58,862 bases of DNA, from NCBI GenBank assembly GCA_014377625.1, contig JACMPG010000375.1, positions 1 through 58,862 of the forward strand, in the 5' to 3' direction. The DNA comes from Spirosoma sp. GTDB lineage: Bacteria; Bacteroidota; Bacteroidia; Cytophagales; Spirosomataceae. The notes beneath the pieces are model-generated. The model searched no databases. It was not told the origin of the DNA and was given only the letters and a program-made list of their open reading frames with translations. Below, one piece after another: positions 1-58,862 of the stretch. The first letter of the stretch is position 1. Each line of letters opens with the position of its first letter. The position numbers were made by a program, and so were the translations under genes.

Positions 1-66
1 GAGTGCTTCGAGGACCACTTTGGTCTTGAAGGTTGCGTCGTGGACGCGCCGAGTTGACTTGGTCAT
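1..66 (-). CDS. IS3-family transposase OrfA, N-terminal fragment
   Basis: A start codon at 66-64 on the minus strand opens a frame of 22 codons that runs off the left edge. It begins MTKSTRRVHDATFKTK and continues VVLEAL. This is the typical opening of IS3/IS911 OrfA proteins, a basic stretch followed by F-K-x-K-V-x-L-E-A-L that starts the helix-turn-helix binding the IS ends. The short length is only because the window cuts it. No clear ribosome binding site precedes it. Confidence 0.65.
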   Translation of the reverse strand, partial: MTKSTRRVHDATFKTKVVLEAL

Positions 67-137
67 TTTTGGACATTTTGTAGGTCGAAACTAATTGATT
101 CAAGTTAGCCTACCTGTCCAAGTTTTGGGGAGCATTA
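1..137 (-). mobile_element. IS3-family insertion sequence, one end only
   Basis: The left edge of the window holds one end of an insertion sequence whose transposase reads leftwards out of the window. Read on the minus strand, about 113-134 gives a short terminal sequence (tgctccccaaaacttggaca) resembling the terminal inverted repeat of many IS3-family elements (consensus as I recall ends in ccccaaaagttggaca). About 50 bases inside it the first transposase frame begins. The exact outer boundary is not certain, because the other end and the target-site duplication lie outside the window. Confidence 0.65.
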
Positions 138-601
138 TAGAGACGGTATAGCCTACTCGTAAGATTCTCTATACCAACGATCCATTTGGTACACCAGCGA
201 CAGTCTTGTACTGCTGGATATACCACATCGAAACCTTTCAGACCCTATACGGGTGAGTAGCAGATTTTCTATCTCGTTGACTTCAATGGCTGCCTGTTTG
301 AAGGCTTCGTAGTTGAACGAATTGAGAGAAAATTTCTAATTTCCTTCTCCTTTAGCCCTGACTCGGTTCAGCGAGCAGTCTTAAATAAAGCAATGATAGC
401 ATACCATAAGTAACGTTTTCTACTTTTTCATTGCTCAGTGTGAAACTATGCAACGGTTAGTTCTATTTACGATAACTATATGGAGAAAGGATCGTCATTG
501 ACTTGCATGAGCGATTGATATTCTTGCATTTATGATTCAGGTCGTATATTTTTACAGGCAATAAAGAACGTTGGTTTAACACCTGTTTATTCATACTAAC
601 T
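138..601. other. AT-rich intergenic stretch between IS end and regulator gene
   Basis: No credible gene is seen here. On the minus strand 335-156 is open for 60 codons between two TAG stops. It has no ATG start and no similarity I recognise, so it could be a decayed gene remnant. No small Cys/Ser/Thr-rich peptide frame suitable as a lanthipeptide precursor was found. Base composition is clearly more AT-rich than the coding region downstream. The last 80 bases hold a candidate promoter (523-552). Confidence 0.5.
523..552 (+). promoter_or_regulatory. candidate Bacteroidota-type promoter for the LytTR gene
   Basis: A TTG at 524-526 is followed after 18 bases by TATATTTT at 545-552. This fits the Bacteroidota primary sigma consensus TTG-N(17-23)-TAnnTTTG except for the final base. 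It lies about 50 bases before the ATG at 602. AT-rich sequence makes chance matches likely, so this is only a candidate. Confidence 0.3.
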
Positions 602-1324
602 ATGGTAAATTGTATAATAGTCGACGATGAGATGCCTGCCATTGATGTCCTAACCAAGTTCATCAAGGACACCCCTTACTTATCGCTGGTAGGTAGTACA
701 ACCGACGTTACGGAAGCCATCGACATGGTTCGTCAGAAACCAGTTGATCTGTTCTTCCTCGACATCGATATGCCGAAACTGAACGGTCTTCAGTTTATCG
801 ATCTTTATTGCGAAGATAAAAAAGTGATATTGACCACTGCTTACAGTCAATATGCTCTGGAGGGTTACGAACGTAACGTTGTCGATTATTTATTGAAACC
901 CATTCCGTTCGTTAGGTTTTTAAAAGCTGCCGAGAAGGTACTCAATCAACTAAACCATGAACGACAACAGACCGGCAATTCTTCATCGGCTGATTTTATT
1001 CTGGTAAAAACCGAACACAAAGGTAAGCTACGAAAGATAGATTTTGGTGATATCGTTTACATTGAAGGTCAGAAGAATTATGTCACTATCCATACCAATA
1101 AGCGGGACTCCGTTACAACTTATATTGGAATGAGTGAACTGGAAGAGCGGATACCCGCCAATCGGTTCGTGCGGGTACACCGTTCCTATATTGTTGCGCT
1201 TGACTATATTGTCGCGCTTGATGGAAACGAGATCTTCATGCGCGATGCCCCCCGGATACCCATTACTGCCGTCTTTAAAGACACGTTGTTGTACAAATTC
1301 AACAATAATCTGTTGCAGAAATAA
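602..1324 (+). CDS. LytTR-family response regulator
   Basis: A 240-residue two-component response regulator that binds DNA through a LytTR domain. The receiver domain (about 1-120) shows the acidic pocket D8/D9, the phospho-acceptor D54 (motif FFLDIDMP) and the switch lysine K99 (YLLKP). The LytTR domain (about 132-238) contains the typical FGDIVYIEGQKNYVTIH and FVRVHRSYIV stretches. No histidine kinase lies beside it, so its partner is elsewhere. The stop is 30 bases before the lanthipeptide dehydratase gene and the two read the same way, so they are probably co-transcribed and it may control that gene. It is separated by a strong terminator from the NRPS operon, so a role there is unproven. 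Confidence 0.9.
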   Translation: MVNCIIVDDEMPAIDVLTKFIKDTPYLSLVGSTTDVTEAIDMVRQKPVDLFFLDIDMPKLNGLQFIDLYCEDKKVILTTAYSQYALEGYERNVVDYLLKPIPFVRFLKAAEKVLNQLNHERQQTGNSSSADFILVKTEHKGKLRKIDFGDIVYIEGQKNYVTIHTNKRDSVTTYIGMSELEERIPANRFVRVHRSYIVALDYIVALDGNEIFMRDAPRIPITAVFKDTLLYKFNNNLLQK

Positions 1325-1354
1325 TACCTCCCAACCGTCTTACTAATTTATCTG

Positions 1355-4300
1355 ATGACGCCAATAGCAGCGTGTGGCTTCTACATGCTCAGACGGGCCG
1401 CTTTACCCGTCGCTACCCTCGAGATCCTGCACAGTCAGGAGCGCCATGAAAAACTGGATACCCAACTCCGGCGCATCTTTGCCGACTCTGACCGACAGGA
1501 GTCCATTTATATTGCCTCTCCCGAATTTTACCAGCGCTTCAAAGGATGGCTGGAGGGCCGACAGACTGACGATGCCGATAAAATTGCCCAGACGCTCTAC
1601 AAGTATCTTGCCCGGATGTGTACGCGCTGTACACCATATGGCCTGTTTGCGGGCTGTTTTACGGGTACCCTTGCTGGCAAAACCGAGGTACGTTTCGAGC
1701 CCACCAACAAATACCTGAAGTTTGCCCGGCTCGACATGGAGCTTATGACCGAACTGGTCGAGGCTGTACTCACCTCTGAGACTATAGCGCCAATACTCAG
1801 GTACAGGCCCAATAAAATGCTCTATGAAGTCGATCATAGATACCGCTACACCGAACGGGTGAATGACGACAATCAGCAAAGTTTTCGAATCAGTTCCGTC
1901 GATACATCCGACTTCATCGACACTGTATTAAACGTGGCCGAAGGCGGGGCCACTCAACTCGACTTGGCTGGCTGTTTAGTGACTAGCGAAGTTGAACTGG
2001 ATGAAGCACTGCTGTTCATCAATGAGTTGATCGAGGTGCAGATACTTGTTCCTGAGTTGTCGCCAACCCTGACCGGCAACGATTTCAGGGTGCAGTTCAT
2101 TCAGCGAATGGAACAGGACTACCCGGCACATCCGCAAGTTCCGGTGCTGCTGCGGCAGGTAGGGGAACTGCTGGCTCGGCAGGATACGCAGGTGGAGAAA
2201 TACGAGCAGATGGCCACTCTGATCCGTACTATTGCCCCCACCCGAAGCCAAAATACGGTGCAGGTCGATCTGTTCTACAACACCACAGTCAATACACTTG
2301 GGCAGGAACCCATTAACCGGATTACAAAGCAATTAGAAAAACTAATGGTGCTGGCAAAGCAGCAGGTGAGCAATGACTTTCGGGCGTTTGGGCAACGGTT
2401 TTCTGAGCGTTACGAACAGCAGGAAGTTCCCTTGCACATAGCGTTAGATAATGAATTGGGGATCGGCTATAATTCTGGTCAGCAGGACATTGGGTTTCAG
2501 CCCCTGCTTGAAGACATCATCTGGCCGGAAGAGGACACCCGCCAGTCGGTATCCTGGGGAGCGTTACAAACCTTTATGTCCCAAAAATACGTGGAAGCCA
2601 TCGAAACGCATCAGCCGGTTATCAACTTGACCGATGCCGACCTTAACGCACTTCGTCAGGAAATACCGGCCATTCCGCTGCCTGCAAGTTTTTATGCGTT
2701 TGGTAATCTGCTGGCGGCTTCGGAACAGGCCATAGACGCCAACGAGTTTCTGTTTAACCTCATCGGCTGCGCCGGGCCGTCGTCCGCAACACTACTGGGA
2801 CGCTTCTGTCCCGGCGACCCCGACCTGGCTGACTGGGTTACCAAAGCCCTGGCCGAAGAAGAGCTTCAGTACCCCAATGCAGTACTGGCCGAGATTGTGC
2901 ACCTACCCGAAACCCGCGTCGGCAATGTACTCCGGCGCCCCGTGCTGCGGCACTACGAAATTCCATACCTGACCGACGCTGGGGTCGATGAGGCCCATCA
3001 GCTTCCTATCAGCGACCTGCGTGTGTCGGTACGCCAAGGGGGGCGCGTTGTACTGCGGTCGGTAAAACTCAACAAAGAGGTTATTCCCCGGCTGACAACA
3101 GCCCATAATTTCAGCACTGGGTTACCCATTTACCGATTCCTGTGCGATTTACAGTACCAGGACGCCGGTATGCGTGTGGGCTGGGACTGGGGCTTGCTGG
3201 CCAATCAAACCTACCTGCCCAGAGTGCAGTACGGCAATATAATTGTCAGCCGTGCCACCTGGACCTTAGTACAGCCCACCTCGCGGACACCCGAAGCTGA
3301 ACTGATCCGATTACTGGAAGATCTGAAAAACCGGTATCATCTGCCCCAGTACGTCGTTATCGTGCAGGGTGACAACGAACTCCTGATCGACACCGAGAGC
3401 CGAATCAGCCGGGAGTTACTGCTGGCCGAATACAGCAAGCGCGACCGCCTGATACTGAAAGAATACCTGTTTACGGCCGATAATCGGTTTCTGACCGACG
3501 AGTCAGGTAGCTATGCCAACGAGCTGGTACTACCCCTAAAAACAACCGTTGCCAAATCGAACACCGTGACGATGCCACCCGACCTGCAGGGACAGGTACA
3601 ACGCAAATTCCCGCTGGGCAGCGAGTGGTTGTTCGTCAAGATTTACGCGGGTGAGAAAATCACGGAAACCATCCTGTCGCTGTTTATTAAGCCACTTGTG
3701 CAGCAACTCAAAGACGAGAAGCTGATTGACAAGTGGTTTTTTATCCGGTACGCCGATCCCGAACCGCACCTCAGGCTCCGGTTTCATGGTTCTCCCAACC
3801 AGCATTTTTTCCTCCGCATCATCGATTACATCAATACCATCAGTCAGGACTACGTGCAAAACCACGTAATCACCCGCATCCAATACGACACCTACAATCG
3901 GGAGGTAGAACGTTACGGCGAGAAAACCATTGCCGATAGCGAAAATCTGTTTTACTACGACAGCGAAGCTGTTCTGGACATGATTGAGCGGCTAAGCATT
4001 GACGATGCCACCGAGCAATATCGCTGGCTGGTGGCCCTGCGGGGGGTCGACGATCTGCTGACTGATGCTGGGTATGATGCCGCCGAAAAACTCGCCTTGC
4101 TGGATCAGTTACAACAGTCGTTTCTGACCGAATTTGGTGACAGCCCGGAACTGAAACGGCAGCTCAATCAGAAATACCGCGACCAAACGACCCTGATCGA
4201 ATCAGCAATGAAGTTGTCGACAACCAATACCCTACCCAACTTTTTTCTGGAGACTCTGTACGGTCGTTCGCAGCAACAGGGTCCCCTGCTGGCCAAGCTG

Positions 4301-4468
4301 ACGGCGATGCACGGCAAGGCTATGCTGACCACCCTTTTGCCGAGCTATATCCACATGCACCTGAACCGGCTTTTCTTTGCCAATCAGCGTTCCCATGAGT
4401 TGGTTATCTATCATTTCCTGCGCAGATACTACGCGTCGACACTGGCCCGGAGCAAACCTAAAAAGTAA
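1355..4468 (+). CDS. lantibiotic dehydratase (LanB-like), class I
   Basis: A 1037-residue full-length class I lanthipeptide dehydratase. Such enzymes glutamylate Ser/Thr of a precursor peptide using Glu-tRNA and then eliminate glutamate to make dehydroamino acids. The N-terminal glutamylation domain starts with the family opening (FYMLRRAALPVATLEIL) and carries the RMCTRCTPYGLFAG signature at about residues 87-100. The C-terminal elimination (SpaB_C, thiopeptide-type) domain starts near WLFVKIYAG (about 755) and contains the YADPEPHLRLRFHG signature (about 798-811). No LanC cyclase, protease, transporter or precursor peptide is visible in the window. Either partners lie left of the insertion sequence or this is an orphan. 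The frame has no internal damage. A role in tailoring the neighbouring NRPS product is conceivable but unsupported. Confidence 0.88.
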   Translation: MTPIAACGFYMLRRAALPVATLEILHSQERHEKLDTQLRRIFADSDRQESIYIASPEFYQRFKGWLEGRQTDDADKIAQTLYKYLARMCTRCTPYGLFAGCFTGTLAGKTEVRFEPTNKYLKFARLDMELMTELVEAVLTSETIAPILRYRPNKMLYEVDHRYRYTERVNDDNQQSFRISSVDTSDFIDTVLNVAEGGATQLDLAGCLVTSEVELDEALLFINELIEVQILVPELSPTLTGNDFRVQFIQRMEQDYPAHPQVPVLLRQVGELLARQDTQVEKYEQMATLIRTIAPTRSQNTVQVDLFYNTTVNTLGQEPINRITKQLEKLMVLAKQQVSNDFRAFGQRFSERYEQQEVPLHIALDNELGIGYNSGQQDIGFQPLLEDIIWPEEDTRQSVSWGALQTFMSQKYVEAIETHQPVINLTDADLNALRQEIPAIPLPASFYAFGNLLAASEQAIDANEFLFNLIGCAGPSSATLLGRFCPGDPDLADWVTKALAEEELQYPNAVLAEIVHLPETRVGNVLRRPVLRHYEIPYLTDAGVDEAHQLPISDLRVSVRQGGRVVLRSVKLNKEVIPRLTTAHNFSTGLPIYRFLCDLQYQDAGMRVGWDWGLLANQTYLPRVQYGNIIVSRATWTLVQPTSRTPEAELIRLLEDLKNRYHLPQYVVIVQGDNELLIDTESRISRELLLAEYSKRDRLILKEYLFTADNRFLTDESGSYANELVLPLKTTVAKSNTVTMPPDLQGQVQRKFPLGSEWLFVKIYAGEKITETILSLFIKPLVQQLKDEKLIDKWFFIRYADPEPHLRLRFHGSPNQHFFLRIIDYINTISQDYVQNHVITRIQYDTYNREVERYGEKTIADSENLFYYDSEAVLDMIERLSIDDATEQYRWLVALRGVDDLLTDAGYDAAEKLALLDQLQQSFLTEFGDSPELKRQLNQKYRDQTTLIESAMKLSTTNTLPNFFLETLYGRSQQQGPLLAKLTAMHGKAMLTTLLPSYIHMHLNRLFFANQRSHELVIYHFLRRYYASTLARSKPKK

Positions 4469-4865
4469 CCCTTCAGAGCGATAGAGATCACTATTTTATT
4501 CATAATCAGCAGACTCAACGGCCGGTGCTACCTTTTTTGGGGTAGCACCGGCCGTTGTTTTTTACCTCTTGTTTGGGTGAATCGGCAAATTCGTATAGAG
4601 CAACTCTGACTTCGTATCAACCGTTTTCCAGGGCAATTATTTCCAAACAACTTTGATGCAGTAATAAGCAGCACAAGGATAGTGGGGCTAAAAAAGGGAG
4701 TGTTTCAGGCAAGTGCAGTAGCCTGTCGCTTTCACGAACAGCTTCTCCCTGCCAGTGTCCTGTCCGAATTGCGAAAGCCCGGTCAATGCCCATATGGGAG
4801 TCATTGCGGCAGAGCCTTACACTACCATATCAACAATAGTATAAACCTCTAAATCACCCAAACCA
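4469..4865. other. intergenic region: terminator then leader of the antiterminator operon
   Basis: The first part holds the intrinsic terminator at 4517-4563. The remaining 300 bases (4564-4865) carry no gene: the longest plus-strand ATG frame noticed near the 3' end is only 17 codons (near 4788). This stretch must hold the promoter and leader of the operon starting at 4866, but I could not pick a convincing TAnnTTTG promoter. Confidence 0.5.
4517..4563 (+). terminator. intrinsic terminator after LanB
   Basis: A perfect 16-base-pair inverted repeat (aacggccggtgctacc at 4517-4532, its complement at 4541-4556) with an 8-base loop is followed by gtttttt. It lies 49 bases after the LanB stop and separates the regulator/LanB pair from the NRPS operon. 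Confidence 0.9.
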
Positions 4866-5384
4866 ATGGAAACGAATCGGAAATGCTGGATAGTTGGGTA
4901 CACGTTACCCCAATGTGAGCGTACGCTACAGGTGAAATTGCAGCGGAGTGGTGTCGAGTGTTTCCTGCCGATGCGGCAGGAAACCCGGAACTGGACCGAC
5001 CGGCAGAAGACGGTTGATGTGCCCGTATTTCCGAACTACATTTTCATTCGGACTACGATGGCCAAACGCTTCGAGTTGCTCAGCAATCGGGAACTGGTCA
5101 AGTACGTAACGTTTGGCGATGCACCAGCTACAGTGCGGGACGATGAAATGGCCCTGCTGCAACTGGTGCAGCATAACAAAACCGACACGGCCATTGTGCC
5201 GCAGCACCATCGGCTCCAGCCCGGCACCCGGGTAACGATCAATACCGGCAAATTTGCCGGGGCCAAAGGCATGCTGATTCGGGAGGACGACCATAACAAA
5301 GTAGTGATCGAGCTGGCGGCCGTACGCCACCTCATTAAGCTACACGTAGATGCCTGCCAGGTTTCGCCCGACGACCGTGGGTAA
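4866..5384 (+). CDS. NusG-like transcription antiterminator (UpxY/LoaP type)
   Basis: A 172-residue NusG paralog. The N-terminal NGN domain (about 7-105) has the CWIVGYT start and the VDVPVFPNYIFIR signature. The C-terminal KOW motif is at about 132-155 (PGTRVTINTGKFAGAKGMLI). Specialised paralogs of this kind (UpxY in Bacteroides capsule loci, LoaP in Bacillus polyketide loci, RfaH in enterics) ride on RNA polymerase and let it read through terminators in very long operons. It is the first gene of a same-strand run of at least 54 kb, with 39 bases before the next gene's chosen start, and an intrinsic terminator lies further down. Operon-specific processive antitermination is therefore the likely role. 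The family call is firm; the target is inferred. Confidence 0.88.
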   Translation: METNRKCWIVGYTLPQCERTLQVKLQRSGVECFLPMRQETRNWTDRQKTVDVPVFPNYIFIRTTMAKRFELLSNRELVKYVTFGDAPATVRDDEMALLQLVQHNKTDTAIVPQHHRLQPGTRVTINTGKFAGAKGMLIREDDHNKVVIELAAVRHLIKLHVDACQVSPDDRG

Positions 5385-5423
5385 GCTGTGTGTTTTGTTT
5401 TCTTCGTCCGGTTCTTTTCCGCT

Positions 5424-6899
5424 ATGTCCAGAATCATTATTGTCTCCAACCGCTTGCCGGTTACAGCCCAGCGAACCAATCAGGGTTTCGTATTCACGCA
5501 ATCGACGGGTGGCCTGGCTACAGGTCTGGCCAGTATCCACGCGATGCAGGAAACGATATGGCTTGGCTGGCCGGGGGTATTGACGGAGCAACCGGACGAA
5601 AAAACAGCCATTACCGACGCCCTGCTTCCGCACCGGATGTACCCGGTATTTATGAACGAAGAGGCCTATGCGCAGTATTACGAAGGCTTTTGCAATAGTG
5701 TTCTCTGGCCTTTATTTCATTATTTTCCGCACCCAGCGGGTTGTAACCATAGCCAGTGGCAACACTATCAGACTGTCAATGAGCGATTTGCCGATGCCGT
5801 TTGTCAACGCCTGCAACCCGGCGATCAGGTCTGGATTCAGGATTATCAATTGCTGCTGTTACCCCGGTTGCTACGGCAGCGTTTTCCGGAACTGACCATT
5901 GGCTTTTTTCTGCATATTCCCTTTCCCCCACCCGATGTGTTTCGGGCACTAACGGGGCACCGTGCGCTGCTGGAGGGGCTACTCGGGGCCGATCTACTGG
6001 CCTTTCAAACGACCGAATACACCGATAACTTTTTAGCGACGGTGCGTCGGATCCTGAAACTCGATACCGAAGCCGGTCATGTGTTTCTGCCCTCGCGGGT
6101 GGTCGACGTAACGGCTATTCCGATGGGTATCGACTACGAAAAGTTTGCGGCATATGCCCACTCGCCAGCCATCATCGACCAGGCGGCTCAGCTCAGGCGG
6201 CAACTTTATTCAGCCCAGGTTATTCTGTCGGCTGACCGGCTTGACTACACGAAGGGCATTCTGCAACGACTGACGGCCTTTGACCTGCTACTTACTGACC
6301 AGCCTTCCCTCATCGGTACCGTTACGCTGGTATTGCTGGTTAGCCCGTCGCGGGCCGAGCTTACTCCCTACCGCTTGCTGAAAGAACAAATTGACGAAGC
6401 TGTCGACCGGATCAATCAGTTGTATCACCGGCCCGGCTGGACCCCGGTTCGGTATCGGTATTTGACGGTAGACCTGGCCCAGATGGCCGTACTTTATAGC
6501 CTGGCCGATGTGGCTCTGGTAACGCCTTTTCGGGATGGTATGAACCTGATTGCCAAGGAGTACGTGGCAGCCCGGCGCAACGGTACCGGCGTGCTGATCC
6601 TGAGCGAGATGGCCGGGGCAGCCCACGAGTTGACCGACGCGCTGATTATCAATCCGTACGATGTCCGGGGCATGGCCAACGCTATGGCGCAGGGTCTGCG
6701 TATGCCCCTGTCCGAACAGCAGCTACGCATGAGCCGGATGCAGCAGATCATCAGCAACCACGATATAAACCGGTGGGCCACCTGTTTCAATCAGCAACTC
6801 CAGCAGGTGGCCAGCCAGCGAAAAACGGTAAAAAAACGCAGTCTGGTGGCTACGGGCTGGTCGCTGGCGCGGCCACGGCCCGTAGGCGAACTCCATTGA
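5424..6899 (+). CDS. otsA: trehalose-6-phosphate synthase-like glycosyltransferase (GT20)
   Basis: A 491-residue GT20 enzyme, the usual OtsA length. These join the glucose of a nucleotide sugar to glucose-6-phosphate to make trehalose-6-phosphate. Visible signatures are IIIVSNRLPV at the start, QDYQLLLLP, GFFLHIPFPPPDVF, ADRLDYTKG and FRDGMNLIAKEYVAA with EMAGAAHELTDALIINPYD near the end. These include the usual donor and acceptor residues. The start at 5424 is preferred over the in-frame 5388 start because the family begins at the SRIIIVSNR strand, and the upstream 12 residues are hydrophobic and unlike the family. No trehalose phosphatase is adjacent. Its place between the antiterminator and kynurenine genes is odd; it may make an osmolyte, or a modified pseudo-disaccharide as in validamycin-type GT20 proteins. 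Confidence 0.85.
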   Translation: MSRIIIVSNRLPVTAQRTNQGFVFTQSTGGLATGLASIHAMQETIWLGWPGVLTEQPDEKTAITDALLPHRMYPVFMNEEAYAQYYEGFCNSVLWPLFHYFPHPAGCNHSQWQHYQTVNERFADAVCQRLQPGDQVWIQDYQLLLLPRLLRQRFPELTIGFFLHIPFPPPDVFRALTGHRALLEGLLGADLLAFQTTEYTDNFLATVRRILKLDTEAGHVFLPSRVVDVTAIPMGIDYEKFAAYAHSPAIIDQAAQLRRQLYSAQVILSADRLDYTKGILQRLTAFDLLLTDQPSLIGTVTLVLLVSPSRAELTPYRLLKEQIDEAVDRINQLYHRPGWTPVRYRYLTVDLAQMAVLYSLADVALVTPFRDGMNLIAKEYVAARRNGTGVLILSEMAGAAHELTDALIINPYDVRGMANAMAQGLRMPLSEQQLRMSRMQQIISNHDINRWATCFNQQLQQVASQRKTVKKRSLVATGWSLARPRPVGELH

Positions 6900-6990
6900 C
6901 AAGTACAACCATTCTTTCCCGGTGGTAGCCATACCACCGTCCATACCTGAATCGCTCACGTCGGTATTGACATTGGCGACCAGCAAACTT

Positions 6991-7980
6991 ATGTCTAAAA
7001 TGGAACTCAAGAATTACGCCAACGAGGATTGGTGCGACTCCCTGCGTCGACTTCGGGAAAATTCGCAGGGCAGTGGCCTGAGCCTGAAGATGCAACTCGA
7101 CGGGCTGCTTCGTGCCCGGCACGTTACCTACTGGGACTACATCAGGCAGGATACGCTGCTGAGTTTGCAGGCTCCCCGCACCATTGTACCCGATGAAATG
7201 ATATTCATTGTCTACCACCAGATTTCGGAACTGTATTTTCGGCTGATTCTGTGGGAGATGGAGCAACTCATCGACGAGGGGGCCACGGTAACCGCCGACC
7301 TCTTCGTCAATAAAATCGAACGCATTAACCGCTATTACGAACAGTTGGTATCGTCGTTTTCTATTATGGTCGACGGTATGGACCATCATCAATTTATGCA
7401 GTTCCGCTCGGCGCTGGCCCCCGCCAGTGGGTTTCAATCGTTGCAATACCGCCTGATTGACCTGCATGCTACCGCTTTGCCGCATCTGGTGGCCACGGCC
7501 CACCGTTCGCAACTTACGGGGTATGAACCACTTGACAAGCTCTACCGGCGCATCTACTGGAAAGAAGGGGCCATTGACACTAAAACGGGTCGCAAAGATC
7601 TGAGTCTGAGCGAATTTGAAGAAAAATATGACGGCCTTTTGCTGGGCAAAGCGGCCAGACTGGAACAGAGAAGCCTGTGGAGTATCTACCGGCGGCTCGC
7701 ATCAACCTACGCAGTAACCGATCATTGCCGTTCGGTATTGCGGGAGTTCGACGTACTGGCCAACGTGAAATGGCCCCTGGTACACCTCAAAGCCGCTATG
7801 AAACACCTGCACCAGGCCAGCCAGCCGGTGGAGTCGACGGGGGGAACCAACTGGCGCAAGTACCTGCCACCCCGCTACCAGCAAATCAGCTATTTCCCCG
7901 ATCTGTGGACCGCCGAAGAGCGCGACAACTGGGGCCGCACTTACACGTACGAATTAATGAGCAAACTCGTCGAAGCCTGA
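6991..7980 (+). CDS. kynA: tryptophan 2,3-dioxygenase
   Basis: A 329-residue heme enzyme that opens the indole ring of L-tryptophan to N-formylkynurenine. Family signatures are YWDYIRQDTLLSLQ, F72 and H76 in FIVYHQISELYF, R139 in FMQFRSALAPASGFQS, the probable proximal heme ligand H265 in WPLVHLKAAM, and a TGG loop near residue 280. The start at 6991 is preferred over the in-frame 6922 because the upstream 23 residues lack family character. It is rather divergent at the C-terminal end (STGGTN where GTGGS is usual). It sits in the NRPS operon two genes before a kynurenine 3-monooxygenase, so it probably supplies a tryptophan-derived building block, as tryptophan dioxygenases do in daptomycin-type clusters. 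The arylformamidase step is not encoded here. Confidence 0.88.
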   Translation: MSKMELKNYANEDWCDSLRRLRENSQGSGLSLKMQLDGLLRARHVTYWDYIRQDTLLSLQAPRTIVPDEMIFIVYHQISELYFRLILWEMEQLIDEGATVTADLFVNKIERINRYYEQLVSSFSIMVDGMDHHQFMQFRSALAPASGFQSLQYRLIDLHATALPHLVATAHRSQLTGYEPLDKLYRRIYWKEGAIDTKTGRKDLSLSEFEEKYDGLLLGKAARLEQRSLWSIYRRLASTYAVTDHCRSVLREFDVLANVKWPLVHLKAAMKHLHQASQPVESTGGTNWRKYLPPRYQQISYFPDLWTAEERDNWGRTYTYELMSKLVEA

Positions 7981-7999
7981 CCAATAACAACTAAAAACC

Positions 8000-9316
8000 A
8001 TGAAAAATCTCGTGCAACTCTCCCTTCTTACCCTTGCTTTCTGGCTGGTCGTTACCCCAAACACGGTGGCGCAGAATCAGCTTCCCGTCCTGCAAAATGT
8101 AAAAGCCGTGGTCGATACGGTGCAGCGTCAGGTAACGATCACCTACGACCTGACCGACGACGACGAAACTGTGGTGGTCAGTGTACAACTTGCCAACGCC
8201 GACGGATACCGCATAAACCTGACTGATAGTCAGGGCGACATCGGCTACCAGACCAGCGGTAAGGGTAAACAGATTATTGGTCGCTACACCGACGCAGCCT
8301 GGTTGCGCAAAAAAGGAGCGATTCGCCTGATTGCCAACGACCGGCAAAAAGCTTTGGTCAGCGACCTCCTGGCGGCTGTAGATACCAATCGCATCAAACA
8401 GAATACCCAACTCGTATATGGCATGCGCGACCACGAAACCAAAGCGGGTATTCAGCATCTGGCCGAGGTACGCAAGACCGTAGCCGACCAGTTCAGGCGC
8501 GGCCAGTTCGTTACCGCCCGCGCCCCGTTTACCTGGCAAAAGCATACCGGCGAGAACGTAGTTGGTACAAAAGAAGGCCTGGGCGAACAGCCGAAGACCT
8601 ACGTGATTGGTGCCCATATGGATGCCGCCAAAGGCAGCCCCGGTGGTGACGATAACGCAACGGGCGTGGCCGGCCTGCTCGAAGTGATGCATGCCCTGTC
8701 GGCTTACGAGTTTAAGCACCGCATCGTAGTAGTGGGTTTCGACCTCGAAGAAATCGGGTTTATGGGCAGTCAGTTTTTCGTGAAGGATGCCCTCAGGCGC
8801 AAGGAGACCATTGGCGGTATGATTAATTATGACATGATCGGCATGTATTCCGAGCGGCCTAAAACGCAGTTTATACCGCCCGGCTTCGACGGACTTTTTC
8901 CCGAAGTTGCCGCAATGGTAGCGAAAGATGCCTATCGGGGTAACTTCCTGATCTGCACCGCCAACACCTCATCAGAAGAACTGGGTAGGACATTCCGGGA
9001 AAGTGCCAGGCAACACGTACCCTCGCTTAAAGTGGCCTCGCTGGTTGCCCTCGAAAACGGCGAGATGACCCCTACGCTGGCTGCCAGTGACCACGCTTCG
9101 TTCTGGAAAGCCGGTATCCAGGCCCTCCACATCGGCGACGGGGGCGAAACCCGCAACCCAAAGCTCAATACCCCCGCCGATAACCTCGACGGACTAAGCT
9201 ACCGGTTTGCCGGTCAGACGGTACAAGCTACACTGGCAACCCTTGCCCAACTGGCACAAATGCAGCATTGTGCCGTAGCCACGACTGAGGTATCATTCAG
9301 TACGCCAACTAATTAA
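8000..9316 (+). CDS. secreted M28-family zinc metallopeptidase
   Basis: A 438-residue exported peptidase. Residues 1-25 form a Sec signal peptide (charged MKN, hydrophobic core, likely cleavage after TVA or AQ) with no lipobox cysteine. The M28 domain (about 195-430) has the complete two-zinc set: H206 in GAHMDAAKG, D217/D218 in DDNATG, the E250-E251 pair in DLEEIGFMGSQ, D278 in NYDMIGMYS and H365 in SDHASFWKAG. It should act in the periplasm or outside as an aminopeptidase-like enzyme. It lies between the tryptophan dioxygenase and the kynurenine monooxygenase with 19- and 27-base gaps, so it belongs to the operon. A role in trimming or activating the exported peptide, or in self-protection, is inference. 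Confidence 0.87.
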   Translation: MKNLVQLSLLTLAFWLVVTPNTVAQNQLPVLQNVKAVVDTVQRQVTITYDLTDDDETVVVSVQLANADGYRINLTDSQGDIGYQTSGKGKQIIGRYTDAAWLRKKGAIRLIANDRQKALVSDLLAAVDTNRIKQNTQLVYGMRDHETKAGIQHLAEVRKTVADQFRRGQFVTARAPFTWQKHTGENVVGTKEGLGEQPKTYVIGAHMDAAKGSPGGDDNATGVAGLLEVMHALSAYEFKHRIVVVGFDLEEIGFMGSQFFVKDALRRKETIGGMINYDMIGMYSERPKTQFIPPGFDGLFPEVAAMVAKDAYRGNFLICTANTSSEELGRTFRESARQHVPSLKVASLVALENGEMTPTLAASDHASFWKAGIQALHIGDGGETRNPKLNTPADNLDGLSYRFAGQTVQATLATLAQLAQMQHCAVATTEVSFSTPTN

Positions 9317-9343
9317 TCATCAACGTATTAGATATCGTCCGTC

Positions 9344-10798
9344 ATGAGTCATTTTCCTGCAGATCAATGTACAGCCTGCCAGTGTGGGGGGCGTTGCCAG
9401 CGCAGCCGCCTGAACCCCGCCAAGCCCATTCTGATTGCTGGCGCGGGCCTGGTTGGGTCGCTACTGGCCCTAATGCTCTCCCGTCGGGGGTTTCCCGTCA
9501 CCATCATCGAGAAGCGGCCCGACCTCCGCAGAGCCTACGAAAAAGATCACCGGTCCATCAATCTGGCCTTGAGCCACCGGGGCTGGAAAGCCCTCACCGC
9601 CGTTGGCCTGGCCGAAGATATCCGGCGCATTGCATTGCCAATGCACGGGCGTATGATTCACTCCGTGGCCGGGCAGCAGAGTCTGCAATCCTATGGTAAA
9701 GAGGGGGAAGCTATTTTCTCGGTGTCTCGCAATAAACTCAATGAGTTATTGCTCAACAAGGCCGATGAGCAGCCGAACGTCCTGATTCAGTTTGAACATA
9801 GACTGTTGGATTTCAATTTCGACGAGCCGGTTTGCCGGATTGCTAACCCCAATGGACAGGAATATACGGTACGTCCTGAAGTGATATTCGGGGCAGATGG
9901 GGCATTTTCGTTCACCCGGCGCAGGATGCAGGAAAAGCTGATGATGACCTGTGACCAGACCGCCATTACTCCCCGGTATAAAGAATTGACAATTCCCGCC
10001 GGGCCGGAGGGCGAGTGGCTGCTGGACCCCACGGCCCTGCACATCTGGCCACGCGGCAGCTTTATGATGATTGCCCTACCCAATCAGGATCGCACCTTTA
10101 CCTGCACTCTGTTCATGGCCGCCGAAGGCGAAATCTCGTTCGAGGCCATTCAAAATACCAGCGACCTGCACCAGTTTTTCGGGCGTTATTTTCCGAATGC
10201 AGTGCCATTGATACCGGCACTGGAGACCGACTTTTTCCGAAACCCGACCTCGAAAATCATGACCATGCAGTGCTTTCCCTGGCACTACGAAGACAAGGTC
10301 TCCCTTATTGGCGATGCGGCCCATTCCATTGTACCGTTTTACGGACAGGGCATGAATTCAGGCTTTGAAGACTGTATGGCCCTGCTCGACCTGATCGGTA
10401 CTACAGCCCGGCCCAACTGGGCGGAGATTCTACCCGCCTTTCAGCGGAGCCGTAAGGAAAACACCGACGCCATTGCCGAACTGTCGCTGCGCAACTTTAC
10501 CGAGATGCGCGACAAGGTAGCCGATCCAGCTTTTGTACTCCGCAAACAGATCGAAGCCCATATTCACCGGCAGCATCCCGACCAGTGGACACCCCTTTAT
10601 AGCCTCGTATCGTTCAGCCATACCCCCTACGCCGAGGCCCTGCGCATCGGCCAGCAACAGGATGTTATCATGAATCGAATTATGGGCATCGAAGAAATTG
10701 GCACCAGTTGGCAACATCTTGACTATGCGCATATCTTACGGAGCCATGTCTCACCTGACCTAATTTCTGCTCCCCAGCCCGTCGGGCAATTTGCGTAA
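9344..10798 (+). CDS. kmo: kynurenine 3-monooxygenase
   Basis: A 484-residue FAD-dependent hydroxylase converting L-kynurenine to 3-hydroxykynurenine with NADPH and oxygen. The FAD-binding Rossmann motif GAGLVG is at 33-38. The family stretch SINLALSHRGWKAL follows near 68, and the second FAD motif GDAAHSIVPFYGQGMNSGFED is at about 323-343. Compared with typical family members the protein has an extra 25-residue N-terminus with four cysteines (C9, C12, C14, C18) before the first strand; no other in-frame start close to the Rossmann fold removes it. It ends 31 bases before the first NRPS gene. With the dioxygenase at 6991 it points to a hydroxylated kynurenine building block; kynureninase is not seen, so hydroxyanthranilate is less favoured. 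Confidence 0.93.
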   Translation: MSHFPADQCTACQCGGRCQRSRLNPAKPILIAGAGLVGSLLALMLSRRGFPVTIIEKRPDLRRAYEKDHRSINLALSHRGWKALTAVGLAEDIRRIALPMHGRMIHSVAGQQSLQSYGKEGEAIFSVSRNKLNELLLNKADEQPNVLIQFEHRLLDFNFDEPVCRIANPNGQEYTVRPEVIFGADGAFSFTRRRMQEKLMMTCDQTAITPRYKELTIPAGPEGEWLLDPTALHIWPRGSFMMIALPNQDRTFTCTLFMAAEGEISFEAIQNTSDLHQFFGRYFPNAVPLIPALETDFFRNPTSKIMTMQCFPWHYEDKVSLIGDAAHSIVPFYGQGMNSGFEDCMALLDLIGTTARPNWAEILPAFQRSRKENTDAIAELSLRNFTEMRDKVADPAFVLRKQIEAHIHRQHPDQWTPLYSLVSFSHTPYAEALRIGQQQDVIMNRIMGIEEIGTSWQHLDYAHILRSHVSPDLISAPQPVGQFA

Positions 10799-10829
10799 CG
10801 GCCCCACTCACTGTTGATTTAAATTCATC

Positions 10830-13800
10830 ATGGTATCTATTAAAAAGACTGTCCCTACTGGTGGTGTCGACACCCTTAATGCGGCCCTAAGTGCCCTACA
10901 GATCCATACCGACCGCGGGATTTTCGTGATCCGTAGTTCAAAAGAAGAGGAATTCCTACCGTACGCTGATCTGTACGCCAGTGCCTGCTATACGCTGACC
11001 AATCTGCGAAACCACGGCGTTCGGTCCGGCGATGAACTGATGATTCAGGTCGATGACAGCAAGGAGTTTCTGGTGTTGTTCTGGGCCTGTCTGCTGGGCG
11101 GCATCATTGCCGTGCCCCTGTCGACGGGCGTGCAGGAGCAGCAAAAGTCAAAGGTGCTGAACGTAACCGCTACCCTGCTTAATCCTTACTGGGTCGGCTC
11201 CGACGAAAGCCTCGAACGCATTCAGAAAATCCCCCAGGCCGACGATGTGTCCGCTCGGAAACTTGCTGCGTATATACAAGAGCGTTCAATTCGATTGGCC
11301 GACGTTTTCAACCAGAACGCCCTGACCGAACCCGTGGCAGTCGCTGCCGACCAAACGGCGTATATCCAGTTCTCGTCCGGCTCAACGGGTACGCCCAAGG
11401 GAGTGGTACTCACTCACGGCAACCTGATTGCCAATACCAATAGCATTATCGAACGGACCGGCATTGGCCCCGACGATTCGATGCTGAGCTGGATGCCCCT
11501 CACTCACGACATGGGGCTAATCTGCTTTCACCTGAGCGGACTGGTGGCGGGGGTAAATCAGCACATCATGCCTACCGCTCTGTTTATTCGAACCCCCTTA
11601 TTGTGGCTCGAAAAAGCCAGCGAACACCGGGTCAATTACCTGTATTCGCCCAACTTCGGCCTTCAGTATGTGCTGTCGGCGTTCGAGGGTTGCACCCCAA
11701 ACTGGAATTTATCGGCTGTCAAATGCATTTACAACGGCGCAGAACCCATTTCAGCTGCTCTTTGCCAGCGTTTCATGGAGACGATGCAGCCCTACAGCAT
11801 GGGCATGGACGTTATGTTTCCGGGCTACGGCCTGGCCGAAGCCTCCGTAGCCGTTACGCTGCCCAACCCCGGCGAGCTGGTAGTTAGCCACGTGGTTAGC
11901 CGTCGGAGCCTGCAAATTGGCAACCCGGTATCACTACTGCCCGATGCCAGCGATGCCGATGCCCTCACGCTGGTCGAGGTGGGCTTTCCCATTCCCCGGA
12001 CGGAGGTACGCATTGCCGACGATGCCGATATGGTGTTGCCCGACGGCTCCGTTGGTCACATTCAGATTCGGGGCGAAAACGTAACCGGTGGTTACTACAA
12101 CAATCCGGAGGCTACCCAAAAAGCTTTCACGACCGATGGCTGGCTTCGTACCGGAGACCTCGGTTATTCCCAACAAGGGCGGCTTACGGTAACGGGGCGG
12201 CTGAAGGAGTTAATCATCGTGAACGGGCAAAATTATTATCCGCATGACCTCGAGCGCGTGGCCCAGAAGGTACCCGGCATCGAGCTGGGTAAGGTAGTGG
12301 CCACCAGCTACTGGAACGCCCAGCTCAACAAAGAAGACGTGTTGCTGTTTGTGCTGTTTAAAAAGCAGCCCGAACAGTTTGTGCCACTGGCGAAAGCCCT
12401 GCGCACAATATTATTGCAGGAAGTCGGCATTGGTGTCGATAAGGTGTTGCCCTGCCGCCGGATTGCCAAAACAACGAGCGGCAAGATCCAGCGGTTTCAG
12501 TTTATCGACGGTTACCAGCAGGGTGAGTTCGATGCCGCCTGGCAGGTGATCGATGCCAAACTGGAGGCCGACACCCGCGCCGAACTGGCCCACCTGAGTT
12601 TTGCCGATCAGGTGCAGACCTGCTGGCAGGACATTATGGGTAACCCCTTTGCCGAAACCGGCAGTGTCTACGAACTGGGCATCACCAGTTTACAGATCAC
12701 CCGGTTTATTGCCCGGCTCAACCAGGCTGCTGGTACGCAGTTTACCGTGCGCGACGTGTTCCAGTGCGACACACTAGGCGATCTGATTCAGCTTTACACG
12801 AATCGCCGGAACAACCCGTCGGTGACCATTCTGCCCGCTGCTCCTGCCCCAGATTATCCGGTTACGGATGCCCAGCGCCGGTTGTGGTTTACCGACCAGT
12901 TTGCGGCCGGTACCAGTGCCTACAACATCGCCATCGGCTACACGTTTGACGGCGTGGTGGACGAAACAGCCCTGAATACGGCGTTTCAGCAGGTTATTGC
13001 CCGCCATGAAATCCTCCGCACGGCGTTCAACGACGTAGCGGGGGTTGTTCGTCAGCGTGTGCTGACGCCCGATACCATAGCCTTTAACCTGATTACGCTC
13101 GATGCCGCCGACCTGACTGAAAAGCAGGTCGATGTTTATATTCAGACCGAAGCCAACTACCGCTTCGACTTACGGCGCGGTGGCCTGTTTCGGGCTATCC
13201 TCATTCGCCAGCCGCAGCAGGTATACACCCTGCTGCTGGTAATCCACCACAGTATTGCCGACGGCTGGTCGGTGGGATTGCTGATGCAGGAAATCACATC
13301 GTTATACCGCCGGGTCCTGGCCAGTGAATTATTGGAGCAACCCGCCCCCGCCATTCAGTATAAAGATTATGCCGTCTGGCTGGCCAATCAGCCGTACCCG
13401 ACGGAGTCGCTGGACTTCTGGAAGCATCAGCTTGAACCGGCCCACCCCGTTCTCGACTTTCCAACCTACGGTACCCGAACGCCAATCCGCAGTAAAAAAG
13501 GCGGCACGGTTACCCATCTGTTCGGGGCCAATAGCGTATTGGCCGTACATGAGCTGGCCCGCCAACACCAGGCAACGGCCTTTATGGTGCTGCTGGCGAT
13601 GGTGAAGGCTACGCTATACCGCTATACCGGCCAAACCGATATGGTAGTGGGTACGGACGTAGCCAACCGTCAGCTCGATCAGCTTGCCGACCAACCCGGT
13701 TACTTCCTCAACACCCTGTGCGTACGGACAGCTTTTACCGTCAACACGACCCTCAGCGACCTGATTACCGACGTGAAGCAGCGGCTACTGGCGGGGCTGG

Positions 13801-16800
13801 CGCATCAGGATGTATCCTTTGAGACCCTGCTCGATCAGCTCGACGTACCCAAAGATCGGAGTCGCTCCCCTTTGTTCGACGTGCTGGTTGTTTTCCAGAA
13901 CTTTGAACCGGTTCCGTTTGCCCCCAATGCCGACATCCGCCCAACGGGGTATCTGAACCCGACCATCGATGAGACCATCGTTGACCTGCACCTCGAACTG
14001 ACCGAACGGTTGGGTGAACTGAGCCTTCAGCTTCGCTACAACCGCGATTTATACCAGCCCGGCCAGATGCAGCAGTTATGCCGCCATCTGGAAGAAACCA
14101 TTGTGCAATGTGGGCAAAATGCCAGTCAGTCGCTCTGGCAGTATGCGCTGACCACCGGCGATGCAACCACCCGGACAACCCTTCCAGTAGCCAACACCGG
14201 AAATCTGACGCTGCTTCCGGCCATGAGCGAGTCGATGGAAACATACCGACATCTGGTAGCCGTTCGGGATGAAACTACCACCTGGACCTACGGGCAGGTA
14301 TGGAATAAAGCCAATGCTATTGCCCACGAACTCCTGCAACATGGCCTGAAGCCCGAAGAAGGCGTGGGTATTCTCATGCCGCGCAGTACTGGAGCCATTG
14401 CGGCCCTGTTAGGCGTGATGAAAGCCGGTGGAGTTTACGTACCGCTGGATGCAGACTACCCGGCCGACCGGCTCCGCTACATAGCGGCCGACGCCGGTTT
14501 ACGCGTAATTGTTGTGCCGGAAATTGGCTTAGGTACTTCGCACGGTCTGGCCGACTACCCCGAACTGGTCGTTACCAGCGGCTGGTCATCTACCCAATGC
14601 GGAGAGGTAAACGTTACCCGGCAGGGCCACGATCTGGCTTACATTCTCTATACCTCCGGCACGACCGGGATGCCCAAAGGCGTCGAAATTACCCATGCAT
14701 CCCTCGCCGATTACGTTCAGACGTTCACCGACTATTTCCAGATAGAAGCCAATGATATTGTCGTGCAGCAATCATCGCTGAGTTTCGACACGTCGGTCGA
14801 AGAAATTTTTCCCGTGCTGCTGCGCGGAGGCTCCATCAGCGTCGTACGCGGAGGGGGGAAAGATATTGCGGGTCTGATCCGGGCCATCGACACTGGGGCT
14901 ACGGTGCTGAGCACTACCCCTATGGTCATGAACGAACTAAACCAGGAAGCCCCCAAACTGGCCGGTCACCTGCGCCTGCTCATCAGCGGGGGCGACGTGC
15001 TGCGCTATGAACAGGTGAGCGAACTGGTGCATCGGTGCCGGGTCGTCAACACCTACGGCCCCACGGAATCGACAGTCTGCGTTTGTTACGAAGAAGTGAA
15101 AACGGGCGAGCCGACCATCCTGATCGGGCATCCGATTTCGGGCCGAACCATCGCTATCGTGGGGACCGACGGGCAGCAACAGCCGGTTGGCGTGTTTGGC
15201 GAACTCTGGATCGGCGGCACAGGACTCGCCCGGGGCTACCGAAACAATCCGGAACTGACCCAACAGCAATTTGTAAACGGACCCCAGGGCCGGTTCTACC
15301 GCAGTGGTGACTGGGCGCGGTTACGGCCCGACGGACGACTGGAGTTTGCCGGTCGGCGCGACAACCAGCTAAAAATACGGGGCTACCGCGTCGAGCTGGA
15401 CGAGGTTGAGCAGGTTATTGGCCGGTGCCTCGGCGTCGATAGCGTAGCCGTACTGGTGCGTGAGGATAACGGCGTAAAGCGACTAATTGCTTTTTATGCT
15501 GGCGACCGCACCGAAACTAACCTGCGGGTAGCCATTGCCGACACCCTGCCGCATTACATGGTTCCTGCTTTGCTGATGCGGCTGGATACCCTGCCCCGTA
15601 CAGTAAACGGTAAAGTAGACAAAGCGGCTTTGCAACAGATTGCGATTACCCCGGCTCCTGCCTGTGATGTACGGGAACAGACCACGCTGGAGAGAACCAT
15701 TGCCGACGTCTGGACCGAAATTCTGGGCAGGCCCTCGATTCAGCTAACCGACAACTTTTTTGAACTCGGCGGCCATTCCATCAAGGGTGTCCGGGCTATG
15801 CAGCGGCTGGCACAACGCCTGAACCTGACCATCGATTTGTCCGACCTGTTTCAATACCCAACCCTCGAAGGGTTTGCAGCCTGCCTGGCCCGGAAAAGCC
15901 GGGAAACCTATGCCGCTATCCGGCCAGTACCCGCGCAGGAAAGTTACCCCGTATCCTCGGCACAGCGCAGCATGTGGCTACTCCAGCAGATGAACCCCGA
16001 GAGCCCAGCCTATTCCATTGCGTTTGCCGTTGACCTGACCGGTACCCTGAACCCACTGGCTTTCGAGCGGGCATGGCAGCAGGTCGTTGACCGGCACGAG
16101 AGTCTGCGTACCATTATCCGGGACGAGACAGACGGCATCCGGCAGGTGATACTTGACCCGGAGCAGGCCGGGTTTATCGTGCAATGGACAACCCTGACCA
16201 ACCCTACGGAAGCCGACATCCAGGACCATCTACAGGCATTGGCAGCCATCCCCTTCGACCTGTCGACGGCTCCGCTGCTGCGGATCAACGTGTTGCGGGT
16301 GGCTGATAACCGGCAGATTTTGTCGGTGGTGATGCACCATATCATCGGCGACGACTGGTCGGCGGGTGTCCTGCTGCGTGAAGTGTTTAAGCAGTACAGT
16401 CAGCTAATCGACGGACAATCGACGGTTGTTGACCCTCTGGCAATTCAGTACACTGATTACTCGGCCTGGCAACAGCAGCAACTTGCTACCGACCGGATGC
16501 AGACCCACCGCCAGTTCTGGCAGGCACAACTGGCCGACGAATTGCCGGTGCTGCAACTTCCCACCGATGGCGACCGGCCAGCCACGAAAGGCTACGCCGG
16601 CAACAGTGCCAGCCTTACCGTCGGGGCTGACCTGATAACGGCCATTCAGCAACTGGCTCAGGCCAACGGGCTGAGTGAATACATGGTCTGGATGGGCGCA
16701 CTGAACCTGCTGTTGATGCACTATACCGGCCAGCGCGATCTGATTGTAGGATGCCCGGTGGCTGGACGGGAGCATATCGACCTCGAAAACCAGATCGGCT

Positions 16801-19800
16801 GCTATGTCAACACCTTACCATTACGGATACAACCCCAGGAAACCTGGTCGGTTCGTGAGTTCCTGGCGTACGTTCGTCAAACCACACTGGCCGCTTTCGA
16901 GCATCAGACCTATCCGTTTGCCGATCTGGTGCAGGAACTGGCCCTCAACCGGGACCTGAGCCGGTCCCCTTTATTCGATGTGTTGCTGACGCTGCAAAAC
17001 GCTACCGATACGACCGAACAGCCTGCGGTGCGAAACCTAACCATAACACCCTATCCCACAACCATCCAGTCGTGCAAATTTGACTGGGATATCGACATCA
17101 GGCCACTGAGCAACGAACGGCGCATCACAGTCGCTTTCGATAAAGACCTGTATAGCTGCGCCCGCATGGAGCGGATGCTCGGTCATCTGGTAACCATCGT
17201 TCAAACGATTTGCCGGGATACTAACCAACCCATTGCCGCGCTGGACTACCTCTCTATTGCTGAAAAACAGCAGGTACTGAGCTGGTCAGAGGATAATCTG
17301 CATCCCTGGACCGGCCAGCAGACCATTGTCGATATCGTACAAAATGCAGTCGACACGTATACCGACCGGATGGCCATCGAAGACAATACCAATCGCTGGA
17401 CCTATCGGGAACTCTGGGACTGGTCGAACCGACTGGCTAACCAACTGGCCGGGTTATCCATTCAGCCCGAAGACCGCGTTGGTATCTGTTTACCCCGCAG
17501 TGTCTGGACGGCAGCCGCCGTGCTGGGCATCCTGAAAGCGGGTGGCGCGTATGTGCCGATGGACATGAGCTACCCGACGGATCGGCTGAATTATATGGTC
17601 AAAGACGCGGGTATCCGTATCGTGCTGGTGCCCGAAGCCGGAACTCTGGCCCGCCTGGGTATTTCGTCGGTGCAGGAAGTGGTCGTCAAGCCGCAACTGC
17701 TGGGCAAATTTCCCTCGTCAGAACCGGTGGTTAGCCCAACGTCCGGGCAACTGGCCTATGTACTCTATACCTCCGGTTCGACTGGTACGCCCAAGGGCGT
17801 TCAGATCGAACACCGCAATACGGTGGCTTTTCTGATGTGGTGCCGCGCCGAGTTTGCCCGCGCCGACTTCGATTTGGCACTGGCCGTAACATCGCTGAAT
17901 TTCGACCTGTCGGTCTTTGAATTCCTCTACCCGCTGGTGGTGGGAAAAACGATCCGGGTACTTGAATCAGGATTATCACTGCCCGATTATTTACCGAAAG
18001 CCAGTTCAACCAAACTGCTGGTCAATACGGTACCGTCGGTGGTCGAGATGCTGCTGCGTACCAATGTAGACCTGGGAAACATATCGGTGCTGAACATGGC
18101 TGGCGAACCTATCGGGAGCTACGTTCGCCAGCGGCTGAATTATGAGCACATGCAGGTTCGGAACCTATACGGCCCTACCGAAGATACCACCTACAGTACG
18201 TGTTTCCGGCTCACCAGTCCCGATGCAGCCGGCAAAATTGGTAAGCCAAAATACTACAGCCAGGCCTACGTGCTGGGGGCTGGCAATCAACTCCAGCCCA
18301 TTGGCGTAGCAGGCGAAATCTGCCTGTCGGGAGCGGGTATGGCCCGTGGTTACCACAACCGGCCCGAACTGACGGCATCACGGTTTATTCCGCATCCGCT
18401 CCGCCCCGGCGACCGCCTGTACCGAACCGGCGACTGGGGTTATTGGGGCCATGACGGTCAATTGGTATGTACCGGCCGGATAGACAACCAGGTAAAACTG
18501 CGGGGCTACCGCGTCGAACTCAGCGAGATCGAGAAGAAGATCGAAGCCTGCGGGGCCGAACTGGCCATTGCGGTCATTATGGGCGAAGGCATGGAACAGC
18601 GGCTGGTGGCTTTTTATCAGGCTACCGACCTGTCCGTCGACGACCTGACGACCCAGCTACGGGCCTTTCTGCCCGCCTGGATGGTGCCGCAGCAACTCAT
18701 TTCCATTACGGCGTTTCCCCAGAATCTGAACGGAAAAATCGACCGGCGGCAGTTGCTGACTATGATTCCGGCGATGGAGGCTACACCGGAAGACGCCGGT
18801 ACGTGGTCGCCCGCTGAACTACGCATGAAACCCCTCTGGGAAGCCGAACTCGGCGTGACCGACATCAACCGAACCGACAATTTCTTCCAGTTAGGCGGGC
18901 ATTCGCTCAAAGCCACCCAACTCCTGGCCCGTATCCGTCGGGAGTGGCAGCAAAATGTACCCCTGAAAGCCATTTTCCTGTATCCGACCATTGCCCGGCT
19001 GAGTCAGGAGATAGAACAATTCGAGCCATCGGCCAACCTGATCCTGCCTGCCCAGCGACCCGCCGACGGACGTTATCCGCTGTCGTCGGCTCAGGAGCGG
19101 GTCTGGCTGGCGCATCAGGTGGAGGGCACGGGCCGTTCGTACCACATGCCGTTTTCAGCCACGCTGACCGGTGTCCTGAACGCTCCGGCTTTTCAGGAAG
19201 CCTGGGCCACGCTGATCGCCCGGCACGACATTCTGCGTACCGTGTTCGTCGCGAGTGATCCTGACGTGTACCAGCAGGTACTTGACCCGGCGCAAACCGG
19301 GTTTATCTGCCAGATACATGACCGGCAGTTAGCCAGGAATCCAGCCCTGACCGTTGCAGACGAACTTCAGGCGATAGTCGACAAACCGTTCGATCTGGAA
19401 ACTGGTCCCCTGCTGCGCGTCAGCGTCTGGCAAACCGGGGTCACTACGTATCAACTTGGTGTGGTCTTCCATCACCTCATCTGCGATGGCTGGTCGCTGG
19501 GCGTCATCATCCGCGAATTCTTCGACAGCTACAATGCCTGTTGTCAGGGCCTGACGCCCGACTGTACTCCGCTCACAATCCAGTACAGTGACTATACCAC
19601 CTGGGAGCAGCAGTACCAGCAAACCGTTGGGTGGCGCGATAGCCGACAGTACTGGTTGCAGCAACTGAGCGGCAGTCTGCCCGTGTTGGCCCTGCCTGCT
19701 ACCGGCCCCCGCCGACTGGCTCGCCGGGCCAAAGCCGGTGACGTACAACGTACCCTAAGCCCTACCCTGACTAAACAACTGGAGGCCCTGGCACGACAAC

Positions 19801-22247
19801 AGAATGCCAGCCTGTACAGCCTGCTGCTGGCGGGCCTGAACACCCTGCTCTACCGCTATACCAACCAAACCGACCTGATTGTAGGGTGCGCTGCGGCTGG
19901 CCGTGAGCAGGCCCCATGGCACGAGCAGGTGGGGCTGTACGTCAACACGCTGGCCCTGCGCAGTCAGTTCAGCGGAACCGACCGGTTCGACACTTTCCTG
20001 GCCAATGTACAGCAAACGGTAACCAACGGCTACGTTCATCAGGCGTTTGGCTTCGATGCGCTGGTGGAGTTGCTGGGATTATCCCGCGATGCCAGCCGCT
20101 CTCCGCTGTTCGACGTCATGTTCACGCTACAGGATACCGCCTGGGATGTCACAACCCAGCGGCACCAGCTCGCCGGTCTACAACTGACAAACGCCACCGA
20201 ACCCGCCACCACCCCGAAATACGACCTCGACATTACGGTGTCGGCTGCCCATCCCACCCGCACGGTGCGAGTCCGGTTCGATCAGGGCCTGTTTACAGCT
20301 AACCAGATCGAACAGCTACTGATGCACTATGAGATCATCCTGACAGCGGTACTGGCGAATCCCAATAGCCTGCTCAACCAGATCGATTATATGACCACGT
20401 CCGAACAACAGCAGATGCTGGCCTGGGGAAATGCGTGGGCGGAAGCCCCCTCGACCGAAACCATCACCTCGCTTTTTGCCCGGCAGGTGGCCAAATCGCC
20501 GGCTGCTACCGCCATTCAGGACGAAGCCAGTACCTGGACCTATGCCCAACTGGATGCCTGGTCGGACCGCGTAGCCGGGTATCTCGAACGGGAGTTTGCC
20601 GTGGAAACCGGCGAAAAAATCGGTTTACTCACGAGTCGGTCCGCCTGGGCTATTGTTGGTATGCTGGGTATTCTGAAAGCAGGTGGCGCGTATGTACCCA
20701 TCGACAGCACCCACCCGCACACCCGCATTTCGTACATGCTGGAAGACTCGGCGGTACGGCTGGTGCTGACCGACAACGCCCTCTGCACTACCGCAATGGA
20801 CGTGTTTATGGGTGAAGTAATTGATGTGCAGACGGTACCAGCTCTGGTTGCTGTTCCTTCCCTGCCCAACCGCGCTACCCCCGGTCAGTTAGCCTACATC
20901 ATGTACACCTCCGGCTCGACGGGACAGCCCAAGGGCGTTCTGATCGAACATCAGGGCGTGGTCCGTCTGGTTCACCAGCCTGACTACATCACCTTCAAGC
21001 CGACCGACCGGCTCCTGATGACCGGGGCCATGTCGTTCGACGCTACCACGTTTGAAATCTGGGGGATGCTCCTCAATGGTGGCCAGCTTTGTCTCGCTGC
21101 CCATGACACCTTACTCGACCCCACCTTACTGAAACAGGCACTGCAACGCTGGCGCATTTCGATGATGTGGATGACAGCAGCCTGGTTCGATCAGGTAGTC
21201 GATGCCGACCCCATGCTCTTTGCCGGGCTGGAATGGCTGCTGGTGGGTGGAGATACCCTGTCTCCTCCCCATATCGCCCTGGTAAAAAAGAATTTCCCGG
21301 CCATCAAACTCATCAACGGCTACGGCCCAACCGAAAACACCACATTCTCCCTTTGCCACCAAATCGACACAGTCGGCACGGGGTCGATCCCCATCGGCAA
21401 GCCTATTGCGCAGTCGAGTGTTTACATCCTCGATCCTCAGCTTCGGCTCGTACCCATTGGGGTTGAAGGCGAAATTTATCTCGGCGGGGCTGGACTGGCG
21501 ACGGGCTACCAGAATCAGCCGAAGCTCACCGCCGAGAAGTTTATCGCCAGTCCGTTTGCAGCGGGGCAGCGGCTGTACAAAACGGGAGACCTCGGCAAGT
21601 GGCTGCCCGACGGCACGGTCGCCTGCCTGGGCCGATCCGACAATCAGGTTAAAATTCGCGGCTACCGCATCGAAACGGGTGAAATCGAACATGCCCTGAT
21701 GGGGTACCCCAGCGTTCGGCAGGCGGTGGTGCTGGTTGAGTCTGCCTCGGCTGATAAGCGGCTGGTTGCTTACTACGTCAGCGAATCCCAACTGGACGAC
21801 AACGACCTACGCCCGGCCCTGCAACGGGTATTGCCGGCACACGCCATTCCGGACCGGTTTATCTGGCTGGACCGGATGCCGCTTACGCCGAATGGCAAAA
21901 CCGACCGCGATGCCCTGCGGCAGATAAACACCGAACAGACCTCATTGGCCCCGCTCGAATTGGCACCTGCTACGGCCCTCGAACAAACGCTGATGGGCAT
22001 CTGGCAGGAGGTACTGTCGCGTCAGCAGATCACTCCCGACGACAATTTCTTTGACATAGGAGGACACTCGCTGCGGGCTACCAAACTGGTTACGCAACTC
22101 CGCAAACAACTGGGTATCAGCGTACCCGTTTCTAAAATCTTTCAGCACCCAACGGTACGCAGCCTGTCCCGTGAAATTAGCCCGATCATGCCGCCGATGG
22201 CCCTGCCGGATCAGGCCAGCCAGCTCATGGAGGAAATAATACTATGA
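10830..22247 (+). CDS. FAAL-initiated three-module NRPS
   Basis: A 3805-residue lipopeptide initiation synthetase. A fatty acyl-AMP ligase (1-580; FSSGSTGTPKG near 180, SWMPLTHDMGL) precedes an ACP (serine S620 in ELGITSLQ). Then come C1 (HHSIADG, H806/H807), A1, T1 (S1650), C2 (H1836/H1837, with D1842 where glycine is usual), A2, T2 (S2692), C3 (HHLICDG, H2881/H2882), A3 and T3 (S3747). My ten-residue codes are A1 DTESIGTVCK (close to a known Lys code), A2 DLFNNALTYK (Ala) and A3 DAFWLGGTFK (Val). It should start the chain as acyl-Lys-Ala-Val. No E or TE domain is present. The protein ends SQLMEEIIL, an acidic tail suited to the TubC docking domain of the next protein. Its TGA overlaps the next start by 4 bases, so the two are translationally coupled. 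Confidence 0.95.
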   Translation: MVSIKKTVPTGGVDTLNAALSALQIHTDRGIFVIRSSKEEEFLPYADLYASACYTLTNLRNHGVRSGDELMIQVDDSKEFLVLFWACLLGGIIAVPLSTGVQEQQKSKVLNVTATLLNPYWVGSDESLERIQKIPQADDVSARKLAAYIQERSIRLADVFNQNALTEPVAVAADQTAYIQFSSGSTGTPKGVVLTHGNLIANTNSIIERTGIGPDDSMLSWMPLTHDMGLICFHLSGLVAGVNQHIMPTALFIRTPLLWLEKASEHRVNYLYSPNFGLQYVLSAFEGCTPNWNLSAVKCIYNGAEPISAALCQRFMETMQPYSMGMDVMFPGYGLAEASVAVTLPNPGELVVSHVVSRRSLQIGNPVSLLPDASDADALTLVEVGFPIPRTEVRIADDADMVLPDGSVGHIQIRGENVTGGYYNNPEATQKAFTTDGWLRTGDLGYSQQGRLTVTGRLKELIIVNGQNYYPHDLERVAQKVPGIELGKVVATSYWNAQLNKEDVLLFVLFKKQPEQFVPLAKALRTILLQEVGIGVDKVLPCRRIAKTTSGKIQRFQFIDGYQQGEFDAAWQVIDAKLEADTRAELAHLSFADQVQTCWQDIMGNPFAETGSVYELGITSLQITRFIARLNQAAGTQFTVRDVFQCDTLGDLIQLYTNRRNNPSVTILPAAPAPDYPVTDAQRRLWFTDQFAAGTSAYNIAIGYTFDGVVDETALNTAFQQVIARHEILRTAFNDVAGVVRQRVLTPDTIAFNLITLDAADLTEKQVDVYIQTEANYRFDLRRGGLFRAILIRQPQQVYTLLLVIHHSIADGWSVGLLMQEITSLYRRVLASELLEQPAPAIQYKDYAVWLANQPYPTESLDFWKHQLEPAHPVLDFPTYGTRTPIRSKKGGTVTHLFGANSVLAVHELARQHQATAFMVLLAMVKATLYRYTGQTDMVVGTDVANRQLDQLADQPGYFLNTLCVRTAFTVNTTLSDLITDVKQRLLAGLAHQDVSFETLLDQLDVPKDRSRSPLFDVLVVFQNFEPVPFAPNADIRPTGYLNPTIDETIVDLHLELTERLGELSLQLRYNRDLYQPGQMQQLCRHLEETIVQCGQNASQSLWQYALTTGDATTRTTLPVANTGNLTLLPAMSESMETYRHLVAVRDETTTWTYGQVWNKANAIAHELLQHGLKPEEGVGILMPRSTGAIAALLGVMKAGGVYVPLDADYPADRLRYIAADAGLRVIVVPEIGLGTSHGLADYPELVVTSGWSSTQCGEVNVTRQGHDLAYILYTSGTTGMPKGVEITHASLADYVQTFTDYFQIEANDIVVQQSSLSFDTSVEEIFPVLLRGGSISVVRGGGKDIAGLIRAIDTGATVLSTTPMVMNELNQEAPKLAGHLRLLISGGDVLRYEQVSELVHRCRVVNTYGPTESTVCVCYEEVKTGEPTILIGHPISGRTIAIVGTDGQQQPVGVFGELWIGGTGLARGYRNNPELTQQQFVNGPQGRFYRSGDWARLRPDGRLEFAGRRDNQLKIRGYRVELDEVEQVIGRCLGVDSVAVLVREDNGVKRLIAFYAGDRTETNLRVAIADTLPHYMVPALLMRLDTLPRTVNGKVDKAALQQIAITPAPACDVREQTTLERTIADVWTEILGRPSIQLTDNFFELGGHSIKGVRAMQRLAQRLNLTIDLSDLFQYPTLEGFAACLARKSRETYAAIRPVPAQESYPVSSAQRSMWLLQQMNPESPAYSIAFAVDLTGTLNPLAFERAWQQVVDRHESLRTIIRDETDGIRQVILDPEQAGFIVQWTTLTNPTEADIQDHLQALAAIPFDLSTAPLLRINVLRVADNRQILSVVMHHIIGDDWSAGVLLREVFKQYSQLIDGQSTVVDPLAIQYTDYSAWQQQQLATDRMQTHRQFWQAQLADELPVLQLPTDGDRPATKGYAGNSASLTVGADLITAIQQLAQANGLSEYMVWMGALNLLLMHYTGQRDLIVGCPVAGREHIDLENQIGCYVNTLPLRIQPQETWSVREFLAYVRQTTLAAFEHQTYPFADLVQELALNRDLSRSPLFDVLLTLQNATDTTEQPAVRNLTITPYPTTIQSCKFDWDIDIRPLSNERRITVAFDKDLYSCARMERMLGHLVTIVQTICRDTNQPIAALDYLSIAEKQQVLSWSEDNLHPWTGQQTIVDIVQNAVDTYTDRMAIEDNTNRWTYRELWDWSNRLANQLAGLSIQPEDRVGICLPRSVWTAAAVLGILKAGGAYVPMDMSYPTDRLNYMVKDAGIRIVLVPEAGTLARLGISSVQEVVVKPQLLGKFPSSEPVVSPTSGQLAYVLYTSGSTGTPKGVQIEHRNTVAFLMWCRAEFARADFDLALAVTSLNFDLSVFEFLYPLVVGKTIRVLESGLSLPDYLPKASSTKLLVNTVPSVVEMLLRTNVDLGNISVLNMAGEPIGSYVRQRLNYEHMQVRNLYGPTEDTTYSTCFRLTSPDAAGKIGKPKYYSQAYVLGAGNQLQPIGVAGEICLSGAGMARGYHNRPELTASRFIPHPLRPGDRLYRTGDWGYWGHDGQLVCTGRIDNQVKLRGYRVELSEIEKKIEACGAELAIAVIMGEGMEQRLVAFYQATDLSVDDLTTQLRAFLPAWMVPQQLISITAFPQNLNGKIDRRQLLTMIPAMEATPEDAGTWSPAELRMKPLWEAELGVTDINRTDNFFQLGGHSLKATQLLARIRREWQQNVPLKAIFLYPTIARLSQEIEQFEPSANLILPAQRPADGRYPLSSAQERVWLAHQVEGTGRSYHMPFSATLTGVLNAPAFQEAWATLIARHDILRTVFVASDPDVYQQVLDPAQTGFICQIHDRQLARNPALTVADELQAIVDKPFDLETGPLLRVSVWQTGVTTYQLGVVFHHLICDGWSLGVIIREFFDSYNACCQGLTPDCTPLTIQYSDYTTWEQQYQQTVGWRDSRQYWLQQLSGSLPVLALPATGPRRLARRAKAGDVQRTLSPTLTKQLEALARQQNASLYSLLLAGLNTLLYRYTNQTDLIVGCAAAGREQAPWHEQVGLYVNTLALRSQFSGTDRFDTFLANVQQTVTNGYVHQAFGFDALVELLGLSRDASRSPLFDVMFTLQDTAWDVTTQRHQLAGLQLTNATEPATTPKYDLDITVSAAHPTRTVRVRFDQGLFTANQIEQLLMHYEIILTAVLANPNSLLNQIDYMTTSEQQQMLAWGNAWAEAPSTETITSLFARQVAKSPAATAIQDEASTWTYAQLDAWSDRVAGYLEREFAVETGEKIGLLTSRSAWAIVGMLGILKAGGAYVPIDSTHPHTRISYMLEDSAVRLVLTDNALCTTAMDVFMGEVIDVQTVPALVAVPSLPNRATPGQLAYIMYTSGSTGQPKGVLIEHQGVVRLVHQPDYITFKPTDRLLMTGAMSFDATTFEIWGMLLNGGQLCLAAHDTLLDPTLLKQALQRWRISMMWMTAAWFDQVVDADPMLFAGLEWLLVGGDTLSPPHIALVKKNFPAIKLINGYGPTENTTFSLCHQIDTVGTGSIPIGKPIAQSSVYILDPQLRLVPIGVEGEIYLGGAGLATGYQNQPKLTAEKFIASPFAAGQRLYKTGDLGKWLPDGTVACLGRSDNQVKIRGYRIETGEIEHALMGYPSVRQAVVLVESASADKRLVAYYVSESQLDDNDLRPALQRVLPAHAIPDRFIWLDRMPLTPNGKTDRDALRQINTEQTSLAPLELAPATALEQTLMGIWQEVLSRQQITPDDNFFDIGGHSLRATKLVTQLRKQLGISVPVSKIFQHPTVRSLSREISPIMPPMALPDQASQLMEEIIL

Positions 22248-24166
22248 AAGCAACCGAACTTCTCCAACAGCTTCGCACCCTGCACATCGAGGTGGCTGTA
22301 GTCGATGATAACCTCAAGATCAATGGCCGGAAAGAAGCCCTGACGGCCGATCTGTTGCAGGAAATTCGCCAGAATAAGGCAGCACTCATCGCGTGTCTGA
22401 CCAGCGAACGCATCCGGTTCAGTACGATTCCGAAAGCGACGCCAAAAGCCCGCTATGAGGTATCGTCAGCCCAGAAACGAATCTGGCTGACCCACCAGAT
22501 CAGTGGCTCCGGCCAGGCATATCACATGCCATTCGCGTGTCGGATCAGCGGTCCGCTGAATGAAATGGCCTTTGGGCAGGCCTGGTACGATTTAGCCCTG
22601 CGACATGAAAGCCTGCGGACCGTTTTTCGGGCGCTGGATGGGATTCCGTATCAGGTGATTAACCCGGAGCCTGGTGCGGTGTATAAGCAGGAAGACATCC
22701 GGCATCTGGCCGAACCGGAAACGTACATCAATGCGGCAATGCCCGCGGTTATCGACGCCGAATTCAGTCTGGAAGATGGCCCGCTGTGGCGCGTGAACAC
22801 GTGGCGTGTGGCCGATCAGGAGCACATAGTATCGCTGGTGATGCATCATATCATTGCCGATGGCTGGTCGATGGAAGTCCTGATGCGGGATCTGTTTGGC
22901 CGGTACAACGCGCTGTTGGAGACCACACCGGCCCCCATTGATCCGTTGCCCATTCAGTACTGTGATTTTGTGGAATGGGAAACGACCGTGCGGGAAACAG
23001 CCTACTGGGCCGATGCCCGTGCGTACTGGCTCAACCAGATGGCGGGTGACATCGCCCCGGTCGATCTGCGGCCTGACTTCAGCCGACCCGCTACCCGGAC
23101 GTCAGAAGGCGCTACCATCCGGCACGTCCTGGGCAAAACGGATATCGATACCCTGCGTGCCTTTGCCCGGCAGCAGGACGTAAGCCTATATGTGGTATTG
23201 CTAACTACCCTGAATGCCCTGCTGTATCGCTATGCCAACACGCCCGATGTGATCATCGGCTGCCCGTCGGCTGGCCGGACACACTGGCAACTGGACGATC
23301 AAATAGGCCTGTACGTCAATACATTACCTATTCGAAATCGCATAAACCGGCAGGACTCCTTCGCCGATTTACTGCAACGGGTCAAGGAAACTGTTGTGGA
23401 GGGCTACGAGCAACAGGCCTATGGGTTGGATGACCTCGTCGACGAGCTGAAACTATCCCGCCGTTCGGGCCGGGGTTCGCTGTTCGACATAGCCTTTACC
23501 ATGCAGAACGAAGAACTGATCGAGCAACTCAATAGCTGCCTGTCCCCCCAGACAGCCCTGACCGTTCGGGACTATCCGTTTGCCTACCACCCCTGCAAAT
23601 TTGACTGGCTGGTGGATGTGCAGGAAGCCCGCGAGACCCTGACTATCGACTTCACCTACGACCCCGGCCTGTTTGAGGCCGGGCGCATGGAACGACTCAT
23701 GGGTCATTTCAGCCATCTGCTCGACCACGGTCGCCGACAACCCAACAAGCCCATGAGCCGACTACCCATTTTTTCGGGTACCGTTCCGCCCGACCTGATT
23801 TTTGTACTGCCCCGACCAGTAACGGCATTGGACAGCCTGGCAGAAACCATCGATAAAACCGAAGCATCAGCAGTCGATCCGTTTCGGGTTGGCAGGATTT
23901 CGGGGGAGCGTATGGACTTCGAAAAACGACTGCTGGCGATCTGGCAAAAGATCCTGATGCGGCAGACAGTCCGGTTTACCGACGACTTTTTTCAGGTGGG
24001 GGGCAACTCCCTCAAAATGGTCGTGCTATTCAGCGAACTACAGAAGGAATTTCCACAGAACGGTCTGGTATTGGCCGATCTGTTCAAATTCAATACCATC
24101 CAGAGTCTGAGTAATCATTTATTCCCTGTCTCCCAACCCGTCGAAATAGCAGCTTTCGATGTCTGA
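22244..24166 (+). CDS. NRPS C-T protein with docking domain and no adenylation domain
   Basis: A 640-residue partial module. Residues 1-55 are a TubC-type beta-hairpin docking domain (begins MKATELLQQLRTLHIEVAV). A condensation domain follows (about 68-510) with an intact HHIIADG (H201, H202, D206). After a short linker (about 530-565) comes a carrier domain with the phosphopantetheine serine S589 in VGGNSLKM. There is no space for an A domain (about 500 residues would be needed), and no frameshift or leftover A motif was seen. The carrier must be charged in trans, or the module may pass the chain on without adding a residue. It starts inside the stop of the upstream gene and is followed after 29 bases by a KS-containing protein. 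Confidence 0.92.
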   Translation: MKATELLQQLRTLHIEVAVVDDNLKINGRKEALTADLLQEIRQNKAALIACLTSERIRFSTIPKATPKARYEVSSAQKRIWLTHQISGSGQAYHMPFACRISGPLNEMAFGQAWYDLALRHESLRTVFRALDGIPYQVINPEPGAVYKQEDIRHLAEPETYINAAMPAVIDAEFSLEDGPLWRVNTWRVADQEHIVSLVMHHIIADGWSMEVLMRDLFGRYNALLETTPAPIDPLPIQYCDFVEWETTVRETAYWADARAYWLNQMAGDIAPVDLRPDFSRPATRTSEGATIRHVLGKTDIDTLRAFARQQDVSLYVVLLTTLNALLYRYANTPDVIIGCPSAGRTHWQLDDQIGLYVNTLPIRNRINRQDSFADLLQRVKETVVEGYEQQAYGLDDLVDELKLSRRSGRGSLFDIAFTMQNEELIEQLNSCLSPQTALTVRDYPFAYHPCKFDWLVDVQEARETLTIDFTYDPGLFEAGRMERLMGHFSHLLDHGRRQPNKPMSRLPIFSGTVPPDLIFVLPRPVTALDSLAETIDKTEASAVDPFRVGRISGERMDFEKRLLAIWQKILMRQTVRFTDDFFQVGGNSLKMVVLFSELQKEFPQNGLVLADLFKFNTIQSLSNHLFPVSQPVEIAAFDV

Positions 24167-24195
24167 CCAACCAGCCCGAAAAATCATACAACACC

Positions 24196-27100
24196 ATGAA
24201 AACAAACCAGCATAAAGTGGCCATTATTGGCATGAGTGGCTATTTCCCGGAGGCAACGGACCTGAACCATTTCGGTCAAAATCTGAGTGCCGGGCGCGAC
24301 AGTGTCCGGGCTGTGCCTGACAACCGCCTGACCGACTCGCGGTTGCCTACGGGAGAAAATAAATACCAGCTAACGGGCGCGCTGAAGGAGGTTGCTCAGT
24401 TCGACCATGCCTTCTTTGGGCTGTCGAAACAGGATGCGAACTGCATGGACCCTATGCACCGGATCGGGCTGGAACTAGCCTGTCAGGCCATTGAACGGGC
24501 TGGGTACGGTCTGGCGACCATGAGCGGCTCCAATACGGGCGTTTTTCTGGGAGCCAAACCCCAGGCTGACTATTACACCTTAGTCAATGATATTAATAAT
24601 CCGGCGGTTCAGACCGGCAACCTGCCCGCGTTGTTTGCCGGTCGGATTGCCTTTTCTCTGAACCTATCCGGCCCAGCCTACATGATCGACACGGCCTGTT
24701 CGTCTGCCCTGGCGGCTGTGCACGAAGCCTGCCAGAAACTGATTTATGGCGAAATCGACTACGCCTTGGCCGGAGCCATCAGCGTAATGACGGGTTTCTT
24801 TGAACGCCAAAAAAGCGACGCGCTGGGTATTATGTCGCCGGACGGAAAGGCACGGACATTCGATGCCGGAGCCAACGGCACCAGTATCGGCGAAGGCGGG
24901 GGCATGGTACTGCTAAAACGCTATGACCAGGCGGTGGCCGACCAGGACCCGATTCTGGCCGTTATTCTGGGGAGTGCCGCCAACCAAGACGGTGCCCGCT
25001 CCAATGGGCTAACGGCCCCCAGCCCGGCTGCCCAGACCGAAGTCATCACCAAAGCCTGGAAACGGGCGGCTGTCGATCCGGCCACCATCACCTACATCGA
25101 AGCCCACGGTACCGGCACCAAACTGGGTGATCCCATCGAGATGAAAGGGATTATAGACGCCTTCAAAACGGCAACGGACAAACGAAATTTCTGCGCTGTC
25201 AGTAGCGTAAAGACCAATATCGGCCACCTCGACAATGCCGCTGGTATCGCCGGTTTGCTGAAAGCGGTGCTGTCGTTGCAGGCGAAAGAACTGTTTCCTT
25301 CACTGCACTTCACCCAGCTTAACCCCTTTATCGATCTGACCGATTCTGCCGTTTACGTCAATGCCAAACTGGCCGACTGGTGTCCCGAAGCCGACGTGCC
25401 GCGCCGGTGTGGTGTGAGTTCGTTTGGGCTGAGTGGCACCAACGTCCACATCGTGCTGGAAGAAGGTAACACACCAGTGGCCGACACGCCGTCGGACAAG
25501 CTACCCGTCCGGTTGAAGCTATCGGCCAAATCGCCGGAGGCACTCGGTGCATACGCGCAGCGCATTCGGGAAAGTCTGCTGGCCAACGACTGCGACTGGC
25601 AAAATGTGGTCTATACCCTCAACACAGGGCGGAGTGATTATGCCTACCGGGCCGCCATTACGGCTACGGACAAAAATGACCTGCTCAACCAACTGGCCGA
25701 CCTGGCTGGACTGGCTATAAAACCGGTTGATAATACCCCGGCAGTGGTTGTGCTGTTGCTGGCCGATGACGCCGTATCGACGGCTAATGTGGCCCAATGG
25801 CTCACCAGCGAGCCGCTGTTTCAGACTATTTATGAGTCGGTGCGGGCTGAAGTCACACCGGGTATGATGAAACCATTCGTTGAAAAAATACTTCAACAGG
25901 TGGCAATAGTCCGTTTTCTGGAAAAAATAGGCGTCAACGCTACCGTCATGATTACTAACGGAATCGGAAAACTGGTACGTGAAATCGTTAGCGGCAAACA
26001 GACCATTCCGCAGGTGGTGGCGCAATTAGATATGAATGGACTGCCGGTAGGGGAAGATGCCGACCCGGAAAAACTTCAACAGGCCATTCAGACGCTATCG
26101 GCCAAATATCCGAATCTGGTATTTATCGAACCGGGCTACGGTAGTCGTTTAGCATCGTGTCTGCGCAGCGTGGCTACATCGGCTACCGTCATTTCGCTGG
26201 CCGATTCGGCCACGGCCAGTCCGCTACGGGTGACGGCCCTTTATAACGCGGGCCTGCCAATTGCCTGGAAAACTCTTTACGAATCCCAAGGATATAGCCG
26301 CACGGATGCCCCAACCTATCCATTCGAGCGGGTCAGGTGCTGGCCTTTCGAGGCCGTTACCGTGGCAGACTCAGTAACCGATACCCCGAAAAGTCTGCCA
26401 ACTGAACCGACTGCACAGCCCCCGGTAGCACCCGTACAACAGCCAATTTCAGACGATATGCCGGTAATGGATCGGATACGTGCCGTTTTCCGCGATATTC
26501 TAAAAGCAACCGCTGTGGATGCCGACGATGACTTTTTTGAAATCGGCGGACACTCCATCAACGGGGCGCAGGTTGCCAACCGACTGGCCGACCTCTTCGA
26601 TCTTGACATTTCGCTCGACACTATTTTTGAGTATGGAACCGTCCGCCAACTGGCCGGTTATATCGAGCCGCTGCTTGCCCCAACGGGTACCCCGAAAGAT
26701 ACGCCAGGCGGCATCGTGGTTATTCCGACCCAGGCCGATTATCCACTCTCTCAGATGCAGCAGCGCATCTGGTTCCTCAGCCAGTTCAGCGATGCCCATC
26801 TGGCTTACAACATGGTACTGGCCGCCCAGATCGAAGGCGTGTTGAATCCCGTTTGGGTTGAGCAGGCACTCAACGCGGTCTACAACCGCCACGACTCCCT
26901 CCGTACCACCTTCTACAGCCATCCCGACGGTCCCCGGCAGGTAATTAACCCACCAGATACGACTAAACCGGGCTGGTCATGCCGCGATGCGTCCGACGTC
27001 ACAACTGCGGAACGCAACGAATGGGTAGCCGATGAACACCGCCAACCCTTCGACCTGGTCAATGGACCCCTGCTGCGGGCTAAAATCATGATGCTGCCCA

Positions 27101-29892
27101 ACCAGCAGACATTGCTGACGGTGAGCATTCACCACCTGATTGCCGATGGCTGGTCGATGAACGTACTGATGGACGAGTTGATTCAGGCGTACGAACAGCT
27201 CGTGGCCGGTCAGTCGGTTAACTTACCAGCTTTACCCGTTCAGTACAAGGATTTTGTGGCCTGGCAGCAGGAACAGACCAGCAGCGACGCCCACCGGCAG
27301 GCCCACGCCTTCTGGCGAAACCAACTGGCCGGGCCGTTACCCACCCTGGATTTGCCCACCGACAAACCCCGGCCCGCGCTCAAGAGCTACCGGGGTGCCA
27401 TCTGCCACCGGTCGTTGCCCCCAGCCCTGACTCAGGCGGCTTTGCGCTACGGCGAAGCCAACGGTTACACGCTATTTATGCTGTTGCGGGCCACCATCGG
27501 CCTGTTGCTCTACCGCTACACCGGGCAGCGTGATCTGATGGTGGGGTCGCCATTCAGCGGCCGGACCAATCGGACACTGGAGGATCAGATCGGGTTATTC
27601 ATAAATGTGGTGGGGCTGCGTACCCAACTCGATGACCAGCAGACGCTGGCCAATTTGCTGGCGCAGATCAAAGCCCAGACGATTCAGGTGTATGCTCATC
27701 AGCAGTTTCCGTTCGACCAGTTGATCGACGAACTCGCCCTGCACCGCGACCTGAGCCGGTCTCCTTTATTCGATGTGTTGCTGGCCGTACAGAATCACGT
27801 AATGACTGACCGGGACTATACCATTGCCGGGTACCGGGCTACCTCGTTTGCCACCCAGGACATTTCCAGTAAATACGACCTGAGTTTTTACATCGAATCA
27901 GGAGCCAACGACCTGGCGGTTACGATCGAATACTGCACCGACCTATTCGAGGCAAACACCATTGACCGGATGCTAACGCACCTGGAAAACGTGTTGGACC
28001 AGTTGATCAGCCAACCGGAGCAGTTGGTCGGTGAGTTGACTATGATATCGGCCAGCGAACAACAGCAGGTGGTGGTCGATTTCAACCGGACCGATCAGGC
28101 ATATGACCTGAGTTTACCTGTTCATAAACACTTTGAGGAACAGGTTACCCGCACTCCCAACGCGGTAGCTCTGCGCTATAAACAACGGTCGTACACGTAC
28201 ACCCAACTGAACGAACACGCTAACAAACTGGCCCATTACCTGATTACCGAACAGAGCGTCGGGCCCGACGATCTGGTGGCGGTCATGGCCGACCGCTCCG
28301 ACTATACACTCATTGCTCTCCTGGGTATCATGAAAGCCGGGGCCGCCTACCTGCCCGTTGCCGCCGACCTGCCCGCTGAGCGAATTCGGTATATGCTGAA
28401 CGACAGTGGTGTACAGATTATATTAGCCAGCCAGCTTGTAGGCGAGGTAGCTACGGCAGTCCGGCATGTTGCTTACATCGAACAAGTATTAAAGACCAGT
28501 CAGTCCACGACCAATCCGGCGGTGTTGTTGCCGCCCCAGTCGCGCATGTACGTTATGTATACGTCCGGCTCGACGGGCAAGCCAAAGGGGGTAGAAATTT
28601 GCCACCGGTCGGTACTGAATTTTCTGTTTAGTATACAGGCTTATTTTGGCCTGGGCCCGGGTCAGGTTTTCCTGTCGGTAACGACGTTTATCTTCGACAT
28701 TTCGGTAATAGAGTTTTTCCTGCCGCTGCTCAACGGCGCATCGGTTCGGATAGCCAGTAAAGCCGATATTCAGGATCCGGTCCGGCTGGCGGCCCTGATT
28801 GAACAGGACCAGCCTGACCTCATGCAGGCAACGCCGAGTTTATGGCAGATGCTGGTAGATACGGGCTGGAAAGGCCATAAAAAAATGGGGATCCTGTCCG
28901 GTGGCGAAAAACTAAGCCGTCTGCTGGGTGAGCAACTGCTGATTCGTGGGCGGGAACTCTGGAACCTCTACGGCCCCACTGAAACCACGATCTATTCAGT
29001 TATCCAGCCGGTACAGACCGTGGCCGATCTGGCAACCATTGGCAAACCCATTGCCAACACGCAGGTGTACATCGTCGATCCAACAGGCAATTTATGCGGT
29101 CTGGGTGTTTTTGGCGAGATCTGCATTGCCGGGGCGGGGCTGGCCAAAGGATATCTCAACCGGCCCGACCTGACGAACGCCAAATTTGTGCCGAACCTCA
29201 CCGACGAAAATTGCCTGATGTACCGCACCGGCGACCGAGGTCGCTGGCTGGCCAACGGCGAGATCGAGTTTCTGGGCCGTATCGATAACCAGGTCAAGAT
29301 TCACGGACACCGGATCGAACTGGGCGAGATCGAAGACGTACTGCTCGGTTACGCAGGCATCAGCCAGGCCGTGGTTACGGTCTGCGACGGGGGCCATAAC
29401 GATAAGGAACTGGTAGCCTACCTGGTCACGGATCGGGATATACTTGTCGAGGATGTCCGGCAACATGTAGGGCGTCATGTAGCATCTTACATGATACCGG
29501 CCCGTTTTCTGCGGGTAACGGCCATGCCCATGACGGCCAACCAGAAAGTTGACCGAAACGCCCTTTCTCCAGGGCTGGGGAGCCTGCTGTCGCAGCCGAC
29601 GAGTGTACCGCAACAGGCCGCAACCGACCTCGAAAAACAGATCACGAAACTGGTCTGCCAGGTTATCAAGGTACCAATCATCGGCCTGACGGATAACCTG
29701 TTTGAGTATGGCCTTAACTCCGTGCGCGTCATTGCCCTGCATAAGCTACTGACCGATGCCTATCCGGTAAGCCTGAATATCCACGAAATTTTCAGCAACC
29801 CAACCATCCGGCAGTTGACGCAACGGATGGGCAGCCGCTTCGATAGCCAGCCTGTAATGGCCATTGCCCAAACCGAAGAAATTGATTTTTAA
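24196..29892 (+). CDS. hybrid PKS-NRPS: KS - vestigial AT - ACP - C - A - T
   Basis: A 1898-residue hybrid. The ketosynthase (about 8-430) has the full catalytic set C168 (DTACSSA), H304 (EAHGTGT) and H344 (NIGHLDN). The next 290 residues keep the KS-AT linker and post-AT linker (YPFERVRCW) but only a shrunken acyltransferase. Where GHSxG is expected the sequence is TNGIG (587-591), with no serine. No KR, DH or MT is present, so a beta-keto unit is expected. The ACP serine is S787. C (H979/H980, D984), A and T (S1842 in the unusual YGLNSVRV) follow. The A code reads DIIQLGLIYK, similar to Gly codes, with low certainty. The protein ends AQTEEIDF. The extender unit must come from an AT in trans; none is in the window. 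Confidence 0.93.
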   Translation: MKTNQHKVAIIGMSGYFPEATDLNHFGQNLSAGRDSVRAVPDNRLTDSRLPTGENKYQLTGALKEVAQFDHAFFGLSKQDANCMDPMHRIGLELACQAIERAGYGLATMSGSNTGVFLGAKPQADYYTLVNDINNPAVQTGNLPALFAGRIAFSLNLSGPAYMIDTACSSALAAVHEACQKLIYGEIDYALAGAISVMTGFFERQKSDALGIMSPDGKARTFDAGANGTSIGEGGGMVLLKRYDQAVADQDPILAVILGSAANQDGARSNGLTAPSPAAQTEVITKAWKRAAVDPATITYIEAHGTGTKLGDPIEMKGIIDAFKTATDKRNFCAVSSVKTNIGHLDNAAGIAGLLKAVLSLQAKELFPSLHFTQLNPFIDLTDSAVYVNAKLADWCPEADVPRRCGVSSFGLSGTNVHIVLEEGNTPVADTPSDKLPVRLKLSAKSPEALGAYAQRIRESLLANDCDWQNVVYTLNTGRSDYAYRAAITATDKNDLLNQLADLAGLAIKPVDNTPAVVVLLLADDAVSTANVAQWLTSEPLFQTIYESVRAEVTPGMMKPFVEKILQQVAIVRFLEKIGVNATVMITNGIGKLVREIVSGKQTIPQVVAQLDMNGLPVGEDADPEKLQQAIQTLSAKYPNLVFIEPGYGSRLASCLRSVATSATVISLADSATASPLRVTALYNAGLPIAWKTLYESQGYSRTDAPTYPFERVRCWPFEAVTVADSVTDTPKSLPTEPTAQPPVAPVQQPISDDMPVMDRIRAVFRDILKATAVDADDDFFEIGGHSINGAQVANRLADLFDLDISLDTIFEYGTVRQLAGYIEPLLAPTGTPKDTPGGIVVIPTQADYPLSQMQQRIWFLSQFSDAHLAYNMVLAAQIEGVLNPVWVEQALNAVYNRHDSLRTTFYSHPDGPRQVINPPDTTKPGWSCRDASDVTTAERNEWVADEHRQPFDLVNGPLLRAKIMMLPNQQTLLTVSIHHLIADGWSMNVLMDELIQAYEQLVAGQSVNLPALPVQYKDFVAWQQEQTSSDAHRQAHAFWRNQLAGPLPTLDLPTDKPRPALKSYRGAICHRSLPPALTQAALRYGEANGYTLFMLLRATIGLLLYRYTGQRDLMVGSPFSGRTNRTLEDQIGLFINVVGLRTQLDDQQTLANLLAQIKAQTIQVYAHQQFPFDQLIDELALHRDLSRSPLFDVLLAVQNHVMTDRDYTIAGYRATSFATQDISSKYDLSFYIESGANDLAVTIEYCTDLFEANTIDRMLTHLENVLDQLISQPEQLVGELTMISASEQQQVVVDFNRTDQAYDLSLPVHKHFEEQVTRTPNAVALRYKQRSYTYTQLNEHANKLAHYLITEQSVGPDDLVAVMADRSDYTLIALLGIMKAGAAYLPVAADLPAERIRYMLNDSGVQIILASQLVGEVATAVRHVAYIEQVLKTSQSTTNPAVLLPPQSRMYVMYTSGSTGKPKGVEICHRSVLNFLFSIQAYFGLGPGQVFLSVTTFIFDISVIEFFLPLLNGASVRIASKADIQDPVRLAALIEQDQPDLMQATPSLWQMLVDTGWKGHKKMGILSGGEKLSRLLGEQLLIRGRELWNLYGPTETTIYSVIQPVQTVADLATIGKPIANTQVYIVDPTGNLCGLGVFGEICIAGAGLAKGYLNRPDLTNAKFVPNLTDENCLMYRTGDRGRWLANGEIEFLGRIDNQVKIHGHRIELGEIEDVLLGYAGISQAVVTVCDGGHNDKELVAYLVTDRDILVEDVRQHVGRHVASYMIPARFLRVTAMPMTANQKVDRNALSPGLGSLLSQPTSVPQQAATDLEKQITKLVCQVIKVPIIGLTDNLFEYGLNSVRVIALHKLLTDAYPVSLNIHEIFSNPTIRQLTQRMGSRFDSQPVMAIAQTEEIDF
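25732..26343 (+). other. vestigial acyltransferase region of the first PKS module
   Basis: Part of the protein starting at 24196. About 205 residues replace a normal acyltransferase of roughly 300. The helix before the nucleophile elbow is recognisable (VAIVRFLEKIGVNATVMI), but the elbow reads T587-N588-G589-I590-G591 instead of G-H-S-x-G, and the later substrate-binding half is largely missing. The terminal linker is intact. It looks like a scaffold that lost catalysis. Confidence 0.75.
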
Positions 29893-29925
29893 CGTTTCCC
29901 TTCATCTATTTTATTTCCTACAACT

Positions 29926-31665
29926 ATGATTATCTGTGGCTTGAAATTAACGCACGATGGTGCTGTTGCTGTTATCGAAGACGGACACCTGGTGTTTAGC
30001 GTCGAAATGGAAAAACGGGATAACAACCCCCGCTTTACCGGTATCGACGAAACGTCTGTCATTGCCGACATCCTGCGCGAACACAACTACCGCCTTTCCG
30101 ACGTAGACGTGTTTGCTGTCGATGGCTGGGGCGGCACCGATCAGAACGAACTGGCCATTCAACCCCGCCTGGAAGTAGGGCCATCTGTAAACCGGCTGGA
30201 CGCCCATCACAATGGCGTACCGTTCCAGTTGGATGTAACACATTATGAAGAAACCAGCCCGACGGACAATGTGCTGGAGGCCTGGAATTTCGAGGGGCTA
30301 AAGATCGAGGGCCAGTCGCTGCCCTACCAGAGCTACCTGCACGTAACGGGACACATCATGGGTGCCTACTGCACCAGTCCGTTTGCCGCAGCCGGTGAGA
30401 GTTCGTATGTACTGGTCTGGGACGGGGGCATGTATCCCCGGCTCTACTACGTCAATGCCGACACTAAACAGATTGATAACCTGGGGCCGCTCTTTCTGCT
30501 GATCGGCAATATTTACACCATTTTTTCGCAGCACTTCGGTCCCTTTAAAGTGAAAAGCGGCTTCGCCAAGGACAACCTGTCAACGGCGGGGAAAGTAATG
30601 GCCTACATTGCCCTGGGTGAAGTGCGCCGGGAAATGTTTCCAATATTCGAGCAGATCTACGCAACCCATTACAACGCGCCAATGGGTTTTGCCAACGTGT
30701 TTGCCAACGAATTCAAACGGCGCATTGCCAACTACAACTTCTCGGACGAGGACATCCTCAGTTCATTCCACGTATTTATGGAGGAACTGCTGGTCGAAAA
30801 ACTCGCCAAGAAAATAGCCCGGATGAAAAAGCCCGGCCGTAACCTGTGCATGGCGGGTGGCTGCGCGCTTAACATTAAGTGGAACAGTGCCGTTCGTAGC
30901 AGTGGGGCGTTTGACGGGGTGTACGTACCACCCTTCCCCAACGACTCGGGTAGCGCGGTCGGCGTAGCCTGCGCGGCTTTGTTTAACCTGACGGGCCAGT
31001 CGGCCCTGTCGTGGAATGTATATAGTGGCCCCATGATCGTTACCAATGAAGGCAATGCAGACTGGAAATCGGTCACCTGCTCTGTTGCTGAACTGGGTAA
31101 ACTACTGGCCGAATCGAATGAGCCGGTTGTGTTTCTCAACGACCGGGCCGAGCTGGGGCCACGGGCACTGGGCAACCGCAGCATCGTGGCTTCTCCCCTG
31201 AGTCCGGCCATGAAAACGGTGTTGAACCGGGCCAAGAAACGCGAAGATTACCGCCCTATTTCGCCCATTTGCCTGGAAAGCCGCGCACCAGACATGTTTG
31301 TTCCCGGCACCCCCGATCCGTACATGTTGTTCGATCACCTCGTAAAGCCGGAGTGGCTGGACCGCATTCCCGCCATCTGCCACCTCGACCAAACGGCCCG
31401 GCTCCAGACAATCAAGGCCACCGACAATCCGGTGGTGACGGCCCTGATCGAAGCGTTCGAGATCTGGAGTGGGGTGCCGGTGATCTGCAATACCAGCGCC
31501 AACGGCAACGGAACAGGTTTCTTCCCGGATGTCCAGTCAGCTACGGTCTGGGCAGCCGACAACGGTTTGCGTTACGTCTGGTGCGATGAAACCCTGCATG
31601 AATACATCGGCACGAAGCCGATGCTGTCAGTTGCCATACTGAATCAGGAAGTCATGGCTCAATAG
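29926..31665 (+). CDS. NodU/CmcH/TobZ-family carbamoyltransferase
   Basis: A 579-residue O-carbamoyltransferase. The family uses carbamoyl phosphate and ATP to form carbamoyl-adenylate and passes the carbamoyl group to a hydroxyl of a natural product. The N-terminal Kae1-like domain shows the metal-binding H139 and H143 (LHVTGH), D166 (VWDGG) and D340 (PNDSGSAVG). The C-terminal carbamoyltransferase domain has the signature AELGPRALGNRS (about 409-420) followed by KREDYRPISP. It is transcribed 33 bases after the first KS protein and ends just before an intrinsic terminator. Its target could be the Ser side chain, the 3-hydroxyl of hydroxykynurenine or a hydroxylated acyl chain; the sequence does not decide. 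Confidence 0.92.
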   Translation: MIICGLKLTHDGAVAVIEDGHLVFSVEMEKRDNNPRFTGIDETSVIADILREHNYRLSDVDVFAVDGWGGTDQNELAIQPRLEVGPSVNRLDAHHNGVPFQLDVTHYEETSPTDNVLEAWNFEGLKIEGQSLPYQSYLHVTGHIMGAYCTSPFAAAGESSYVLVWDGGMYPRLYYVNADTKQIDNLGPLFLLIGNIYTIFSQHFGPFKVKSGFAKDNLSTAGKVMAYIALGEVRREMFPIFEQIYATHYNAPMGFANVFANEFKRRIANYNFSDEDILSSFHVFMEELLVEKLAKKIARMKKPGRNLCMAGGCALNIKWNSAVRSSGAFDGVYVPPFPNDSGSAVGVACAALFNLTGQSALSWNVYSGPMIVTNEGNADWKSVTCSVAELGKLLAESNEPVVFLNDRAELGPRALGNRSIVASPLSPAMKTVLNRAKKREDYRPISPICLESRAPDMFVPGTPDPYMLFDHLVKPEWLDRIPAICHLDQTARLQTIKATDNPVVTALIEAFEIWSGVPVICNTSANGNGTGFFPDVQSATVWAADNGLRYVWCDETLHEYIGTKPMLSVAILNQEVMAQ

Positions 31666-32037
31666 AGCAAGCTTAGCTCATATTTACATCCAAAAGCCGT
31701 CTCCTTCCGTAGGGGGCGGCTTTTGCATTGGTGGTGATCGGTAGCTCCGGGTAGAGAAGGTCGTTTGGGAAGGGCTAAAGCCCTGAAACTATGGATTCGT
31801 ATAGGGTATAGCCGCCTTTGTATCAAATAGTTTTTGGGCAGAACATTCTGCAACAATTTTGAATCGCTGATCAGCACGAGCCACCGGAGACGGTGCCCCA
31901 CTCAGGTTCGTTCGACCCGGCAATCCAACAGTTACTGATTCCCAAAAGCAGCAAATGGGAGTCGGTACGGCGAAGCCCTGTGCCGCCAGGTTGTTGGCTG
32001 ACTTTGACTCCCTTTCTCCCGCATAAACACTGTATTC
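31666..32037. other. 372-base gap inside the operon: terminator, small palindrome, no gene
   Basis: The gap between the carbamoyltransferase and the second KS protein is by far the longest between biosynthetic genes. It begins with an intrinsic terminator (31692-31724). A short palindrome agggctaaagccct lies at 31771-31784. No convincing coding frame is present on either strand; open frames here lack homology. A secondary promoter for the distal genes could lie in 31790-32000, but no clear TAnnTTTG box with a matching TTG was found. Confidence 0.5.
31692..31724 (+). terminator. intrinsic terminator inside the NRPS operon
   Basis: The arm aaaagccgtctcc (31692-31704) pairs with gggggcggctttt (31712-31724) over 13 positions, two of them G-T pairs, around a 7-base loop. 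The last four T residues lie in the stem and tail. It sits 26 bases after the carbamoyltransferase stop. It would cut the operon in two unless transcription is made termination-resistant, as the antiterminator at 4866 could do. Confidence 0.75.
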
Positions 32038-35000
32038 ATGACTACCGACATTGCAATCATTGGCATGGCGGGCCGGTTTCCCGGCGCCCGAACAATCGAC
32101 GAATTGTATCATAACCTCAAAGCGGGAAAAGATAGTTTACGGCCCATCTCGACCGAACGTCTGACGTCAACCACCCTCGATTCTGAGGCCACATACTGCG
32201 TTCGGGGCTACATGGACGAGATCGATCGGTTTGACCATGCACTGTTTGGCATTGTCATGGGAGAGGCACAAACAATGGACCCGCACCAGCGGCAACTGCT
32301 CGAAGTATCCTACGAAGCTATTGAAAACGCGGGCTACAGCATAGACGATCTGAATGGGTCAGAAACGGGCGTGTACATAGCCGAAACCCAACTCCGCTAT
32401 CACGAACATGCCGACGAATTTGTGCCGACGCTGCTGACTGGCAACACCAGTGAATTTGTTGCCAGCCGGATAAGCCGGTCGTTCAATTTCCTGGGCGGAG
32501 CCTGCGTGTTCGACACCTCCTGCTCGTCGTCGCTGGTAGCCCTGCACCACGCCTGTAGCGAACTCATACTGGGCAACTGCGAACAGGCTATCGTAGGAGC
32601 CGCCAATTTGGAATTATTTCCCATCAAAAATGAATACGATTTCGACGTAGCCTCGCCCGATGGCAAATCCCGGGCATTCTCAGCGCACGCCAACGGTATG
32701 TCGTACGGTGAGGTTGTGGGCTGTCTGCTGCTGAAACGTCTGGACCGTGCCCTCGCCGATCAGGACAACATACAGGCCGTCATTAAAAGCACGGCCATTA
32801 ACAACAATGCGGCCCGGTCAGCCAGTATGACCGCACCCGACTCGGCCGCTCAGGCCGCCGTTATTCGGAAAGCCTGGCAAAAGGCGGGCGTAACGCCCGA
32901 GGAAGTTGGCTTTATAGAAGCCCACGGATCGGGTACGCAACTTGGCGACAGCATCGAGGTGGGTGGTCTCAATCTGGTCTTTTCAGCCTACCCGACCACG
33001 GCCCAAAAGTGTCCTATTTCGAGCGTCAAGGCTAATCTTGGACACGCCCGGATGGCGGCTGGCATGGCAGGCCTGATAAAAGCCGTACTGGCCCTGAAAC
33101 ACCGGGCTATGTTTCCAGCCGTCAACTTCGATGAACCCAGTAAACTTATCGACTTCGACAAGGCGGCTGTGTTTGTCAACGATACGTTCCGACCCTGGGA
33201 GACTACCGACGGTAAGCCCCTGGTGGCTGCGGTCAGTTCGATGGGCCTGAGTGGTACCAATGCCCATGCCGTTTTGCAGGAAGCCCCCCGCCGGGCCGCA
33301 ACGGCTAAGCCAATCAGCCTGGACACGTATCTCATTCCGGTATCGTCGAAAACATCGGCGGGCCTGACGCGTAACCTGGTAGCTTTATCGCAATGTCTGG
33401 ACAACTATACCAATGCCGATCTGGCCGACATCAGCTTTACACTGGCTACCGGTCGCAAGCACTATCCCTACCGGGTCGCACTGCGGGTCAATAACCTGCC
33501 GGATCTGAAGCGGCAGCTGACCGGAGTGCGCGTGCCAACCGCCCTGCCAGCCGGTCAGAAAGTAGTCCTGATTCTCTCGGAGAACGGGAAACTGGCCGAT
33601 AATACCATCGACGCATTCAGAAAGTACACCGCGTTCCGGCAACCCTACGAAGCGTGTCTGGCCCTCGCGTCCGAACTGACACTTTCGGTGAGTATGCAAA
33701 ATTTTGCGTTCCAGTACGCCTTCGCCCAAATGCTGACGACCTTCGGTATCGCCAAAGATGCCATGCTGGCCGTGGGTCTTGGTAAAGTCGTGGTCGACGT
33801 GCTGAATGGACGACTCACGCTGGCGCAGGGCGTGACGCAGGTGCGTGAGCAACCCACCAGCCTGCCCAATGACCTGACTGAGCGGGTAGATAAATTAGTC
33901 AGTCAGCAAACGGAACCGGTACTTTTCTTGTCGGCTCTGCCCTGCTGCCCCATCATCACCCGGTTGCAGACTCACCCGCAGGTGGGCAAGGTATTCGAGA
34001 CGCTGCGACCCAACGCTGATCTGAGCGATCCGGCCAGCCTGTTACTCAGCTATTTTTACCAGACCGGTGCTGCTATCGCCTGGAAGTCGGTCGCCGATGG
34101 GCGTCCGGGCGAGCGTATTGCCCTGCCTACCTACCAGTTTGAAAAGACCCGCTGCTGGATTCGCGAATCGCCCCGACTCAACACGCCCGAAACAGCTACC
34201 GCCGAGCCGCAAAAGCCCGCGCCCAAACTGACCGATGCCGATGCTACGGCTACCGAAACGACCATTGCTACGCTGTGGGCCGACGTGCTGCCGGATACGA
34301 CTTCGTTTGGACGGACCGATAATTTCTTCCGGTCGGGTGGTAACTCGCTGCTGGCCACCAAAGTCATCAACCGCCTTAACCAGCAATTCGGCATCCACCT
34401 TGATTTTGAAGATATCTTCGATTTCCCGGAACTGGGTCAGCTGGCCAGCTACATTGACGGGCTAAGCACCACGACCGACAAGATCATCGGCTACTGGAAA
34501 GACGTGCTTAAGACCGATCAGATCAAACCCGACGACAATTTTTTCGACCTGGGTGGCCACTCCCTGATGGCCAGTCAGGTACTGAACCGCATCAACCAGG
34601 CATTTGGCATCGCCCTCAACTTCGAGGACTTCTTCGAAAACGGTGTCGTTACCGAACTGGCCAGTCTGGTAGACGAAAAACGTCAGACCCGGACGGTAAC
34701 GAGCGCGCTGGTTCGGGCCAACGCCGGACAGTCTCATTATCCGGTATCGGGAGCACAACGCCGGATCTGGATTCTCGATCAACTCCAGCCCGGCACAGTT
34801 GCTTACAACAACGCCGTTTCGTTCGTGCTGGAAGGTCCCCTGAACCACCCGATGCTGCAACGGGCCTTTGCCGCCGTAATTGAACGCCATGAAAACGTAC
34901 GGACCACGTTCCTCAATGTCGATGGCGAACCAAAGCAGGTTATCCACCCGGTATCTGACAAACCCTTCACACTCGTGCTGCACGACCTGTCAGAGACAGA

Positions 35001-38000
35001 CGATCAGCAGGAGCGGACACGGGCCCTGGCATCGGCGCAGCACAACGAGCCATTCGACCTCGCCGTTGGGCCATTACTGCGCGGTTCGCTGGTTCGGCAT
35101 ACCCCCGACCGCCACGTGGTCGTGCTAACCATGCACCACATCATCAGCGATGAGTGGTCGATGCACCTGCTCTTCAACGAACTCGTCATTTTCTACAACA
35201 GCTACCTGACCAACAGCCCGGCCTACGTACCGGCGCTACCCGTTCAGTACAAGGATTTTGCGGTATGGCAGGAAGAGCAGCGCCAGACCGGTAAGCTGGA
35301 CGAAGCCCGGCAGTACTGGCACAACCGGTTTGCCGGGGAGATTCCGGTGCTGGAATTCCCGACCGATTACGCCCGGCCCACCGTGCGTACCTATCAGGGA
35401 CGGACGATTAAAAGGACCATGTCGGCCGAGTGGCTGCATCAGGTACGGACGTTCTCGGACGAACAGAGCAGCACCCTGTTTATGACGTTGCTGGCGGGGC
35501 TGAACGCGCTGCTGTATCGCTATACCGGGCAGAAAGAGCTCATCATCGGGTCGCCGGTGGCGGGTCGTACGCATCAGGATGTCGAACATCTGATCGGGGT
35601 CTTTATCAACACCGTTGCCCTGCGCACGGCCGTTTCGCCCGACGAATCGTTTGCCGATCTGCTCCAGAAAGTACGCAAAAACACACTGGCCGACCTGTCG
35701 TACCAGCAATATCCGTTCGATCAACTGCTGACGGAGTTGCCCATTCCCCGCGACAGCACCCGCTCTCCGCTCTTCGACGTCTTCCTGAATGTAAAGAACA
35801 TGTCGGCGGTGCATGGCGATCAGGATGCCGCGGGGTTAACCATGAAGCCGTTCGAGGTGGATGCGTCCACCAGCAAATTCGACATCAGCCTGCTCGTTTC
35901 CATCCACGATGCGGGGATGGAGATCGCCCTCGAATACGACCTGAATTTATTCGACGCCGTACGGATGGAACGGATGCTGGGCCACTTCGAGCAACTGCTC
36001 GACCAGGCCTGTGTGCGCCCAACCGCGCCCATCAGCCAGCTCAATCTGCTCACGGCCCCAGAACGGACCGAACTGCTGGCCTATAACCAGACGGACTATC
36101 CCTTTCCGCAGGAAGAAACACTCGTCAGCCTCATCGAGCAACAGGCGCAGCGAACGCCACAAGCCGTTGCCCTCCGGCAAAACGATCAGACCTGGACCTA
36201 CGCCCAACTCGATGCCTGGGCCAACCAGATTGCCCATTATTTGCTGGAGGTGGCCGACGTACGGCCCGGACAACGGATAGGTCTGCTGCTCGACCGGTCA
36301 GGCTGGCAGGTAGCCAGTTTGCTGGGTATCCTCAAAACGGGTTGCGCCTACGTGCCGCTCGATGTTCAGTTTCCCCCGGAGCGCATTGCCTACCAACTCA
36401 GCGATGCCAGCGTAAACGTGGTGCTGGTCGATCAGGCCGGTACACTGGCCCCGCTGGGTCTGACGAATCTGATCGAAGTAACCCCGCAACAGGTCAAACG
36501 GGCCTCGCTGAGCGAGCAACCCGTAGACGTGATGGTGCTGGCCGACCAGACCGCGTATGTTATTTACACGTCCGGCTCAACGGGTCGTCCCAAAGGGGTG
36601 GCCCTGGCGCACCGGGGGGTGGTCAACCGCCTGCTGTGGATGGGCCGGATGTATGGCTTCGACGCGCAGGAGATTATTTTGCAGAAGACTCCCTATGTTT
36701 TCGATGTGTCGGTTTGGGAATTCTTCCTGCCGCTGCTGTCGGGAGGGCAATTGATACTATGCCGTCAGACCGACATTTACAACCCGGCGGCTCTGGTGGA
36801 TCTGATTGAAAAACACAGCGTTACCACCCTGCATTTCGTACCGGGCATGTTCCAGGTATTTCTGGAGTCAATGTCCGACACGCTGGTAAAACGATTGAGT
36901 AGCCTGCGGCAGATCTTTGCCAGCGGGGAGGCCCTGTCGGCGGTCAGCGTTGCCGACCACCACCGTCAGTTGCCCAACGTGGCCCTGCATAACCTGTACG
37001 GCCCCACCGAAGCCAGCGTTGATGTGAGTTATTACGAAACGAATGGGAATGAATCGATTATTCCCATTGGTCGGCCCATCGACAATACCCAGCTATGGGT
37101 CGTGGATGCCGGTCTGCAACTCCAGCCCAAAGGCGTGTGGGGCGAAATCTGGATCGGGGGCGTTGGCGTGGCACAGGGCTACGTGGGCCAGCCCGAACTC
37201 ACCGCCGACCGGTTTAGAACCGAGGTTGCACTGGGTGGTCGGTTGTACCGCAGTGGCGACCGGGGCCGATGGACCGAAGCCGGTGAAATCGAATACGGTG
37301 GCCGGTTAGACAATCAGGTGAAGGTGCGGGGTTACCGCATCGAACTGGGCGAAATAGAACGCGCCGTGGCCGACGTGGTCGGCGTTGAGCAGGGCATCGT
37401 TCTGGTGCGTGATTCCGGTATGGAACGGTCGCTGGTTTGTTACTATAGCAGCCGGTTAAACCGTCCCCTGAGCTTCGACGAATGGCAGGTGAGCCTGGGT
37501 GCCGTGTTGCCCGGCTACATGCTGCCTTCCGAGTACTATTGTGTTGAGCAGTGGCCGGTAACGGCAACGGGCAAGATCGACCGGAAAGCGTTGTTATCGA
37601 TGAGTCTGCCCGCGTGGGAGGATGATGAGCAACCCGAAACGACTTCTGAAACCAGCGAATTACACAAACTGGTACTGGCCGCCTTCGAGACTGTTCTGGC
37701 CAAAAAGCCGATCAGACTGACCGATAGCTTCTTCCAGATCGGTGGCGACTCCATCAAGGCCATTCGCCTGATTAACGCCCTGAATAAGTCACTCTCGGTG
37801 CGCCTGGAAGTGAAAGACATCTACCAGCACCAGGAAGTACGCTCGTTTATCGCCTGCGTTGCCCGTCAGCAGAACGAGCAGGTGGCAACCTCGGCGCTGG
37901 CCGATGCCGAACAACAGATCGAACGGGTTAAAACCAACATGCTGGCCGATAAGGTAGCCGTACAGCAACTGGCGGCTGACTGGGAAGATATTTATCCCAT

Positions 38001-41000
38001 GAGCGAAATCGAGAAGGGAATGGTGTACCATAACCTGCTCGACGAGGGCGAAGGCATCTATCACGACCAGTTTTTCTACCAGATTGAAGATACCGCTTTC
38101 GATTTCGACCTCTTCAAACAAGCCTTTTATCTCCTTGTTCAAAAGCACAGCATCCTGCGGACGAGCCTGCCGATTTCGCTCTTTACCGAGCCGGTTCAGG
38201 TAGTACACCGCTTTTCGGAAGCAAACGTCACTATTGACTACACCGACCTTCAAGCCTACGACACCGATCAGCAGCGGGCTTTCCTGACCAATTATGTGGC
38301 CGAAGATCGTAGCCAGCCGTTCGACCTGAAAGCACCCGGCCTGTTTCGCCTGACCGTTTACCGGCTCAGTCCGAACCAGTACGGCCTTCTTTGGGTATTC
38401 CACCACGCCATTCTGGATGGGTGGAGTAACGCATCGCTACTCACCGAACTCGGCCAGGTCTATGAGGCTCTCAAACAGGATCGCACGTACCGGCCAATCC
38501 CAATGACCGTCAGCTACCGGGATTTCATTGTCGATCAGCAGCGCGTCAAAACCTCGGCGGCTGTAGCCGCCTACTGGCAGCAACACCTGAGCGAGACCAT
38601 TACCACGGCGCTGCCTTTTGCCAAAACACCCACCGGCGATGGCGCACAGGCTGCCCGCAAACGCAGCTTCCAGGTTGATGGCGTAACGAACGAACAGGTC
38701 AGCAAGCTGGCCCATCAGCACAGCGTACCGCCGGGTATGGTTTACCTCGCAGCCTTCTACGCGGTGCTCCGTTCCTTTAATGAGCAGGACACGCTCACGC
38801 TGGGAATGGTGTCGCACGCCCGGCCCGAGGTTGAAAATAGCGATAAACTGATTGGCTGTTTCCTAAATACCGTGCCACTGCGTATAGACATACCGGTAGC
38901 GGCCTCGGGTCAGGAAATTCTGAAGCGGGTACAGACGCAGATTGTGGCGCAGAAGGGTTTCGACAAGCTGCCCATTACCGACATCATGCGGGTGCTGGGC
39001 AAAACGGCTCGGGAGGATTCACTATTCTCCATCCATTACAGCTACGTTGATTTTCATATTTATTCGGATTCGCCGAGCCAGGCTACGTCCGAAACGCTCA
39101 TCGAAAGCACCGAAAGTACCAATGCCACTTTCGACTTTATGGTCAACAACACGGGTGGTCAGGCCGTCGTCACGATGAAATGCCAGCCCGGTCTGTACGA
39201 CGATGCGGACATGAGCCGACTCGAACAGCTTTATAGCAACGCTCTCGATCAACTGGTGTATACCCCCGCCGAACCCTTACGGATCGACGCAACGAATACC
39301 GACACCAACAACACCTACGTGAGCCTGTTCGAGGCTAACGTAGCCAAATACGCGTCACAAACGGCCCTGAGTTTTGAAGGGCAGACGCTGACCTACGCCG
39401 AAGTCAATGAGCGGGCCAATCAGATGGCCCGGCGGTTGCGGACCGAATTTGGCGTTCGGCCCGACGATGTGGTGGCCCTGCTAATGCCCAAATCAGACTG
39501 GGCAATCATCAGTATCCTCGGTGTGCTGAAAGCTGGCGCGGCTTACCTGCCCATAGACCCGGCCTACCCCGCCAACCTGATCGACCACATCATTACCGAT
39601 GGTAAACCCGCCGTGGTACTGACGATGAGTACGCTGGCCAACACCCTGCCGACGGCGGCTGCGGCCCTGCCGGGCTGGACGGTCGATACGGAATACGACA
39701 ATGCGATGGCTACTCCAAATCTGCCGCTGATTAGCAAAGGAAATAATCTGGCGTACATCATCTATACGTCGGGTTCGACGGGGCTGCCGAAGGGAGTTGA
39801 AATTGAAAACCACAATCTGGTTCACTACATCACCTGGGCCAATGATTACTACTACGGCAATACCGGTAGGGCTGATTTCGGCCTGTTCACTTCGCTCTCC
39901 TTCGACCTGACAGTAACGGGTATTTTTGCCACCCTGCTGCGGGGTGACACGCTCTTTATCTACAACGACGAAGATCTCGACGAAACGTTACAAGCTGTCT
40001 TTCAGGACAATGCATCAATACGAAGTGTCAAACTGACCCCGTCGCACATTCGGTTACTGAGCCACCTGAACATCACCAAAACCGCCGTGTCGCACATTAT
40101 CGTGGGTGGAGAAGCCCTGCAGCCTTACCACGTAGAGGTGCTGCGCAGCATGAACCCGGCCATTCAGATCGATAACGAATACGGCCCCACCGAAACAACG
40201 GTCGGTTGTACGATTGAACGGGTTACCGATACGAGCCGAATCACCATTGGCAAACCCATTGCCAATACGACCATTCACATCCTGTCTGACGATCTACAGC
40301 CTGTACCAGCGGGCGAAGAAGGGGAGCTTTACATCGGTGGCAACGGCCTGGCCCGTGGCTATCGTAACCGGCCAGACCTGACCAGCCAGCGATTCATTGC
40401 CAATCCGGTTAATTCTGACGAGCGGCTATACCGGACCGGCGACGTAGCCGCCTGGTTACCCGATGGAACTATCAAGCTACTGGGCCGGAAAGACGAGCAG
40501 GTCAAGGTGAAAGGCTTCCGAATCGAACTCGACGGGATCGAAACGGTCATGCGAAACTTCGACGGGATCGACGCGGTAGCGGTCGTTTTCAACGCTCAGG
40601 AAGCTCAGTTGATCGCTTTTTACCAGAGTGCGGATGTATTTAGTCCGCAGATGCTCAAAACGTACGCATCCCGCCATCTGCCGACGTATATGATTCCTCA
40701 GCAGTGGATGCAGGTGGATACTATTCCGCTGACGACCAACGGCAAAACCGACAAGAAAGCCCTGGCGTCGCGCTGGACAAACGTACCCACCACGCCGGAA
40801 CAGGCCGTACCCCCGGCAGTTCCTGACCAGCCTACGCCGACAGAGCAACTCCTGTCCGAAACGTTTGCGGTCATCTTCGGTCAGTCAGTAGGTATGCACG
40901 ACGATTACTGGGTGCTGAACATCGACTCGATCCGAGCCGTGCAAATCTCGGCCCGGCTCCGCGACAAGGGCTACAAGGTTCAGATCCGTCAGATTCTGCG

Positions 41001-41133
41001 GGCCAGAACCATAGCTGAACTGGCCGAACAGGTAACGCAGATCCCTAAAGGTGCGGCTGGTCAGCCGGTTGCCCAGCCCATGATCGGGATACCGCGCCTG
41101 TCGAACAGCGAACTGAACTCATTATTCGACTGA
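32038..41133 (+). CDS. hybrid PKS-NRPS: KS - vestigial AT - ACP - ACP - C-A-T-C-A-T
   Basis: A 3031-residue hybrid. The ketosynthase (about 3-415) has C162 (DTSCSSS), H296 (EAHGSGT) and H336 (NLGHARM). A second shrunken acyltransferase follows, reading AVGLG at 578-582 in place of GHSxG, with the YQFEKTRCW linker kept. Two adjacent ACPs come next (S770, S842). C1 has HHIISDE (H1033/H1034, E1039 for glycine). A1 code is DVWHFSLVDK, the known Ser code. T1 has S1905 in GGDSIKAI. C2 (H2122/H2123, D2127) has the YPMSEIEKGM start of the D-accepting or GGDS-following C subtype, though no E domain precedes it. A2 code DLTKIGEVGK fits Asn. The last carrier has S2964 in the odd VLNIDSIRAVQ. No reductive PKS domain is present. 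It ends NSELNSLFD. Confidence 0.94.
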   Translation: MTTDIAIIGMAGRFPGARTIDELYHNLKAGKDSLRPISTERLTSTTLDSEATYCVRGYMDEIDRFDHALFGIVMGEAQTMDPHQRQLLEVSYEAIENAGYSIDDLNGSETGVYIAETQLRYHEHADEFVPTLLTGNTSEFVASRISRSFNFLGGACVFDTSCSSSLVALHHACSELILGNCEQAIVGAANLELFPIKNEYDFDVASPDGKSRAFSAHANGMSYGEVVGCLLLKRLDRALADQDNIQAVIKSTAINNNAARSASMTAPDSAAQAAVIRKAWQKAGVTPEEVGFIEAHGSGTQLGDSIEVGGLNLVFSAYPTTAQKCPISSVKANLGHARMAAGMAGLIKAVLALKHRAMFPAVNFDEPSKLIDFDKAAVFVNDTFRPWETTDGKPLVAAVSSMGLSGTNAHAVLQEAPRRAATAKPISLDTYLIPVSSKTSAGLTRNLVALSQCLDNYTNADLADISFTLATGRKHYPYRVALRVNNLPDLKRQLTGVRVPTALPAGQKVVLILSENGKLADNTIDAFRKYTAFRQPYEACLALASELTLSVSMQNFAFQYAFAQMLTTFGIAKDAMLAVGLGKVVVDVLNGRLTLAQGVTQVREQPTSLPNDLTERVDKLVSQQTEPVLFLSALPCCPIITRLQTHPQVGKVFETLRPNADLSDPASLLLSYFYQTGAAIAWKSVADGRPGERIALPTYQFEKTRCWIRESPRLNTPETATAEPQKPAPKLTDADATATETTIATLWADVLPDTTSFGRTDNFFRSGGNSLLATKVINRLNQQFGIHLDFEDIFDFPELGQLASYIDGLSTTTDKIIGYWKDVLKTDQIKPDDNFFDLGGHSLMASQVLNRINQAFGIALNFEDFFENGVVTELASLVDEKRQTRTVTSALVRANAGQSHYPVSGAQRRIWILDQLQPGTVAYNNAVSFVLEGPLNHPMLQRAFAAVIERHENVRTTFLNVDGEPKQVIHPVSDKPFTLVLHDLSETDDQQERTRALASAQHNEPFDLAVGPLLRGSLVRHTPDRHVVVLTMHHIISDEWSMHLLFNELVIFYNSYLTNSPAYVPALPVQYKDFAVWQEEQRQTGKLDEARQYWHNRFAGEIPVLEFPTDYARPTVRTYQGRTIKRTMSAEWLHQVRTFSDEQSSTLFMTLLAGLNALLYRYTGQKELIIGSPVAGRTHQDVEHLIGVFINTVALRTAVSPDESFADLLQKVRKNTLADLSYQQYPFDQLLTELPIPRDSTRSPLFDVFLNVKNMSAVHGDQDAAGLTMKPFEVDASTSKFDISLLVSIHDAGMEIALEYDLNLFDAVRMERMLGHFEQLLDQACVRPTAPISQLNLLTAPERTELLAYNQTDYPFPQEETLVSLIEQQAQRTPQAVALRQNDQTWTYAQLDAWANQIAHYLLEVADVRPGQRIGLLLDRSGWQVASLLGILKTGCAYVPLDVQFPPERIAYQLSDASVNVVLVDQAGTLAPLGLTNLIEVTPQQVKRASLSEQPVDVMVLADQTAYVIYTSGSTGRPKGVALAHRGVVNRLLWMGRMYGFDAQEIILQKTPYVFDVSVWEFFLPLLSGGQLILCRQTDIYNPAALVDLIEKHSVTTLHFVPGMFQVFLESMSDTLVKRLSSLRQIFASGEALSAVSVADHHRQLPNVALHNLYGPTEASVDVSYYETNGNESIIPIGRPIDNTQLWVVDAGLQLQPKGVWGEIWIGGVGVAQGYVGQPELTADRFRTEVALGGRLYRSGDRGRWTEAGEIEYGGRLDNQVKVRGYRIELGEIERAVADVVGVEQGIVLVRDSGMERSLVCYYSSRLNRPLSFDEWQVSLGAVLPGYMLPSEYYCVEQWPVTATGKIDRKALLSMSLPAWEDDEQPETTSETSELHKLVLAAFETVLAKKPIRLTDSFFQIGGDSIKAIRLINALNKSLSVRLEVKDIYQHQEVRSFIACVARQQNEQVATSALADAEQQIERVKTNMLADKVAVQQLAADWEDIYPMSEIEKGMVYHNLLDEGEGIYHDQFFYQIEDTAFDFDLFKQAFYLLVQKHSILRTSLPISLFTEPVQVVHRFSEANVTIDYTDLQAYDTDQQRAFLTNYVAEDRSQPFDLKAPGLFRLTVYRLSPNQYGLLWVFHHAILDGWSNASLLTELGQVYEALKQDRTYRPIPMTVSYRDFIVDQQRVKTSAAVAAYWQQHLSETITTALPFAKTPTGDGAQAARKRSFQVDGVTNEQVSKLAHQHSVPPGMVYLAAFYAVLRSFNEQDTLTLGMVSHARPEVENSDKLIGCFLNTVPLRIDIPVAASGQEILKRVQTQIVAQKGFDKLPITDIMRVLGKTAREDSLFSIHYSYVDFHIYSDSPSQATSETLIESTESTNATFDFMVNNTGGQAVVTMKCQPGLYDDADMSRLEQLYSNALDQLVYTPAEPLRIDATNTDTNNTYVSLFEANVAKYASQTALSFEGQTLTYAEVNERANQMARRLRTEFGVRPDDVVALLMPKSDWAIISILGVLKAGAAYLPIDPAYPANLIDHIITDGKPAVVLTMSTLANTLPTAAAALPGWTVDTEYDNAMATPNLPLISKGNNLAYIIYTSGSTGLPKGVEIENHNLVHYITWANDYYYGNTGRADFGLFTSLSFDLTVTGIFATLLRGDTLFIYNDEDLDETLQAVFQDNASIRSVKLTPSHIRLLSHLNITKTAVSHIIVGGEALQPYHVEVLRSMNPAIQIDNEYGPTETTVGCTIERVTDTSRITIGKPIANTTIHILSDDLQPVPAGEEGELYIGGNGLARGYRNRPDLTSQRFIANPVNSDERLYRTGDVAAWLPDGTIKLLGRKDEQVKVKGFRIELDGIETVMRNFDGIDAVAVVFNAQEAQLIAFYQSADVFSPQMLKTYASRHLPTYMIPQQWMQVDTIPLTTNGKTDKKALASRWTNVPTTPEQAVPPAVPDQPTPTEQLLSETFAVIFGQSVGMHDDYWVLNIDSIRAVQISARLRDKGYKVQIRQILRARTIAELAEQVTQIPKGAAGQPVAQPMIGIPRLSNSELNSLFD
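33553..34158 (+). other. vestigial acyltransferase region of the second PKS module
   Basis: Part of the protein starting at 32038. The stretch before the nucleophile elbow is still AT-like (FAFQYAFAQMLTTFGI), but the elbow is A578-V579-G580-L581-G582 with glycine in place of the catalytic serine and valine in place of histidine. Most of the substrate-binding half is missing, and the post-AT linker is kept. It decayed in a similar way to the copy at 25732 but with different residues. Confidence 0.75.
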
Positions 41134-41152
41134 TCTTTTAACCTCGTTTCCC

Positions 41153-44100
41153 GTGGCACATACTCTTTCCGTCAGTAACATCAGGCAGGTGTACGCACCC
41201 TCGGCCATGCAGGAGAGCATGCTCGATTCCGTCCTGGATGCTGACCAAAATCAAACGTATTTCCGGCAGGAGGCCTACCAAATCGACGGCGATCTTCAGC
41301 CCCGGTTAGTGGAAACGGCTCTGGGTATACTCGTTGGTCGGCACGACAGCCTGCGGACGGTATTCAGCCGGAAGAAAGAAGATCGCTGGCTTCAGGTCGT
41401 ACTGACCGAATGGCCCGCCGGTTTCTACTACGAGGACCTGCGCGGGCGGGGCAACCAGTCTGAACGGAATGCCTACGTGGCTCTGTACAAGACCCTCGAC
41501 CGCAAAAAGGGCTTTGACTGCACCAAAGAATCGCTGCTGCGCGTGGCGGTGCTGCAACTTGCCGACCAGCGGTTCGAGCTGATCTGGAGCTACCACCACG
41601 CCATCATCGACGGCTGGAGCATTGCCCTGCTGATGAACGAATACGTAGCGATATATACCGGCCTGGTCAATGGCTTGGCTAACAACCTGCCCGAACCCGT
41701 TCAGTATGGCACTTACATCAACTGGCTGAACGCTCAAGACCGCGAGGAGTCGGGCCGTTTCTGGCAACAGTATCTGGCCGATTACACCAGCGCTACGGGT
41801 CTGCCCAAAATGAATCTGTCGGCCGGGACTCACCCCGGTTTTAGCCAGGCAGGATTTATGATACCGGCCAGTCAGGTAACGTCGCTGACAAGCCTGGCCA
41901 AACGGAGCCGCACGACCTTCAGTGTCCTGATTCAGGCTGTTTGGGGGATTTTACTGAGCAAACTCAACAACACCCGCGATACCACATTCGGGCTGGTCAT
42001 CTCCGGTCGTCCGCCCGTAATCGAGGGGGTATCACAGGTTGTCGGATTGTTTATCAACACGATTCCCGTTCGGGTGTGTTACGATGCGACTACCACTCTG
42101 GCGGGGTTGCTGGAAACCATTCAGGCCGATGCCTTCGACCGGGAAGCACACGAATACTGCTCCCCCGCTGAGATCAAAGCCCAGTCGGAACTGAAACAGC
42201 ACCTCTTCGACCATATTCTGTCGTTCGGAAACTTCCCCACCGGCGACGATAAGGTCTCACACGCGTTCTCGGTGGTTGAGTCCAATTATGTAGCTCTGAC
42301 GGATTATGATTTTAATATCAACGTAACGCCGGGCCGCGAAACGCGGGTCAGCTTCGACTTCAACCCTAACGTTTACGAACCGTTTTTGATCGACGGCCTG
42401 GTCGACCAGTTTCAATACCTTATCGACCAGATTCTTGCCGACGAAACGGTGCCAGTCGACGCGCTGACCGTAGTGACGCCAGCCGAAAAAGCACGATTAT
42501 TGGGCTTTAATCCGGCCCCCTGTACGTTTAGTACATACAAAACCCTGACCGGTCAGTTCGCCGAAACAGTGGCCCGGTTCGCCGATAAAATAGCGCTGGT
42601 TCATGGCGAAAAGCAACTGACCTATGCCCAACTGGAGCGGAAAAGTAACCAGCTGGCCCGCTACCTGATTCAGTTGGGTGTACAGCCGCAGCACTACGTG
42701 GCCGTGATGGTCGACCGGTCGCTGCTGACGGTCATTAGTCTGCTGGCCATTCAGAAAACCGGGGCCATTTATGTACCCATCGACGTTGATCTGCCAACCG
42801 CCCGCATCGACTACATGCTGGGCGATACGCAGGCTAACATCTTGATTACAGATCGCGCACGGCCCGGCTTAGCGGCTGAGGTCGAGCAGATTATCTATTC
42901 CGAAGAACAACTCATCATCGGTATTAACCCGACCAATAGCCTGCCACTCATCAACCAGGCAACTGATATTGCCTACGTCATCTACACCTCCGGCACGACC
43001 GGCACCCCAAAGGGCATACTGATCAAACACGAAAGCATTGTCGACCGGGTGCTGTACCATACCGATTGCCTGCCGGTCACGTCCGGTGACAAGGTTCTTC
43101 AGTTTTCCTCCGTCAGCTTCGATGCCTCACTGGTAGAGATATTGATGGCACTGCTGGCCGGTGGTACTCTGGTAATTGCCGACAACACGATGAAACACAA
43201 TCCGGCGCTGTTGCTGGAAACCATCAACCAACAGGGTGTTACGGTGGCGATTCTGCCCCCGGCTTACCTCCAGGCGTTCGACGGGCAACCGCTGGGTAGC
43301 CTGCGCAAACTGATCTCAACGGGCGAAGCGGCCAGTCTGGCCGTCAGCGTCAACTACGCAGCTACCCTGGATTTTTTCAACGGCTACGGCCCTACCGAAG
43401 CCTGCGTTGGTGCCACGTTTTACCGGGTCGACGCGGCCAAAGCGGCTACCTATACCCGGCAGGGTGGTATTCCCATCGGGTTGCCCTTTGCCAACACCGC
43501 TGTTTACGTCCTGAACGAACAACTGGAGTTGATGCCCGTGGGTTATGTCGGTGAAATCTGCGTGGCCGGTATCGGGTTATCGGCGGGCTACCTCAACCAG
43601 CCGGAGCAGACGAACCGGAAATTTGTAGCGAATCCATACGCTATCGGTGAAACCAACACGACACTCTACAAAACGGGTGATTTGGGCCGCTGGAACAACG
43701 AAGGTATCCTGGAATTTATCGGTCGTAAAGACGACCAGATTCAGGTGCGTGGTATCCGGGTCGAACCGGCCGAGATCGAGGCCGTACTGGCCCGGCACGA
43801 GGCCATCAAATCGGCCCTGCTTGCGATTCGCCAAACCGAAACCGGCCTGCAACTGATTGCCTATATCATCGCCGATGTACCGGTCGGCATTGCGGCCCTG
43901 CGCGACTTTGCCGCCCGGTGGTTACCTACCTACATGCTGCCCACCCACGTTATTCGGCTCGACGCTTTTCCGCTGACGATCAACGGTAAAGTAGACCGTC
44001 GGCAATTACCCGTGCCAGATTCGTTCGATGATGAGTCGCAGGAAGGTCCCGTTGGCCCCGTCGAGCAGGAGTTGGCCACGATCTGGATGACTATTCTGGA

Positions 44101-45685
44101 TAAAGCCAGCATCAGTCGCCATGCTAACTTTTTCGAGGTCGGAGGTCACAGCCTGAAAGCCACCCGCCTGATTTCCCGGATTTACCGCGAGATGGGCGTA
44201 AAACTGGCCCTCAACGATGTGTTTTTGCATCCGACCCTGGTGCAGATGGCCGAGCTGGTTGAGCAGACGGGCACCACGGGCTACGAACGCATCCATCCCT
44301 GTCCCGAACAGGAATTGTACGCCCTGTCGCACGCCCAGAAAGGGGTCTGGCTGGCGCATCAGCACGAAGCGGCTCAACTGGCCTACAACGTGATGGCCGC
44401 CTACTGGCTCACCGGCGATCTGAACATCGACGCCCTGACGCGGGCACTAGCCTACACCGTTCGGCGTCACGAAAGTCTGCGTACCCAGTTTACGACCGAC
44501 GAAGGAATGCCGATGCAACGGATTATTCCGGCAGACGACCCCCGCTTCGGCCTCGTGCAATACGACTTCAGCACCCTTACCGACAGTCGGGAGAAAGCCC
44601 TGCGCCATCTTGACGCACAACTCAACCTGCCCTTTGATCTGGAGAACGATTCGCTCATCAAGGTAACCCTGATACAAACTATCCCCGGCCAGTACCTATT
44701 CACGCTGATGATGCACCATATCATCTGCGATGCCTGGTCGAAGGATGTGCTAACCCGCGACATTATTCTGCTCTACAACGCCTTTGTGGCCGGGCAGCCA
44801 GTGAGCCTGGCCCCACTACCCATTCATTACAAAGATTTTGCGGCCTGGCAGCAGCGGAACTTCGCCCTCGATCAGAACCGCGACCGCGCCTACTGGACCG
44901 AAAAACTGGCGAACCTGGGTGAACCTACCGCGCTGCTAACCGACTATCCCCGGCCCAAAGCGCAGTCTTACGCAGGTGCCGTTGAATTTATTTCCGTCGA
45001 TTCTGCACTGGCCCATCGTCTGCGCCAACTCGGTCAGGAAACCGGAACCAGCCTGTTCATCATCGGCGTGGCGGCAGTATACACACTGCTGCATCACTAT
45101 ACCGGTCAGGAAGATCTGCTGGTAGGCACCACCGTAGCGGGCCGCGATCACGACAGCCTCGACGAGCAGATTGGTTTTTATATCAACACCCTGGCATTAC
45201 GCACACTCCTGAGCCCGGCAGATACGTTTGAAACGCTGCTGAATCGGACCAAAGAAACCACGCTCAACGCGTACCGGCATCAGCACTACCCATTCGATCT
45301 GCTGGTGGCCAACGCCAAACGCGACAGCCACCGCCGGTCGCTGTTCAACGTACTGGTCGAGCTAATCAACGTAGCCCGCGACACCGATAAATTTCCTGAT
45401 ATGACAGGCCTCACCGTTACCCCGCAGGACCAGGAAACGCACTTTAGCAAACACGAACTGGCCGTCCGTCTCTTTGACAATGGCGACCAGCTGGCGATGT
45501 CGCTCGAATACAACGCCGACCTGTTCGCATCGGAAACGATCACCCGCTTCGGCGAACAACTGACAACGCTACTCGATGCGGTTGCCACCAATCCGGCAGC
45601 TCCACTTACCGACTTTGCCTTAGCCGATGCCGAAGCCCTAATGGTGCCGGCCGTATTGGAAGACTCATTCAACTTCAATTTTTGA
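41153..45685 (+). CDS. NRPS C-A-T-C, kynurenine-like adenylation domain
   Basis: A 1510-residue synthetase starting at a GTG 19 bases after the previous stop; no ATG fits the start of the C domain. C1 begins YAPSAMQESML, the form seen in C domains that accept from an epimerised or GGDS-type carrier, with HHAIIDG at 148-154. The A domain (about 465-960) gives the code DAVIITGVGK. This shares seven of ten positions with the daptomycin kynurenine code DAWTTTGVGK as I remember it, which fits the tryptophan dioxygenase and kynurenine monooxygenase in the operon. T carries S1000 (VGGHSLKAT). The final full C domain (about 1056-1490) has HHIICDA (H1188/H1189, D1193, A1194 for glycine) and works with the A domain of the next protein. 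It ends LEDSFNFNF. The same architecture recurs at 49590. Confidence 0.93.
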   Translation: MAHTLSVSNIRQVYAPSAMQESMLDSVLDADQNQTYFRQEAYQIDGDLQPRLVETALGILVGRHDSLRTVFSRKKEDRWLQVVLTEWPAGFYYEDLRGRGNQSERNAYVALYKTLDRKKGFDCTKESLLRVAVLQLADQRFELIWSYHHAIIDGWSIALLMNEYVAIYTGLVNGLANNLPEPVQYGTYINWLNAQDREESGRFWQQYLADYTSATGLPKMNLSAGTHPGFSQAGFMIPASQVTSLTSLAKRSRTTFSVLIQAVWGILLSKLNNTRDTTFGLVISGRPPVIEGVSQVVGLFINTIPVRVCYDATTTLAGLLETIQADAFDREAHEYCSPAEIKAQSELKQHLFDHILSFGNFPTGDDKVSHAFSVVESNYVALTDYDFNINVTPGRETRVSFDFNPNVYEPFLIDGLVDQFQYLIDQILADETVPVDALTVVTPAEKARLLGFNPAPCTFSTYKTLTGQFAETVARFADKIALVHGEKQLTYAQLERKSNQLARYLIQLGVQPQHYVAVMVDRSLLTVISLLAIQKTGAIYVPIDVDLPTARIDYMLGDTQANILITDRARPGLAAEVEQIIYSEEQLIIGINPTNSLPLINQATDIAYVIYTSGTTGTPKGILIKHESIVDRVLYHTDCLPVTSGDKVLQFSSVSFDASLVEILMALLAGGTLVIADNTMKHNPALLLETINQQGVTVAILPPAYLQAFDGQPLGSLRKLISTGEAASLAVSVNYAATLDFFNGYGPTEACVGATFYRVDAAKAATYTRQGGIPIGLPFANTAVYVLNEQLELMPVGYVGEICVAGIGLSAGYLNQPEQTNRKFVANPYAIGETNTTLYKTGDLGRWNNEGILEFIGRKDDQIQVRGIRVEPAEIEAVLARHEAIKSALLAIRQTETGLQLIAYIIADVPVGIAALRDFAARWLPTYMLPTHVIRLDAFPLTINGKVDRRQLPVPDSFDDESQEGPVGPVEQELATIWMTILDKASISRHANFFEVGGHSLKATRLISRIYREMGVKLALNDVFLHPTLVQMAELVEQTGTTGYERIHPCPEQELYALSHAQKGVWLAHQHEAAQLAYNVMAAYWLTGDLNIDALTRALAYTVRRHESLRTQFTTDEGMPMQRIIPADDPRFGLVQYDFSTLTDSREKALRHLDAQLNLPFDLENDSLIKVTLIQTIPGQYLFTLMMHHIICDAWSKDVLTRDIILLYNAFVAGQPVSLAPLPIHYKDFAAWQQRNFALDQNRDRAYWTEKLANLGEPTALLTDYPRPKAQSYAGAVEFISVDSALAHRLRQLGQETGTSLFIIGVAAVYTLLHHYTGQEDLLVGTTVAGRDHDSLDEQIGFYINTLALRTLLSPADTFETLLNRTKETTLNAYRHQHYPFDLLVANAKRDSHRRSLFNVLVELINVARDTDKFPDMTGLTVTPQDQETHFSKHELAVRLFDNGDQLAMSLEYNADLFASETITRFGEQLTTLLDAVATNPAAPLTDFALADAEALMVPAVLEDSFNFNF

Positions 45686-45692
45686 CCATGTC

Positions 45693-48600
45693 ATGAACGT
45701 AGCTACTAAAACCAGTTCGTTAGCCACTGCCCACAAGCCCATGCTGGCTTTCTGGCAACAGCAGACCGCCGGATTTGGCGAAAGCTTTATGCTGAAAAGC
45801 CTGTCGGCTCCGCCAACCACCAACGAACGCCGGGCGCTGACCCTGCCGTTTGCCGGTACCATCAGTGTCCCCATTGCACAGCGTTGCAACAACAATGCCC
45901 AGGCCCTCTACGTCTGTTACCTCACGGCCCTGTCGGTGGTACTGCGTACATACGAAAACACGGCCCGGGTTACGGTGCATTCGCCGTTGTATGGTCTGGA
46001 TGGCAACAGCGAACCAACCTATCAGGAAACGGTACCCGTTGGGCTGACACTGACGGATGAACTGTCGCTGCGGGCCCACCTGCGGGCCAACCAGGAGCAA
46101 CTGAAGCAGGCCTACGCCTATCAGTATTTTCCGTTGAACACCCTCCGGCAGACTACCAGCGACGAGGCTCTCACCTCAAACGTGCTGTTTGGCATGGGTG
46201 GCCTGCACCGGTCAGTATCGGCCATCTGCCGCGCCAAATATGATCTGGCTATCGACATGCAGGTAAGCGACGAGGGCGTAACGATCCACTATGCGTTCAA
46301 CGGCAATCGGTTTGCCGATGCCTTCGTGCAGGTGCTGCACAGCCACTGGGCCAATGTCCTCGCCTGTCTGGAATACCCCGAAACACCGCTGCGGTCGGTT
46401 AATTTACTCGATGAGCAGGCCTATAACCTGGTCGTGAATGACTTTAATCAGTCGACGGTCAGTCAGCCGTTCAACCCGGCGCTGGCTACGATTCCGGCCC
46501 TGTTCGAGGAGCAGGTTCGTCTGCATCCCGATGCGTACGCTGTGCATTGCGACGGGCAATCGATGACCTACAAACAACTCAACGAAGCCGCCACTCAACT
46601 GGCATACCTACTGCAAACGGACTATCAGGTTGGTCCCGAAGACCGGGTTGCGGTCATGCTCGACCGGTCAGAGTGGCTAATCGTGAGCCTGCTGGGTATC
46701 ATGAAAGCGGGGGCGGCCTACGTACCCGTCGACGCCAGCTACCCCGCCGACCGCAAGCAGTACATCCTGGACGATGCCAGTCCCAAACTCCTGCTGACCA
46801 AGTCGGATTATATGTTCGAGGTGCCGGGCTACACCGGGCAGTTGCTGGCGATGGACATTCAGTTCAGTGTTCAGGAAAACGAATTGCCAACCCTGGCACC
46901 GGGCGCGTCCCCATCCAATCTGGCTTACATCATTTATACCTCCGGCTCCACGGGCAAACCCAAAGGCGTTGGCCTTGAGCACCGCAGCGTGACCAATACC
47001 CTGACCTGGCGCAAAACAGTTTATGCGCTCACAACCAGCGATGCTACCCTGCAACTGTTCTCGTCCGCCTTCGACGGCTCCGTCATGGATATGTTTACGT
47101 CGCTGAGCAGCGGAGGGGCCATTGTTATGCTGCCCAACGATCAGCACACCAACCCGGCCTATCTGCTGAAAAAAATAAAGACCCACGGCGTCACGCACCT
47201 GCTGACGGTACCCTCGCAGTACAAGGCTTTTTTGCAGGAATTTGGTCAGGAGCTGGCGCAACTTCGGTTCGTTACGCTGGCCGGTGAGGCCACCACGAAC
47301 AGCCTGCTGACGCTCCACACCGAAACGGTTCCCAACGTCGAACTCTATAACGAATATGGCCCGACCGAAAACGCCGTTTGTTCGACCTTCGGGCGTTTAT
47401 TGCCCAACAGCCCGCTGACAATTGGCCGCGCCATCCCCAACACCCAGGTGTTTATTGTCGATACCAACCGACGGCCGTTACCGGTGGGGGTGCTGGGCGA
47501 GATTGCCGTAGCGGGAGCGGGGCTGGCCCGTGGCTACTGGAATCAGCCAACACTCACCGCCGAAAAATTCGTACCCAACCCGTTCGACCCAAAACCCCAG
47601 TCGGTCATGTACCTCACCGGTGATCTGGGTTACTGGATGGCCGACGGAACTATTGTATTCCGGTGTCGCAAAGACTATCAGGTTAAAGTGCGGGGCTTCC
47701 GCATCGAACTCGGCGAAATCGAAAACGCCCTGCTGACTTTCGCCGGCGTCAACGAAGCGGTGGTGCAGGACCGGAAAGATACTACGGGAGCTACTTATCT
47801 GGCGGGCTACGTCACGAGCCACGATCCTGAATTCGACACCCGGTTGCTGACTGATTTTCTGCGCGAGTGGCTCCCCGACCATATGGTGCCACAGTACGTG
47901 GTAAAACTGGCCCGGTTGCCGCTGACGCCCAATGGCAAGCTGGACCGCAAAGCCCTACCCGACCCCGCCGTTAGCAGTAGCAGGGTCTGCGTAGTCCCCA
48001 CCAACCCTACCGAAGCCCTACTGGTAGACGTGTGGCAGGGAGTATTGGGTAAATCACCCATCAGCATTGAGGCCGATTTCTTTGGCGAAGGGGGCGATTC
48101 GATCAAAGCCATTCAGGTGGCGGCCCGTGTACACAAGGCCGGTTACCAGCTCGAAGTAAAAGACATTTTCAGGCACCTGGTCCTGCGCGATCTGGCCGCG
48201 TTTCTGACCCGCCAAAAACAGCCCAAAACGGCTGCGGCACTCCCTCTGACCCCAGCCCAGAGCCAATGGGTCGGCCCGGAGACCGAACCCGTTACCAACC
48301 CCTACCGAACGGCCATCTTCCGGGGTACTGACCACATCGACGCAATGACCATAAACCGGGCCCTGCAAACGCTTGAACAAACTTACGACGCCCTGCGGCT
48401 GGCGTTTCAGGTCAGCCCCACGGGTACGGTTCAACTGACGGCTACCCCGACAACAGTGGCCCCCGTGCAGGAACATACCATTCCCGCTTCTGCTTTTAGT
48501 AGCGAGTTATATCAGGACTACAGAGCCGACCTGCTCGATAGCCTGACCGATGGACAACCGCTGCTGCGGGCCAGTCTGTTTCACCTGACCAAAACCGATT

Positions 48601-49559
48601 ATGTCTGTCTATCGGTTCACCGGGCCGTGGCCGATCAAGACGCCTGGGCCGTGTTGCTGGCCGACTTTGTTCGCCTGATCGACGGCGAAACCCTCGCCAC
48701 GCCCACCCGGCAGGGGTCATTCCTCGACTGGGTCGGGCAGGCAAATACCTTCAGGGGCAGTGAAGCCCTGCTAAAAGAGACGACCTTCTGGGAACAGCAG
48801 GTGTCGCGGGCCGACGAGTTGTCTGGTTACGATGCAAGCCAGTCGGCGCAGGCTTACACACGGTTTGCGATGGGTAAAGACATTGTCGAAGACCTGCTGG
48901 TACGTGCCAATCAGGCCTACAATACGCACACCGGCCACCTGGTTTTGACGGCGTTCAAGATTACAATGTCCGACATATTCAACACCGATAGTTGCCTGGT
49001 CGGGCTGGATCAGTCCGCCCGCGATGCCTTCGCTAATGAATCGACCCGGTCATTCAGTGCCGTCGGTAACTACGCGGCTCAGTTCCCATTGCGGCTGACC
49101 TTCGATGGCAGTCGTAACCTGCCCAACCACGTCAAGATCACCAAAGAGCAGGTCAATCAGGTACCCAACCGGGGTATGGGCTATGGCTTACTCACCAGTC
49201 AGTACGGCCAGGCGTTGCTGGGGATGTCTTATATGCCGCCAATGAACCTGGTCGGCTCTAACCTGATGCTGGACGAGGTGCTGACCGACGACATGGAATC
49301 GCCTTACTTCCAAACCGACAAGCCCCTGCACGTGCTGGCGCGGCTGGTAAATAACCGGCTGGTCGTGACGCTCTACTACGACACGAATACCTATTCAATC
49401 GATACCATGCTGACCTTCCGCAACCGACTGGAATACAACCTGTTGAAGCTCATCGTCTTCTGCGCCACGCAGGAACGACAGGAACTGACTCTCAGCGACT
49501 ACGGAAACCAGCATATGAATCTGGATGATCTGGAACAAATCACTGCCCTCTATCAATAG
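45693..49559 (+). CDS. NRPS half-C - A - T - degenerate epimerisation domain
   Basis: A 1288-residue synthetase. Residues 14-250 match only the C-terminal lobe of a condensation domain; the N-lobe with HHxxxDG is absent, and the preceding protein already ends in a complete C domain. The A domain (about 260-770) has the code DGMLTAEVCK, nearest to Tyr-type codes such as DGTLTAEVAK, with low certainty. The carrier serine is S803 in GGDSIKAIQ, the form that goes with epimerisation domains. The last 435 residues are an E domain (VGNYAAQFPLRL, VPNRGMGYG near 1156). Its active motif reads H976-R977-A-V-A-D981-Q982-D-A-W985 instead of HHxxxDGxSW, so the catalytic second histidine is arginine and epimerisation is doubtful. 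It lies 7 bases after the previous stop. Confidence 0.92.
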   Translation: MNVATKTSSLATAHKPMLAFWQQQTAGFGESFMLKSLSAPPTTNERRALTLPFAGTISVPIAQRCNNNAQALYVCYLTALSVVLRTYENTARVTVHSPLYGLDGNSEPTYQETVPVGLTLTDELSLRAHLRANQEQLKQAYAYQYFPLNTLRQTTSDEALTSNVLFGMGGLHRSVSAICRAKYDLAIDMQVSDEGVTIHYAFNGNRFADAFVQVLHSHWANVLACLEYPETPLRSVNLLDEQAYNLVVNDFNQSTVSQPFNPALATIPALFEEQVRLHPDAYAVHCDGQSMTYKQLNEAATQLAYLLQTDYQVGPEDRVAVMLDRSEWLIVSLLGIMKAGAAYVPVDASYPADRKQYILDDASPKLLLTKSDYMFEVPGYTGQLLAMDIQFSVQENELPTLAPGASPSNLAYIIYTSGSTGKPKGVGLEHRSVTNTLTWRKTVYALTTSDATLQLFSSAFDGSVMDMFTSLSSGGAIVMLPNDQHTNPAYLLKKIKTHGVTHLLTVPSQYKAFLQEFGQELAQLRFVTLAGEATTNSLLTLHTETVPNVELYNEYGPTENAVCSTFGRLLPNSPLTIGRAIPNTQVFIVDTNRRPLPVGVLGEIAVAGAGLARGYWNQPTLTAEKFVPNPFDPKPQSVMYLTGDLGYWMADGTIVFRCRKDYQVKVRGFRIELGEIENALLTFAGVNEAVVQDRKDTTGATYLAGYVTSHDPEFDTRLLTDFLREWLPDHMVPQYVVKLARLPLTPNGKLDRKALPDPAVSSSRVCVVPTNPTEALLVDVWQGVLGKSPISIEADFFGEGGDSIKAIQVAARVHKAGYQLEVKDIFRHLVLRDLAAFLTRQKQPKTAAALPLTPAQSQWVGPETEPVTNPYRTAIFRGTDHIDAMTINRALQTLEQTYDALRLAFQVSPTGTVQLTATPTTVAPVQEHTIPASAFSSELYQDYRADLLDSLTDGQPLLRASLFHLTKTDYVCLSVHRAVADQDAWAVLLADFVRLIDGETLATPTRQGSFLDWVGQANTFRGSEALLKETTFWEQQVSRADELSGYDASQSAQAYTRFAMGKDIVEDLLVRANQAYNTHTGHLVLTAFKITMSDIFNTDSCLVGLDQSARDAFANESTRSFSAVGNYAAQFPLRLTFDGSRNLPNHVKITKEQVNQVPNRGMGYGLLTSQYGQALLGMSYMPPMNLVGSNLMLDEVLTDDMESPYFQTDKPLHVLARLVNNRLVVTLYYDTNTYSIDTMLTFRNRLEYNLLKLIVFCATQERQELTLSDYGNQHMNLDDLEQITALYQ
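45729..46448 (+). other. half condensation domain (C-lobe only)
   Basis: The N-terminal part of the protein at 45693. It runs from the equivalent of the HxxYWxxQL helix (AFWQQQTAGFG) through the LLRTYENTARVTVHSPLYG region to the last helices before the A domain. No HHxxxDG is present. It probably serves as a structural platform or docking surface for the C domain at the end of the previous protein. Confidence 0.7.
48240..49556 (+). other. epimerisation domain with broken active-site motif
   Basis: The C-terminal domain of the protein at 45693. The E-type signatures VGNYAAQFPLRL and VPNRGMGYG are clear. At 48618-48647 the motif HHxxxDGxSW reads HRAVADQDAW: the second histidine, the glycine and the serine are replaced while the first histidine, aspartate and tryptophan remain. 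Confidence 0.75.
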
Positions 49560-49589
49560 GCCTACCAACCCCGCTAACCGATACGCCCC

Positions 49590-52500
49590 ATGCAAGCTCG
49601 CGGCTCCGCAAAAGATATTTACGCCCTGACTCCCATGCAGGAAGGGATGTTCTTTCATACCCTGAAAGAAACCAATTCGACGGTATACATCACGCAGGTA
49701 TCTTACCGGCTCAAAGGGTCCGTAGATGCATCGACAGTAGCTAATAGTCTGGCCACGCTGGTGCAGCGACACGATATTCTCCGCACAGCCTTCGTACAGG
49801 AGGGTCTGAACCAGCCGTATCAGGTTGTTCTGAACGTGCGCAATCTGGACTTTACCTATCTCGATTTCAGCGCCAATGGCCTGGCCGACGCAGAACGGCA
49901 GATGACCGCCTACAAAGAACAGGATCGGGCGAAGCCGTTCAGATTAGACAAGGATGTACTGATGCGGGTGGCCGTGATCCGGCTGGCTGACGACGTGTGC
50001 GAGTTCGTTTGGACCTACCACCACATTTTGATGGATGGCTGGTGCGTATCGGTACTGGTGACGGAGTTTTATCAACTCTACAACAGCCTGCAAACGGGTG
50101 TTCCGCATCAGTTGCCCGAACCCATTCCGTACGGCACTTACGTTCGCTGGTTCGAGAAAAAAGACAAGAGCGAAGCCCACGGCTATTGGAAACAGTACAT
50201 GGCCGGGGTATCGCAGGTGACGCGCCTTCCGGAAACGGGCCGGGCCAACCGCCAATTAGCCTACGAAAACGACGATTATTATTTCCGGCTCACCCCGGCG
50301 CAGGTTCGTAGCCTGACGGCGCTGGCCGCCAGTTCGCGGGTAACGATCAACTCGGTCGTACAAACGATCTGGGGGGTGTTGATGGCCAAGTACAATGATA
50401 CCCGCGATGCCGTTTTTGGCACCGTCGTGTCGGGGCGTCCGGCGCACATCGAAGGGGTCGAGCGCATTGTCGGGCTATTCATCAACGCAGTGCCGGTGCG
50501 GGTCCAGTATGGCACCGATACCCGCTTTATTGACCTGCTGAAGGCCGTGCAGCAGGATGCCATCGACGCCGAGCCCAACCACTACTTCCCGCTGGCCGAC
50601 ATTCAGGCCAACAGCGCGATCAAACAAAATCTGGTCAACCATATTTTTGTTTTTGAAAACTACCCGATCAGCAACTTGCTGGCCGAAATTTCCGGTCAGG
50701 ATGCCAACGCGCAGGCCAACTGGGAAGTAACGTCAGCCGAAGGATTTGCCCAGACCAACTACGACTTCAACGTCAACGTAGCCCCGTCGGGCGACGAGAT
50801 CATGTTCCGCTTCGACTGGAATAAACACCTGTTCGATCACGATGTAGTAGTTCGGCTGGCGGGTCATTACCAGCATCTGGTTAATCAGGTGATCGCCAAT
50901 GAGCAGGCGCCGGTCGATGCGCTCTCTCTACTTGCCCCTGAGGAAGTACAGCGGCTACTAACGCTCGCCACCGGCCCGGCCCAACAATACACGATGTGCG
51001 AAACCATTGCGCAGGTGTTCGCCGAACAGGTTGCCCGGTACCCTGACAAAACGGCCCTGATTCACAATACCACCCGGCTGTCATACCGCGAACTCAATGA
51101 TCTGTCGGACCGGCTGGCGGGCCACCTGCAAACAAACCTCGGCCTTCAGCCCGACCGCTTCGTGGGCGTGATGCTTGACCGCTCAACCGAAACCGTTATC
51201 AGCCTGCTGGCCATCCAAAAAGCGGGGGGCATCTACGTACCCATCGACCCGAACTATCCCGACGAGCGCATTGCGTTTATGCTGGCCGATACCGGGGCCG
51301 ATGTACTCATCACCCAATCGTCATACCTGTTCAAAGCGGGCGATTTTTCCGGGCAGTTTTTCGCCACGGATCTGGAAATGGACATGCTGGCAAACGGCAC
51401 AACGGTAACCCCGGCCACGCAGGAACTGGCGTACGTGATCTATACCTCCGGCACCACGGGCAAACCCAAAGGTGTGCTGATCCGTCAGGAGAGCATCATC
51501 GACCGTATTCTGTACCACAACGATTACCTGCCCGTCACGGCCGACGACGTCGTCCTGCAGTTTGCGTCGTCTGGTTTCGATGCGTCGCTGGTGGAGATGT
51601 TGATGGCCCTGTTTGCGGGTGGTACGGTGGTGATTGCCGACACCACGATCCGACAAAACCTGACCCTGCTGGCCGACACTATTGAACAACACCGGGTAAC
51701 AGTGGCGATTCTGCCTCCGGCTTACCTGAAAATTCTGGATAAACACCCGCTGCCCTCCCTGCGAAAACTGATCTCAACGGGCGAAGCGGCCCAACTGGAA
51801 GAGAGCCTGTTCTACGCTGAAACGAAAGATTTCTTTAACGGCTACGGCCCCACGGAAGCCTGCATCGGCGCGTCGTTTCACCGCATCGACACTGGCCGGA
51901 AAAATGACTACCGCACCAATGGTATTCCCATTGGTCAGCCCTTCGCCAACACGACCATTCTACTCGTCGATTCGCAGCGCAAACTGGTGCCGCAGGGCAT
52001 CACTGCCGAGATCTGCGTGACGGGTAAGGGTCTGTCGGCAGGCTATCTGAACCAGCCGGTGCTAACAGCCCAGACATTTTTACCCAATGCATACGCCCGC
52101 AATGACCAGGAAGACGTCCTGTATTACACGGGTGATCTGGGCCGGTGGAATGCCGGTGGTGAACTCGAATACGTTGGCCGTCGCGACGAGCAGGTACAGA
52201 TCAACGGGATGCGGGTCGAAATTGGTGAGATCGAGAGTCTACTTCGTCAACAGGATGGCATTCAGCAGGCGACCGTTACGGCCCAGCCCGACGAAGCGGG
52301 GCAGCTCTACCTGATTGCCTACGTCGTTAGTCCGGCACCGGTCACGGTGGGATCGGTCCGGGCCAGTCTCAGTACGTTTCTACCCGCCCATATGCTGCCT
52401 TCCTGGGTGATTCGGCTGGACGAAATACCCCTCTCCTCGAATGGCAAAGTCAACAAGAAAGCACTGCCGCTGGCCGACCTGAGCGAATTACAGAAAATGG

Positions 52501-54170
52501 CTCAGTACGAATCGCCGGTTGGCGACACCGAAGTACGGTTGGCCACCATCTGGCAACGGGTACTCGACCGGGCCGACATTGGCGTGCTGGACAACTTCTT
52601 CCAGATCGGGGGACAAAGTCTCAAAGCCACTCAGATCGTATCACGGATTTTCAAAGAATTCAAAGCCAAAGTCGAACTGAACGACCTATTCTCTCACCCT
52701 ACAATCCGGGGTTTGGCGTCCATAATTGACCAGGAACAGCCGATCGACTACCAGAAACTGACCCCCGTACCGCAGCAGACGCACTACCCCCTGTCGTCGG
52801 CGCAAAAGCGTCTCTGGATGCTCGACCAGTTTGCGGGTACGCAGGCTGCCTACAACGTACCGGGAAGCTACTGGCTGTCGGGTCACCTGAATGTGGCCGC
52901 GTTTGAGCAAAGTTTTTACCAGTTGATCGAGCGGCACGAAAGCCTGCGGACGCGCTTCATTATGGCCCAGGGAGAACCCGCCCAGCAAATCATGGCCGCC
53001 GATGCCTGCAATTTTACGTTCGGGTATGACGACCTGCGCATAGCGACCAACCAGCCAGCTCAACTTGAAACACTGGCCCAACGGTACGCCGAATGGCCAT
53101 TCGATCTGCAAACGGGTCCACTCCTCAAGGCCAGACTGATTCGAACGGCAGACGACACGTACCTGTTTCTGCTGACAATGCACCACATCATCAGCGACGG
53201 CTGGTCGATGGAAGTGCTGGTGCGCGATGTGTTTACGTTTTATCAGGCCAACTGCGCCGGTACGGATTCGACGCTGGCACCACTGACCATCCACTACAAA
53301 GAATATACCCTGTGGCAGGCCCGGCAACTGACCGGTGAGGCACTCGATAAACACCGGAATTACTGGTTCGGTCAGTTTGAGTCACCCGGCCCGGCACTGG
53401 CTATACCCACCGATTTTCCCCGCCCTACCCACAAGCGGCACCGGGGCGACCTGCTAACCCACACCTTCCCGGAAGAGCAGGTGATCCAGTTGAGGGCGCT
53501 CTGTCAGCAGGAAGGGATTACCTCATTTGTGGCCCTGGTCGCGTTGCTGAATACGCTGCTCTACGACTGGACCGGACAGACAGACATCGTGCTCGGCTCG
53601 GTCATCAGCGGTCGGCAACTGGAGCAACTCGAAGACCAGATTGGTCTCTACACGAACACCATTGCGCTGCGTACCCGTTTCGACGCCAGTGAGCCCTTTA
53701 TCAGTCTGTTACAGACCGCCAAGCAGACGGTACTGGGCGCGTATCAGTACCAGCTCTACCCGTTCGAGCAACTCGCCGAGGAGCTAAACCAGGCCGGTTC
53801 GGCCGGTCCTGCCTCGCTGTTCGACATCATGATCACCCACCAGAACCTGGGGTCGTCGTCGCTGCAAAAGCAGATCGACACCGGCGGTATCCGCGTCGAA
53901 CCCGGCCCAGCCACGGCGTCGACGAGCCGTATGGACCTGATTTTTGGGTTTGTCGAGCACGATAATCACCTGAATCTGACCGTCGAATACGACACCGATC
54001 TTTTTCTGGAAGCGTCTATCCATATGCTGATGGAGAAAATGGAGTTACTGCTGGCAAAAGCCGTAGTGGCCCCGCAAACGCCCGTTGGCGCGTTCGATTT
54101 GCAGGATGCCCTGGAGGAGCGGTTCGCCATGCCAACCGCCCTCGCTGACTTTGATATTGACTTTTTCTGA
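49590..54170 (+). CDS. NRPS C-A-T-C, second kynurenine-like adenylation domain
   Basis: A 1526-residue synthetase with the same layout as the protein at 41153. C1 begins YALTPMQEGMFFH, typical of C domains that follow an epimerisation domain (one precedes it), with HHILMDG at 144-150. The A domain (about 475-965) has the code DAVIITGIGK, nine of ten identical to the A domain at 41153, and the same LRKLISTGEAA and AILPPAYL stretches. T carries S1010 in IGGQSLKAT. The last C domain (about 1066-1500) has an intact HHIISDG (H1198/H1199, D1203, G1204) and must serve the A domain of the next protein. It ends LADFDIDFF, a tail resembling that of the protein at 41153. It starts 30 bases after the previous stop. 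Confidence 0.93.
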   Translation: MQARGSAKDIYALTPMQEGMFFHTLKETNSTVYITQVSYRLKGSVDASTVANSLATLVQRHDILRTAFVQEGLNQPYQVVLNVRNLDFTYLDFSANGLADAERQMTAYKEQDRAKPFRLDKDVLMRVAVIRLADDVCEFVWTYHHILMDGWCVSVLVTEFYQLYNSLQTGVPHQLPEPIPYGTYVRWFEKKDKSEAHGYWKQYMAGVSQVTRLPETGRANRQLAYENDDYYFRLTPAQVRSLTALAASSRVTINSVVQTIWGVLMAKYNDTRDAVFGTVVSGRPAHIEGVERIVGLFINAVPVRVQYGTDTRFIDLLKAVQQDAIDAEPNHYFPLADIQANSAIKQNLVNHIFVFENYPISNLLAEISGQDANAQANWEVTSAEGFAQTNYDFNVNVAPSGDEIMFRFDWNKHLFDHDVVVRLAGHYQHLVNQVIANEQAPVDALSLLAPEEVQRLLTLATGPAQQYTMCETIAQVFAEQVARYPDKTALIHNTTRLSYRELNDLSDRLAGHLQTNLGLQPDRFVGVMLDRSTETVISLLAIQKAGGIYVPIDPNYPDERIAFMLADTGADVLITQSSYLFKAGDFSGQFFATDLEMDMLANGTTVTPATQELAYVIYTSGTTGKPKGVLIRQESIIDRILYHNDYLPVTADDVVLQFASSGFDASLVEMLMALFAGGTVVIADTTIRQNLTLLADTIEQHRVTVAILPPAYLKILDKHPLPSLRKLISTGEAAQLEESLFYAETKDFFNGYGPTEACIGASFHRIDTGRKNDYRTNGIPIGQPFANTTILLVDSQRKLVPQGITAEICVTGKGLSAGYLNQPVLTAQTFLPNAYARNDQEDVLYYTGDLGRWNAGGELEYVGRRDEQVQINGMRVEIGEIESLLRQQDGIQQATVTAQPDEAGQLYLIAYVVSPAPVTVGSVRASLSTFLPAHMLPSWVIRLDEIPLSSNGKVNKKALPLADLSELQKMAQYESPVGDTEVRLATIWQRVLDRADIGVLDNFFQIGGQSLKATQIVSRIFKEFKAKVELNDLFSHPTIRGLASIIDQEQPIDYQKLTPVPQQTHYPLSSAQKRLWMLDQFAGTQAAYNVPGSYWLSGHLNVAAFEQSFYQLIERHESLRTRFIMAQGEPAQQIMAADACNFTFGYDDLRIATNQPAQLETLAQRYAEWPFDLQTGPLLKARLIRTADDTYLFLLTMHHIISDGWSMEVLVRDVFTFYQANCAGTDSTLAPLTIHYKEYTLWQARQLTGEALDKHRNYWFGQFESPGPALAIPTDFPRPTHKRHRGDLLTHTFPEEQVIQLRALCQQEGITSFVALVALLNTLLYDWTGQTDIVLGSVISGRQLEQLEDQIGLYTNTIALRTRFDASEPFISLLQTAKQTVLGAYQYQLYPFEQLAEELNQAGSAGPASLFDIMITHQNLGSSSLQKQIDTGGIRVEPGPATASTSRMDLIFGFVEHDNHLNLTVEYDTDLFLEASIHMLMEKMELLLAKAVVAPQTPVGAFDLQDALEERFAMPTALADFDIDFF

Positions 54171-54220
54171 TTGCCTGAACTGTACGGCCTTTCCCGGTGC
54201 CCATTCAAACACGACTTGCC

Positions 54221-57200
54221 ATGACTACTGATCTGATCGTCCGCCGAAAACTTGTCCACGATTACTGGGCAACGAAACTGACGGGCACCAATACACCCAC
54301 TCATCTATCTACCCCATTGTCCGACCGTTCGGTCGTGCACCGGGCCTCCTTTGCGGTTCCGATGGAGCCTTCGGTGGTGGCCAGACTGATGGCCATGACC
54401 AAGGGATCCCCCTGGTCGCTGCTGACGATTACCGCTACGCTCTATCAGGTGTTGCTGTATCGGTACTACCCGGAGGGTGGTCCGATGATGGTGGCGCCCA
54501 ATACGCAGGGCGATGCCGACGATGTACTCGTTTACCAGATTGGCCTGACCCCCGGCGATACGCTGCGGACCTGCGCAGGCCGGATGAAAGAAGACATTCA
54601 GCAGGCCCAGCGTCATGCCGATGTAGATGGGATGGCGCTGCGTCAGATTGCTCAGGAAGGAAACATAGACGCCGATAGCCTGTTCCGGTTCGGACTGATG
54701 ATCGACTCGTTTCATGCGCCTGCTGCTCTGACCAACCGTTGTGCGTTGCTGTTATGCATTCAGTCCAGTGCGGATCAGGTGTCGTTTCAGTGGCAGTACG
54801 ATGCGGGTTTGTTCTCGTCGGCCTTTGTGCGGCAGTTCGCAGAGCAGTATCTTACCCTGCTCGATACGCTCATGGCCGGAGCCAATGCCCCGGTAGCGGA
54901 CATAAACCTGCTATCGGCCACCGAGATGGCCCGGCTGCGGACCGGCTTCAACGCAACGGCTGCCCCGCTCGATCCGGCCCTGACCGTAGTTACTCGCTTT
55001 GAGCATCAAGTTAGCCAGACCCCCGGCGCGGAAGCACTGGTGTTTGGGCAGGACGTGCTAACCTATGCCCAACTGAACGACCGGGTCAATCAACTGGCCA
55101 ATCAGCTGATCGGGGCGGGGGTTCAGCCCGGCAATCTGGTGGGCGTTTGCGTTGACCGGTCCGGCTGGAGTGTTGCGGCAATTCTGGCAATTCTGAAGGC
55201 CGGCGGGGTGTATCTCCACCTCGACCAGCACCAGCCAACGGCCCGGCGCGCGGCCATTGTTCAGGCGGCAAAACCCGTGCTGATCATCACCGAAACCGGC
55301 AGTATGGCTACCCTCAACGGCCTGACCGTACCGACGCTGCTGACCGACACGCTGGTGCCACCGACGGATACCGTGCCGAATCCGGCCATTACAATTCAGC
55401 AGGAAGCGGCTTCATACTGCATCTATACATCCGGCTCCACGGGCGAACCGAAGGGCGTGATGCAAACCCACCGGACACTGATTAACCTGATGGAGTGGCA
55501 ATGCCACCAGTCGGGTATTACGGCGGGTGAGCGATATCTCCAATATGCCTCGTTCGGGTTCGACGTTTCGTTGCAGGATATCTGTTTCTGCCTTTGCTAC
55601 GGCGGCAGTCTGCACGTACTGCCCGAAGCCGACAAACTCTCGATCCGCGCCATTCAGACCTACATCCTGACTCATAGGATTCAGACGCTGTACATGCCGG
55701 GATCGGTACTGAACAACCTGTTCGACACTGACCTCGGAGCCGACTTTACCGGTCATGCCCTTACCCAGATGATTACAGCGGGTGAGCAGTTGCTGATTGG
55801 CACCCATCTGGGCCGTTTTCTTACCGAAAACCCCACCATCAAATTACACAACCACTACGGCCCTTCTGAAACGCACGTCGTTACGGCGCATACCGTTTCG
55901 GGCAGTCAGCCCATTATTACTAAAACGCCCATCGGCAAGCCCGTTGCCAACACGCAGGTGTACATCCTGAATGAGCAGTACCAACTGGTACCGGTCGGCA
56001 TGAACGGCGACGTATTCATCGGTGGGTTTAACCTCGCACAAGGCTACCTGGGCCGGCCCGACTGGACGAGCGAACGATTCGTTGAACACACCTGGGCCGA
56101 CGGCGTTACCGAGCGGCTCTACCGCACCGGCGACCTCGCCCGCTGGCAACCCAACGGTACACTGGAGTACATGGGCCGTAAAGATAACCAGGTCAAAATT
56201 CGGGGATACCGGATTGAACTGGCCGAAATCGAGCAGGTCATTCTTCGGTACGAAGGCGTCAAGGAAGTAGTCGTGCTGGTCAACCAAAGCGACGCGTCGG
56301 CCAATACCGAGAGCAAGTACCTTATCGGTTATTACAAGGCCAGCCAGACCATTGACGCAGCTCAGCTACGGACGTACATGAATCGTGTACTGCCCGAATA
56401 CATGGTACCTGTCTATTTCCTGCAACTGGATCAGTTTCCGCTGAACGTAAACGGTAAAGTGGATCGGAAGGCGCTACCTAACCCGGTAACAGCCAGTGTG
56501 AACACCCTGACCGACGAGCCGCAATTACCCCAGACCGCAACCGAAGCCGAAGTAGCTGCAATCTGGGCCGACATCCTGGGAAAAACCAGCGTGGGCGTCA
56601 CCGACGATTTCTTTCGCATCGGCGGGCATTCGCTCAAAGCCACCCGGATGATTGCCCGGATTTACAAGAAATTTGGCGTTGAAGTCGCCATCAAAGATTT
56701 TTTCACGACGCCGACGGTGGCCAGTCTGGCCGACTTTATCAACCGCACTACTACTCGTTCGGTCGTCGACATTCCGATGGCGCCGGTTGCTCCTACCTAC
56801 CCGCTGTCACACGCCCAATACCGGTTCTGGCTCCAGGAGCAGACCAGCGGGCAGCAGCGCTACAACATGCCGTTTACCTGTCGGCTCAACGGCGAGGTCG
56901 ATTCGGATGCGTTTGCCCACGCCTTCCGCGCCCTGATCGAACGCCACGAGATTCTGCGGACCCGCATCGTGGTCGCCGACGGCCAGCCCCGGCAGCAGGT
57001 CATACCAGTCGCTGACGTAGATTGCCAGTGGCAGCTACTTGATTGGCGATCACTGCCCGATCGCGAAGAACGTATTGCCGACATGGCGTCGGCTCAGGCC
57101 CACCAGCCGTTCGATCTGGCACAGGCTCCGTTGTTGCGGGTAAGTCTGGTGCGGGCGGGCGAAACGGATTACGTACTCATACTGGTGATTCACCACATCG

Positions 57201-58862
57201 TCTGCGATGGCTGGTCGATCGACGTGCTGACTAATGAACTGTTCGGTTTTTACGAAACGTACCGGAAAGGCGTGTCCACTACAGCAGAGCCTTTGCGTAT
57301 TCAGTACAAAGACTTTGCAGTGTGGCAGAACGACTGTTTCGGGCAACCCGCTTTTGCCGCCCATGAGCAGTACTGGCACGATCAGTTTGCCGATGGCGGC
57401 CCCGTACTCGAACTGACCACCGACTTTATGCGACCACCCGTTAAGCAGTTCGTGGGTGAATCCATTCAGGCAACCCTCGACGAAACCCTGAGCCAGACCC
57501 TCACCGATTTGGCCAATGCCCAGGGCGTCAGTATGTATATGCTCGTGCTGGCCGCTTTTAAAACGCTACTGTTTCGGTACACCAGCCAGACCGATCTGGT
57601 AGTGGGCAGTCCCGTAGCCGGTCGCGAACACGCCGACCTGCACGGTCAGATCGGCAATTACATCAATACCCTGGCCATCCGTACGGCATTCAGTGGAAAC
57701 GATAGCTTTGCTGATTTGCTGGCGAACGTAAAAGCCGGGATGCTGAATGCCTACACGCACCAGATGTACCCCTTCGACAAACTGGTAGAACACCTCGATG
57801 CCGGAAAAGACCTCAGCCGGACGCCTGTATTCAGCGCCGGGTTCAACTGGCACAACTACGCAGCCGGACAGGCCGAGCCGGATTGGGGCTTCACGGTGGC
57901 CCTGTATGATTCGGGACTGCGGGTGAGTCAGAGCGACCTGTGGCTGCACGGTTCGATGCAGGAAAACGGACAAATCACGCTGTCACTCGATTATGACGTG
58001 GCCCTGTTCGCCCCGGAACGCATCAGCCGGATGCTGACCCATTTTACAGCGATCCTGCGCCAGGTCGGGACCGACAGTCAGCAACCCCTGTCGACGATTG
58101 CCTGTCTCGCTCCCGCCGAAAAGCAGCAGTTACTGGACTGGTCGGAAGGCACGTCTATGGTACACGCCCCTGCCAATGACACCTTAGTGAGTCTGGTAGG
58201 CCAGGCGGTGCAGATATATGGCCAGCAAATTGCCCTGACCGATGGTCAGGATGCGTGGTCGTACACCACCCTCTGGCAGCGGTCTAATCAGGTAGCTAAT
58301 GGGCTGCTAGCCCAATCGGTCAACCCTGAAGAGCCCATCGGCATTCTGCTGCCCCGGCGGGTCTGGATGCTGGCGGGTGTGCTGGGCGTGCTCAAGGCTG
58401 GGGGGTGCTATGTGCCCCTCGACCGCACCTATCCTGCCGACCGGCTGCAACACATTATCCGCGATGCGGGCATCCGGCAGGTACTGGTCGAAGAAGCAGG
58501 TATGGCACAGTCGCTGGGTTTGACCGATGTGACGGAAGTAGTGCTCAGCGAAGAGACGCTGGCGACCGTCAGTACGGCGGAAGTGGCCGTAAATCTGCGT
58601 CCTGAGCAACTGGCCTATATTCTGTACACCTCCGGTTCGACGGGACAGCCCAAGGGCGTTCAGCTCGAACACCGCAACGCCGTCGCCTTTTTGACCTGGT
58701 GCCTGACCGAGTTCGCCGACGCCAATTACGACAGAGCCCTCGCCGTTACCTCCCTTAACTTCGACCTTTCGGTCTACGAATTGTTCTATCCCCTGCTGGC
58801 CGGTAAGCCCGTCCGAATCCTGGAGTCGGGCCTTAGCCTGGTCGATTACCTGCCCACGGTAA
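54221..58862 (+). CDS. NRPS half-C - A(Pro) - T - C - A, cut by the window edge
   Basis: The reading frame opens at ATG 54221, 50 bases after the previous stop, and stays open for 1547 codons to the right edge. Residues 10-240 are again only the C-lobe of a condensation domain (HDYWATKL, LYQVLLYRYY) without HHxxxDG. A1 (about 250-755) has CIYTSGSTGEPKG and the code DVQYIAHVVK, a Pro code. T carries S804 (IGGHSLKAT). C has HHIVCDG (H991/H992, D996). A2 starts near 1320 and is cut after its A4 region. The visible NFDLSVYE and following residues closely match the Ala-coding A2 of the protein at 10830, so Ala or a small residue is likely. Further modules and the release domain lie beyond the window. 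Confidence 0.92.
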   Translation, partial: MTTDLIVRRKLVHDYWATKLTGTNTPTHLSTPLSDRSVVHRASFAVPMEPSVVARLMAMTKGSPWSLLTITATLYQVLLYRYYPEGGPMMVAPNTQGDADDVLVYQIGLTPGDTLRTCAGRMKEDIQQAQRHADVDGMALRQIAQEGNIDADSLFRFGLMIDSFHAPAALTNRCALLLCIQSSADQVSFQWQYDAGLFSSAFVRQFAEQYLTLLDTLMAGANAPVADINLLSATEMARLRTGFNATAAPLDPALTVVTRFEHQVSQTPGAEALVFGQDVLTYAQLNDRVNQLANQLIGAGVQPGNLVGVCVDRSGWSVAAILAILKAGGVYLHLDQHQPTARRAAIVQAAKPVLIITETGSMATLNGLTVPTLLTDTLVPPTDTVPNPAITIQQEAASYCIYTSGSTGEPKGVMQTHRTLINLMEWQCHQSGITAGERYLQYASFGFDVSLQDICFCLCYGGSLHVLPEADKLSIRAIQTYILTHRIQTLYMPGSVLNNLFDTDLGADFTGHALTQMITAGEQLLIGTHLGRFLTENPTIKLHNHYGPSETHVVTAHTVSGSQPIITKTPIGKPVANTQVYILNEQYQLVPVGMNGDVFIGGFNLAQGYLGRPDWTSERFVEHTWADGVTERLYRTGDLARWQPNGTLEYMGRKDNQVKIRGYRIELAEIEQVILRYEGVKEVVVLVNQSDASANTESKYLIGYYKASQTIDAAQLRTYMNRVLPEYMVPVYFLQLDQFPLNVNGKVDRKALPNPVTASVNTLTDEPQLPQTATEAEVAAIWADILGKTSVGVTDDFFRIGGHSLKATRMIARIYKKFGVEVAIKDFFTTPTVASLADFINRTTTRSVVDIPMAPVAPTYPLSHAQYRFWLQEQTSGQQRYNMPFTCRLNGEVDSDAFAHAFRALIERHEILRTRIVVADGQPRQQVIPVADVDCQWQLLDWRSLPDREERIADMASAQAHQPFDLAQAPLLRVSLVRAGETDYVLILVIHHIVCDGWSIDVLTNELFGFYETYRKGVSTTAEPLRIQYKDFAVWQNDCFGQPAFAAHEQYWHDQFADGGPVLELTTDFMRPPVKQFVGESIQATLDETLSQTLTDLANAQGVSMYMLVLAAFKTLLFRYTSQTDLVVGSPVAGREHADLHGQIGNYINTLAIRTAFSGNDSFADLLANVKAGMLNAYTHQMYPFDKLVEHLDAGKDLSRTPVFSAGFNWHNYAAGQAEPDWGFTVALYDSGLRVSQSDLWLHGSMQENGQITLSLDYDVALFAPERISRMLTHFTAILRQVGTDSQQPLSTIACLAPAEKQQLLDWSEGTSMVHAPANDTLVSLVGQAVQIYGQQIALTDGQDAWSYTTLWQRSNQVANGLLAQSVNPEEPIGILLPRRVWMLAGVLGVLKAGGCYVPLDRTYPADRLQHIIRDAGIRQVLVEEAGMAQSLGLTDVTEVVLSEETLATVSTAEVAVNLRPEQLAYILYTSGSTGQPKGVQLEHRNAVAFLTWCLTEFADANYDRALAVTSLNFDLSVYELFYPLLAGKPVRILESGLSLVDYLPTV
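54251..54960 (+). other. second half condensation domain (C-lobe only)
   Basis: The N-terminal part of the protein at 54221. It matches the C-lobe of a condensation domain from the HxxYW helix to the end of the fold (FQWQYDAGLF, then the INLLSATE linker) and lacks the catalytic N-lobe. The arrangement repeats that at 45729: a complete C domain ends the protein just upstream. Confidence 0.7.

Follow-up and report, generated by a model that had tools for sequence, protein, structure and literature searches.

A Spirosoma NRPS/PKS operon with tryptophan dioxygenase and kynurenine monooxygenase genes probably builds a lipopeptide containing two kynurenine-type residues

A tight operon on a 58,862-nucleotide stretch of DNA from Spirosoma sp. 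(contig JACMPG010000375.1 of assembly GCA_014377625.1; hereafter the window) combines genes for a tryptophan 2,3-dioxygenase (TDO) and a kynurenine 3-monooxygenase (KMO) with NRPS and PKS genes. Its product is probably a fatty-acylated, carbamoylated peptide that uses a kynurenine-type building block of its own twice. Two of the modules very likely load kynurenine derived from the TDO reaction, and, granted that, 3-hydroxykynurenine is clearly the more probable residue compared with plain kynurenine. Overall, the reading that we favor and judge likely is a lipopeptide whose chain begins at a fatty acyl-AMP ligase and carries a Kyn*-X-Kyn* motif, in which the kynurenine-type residue Kyn* would most likely be 3-hydroxykynurenine.

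Gene positions and family matches bear out the original prediction that TDO and KMO are encoded in an operon with the NRPS (Table 1). From TDO to the open contig end, intergenic gaps on the + strand range from -4 to 33 bp, except that 372 bp precede the gene starting at 32038, and the contig ends at 58862, inside the last NRPS gene. An UpxY/RfaH-type antiterminator encoded nearby probably acts on the operon, and similar genes are also found near the clusters of two relatives, G227 and G330. The M28-family peptidase has an N-terminal signal-like stretch, as judged by eye, and M28 homologues with 33-36% identity adjoin the other three clusters described below (G227, contig C14; G330, C29; G096, C655). 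For the NodU-type carbamoyltransferase, the clusters of G227 and G330 encode close homologues (63% and 59% identity, respectively). The first NRPS protein shows the organization of a lipopeptide cluster, with a fatty acyl-AMP ligase starter followed by a carrier and a C domain; NF006624 is the best NCBIfam model for this starter, at 328 bits and thus below the model's own cut-off of 600. The protein encoded between the two kynurenine-type modules loads the residue that separates them.

Table 1. Features of the window and the evidence for their assignment
Feature	Coordinates	Strand	Basis
UpxY/RfaH-type antiterminator	4866..5384	+	NF033644, 126 bits (cut-off 100)
Divergent tryptophan 2,3-dioxygenase	6922..7980	+	PF03301, TDO fold, kept residues
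M28-family peptidase	8000..9316	+	PF04389, E 1e-26
Kynurenine 3-monooxygenase	9344..10798	+	Best PDB match KMO, E 1.2e-99
NRPS: fatty acyl-AMP ligase and carrier at the N-terminus, followed by three C-A-T modules	10830..22247	+	
NRPS protein TubC docking-C-T, without A domain	22244..24166	+	
PKS/NRPS: KS, carrier, C, A (Gly-like code DIIQLGLIYK), carrier	24196..29892	+	
NodU-type carbamoyltransferase	29926..31665	+	
PKS/NRPS: KS, carrier(s), C, A (Ser-like), T, C, A (Asn-like)	32038..41133	+	
NRPS C-A-T-C, first kynurenine-type module	41153..45685	+	
Kynurenine-type A domain 1	42557..43990	+	Code DAVIITGVGK
NRPS: half C, A (DGMLTAEVCK), T, epimerase-like domain	45693..49559	+	
NRPS C-A-T-C, second kynurenine-type module	49590..54170	+	
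Kynurenine-type A domain 2	51018..52448	+	Code DAVIITGIGK
NRPS cut by contig end: half C, A (Pro-like), T, C, A	54197..58861	+	

The TDO is divergent, since TIGR03036 scores 97 bits, far under its cut-off of 391; PF03301 matches above cut-off (E 1e-26) and covers residues 68-180 only. Among solved folds, TDOs are the best match. The heme and substrate residues, which we take to be H55, R117, S124, H240 and T254 in Xanthomonas numbering, are kept, and F95, H99, R162, S169, H288 and T306 of the cluster protein are invariant in 12 homologues. The protein groups with the cluster TDOs of G227 and G330 (95/94) in a tree of 12 rows whose long branches carry a long-branch warning. On the 52-kb contig of G096 that bears kynurenine-type A domains, no TDO was found.

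The KMO has kynurenine 3-monooxygenase as its nearest solved relative and retains the FAD motif. R84, Y98, N369 and Y404 (P. fluorescens numbering), presumably the kynurenine contacts, are kept in all four KMOs of the clusters, as they are in each of the 29 other KMOs of the order that were compared (L006-L034). This strong homology and the kept contacts suggest that the cluster enzyme hydroxylates kynurenine at C3. The KMOs of the clusters do not group together as a single clade, and monophyly of three of them was not rejected (p-AU 0.114). A di-haem CCP/MauG gene directly adjoins the KMO on the G330 contig, in this one cluster only.

Codes of the A domains were read on the PheA ruler, with the tenth residue K taken instead from the A10 motif NGK. 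Re-reading returned the two codes predicted originally, DAVIITGVGK and DAVIITGIGK, for the genes at 41153-45685 and 49590-54170, respectively. Positions 41153 and 49590, formerly assigned to the A domains, are correct as gene starts and not as domain starts; the domains have the approximate bounds given in Table 1, and the second is 63% identical to the first. The daptomycin kynurenine code is DAWTTTGVGK, as originally stated (PMC9113097), and a recount agreed that the two codes have 7/10 and 6/10 positions in common with it. Such a match is weak by itself, because 5 of 53 other codes read (PheA among the 53) likewise reach 6/10. Neither pocket conforms to the daptomycin-type code DAWTTTGV(G/A)K, with 6-7/10 positions matched and V or I in place of W239, T278 and T299. 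Positions 301, 322, 330 and 331 are common to the daptomycin pocket and the window's codes, apart from V/I, and the quartet T301/G322/V-or-I330/G331 is present in none of the 53 other codes and in none of four further codes. Together, code and gene linkage point to A-domain specificity for a kynurenine-type residue.

Four genomes from two families (the window's, G227, G330 and G096) were each found to encode two kynurenine-type A domains. The eight domains form one clade (98/95) with pairwise identities of 48-85%, and their codes differ by V/I alone. They co-occur with kynurenine-making enzymes, as would be expected of working kynurenine A domains: in all four genomes a KMO lies beside NRPS genes, on the A-domain contig itself in the window and G096, and on a different contig in G227 and G330, where KMO and A domains presumably belong to one cluster. 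The Kyn*-X-Kyn* order is found in all three clusters in which order is readable. In the window's family, the A domains were detected in 3 of 222 genomes (51-64% identity, every other match 30-43%), identical to the three with KMO (E 1e-30; Fisher p 5.6e-7, post hoc and uncorrected for kinship). At the order level, where KMO is common, KMO presence and A-domain type are not significantly associated (p 0.26). The 291-genome order sample gave A domains of this type in G000, G227 and G096 at more than 300 bits, with the next match at 191 and the next-best loci (L103-L106) bearing codes of other types. Across a phylum sample of 395 genomes, no other match exceeded about 200 bits, compared with at least 352 for the window's own, and the 19 codes read there (L080-L098) were of other types, mostly Phe/Tyr-like. 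G096, from the other family, encodes one KMO beside a kynureninase (L008) and a second beside its kynurenine-type A domains, about 10 kb from the nearer one on a contig that also bears M28 and CmlA genes. The original proposal of two kynurenine or 3-hydroxykynurenine residues gains support from these comparisons, because A-domain type and KMO share the same family genomes, G096 has a second KMO of its own, and the substrate residues of the KMO are kept.

We consider it very unlikely that TDO and KMO instead feed a 3-hydroxyanthranilate-type unit by anthramycin logic, with the A domains loading an ordinary aromatic amino acid. KMO and kynureninase do serve this purpose beside NRPS genes in pyrrolobenzodiazepine clusters (PMC4194701), the nearest other A domains carry mostly Phe/Tyr-like codes, and the window's genome has a kynureninase, located on another contig (C202) in a different context. 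However, a kynureninase within the cluster, the mark of such a pathway, gave no tblastn match in the window up to 58862 or in the checked contig stretches of G227, G330 and G096. Kynureninase is present in 35 of 36 genomes of the genus (E 1e-75 or better), whereas KMO was found only in the window's genome (0 of the 35 others). Moreover, the best model for the starter is that of a fatty acyl-AMP ligase, and the family genomes shared by the special A-domain clade and KMO would go unexplained. KMO without nearby kynureninase is usual in the order (22 of 29 loci, with about 1.5 kb of flank each), which weakens one argument for 3-hydroxykynurenine. Chance placement of catabolic TDO and KMO genes beside the NRPS operon is extremely unlikely: genes of both kinds are widespread (KMO in 187 of the 291 genomes of the order sample at E 1e-60, TDO in 37 of the 222 family genomes), but the genus distribution of KMO, the grouping of cluster TDOs apart from lone TDOs (under the same long-branch warning), the two differently placed KMOs of G096 and the 19-31 bp gaps between the genes leading from TDO into the NRPS all argue otherwise.

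Loading of plain L-kynurenine, with KMO acting at a later stage, when the peptide is carrier-bound or complete, or on just one of the two residues, is rather unlikely. It draws on the T301/G322/V330/G331 positions shared with the daptomycin kynurenine pocket (PMC9113097). Tailoring order, moreover, is not readable from DNA. Set against this, known KMOs use free kynurenine as substrate, the cluster enzymes retain the four residues that contact this free amino acid, and each of the eight pockets carries V or I at the position of daptomycin W239, which may leave room for an extra group.

In the favored 3-hydroxykynurenine route, the cluster TDO, judged by its family, fold and kept catalytic residues, would open the indole of L-Trp to give N-formylkynurenine, and the formyl group would be lost spontaneously or via a hydrolase. 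The cluster KMO would hydroxylate free L-kynurenine at C3, as homology and kept contacts suggest, and the two special-clade A domains (modules 41153 and 49590) would load the product, most likely 3-hydroxykynurenine, one residue apart. The chain itself would be started by the predicted fatty acyl-AMP ligase domain. Deformylation had been expected to be supplied by the genome; for PF04199 (KynB-type), the window's own 85%-complete genome gave no match. The porothramycin cluster table lists an aryl formamidase (PMC4194701).

The daptomycin and taromycin clusters contain a kynurenine module and a cluster TDO, DptJ, and share with the window a fatty acyl-AMP ligase start, a TDO gene beside the NRPS and, in the daptomycin kynurenine A domain, T301-G322-V330-G331 (PMC9113097, PMC7448278). 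In contrast to these actinomycete systems, the window derives from Bacteroidota, has two kynurenine-type modules rather than one and V/I at pocket positions 239, 278 and 299, and its operon also encodes KMO, PKS modules and a carbamoyltransferase. The anthramycin, sibiromycin and porothramycin clusters also encode KMO with an NRPS, and the first two have TDO as well (PMC4194701); their clusters include kynureninase and their unit is 3-hydroxyanthranilate, whereas the window has no kynureninase and its kynurenine-type A domains are in-chain. The building-block logic originally proposed as new is thus precedented in placing KMO beside an NRPS and distinct in its use, which in those clusters proceeds via kynureninase to 3-hydroxyanthranilate. 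Similarly, the fungal nanangelenin, terreazepine, pseudofisnin and aspcandine clusters have a Trp dioxygenase clustered with an L-Kyn-loading NRPS, although this is a fungal IDO, unlike that of the window; the terreazepine NRPS has two A domains, and its kynurenine pocket code is described as dissimilar. The aspcandine route passes via 3-hydroxykynurenine. Actinomycin and quinomycin-type pathways likewise form a Trp-derived 3-hydroxykynurenine or beta-hydroxykynurenine intermediate, which becomes a starter chromophore rather than the in-chain amino acid proposed here (PMC6521150, PMC4052310).

Precedents exist both for lipopeptides with kynurenine and for NRPS clusters with KMO; the window's combination is a new variation on them, and the literature searched gave no example of a bacterial lipopeptide that keeps 3-hydroxykynurenine in its chain. 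If the residue is 3-hydroxykynurenine, the product would be such a lipopeptide, with redox-active and potentially metal-binding side chains. The pocket DA-V/I-I/V-I/V-TG-V/I-GK affords a testable rule for a Trp-derived residue, and KMO inside an NRPS operon provides a gene-linkage marker for further clusters of this kind. A more speculative and unlikely idea is that 3-hydroxykynurenines at i and i+2 bind metal jointly or have their o-aminophenols oxidatively coupled into an intramolecular phenoxazinone bridge. Such a bridge would resemble the xanthommatin or actinomycin chromophore within one peptide, and the CCP/MauG protein of G330 would be a candidate oxidant.

Re-reading the A-domain codes of the genes at 41153 and 49590 with the PheA ruler returned DAVIITGVGK and DAVIITGIGK, as the original prediction had stated. 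Excerpts of PMC9113097 give the code of daptomycin as DAWTTTGVGK and that of taromycin as DAWTTTGVAK. Identity to the daptomycin code is 7/10 (41153) and 6/10 (49590), so that one domain departs from this kynurenine code at 3/10 positions and the other at 4/10, and the count itself is weak evidence because 5 of the 53 other codes read also reach 6/10. The quartet T-G-V/I-G at positions 301/322/330/331 occurred in none of those 53 codes, nor in 4 additional ones. Where codes of the closest other A domains were read (19 loci, plus 4, from the phylum and order samples), they are mostly Phe/Tyr-like. Eight domains of the window type form one clade (support 98/95; pairwise identity 48-85%), their codes differing solely by V/I.

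Within the family, an A-domain region query matched 12 of 222 genomes at E 1e-30. Domains of the window type, two copies each, were found in the window's own genome G000 (5.3 Mb, 378 contigs, 85% complete; the window is its 58,862-base contig C261) and in two relatives, G227 and G330; G000 itself is presumed to be of the Bacteroidota, judging by the named relatives that its TDO has. KMO was detected in G000, G227 and G330, the same three of the 222 genomes, an association with a Fisher p of 5.6e-7 for a test picked post hoc that ignores kinship. KMO is frequent across the order sample (187/291 genomes; p 0.26 against these A domains), so its mere presence there proves nothing. That sample adds G096, a genome of a different family that has the A-domain type too. 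One of its two KMO matches adjoins a kynureninase (contig C520, locus L008), and the second lies on contig C655, which also holds the two A domains and genes for M28 and CmlA, a layout that the kynurenine-unit reading predicts; no TDO was seen on C655. In the window and in G096, KMO is on the same contig as the A domains; in G227 (C14 versus C64 and C39) and G330 (C29 versus C170) they are on separate contigs. The KMO contigs of G227 and G330 carry NRPS, CmlA and M28 genes (the NRPS part of G330 C29 was read by eye). TDO is found together with an A domain of the window type on one G227 contig, and together with KMO on one G330 contig. Cluster KMOs form no common grouping in trees (one clade of three gives p-AU 0.114), and the tree group of cluster TDOs comes with a long-branch warning.

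Overall, the cluster type is real and conserved. Each of the four genomes has a pair of kynurenine-type A domains, together with KMO and M28 in the neighbourhood of NRPS genes. TDO and the carbamoyltransferase occur in the window, G227 and G330; G227, G330 and G096 encode a diiron hydroxylase of the CmlA type. No CmlA-type gene turned up in the scanned genes of the window, which stops inside an NRPS. Gene order, assuming collinearity, reads Kyn*-X-Kyn*-Pro-like in the window, Kyn*-Ser-like-Kyn*-Orn-like followed by a thioesterase-like motif in G330 and Kyn*-Asx-like-Kyn*-X in G096, where Kyn* is the predicted kynurenine-type residue and the other names are presumed from known codes; the G227 cluster is split over contigs and yields no such order. 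Starter ligases in G227 and G330 were assigned by reading the sequences by eye. In each of these two clusters a YceI gene forms a pair with a member of the beta-lactamase family (PF00144), at L035:7032-9260 and L075:2926-5179, respectively. On G330 C29, a di-haem CCP/MauG-type gene adjoins KMO (L075:1-930); none was noticed among the scanned portion of genes in the other clusters.

With KMO tied to in-chain A domains, the likely unit is 3-hydroxykynurenine, and W239 to V/I would make room for its hydroxyl group. Alternatively, plain kynurenine may be loaded and hydroxylated later. No kynureninase was found in the window or on G227 C14 (80 kb) and C64 (40 kb), G330 C29 (35 kb), C170 and C272, or G096 C655; the small G227 contig C39 lay outside this check. 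Since KMO adjoins kynureninase in just 7 of 29 order loci, this absence is unremarkable alone. The kynureninase of G000 lies among unrelated genes (contig C202, L004) and is not part of the cluster, because at E 1e-75 or better the enzyme occurs in 35 of the 36 genomes of the genus, and above cut-off in 104 of the 222 of the family (versus 3 for KMO and 37 for TDO). PF04199 had no match in the 85% complete G000. Deformylation is described as spontaneous, or possibly so, in two papers on precedent systems (PMC7448278, PMC4052310).

Daptomycin is already known as a kynurenine-containing lipopeptide whose NRPS genes have a TDO gene next to them. KMO with NRPS is known from anthramycin-type clusters, where, according to PMC4194701, the route continues to 3-hydroxyanthranilate. 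L-Kyn is also loaded by fungal NRPSs. Our literature search found no bacterial cluster recognised as combining dedicated TDO and KMO with two in-chain kynurenine-type modules. The window cluster is a new variation among kynurenine-using lipopeptide assembly lines, with its substrate predicted from sequence.

Features of the window
Feature	Positions	Remarks
Lantibiotic/thiopeptide-type dehydratase adjoining LytTR response regulator	1355-4468 and 602-1324	PF04738, TIGR03891
Trehalose-6-phosphate-synthase-like GT20 gene	5388-6899	two NCBIfam scores just under cut-offs
Tryptophan 2,3-dioxygenase (TDO)	6922-7980	
M28 peptidase-family gene	8000-9316	
Kynurenine 3-monooxygenase (KMO)	9344-10798	
C-T protein	22244-24166	TubC docking domain present, A domain absent
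NodU-type carbamoyltransferase	29926-31665	
Genes with kynurenine-type A domains	41153-45685 and 49590-54170	
Partial C domain starting two NRPS proteins	45693-46502 and 54197-55000	C-terminal part only
Epimerase-like domain	48180-49556	TIGR01720, 61 bits, below cut-off

The NRPS/PKS operon lies among + strand genes that start at 4866 and continue up to the open 3′ end, with intergenic gaps from TDO onward of 19, 27, 31, -4, 29, 33, 372, 19, 7, 30 and 26 bp. Its first NRPS domain, the starter ligase, best matches a fatty acyl-AMP ligase model, scoring below that model's cut-off. The epimerase-like domain has HR where an HH motif is expected and is possibly inactive. Proteins upstream of the two partial C domains each end with a nearly complete condensation domain. 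The GT20 gene starts 3 bp past an antiterminator gene. The dehydratase and LytTR regulator pair lies upstream of the operon, and a regulator resembling the latter (37% identity) occurs near the G330 cluster.
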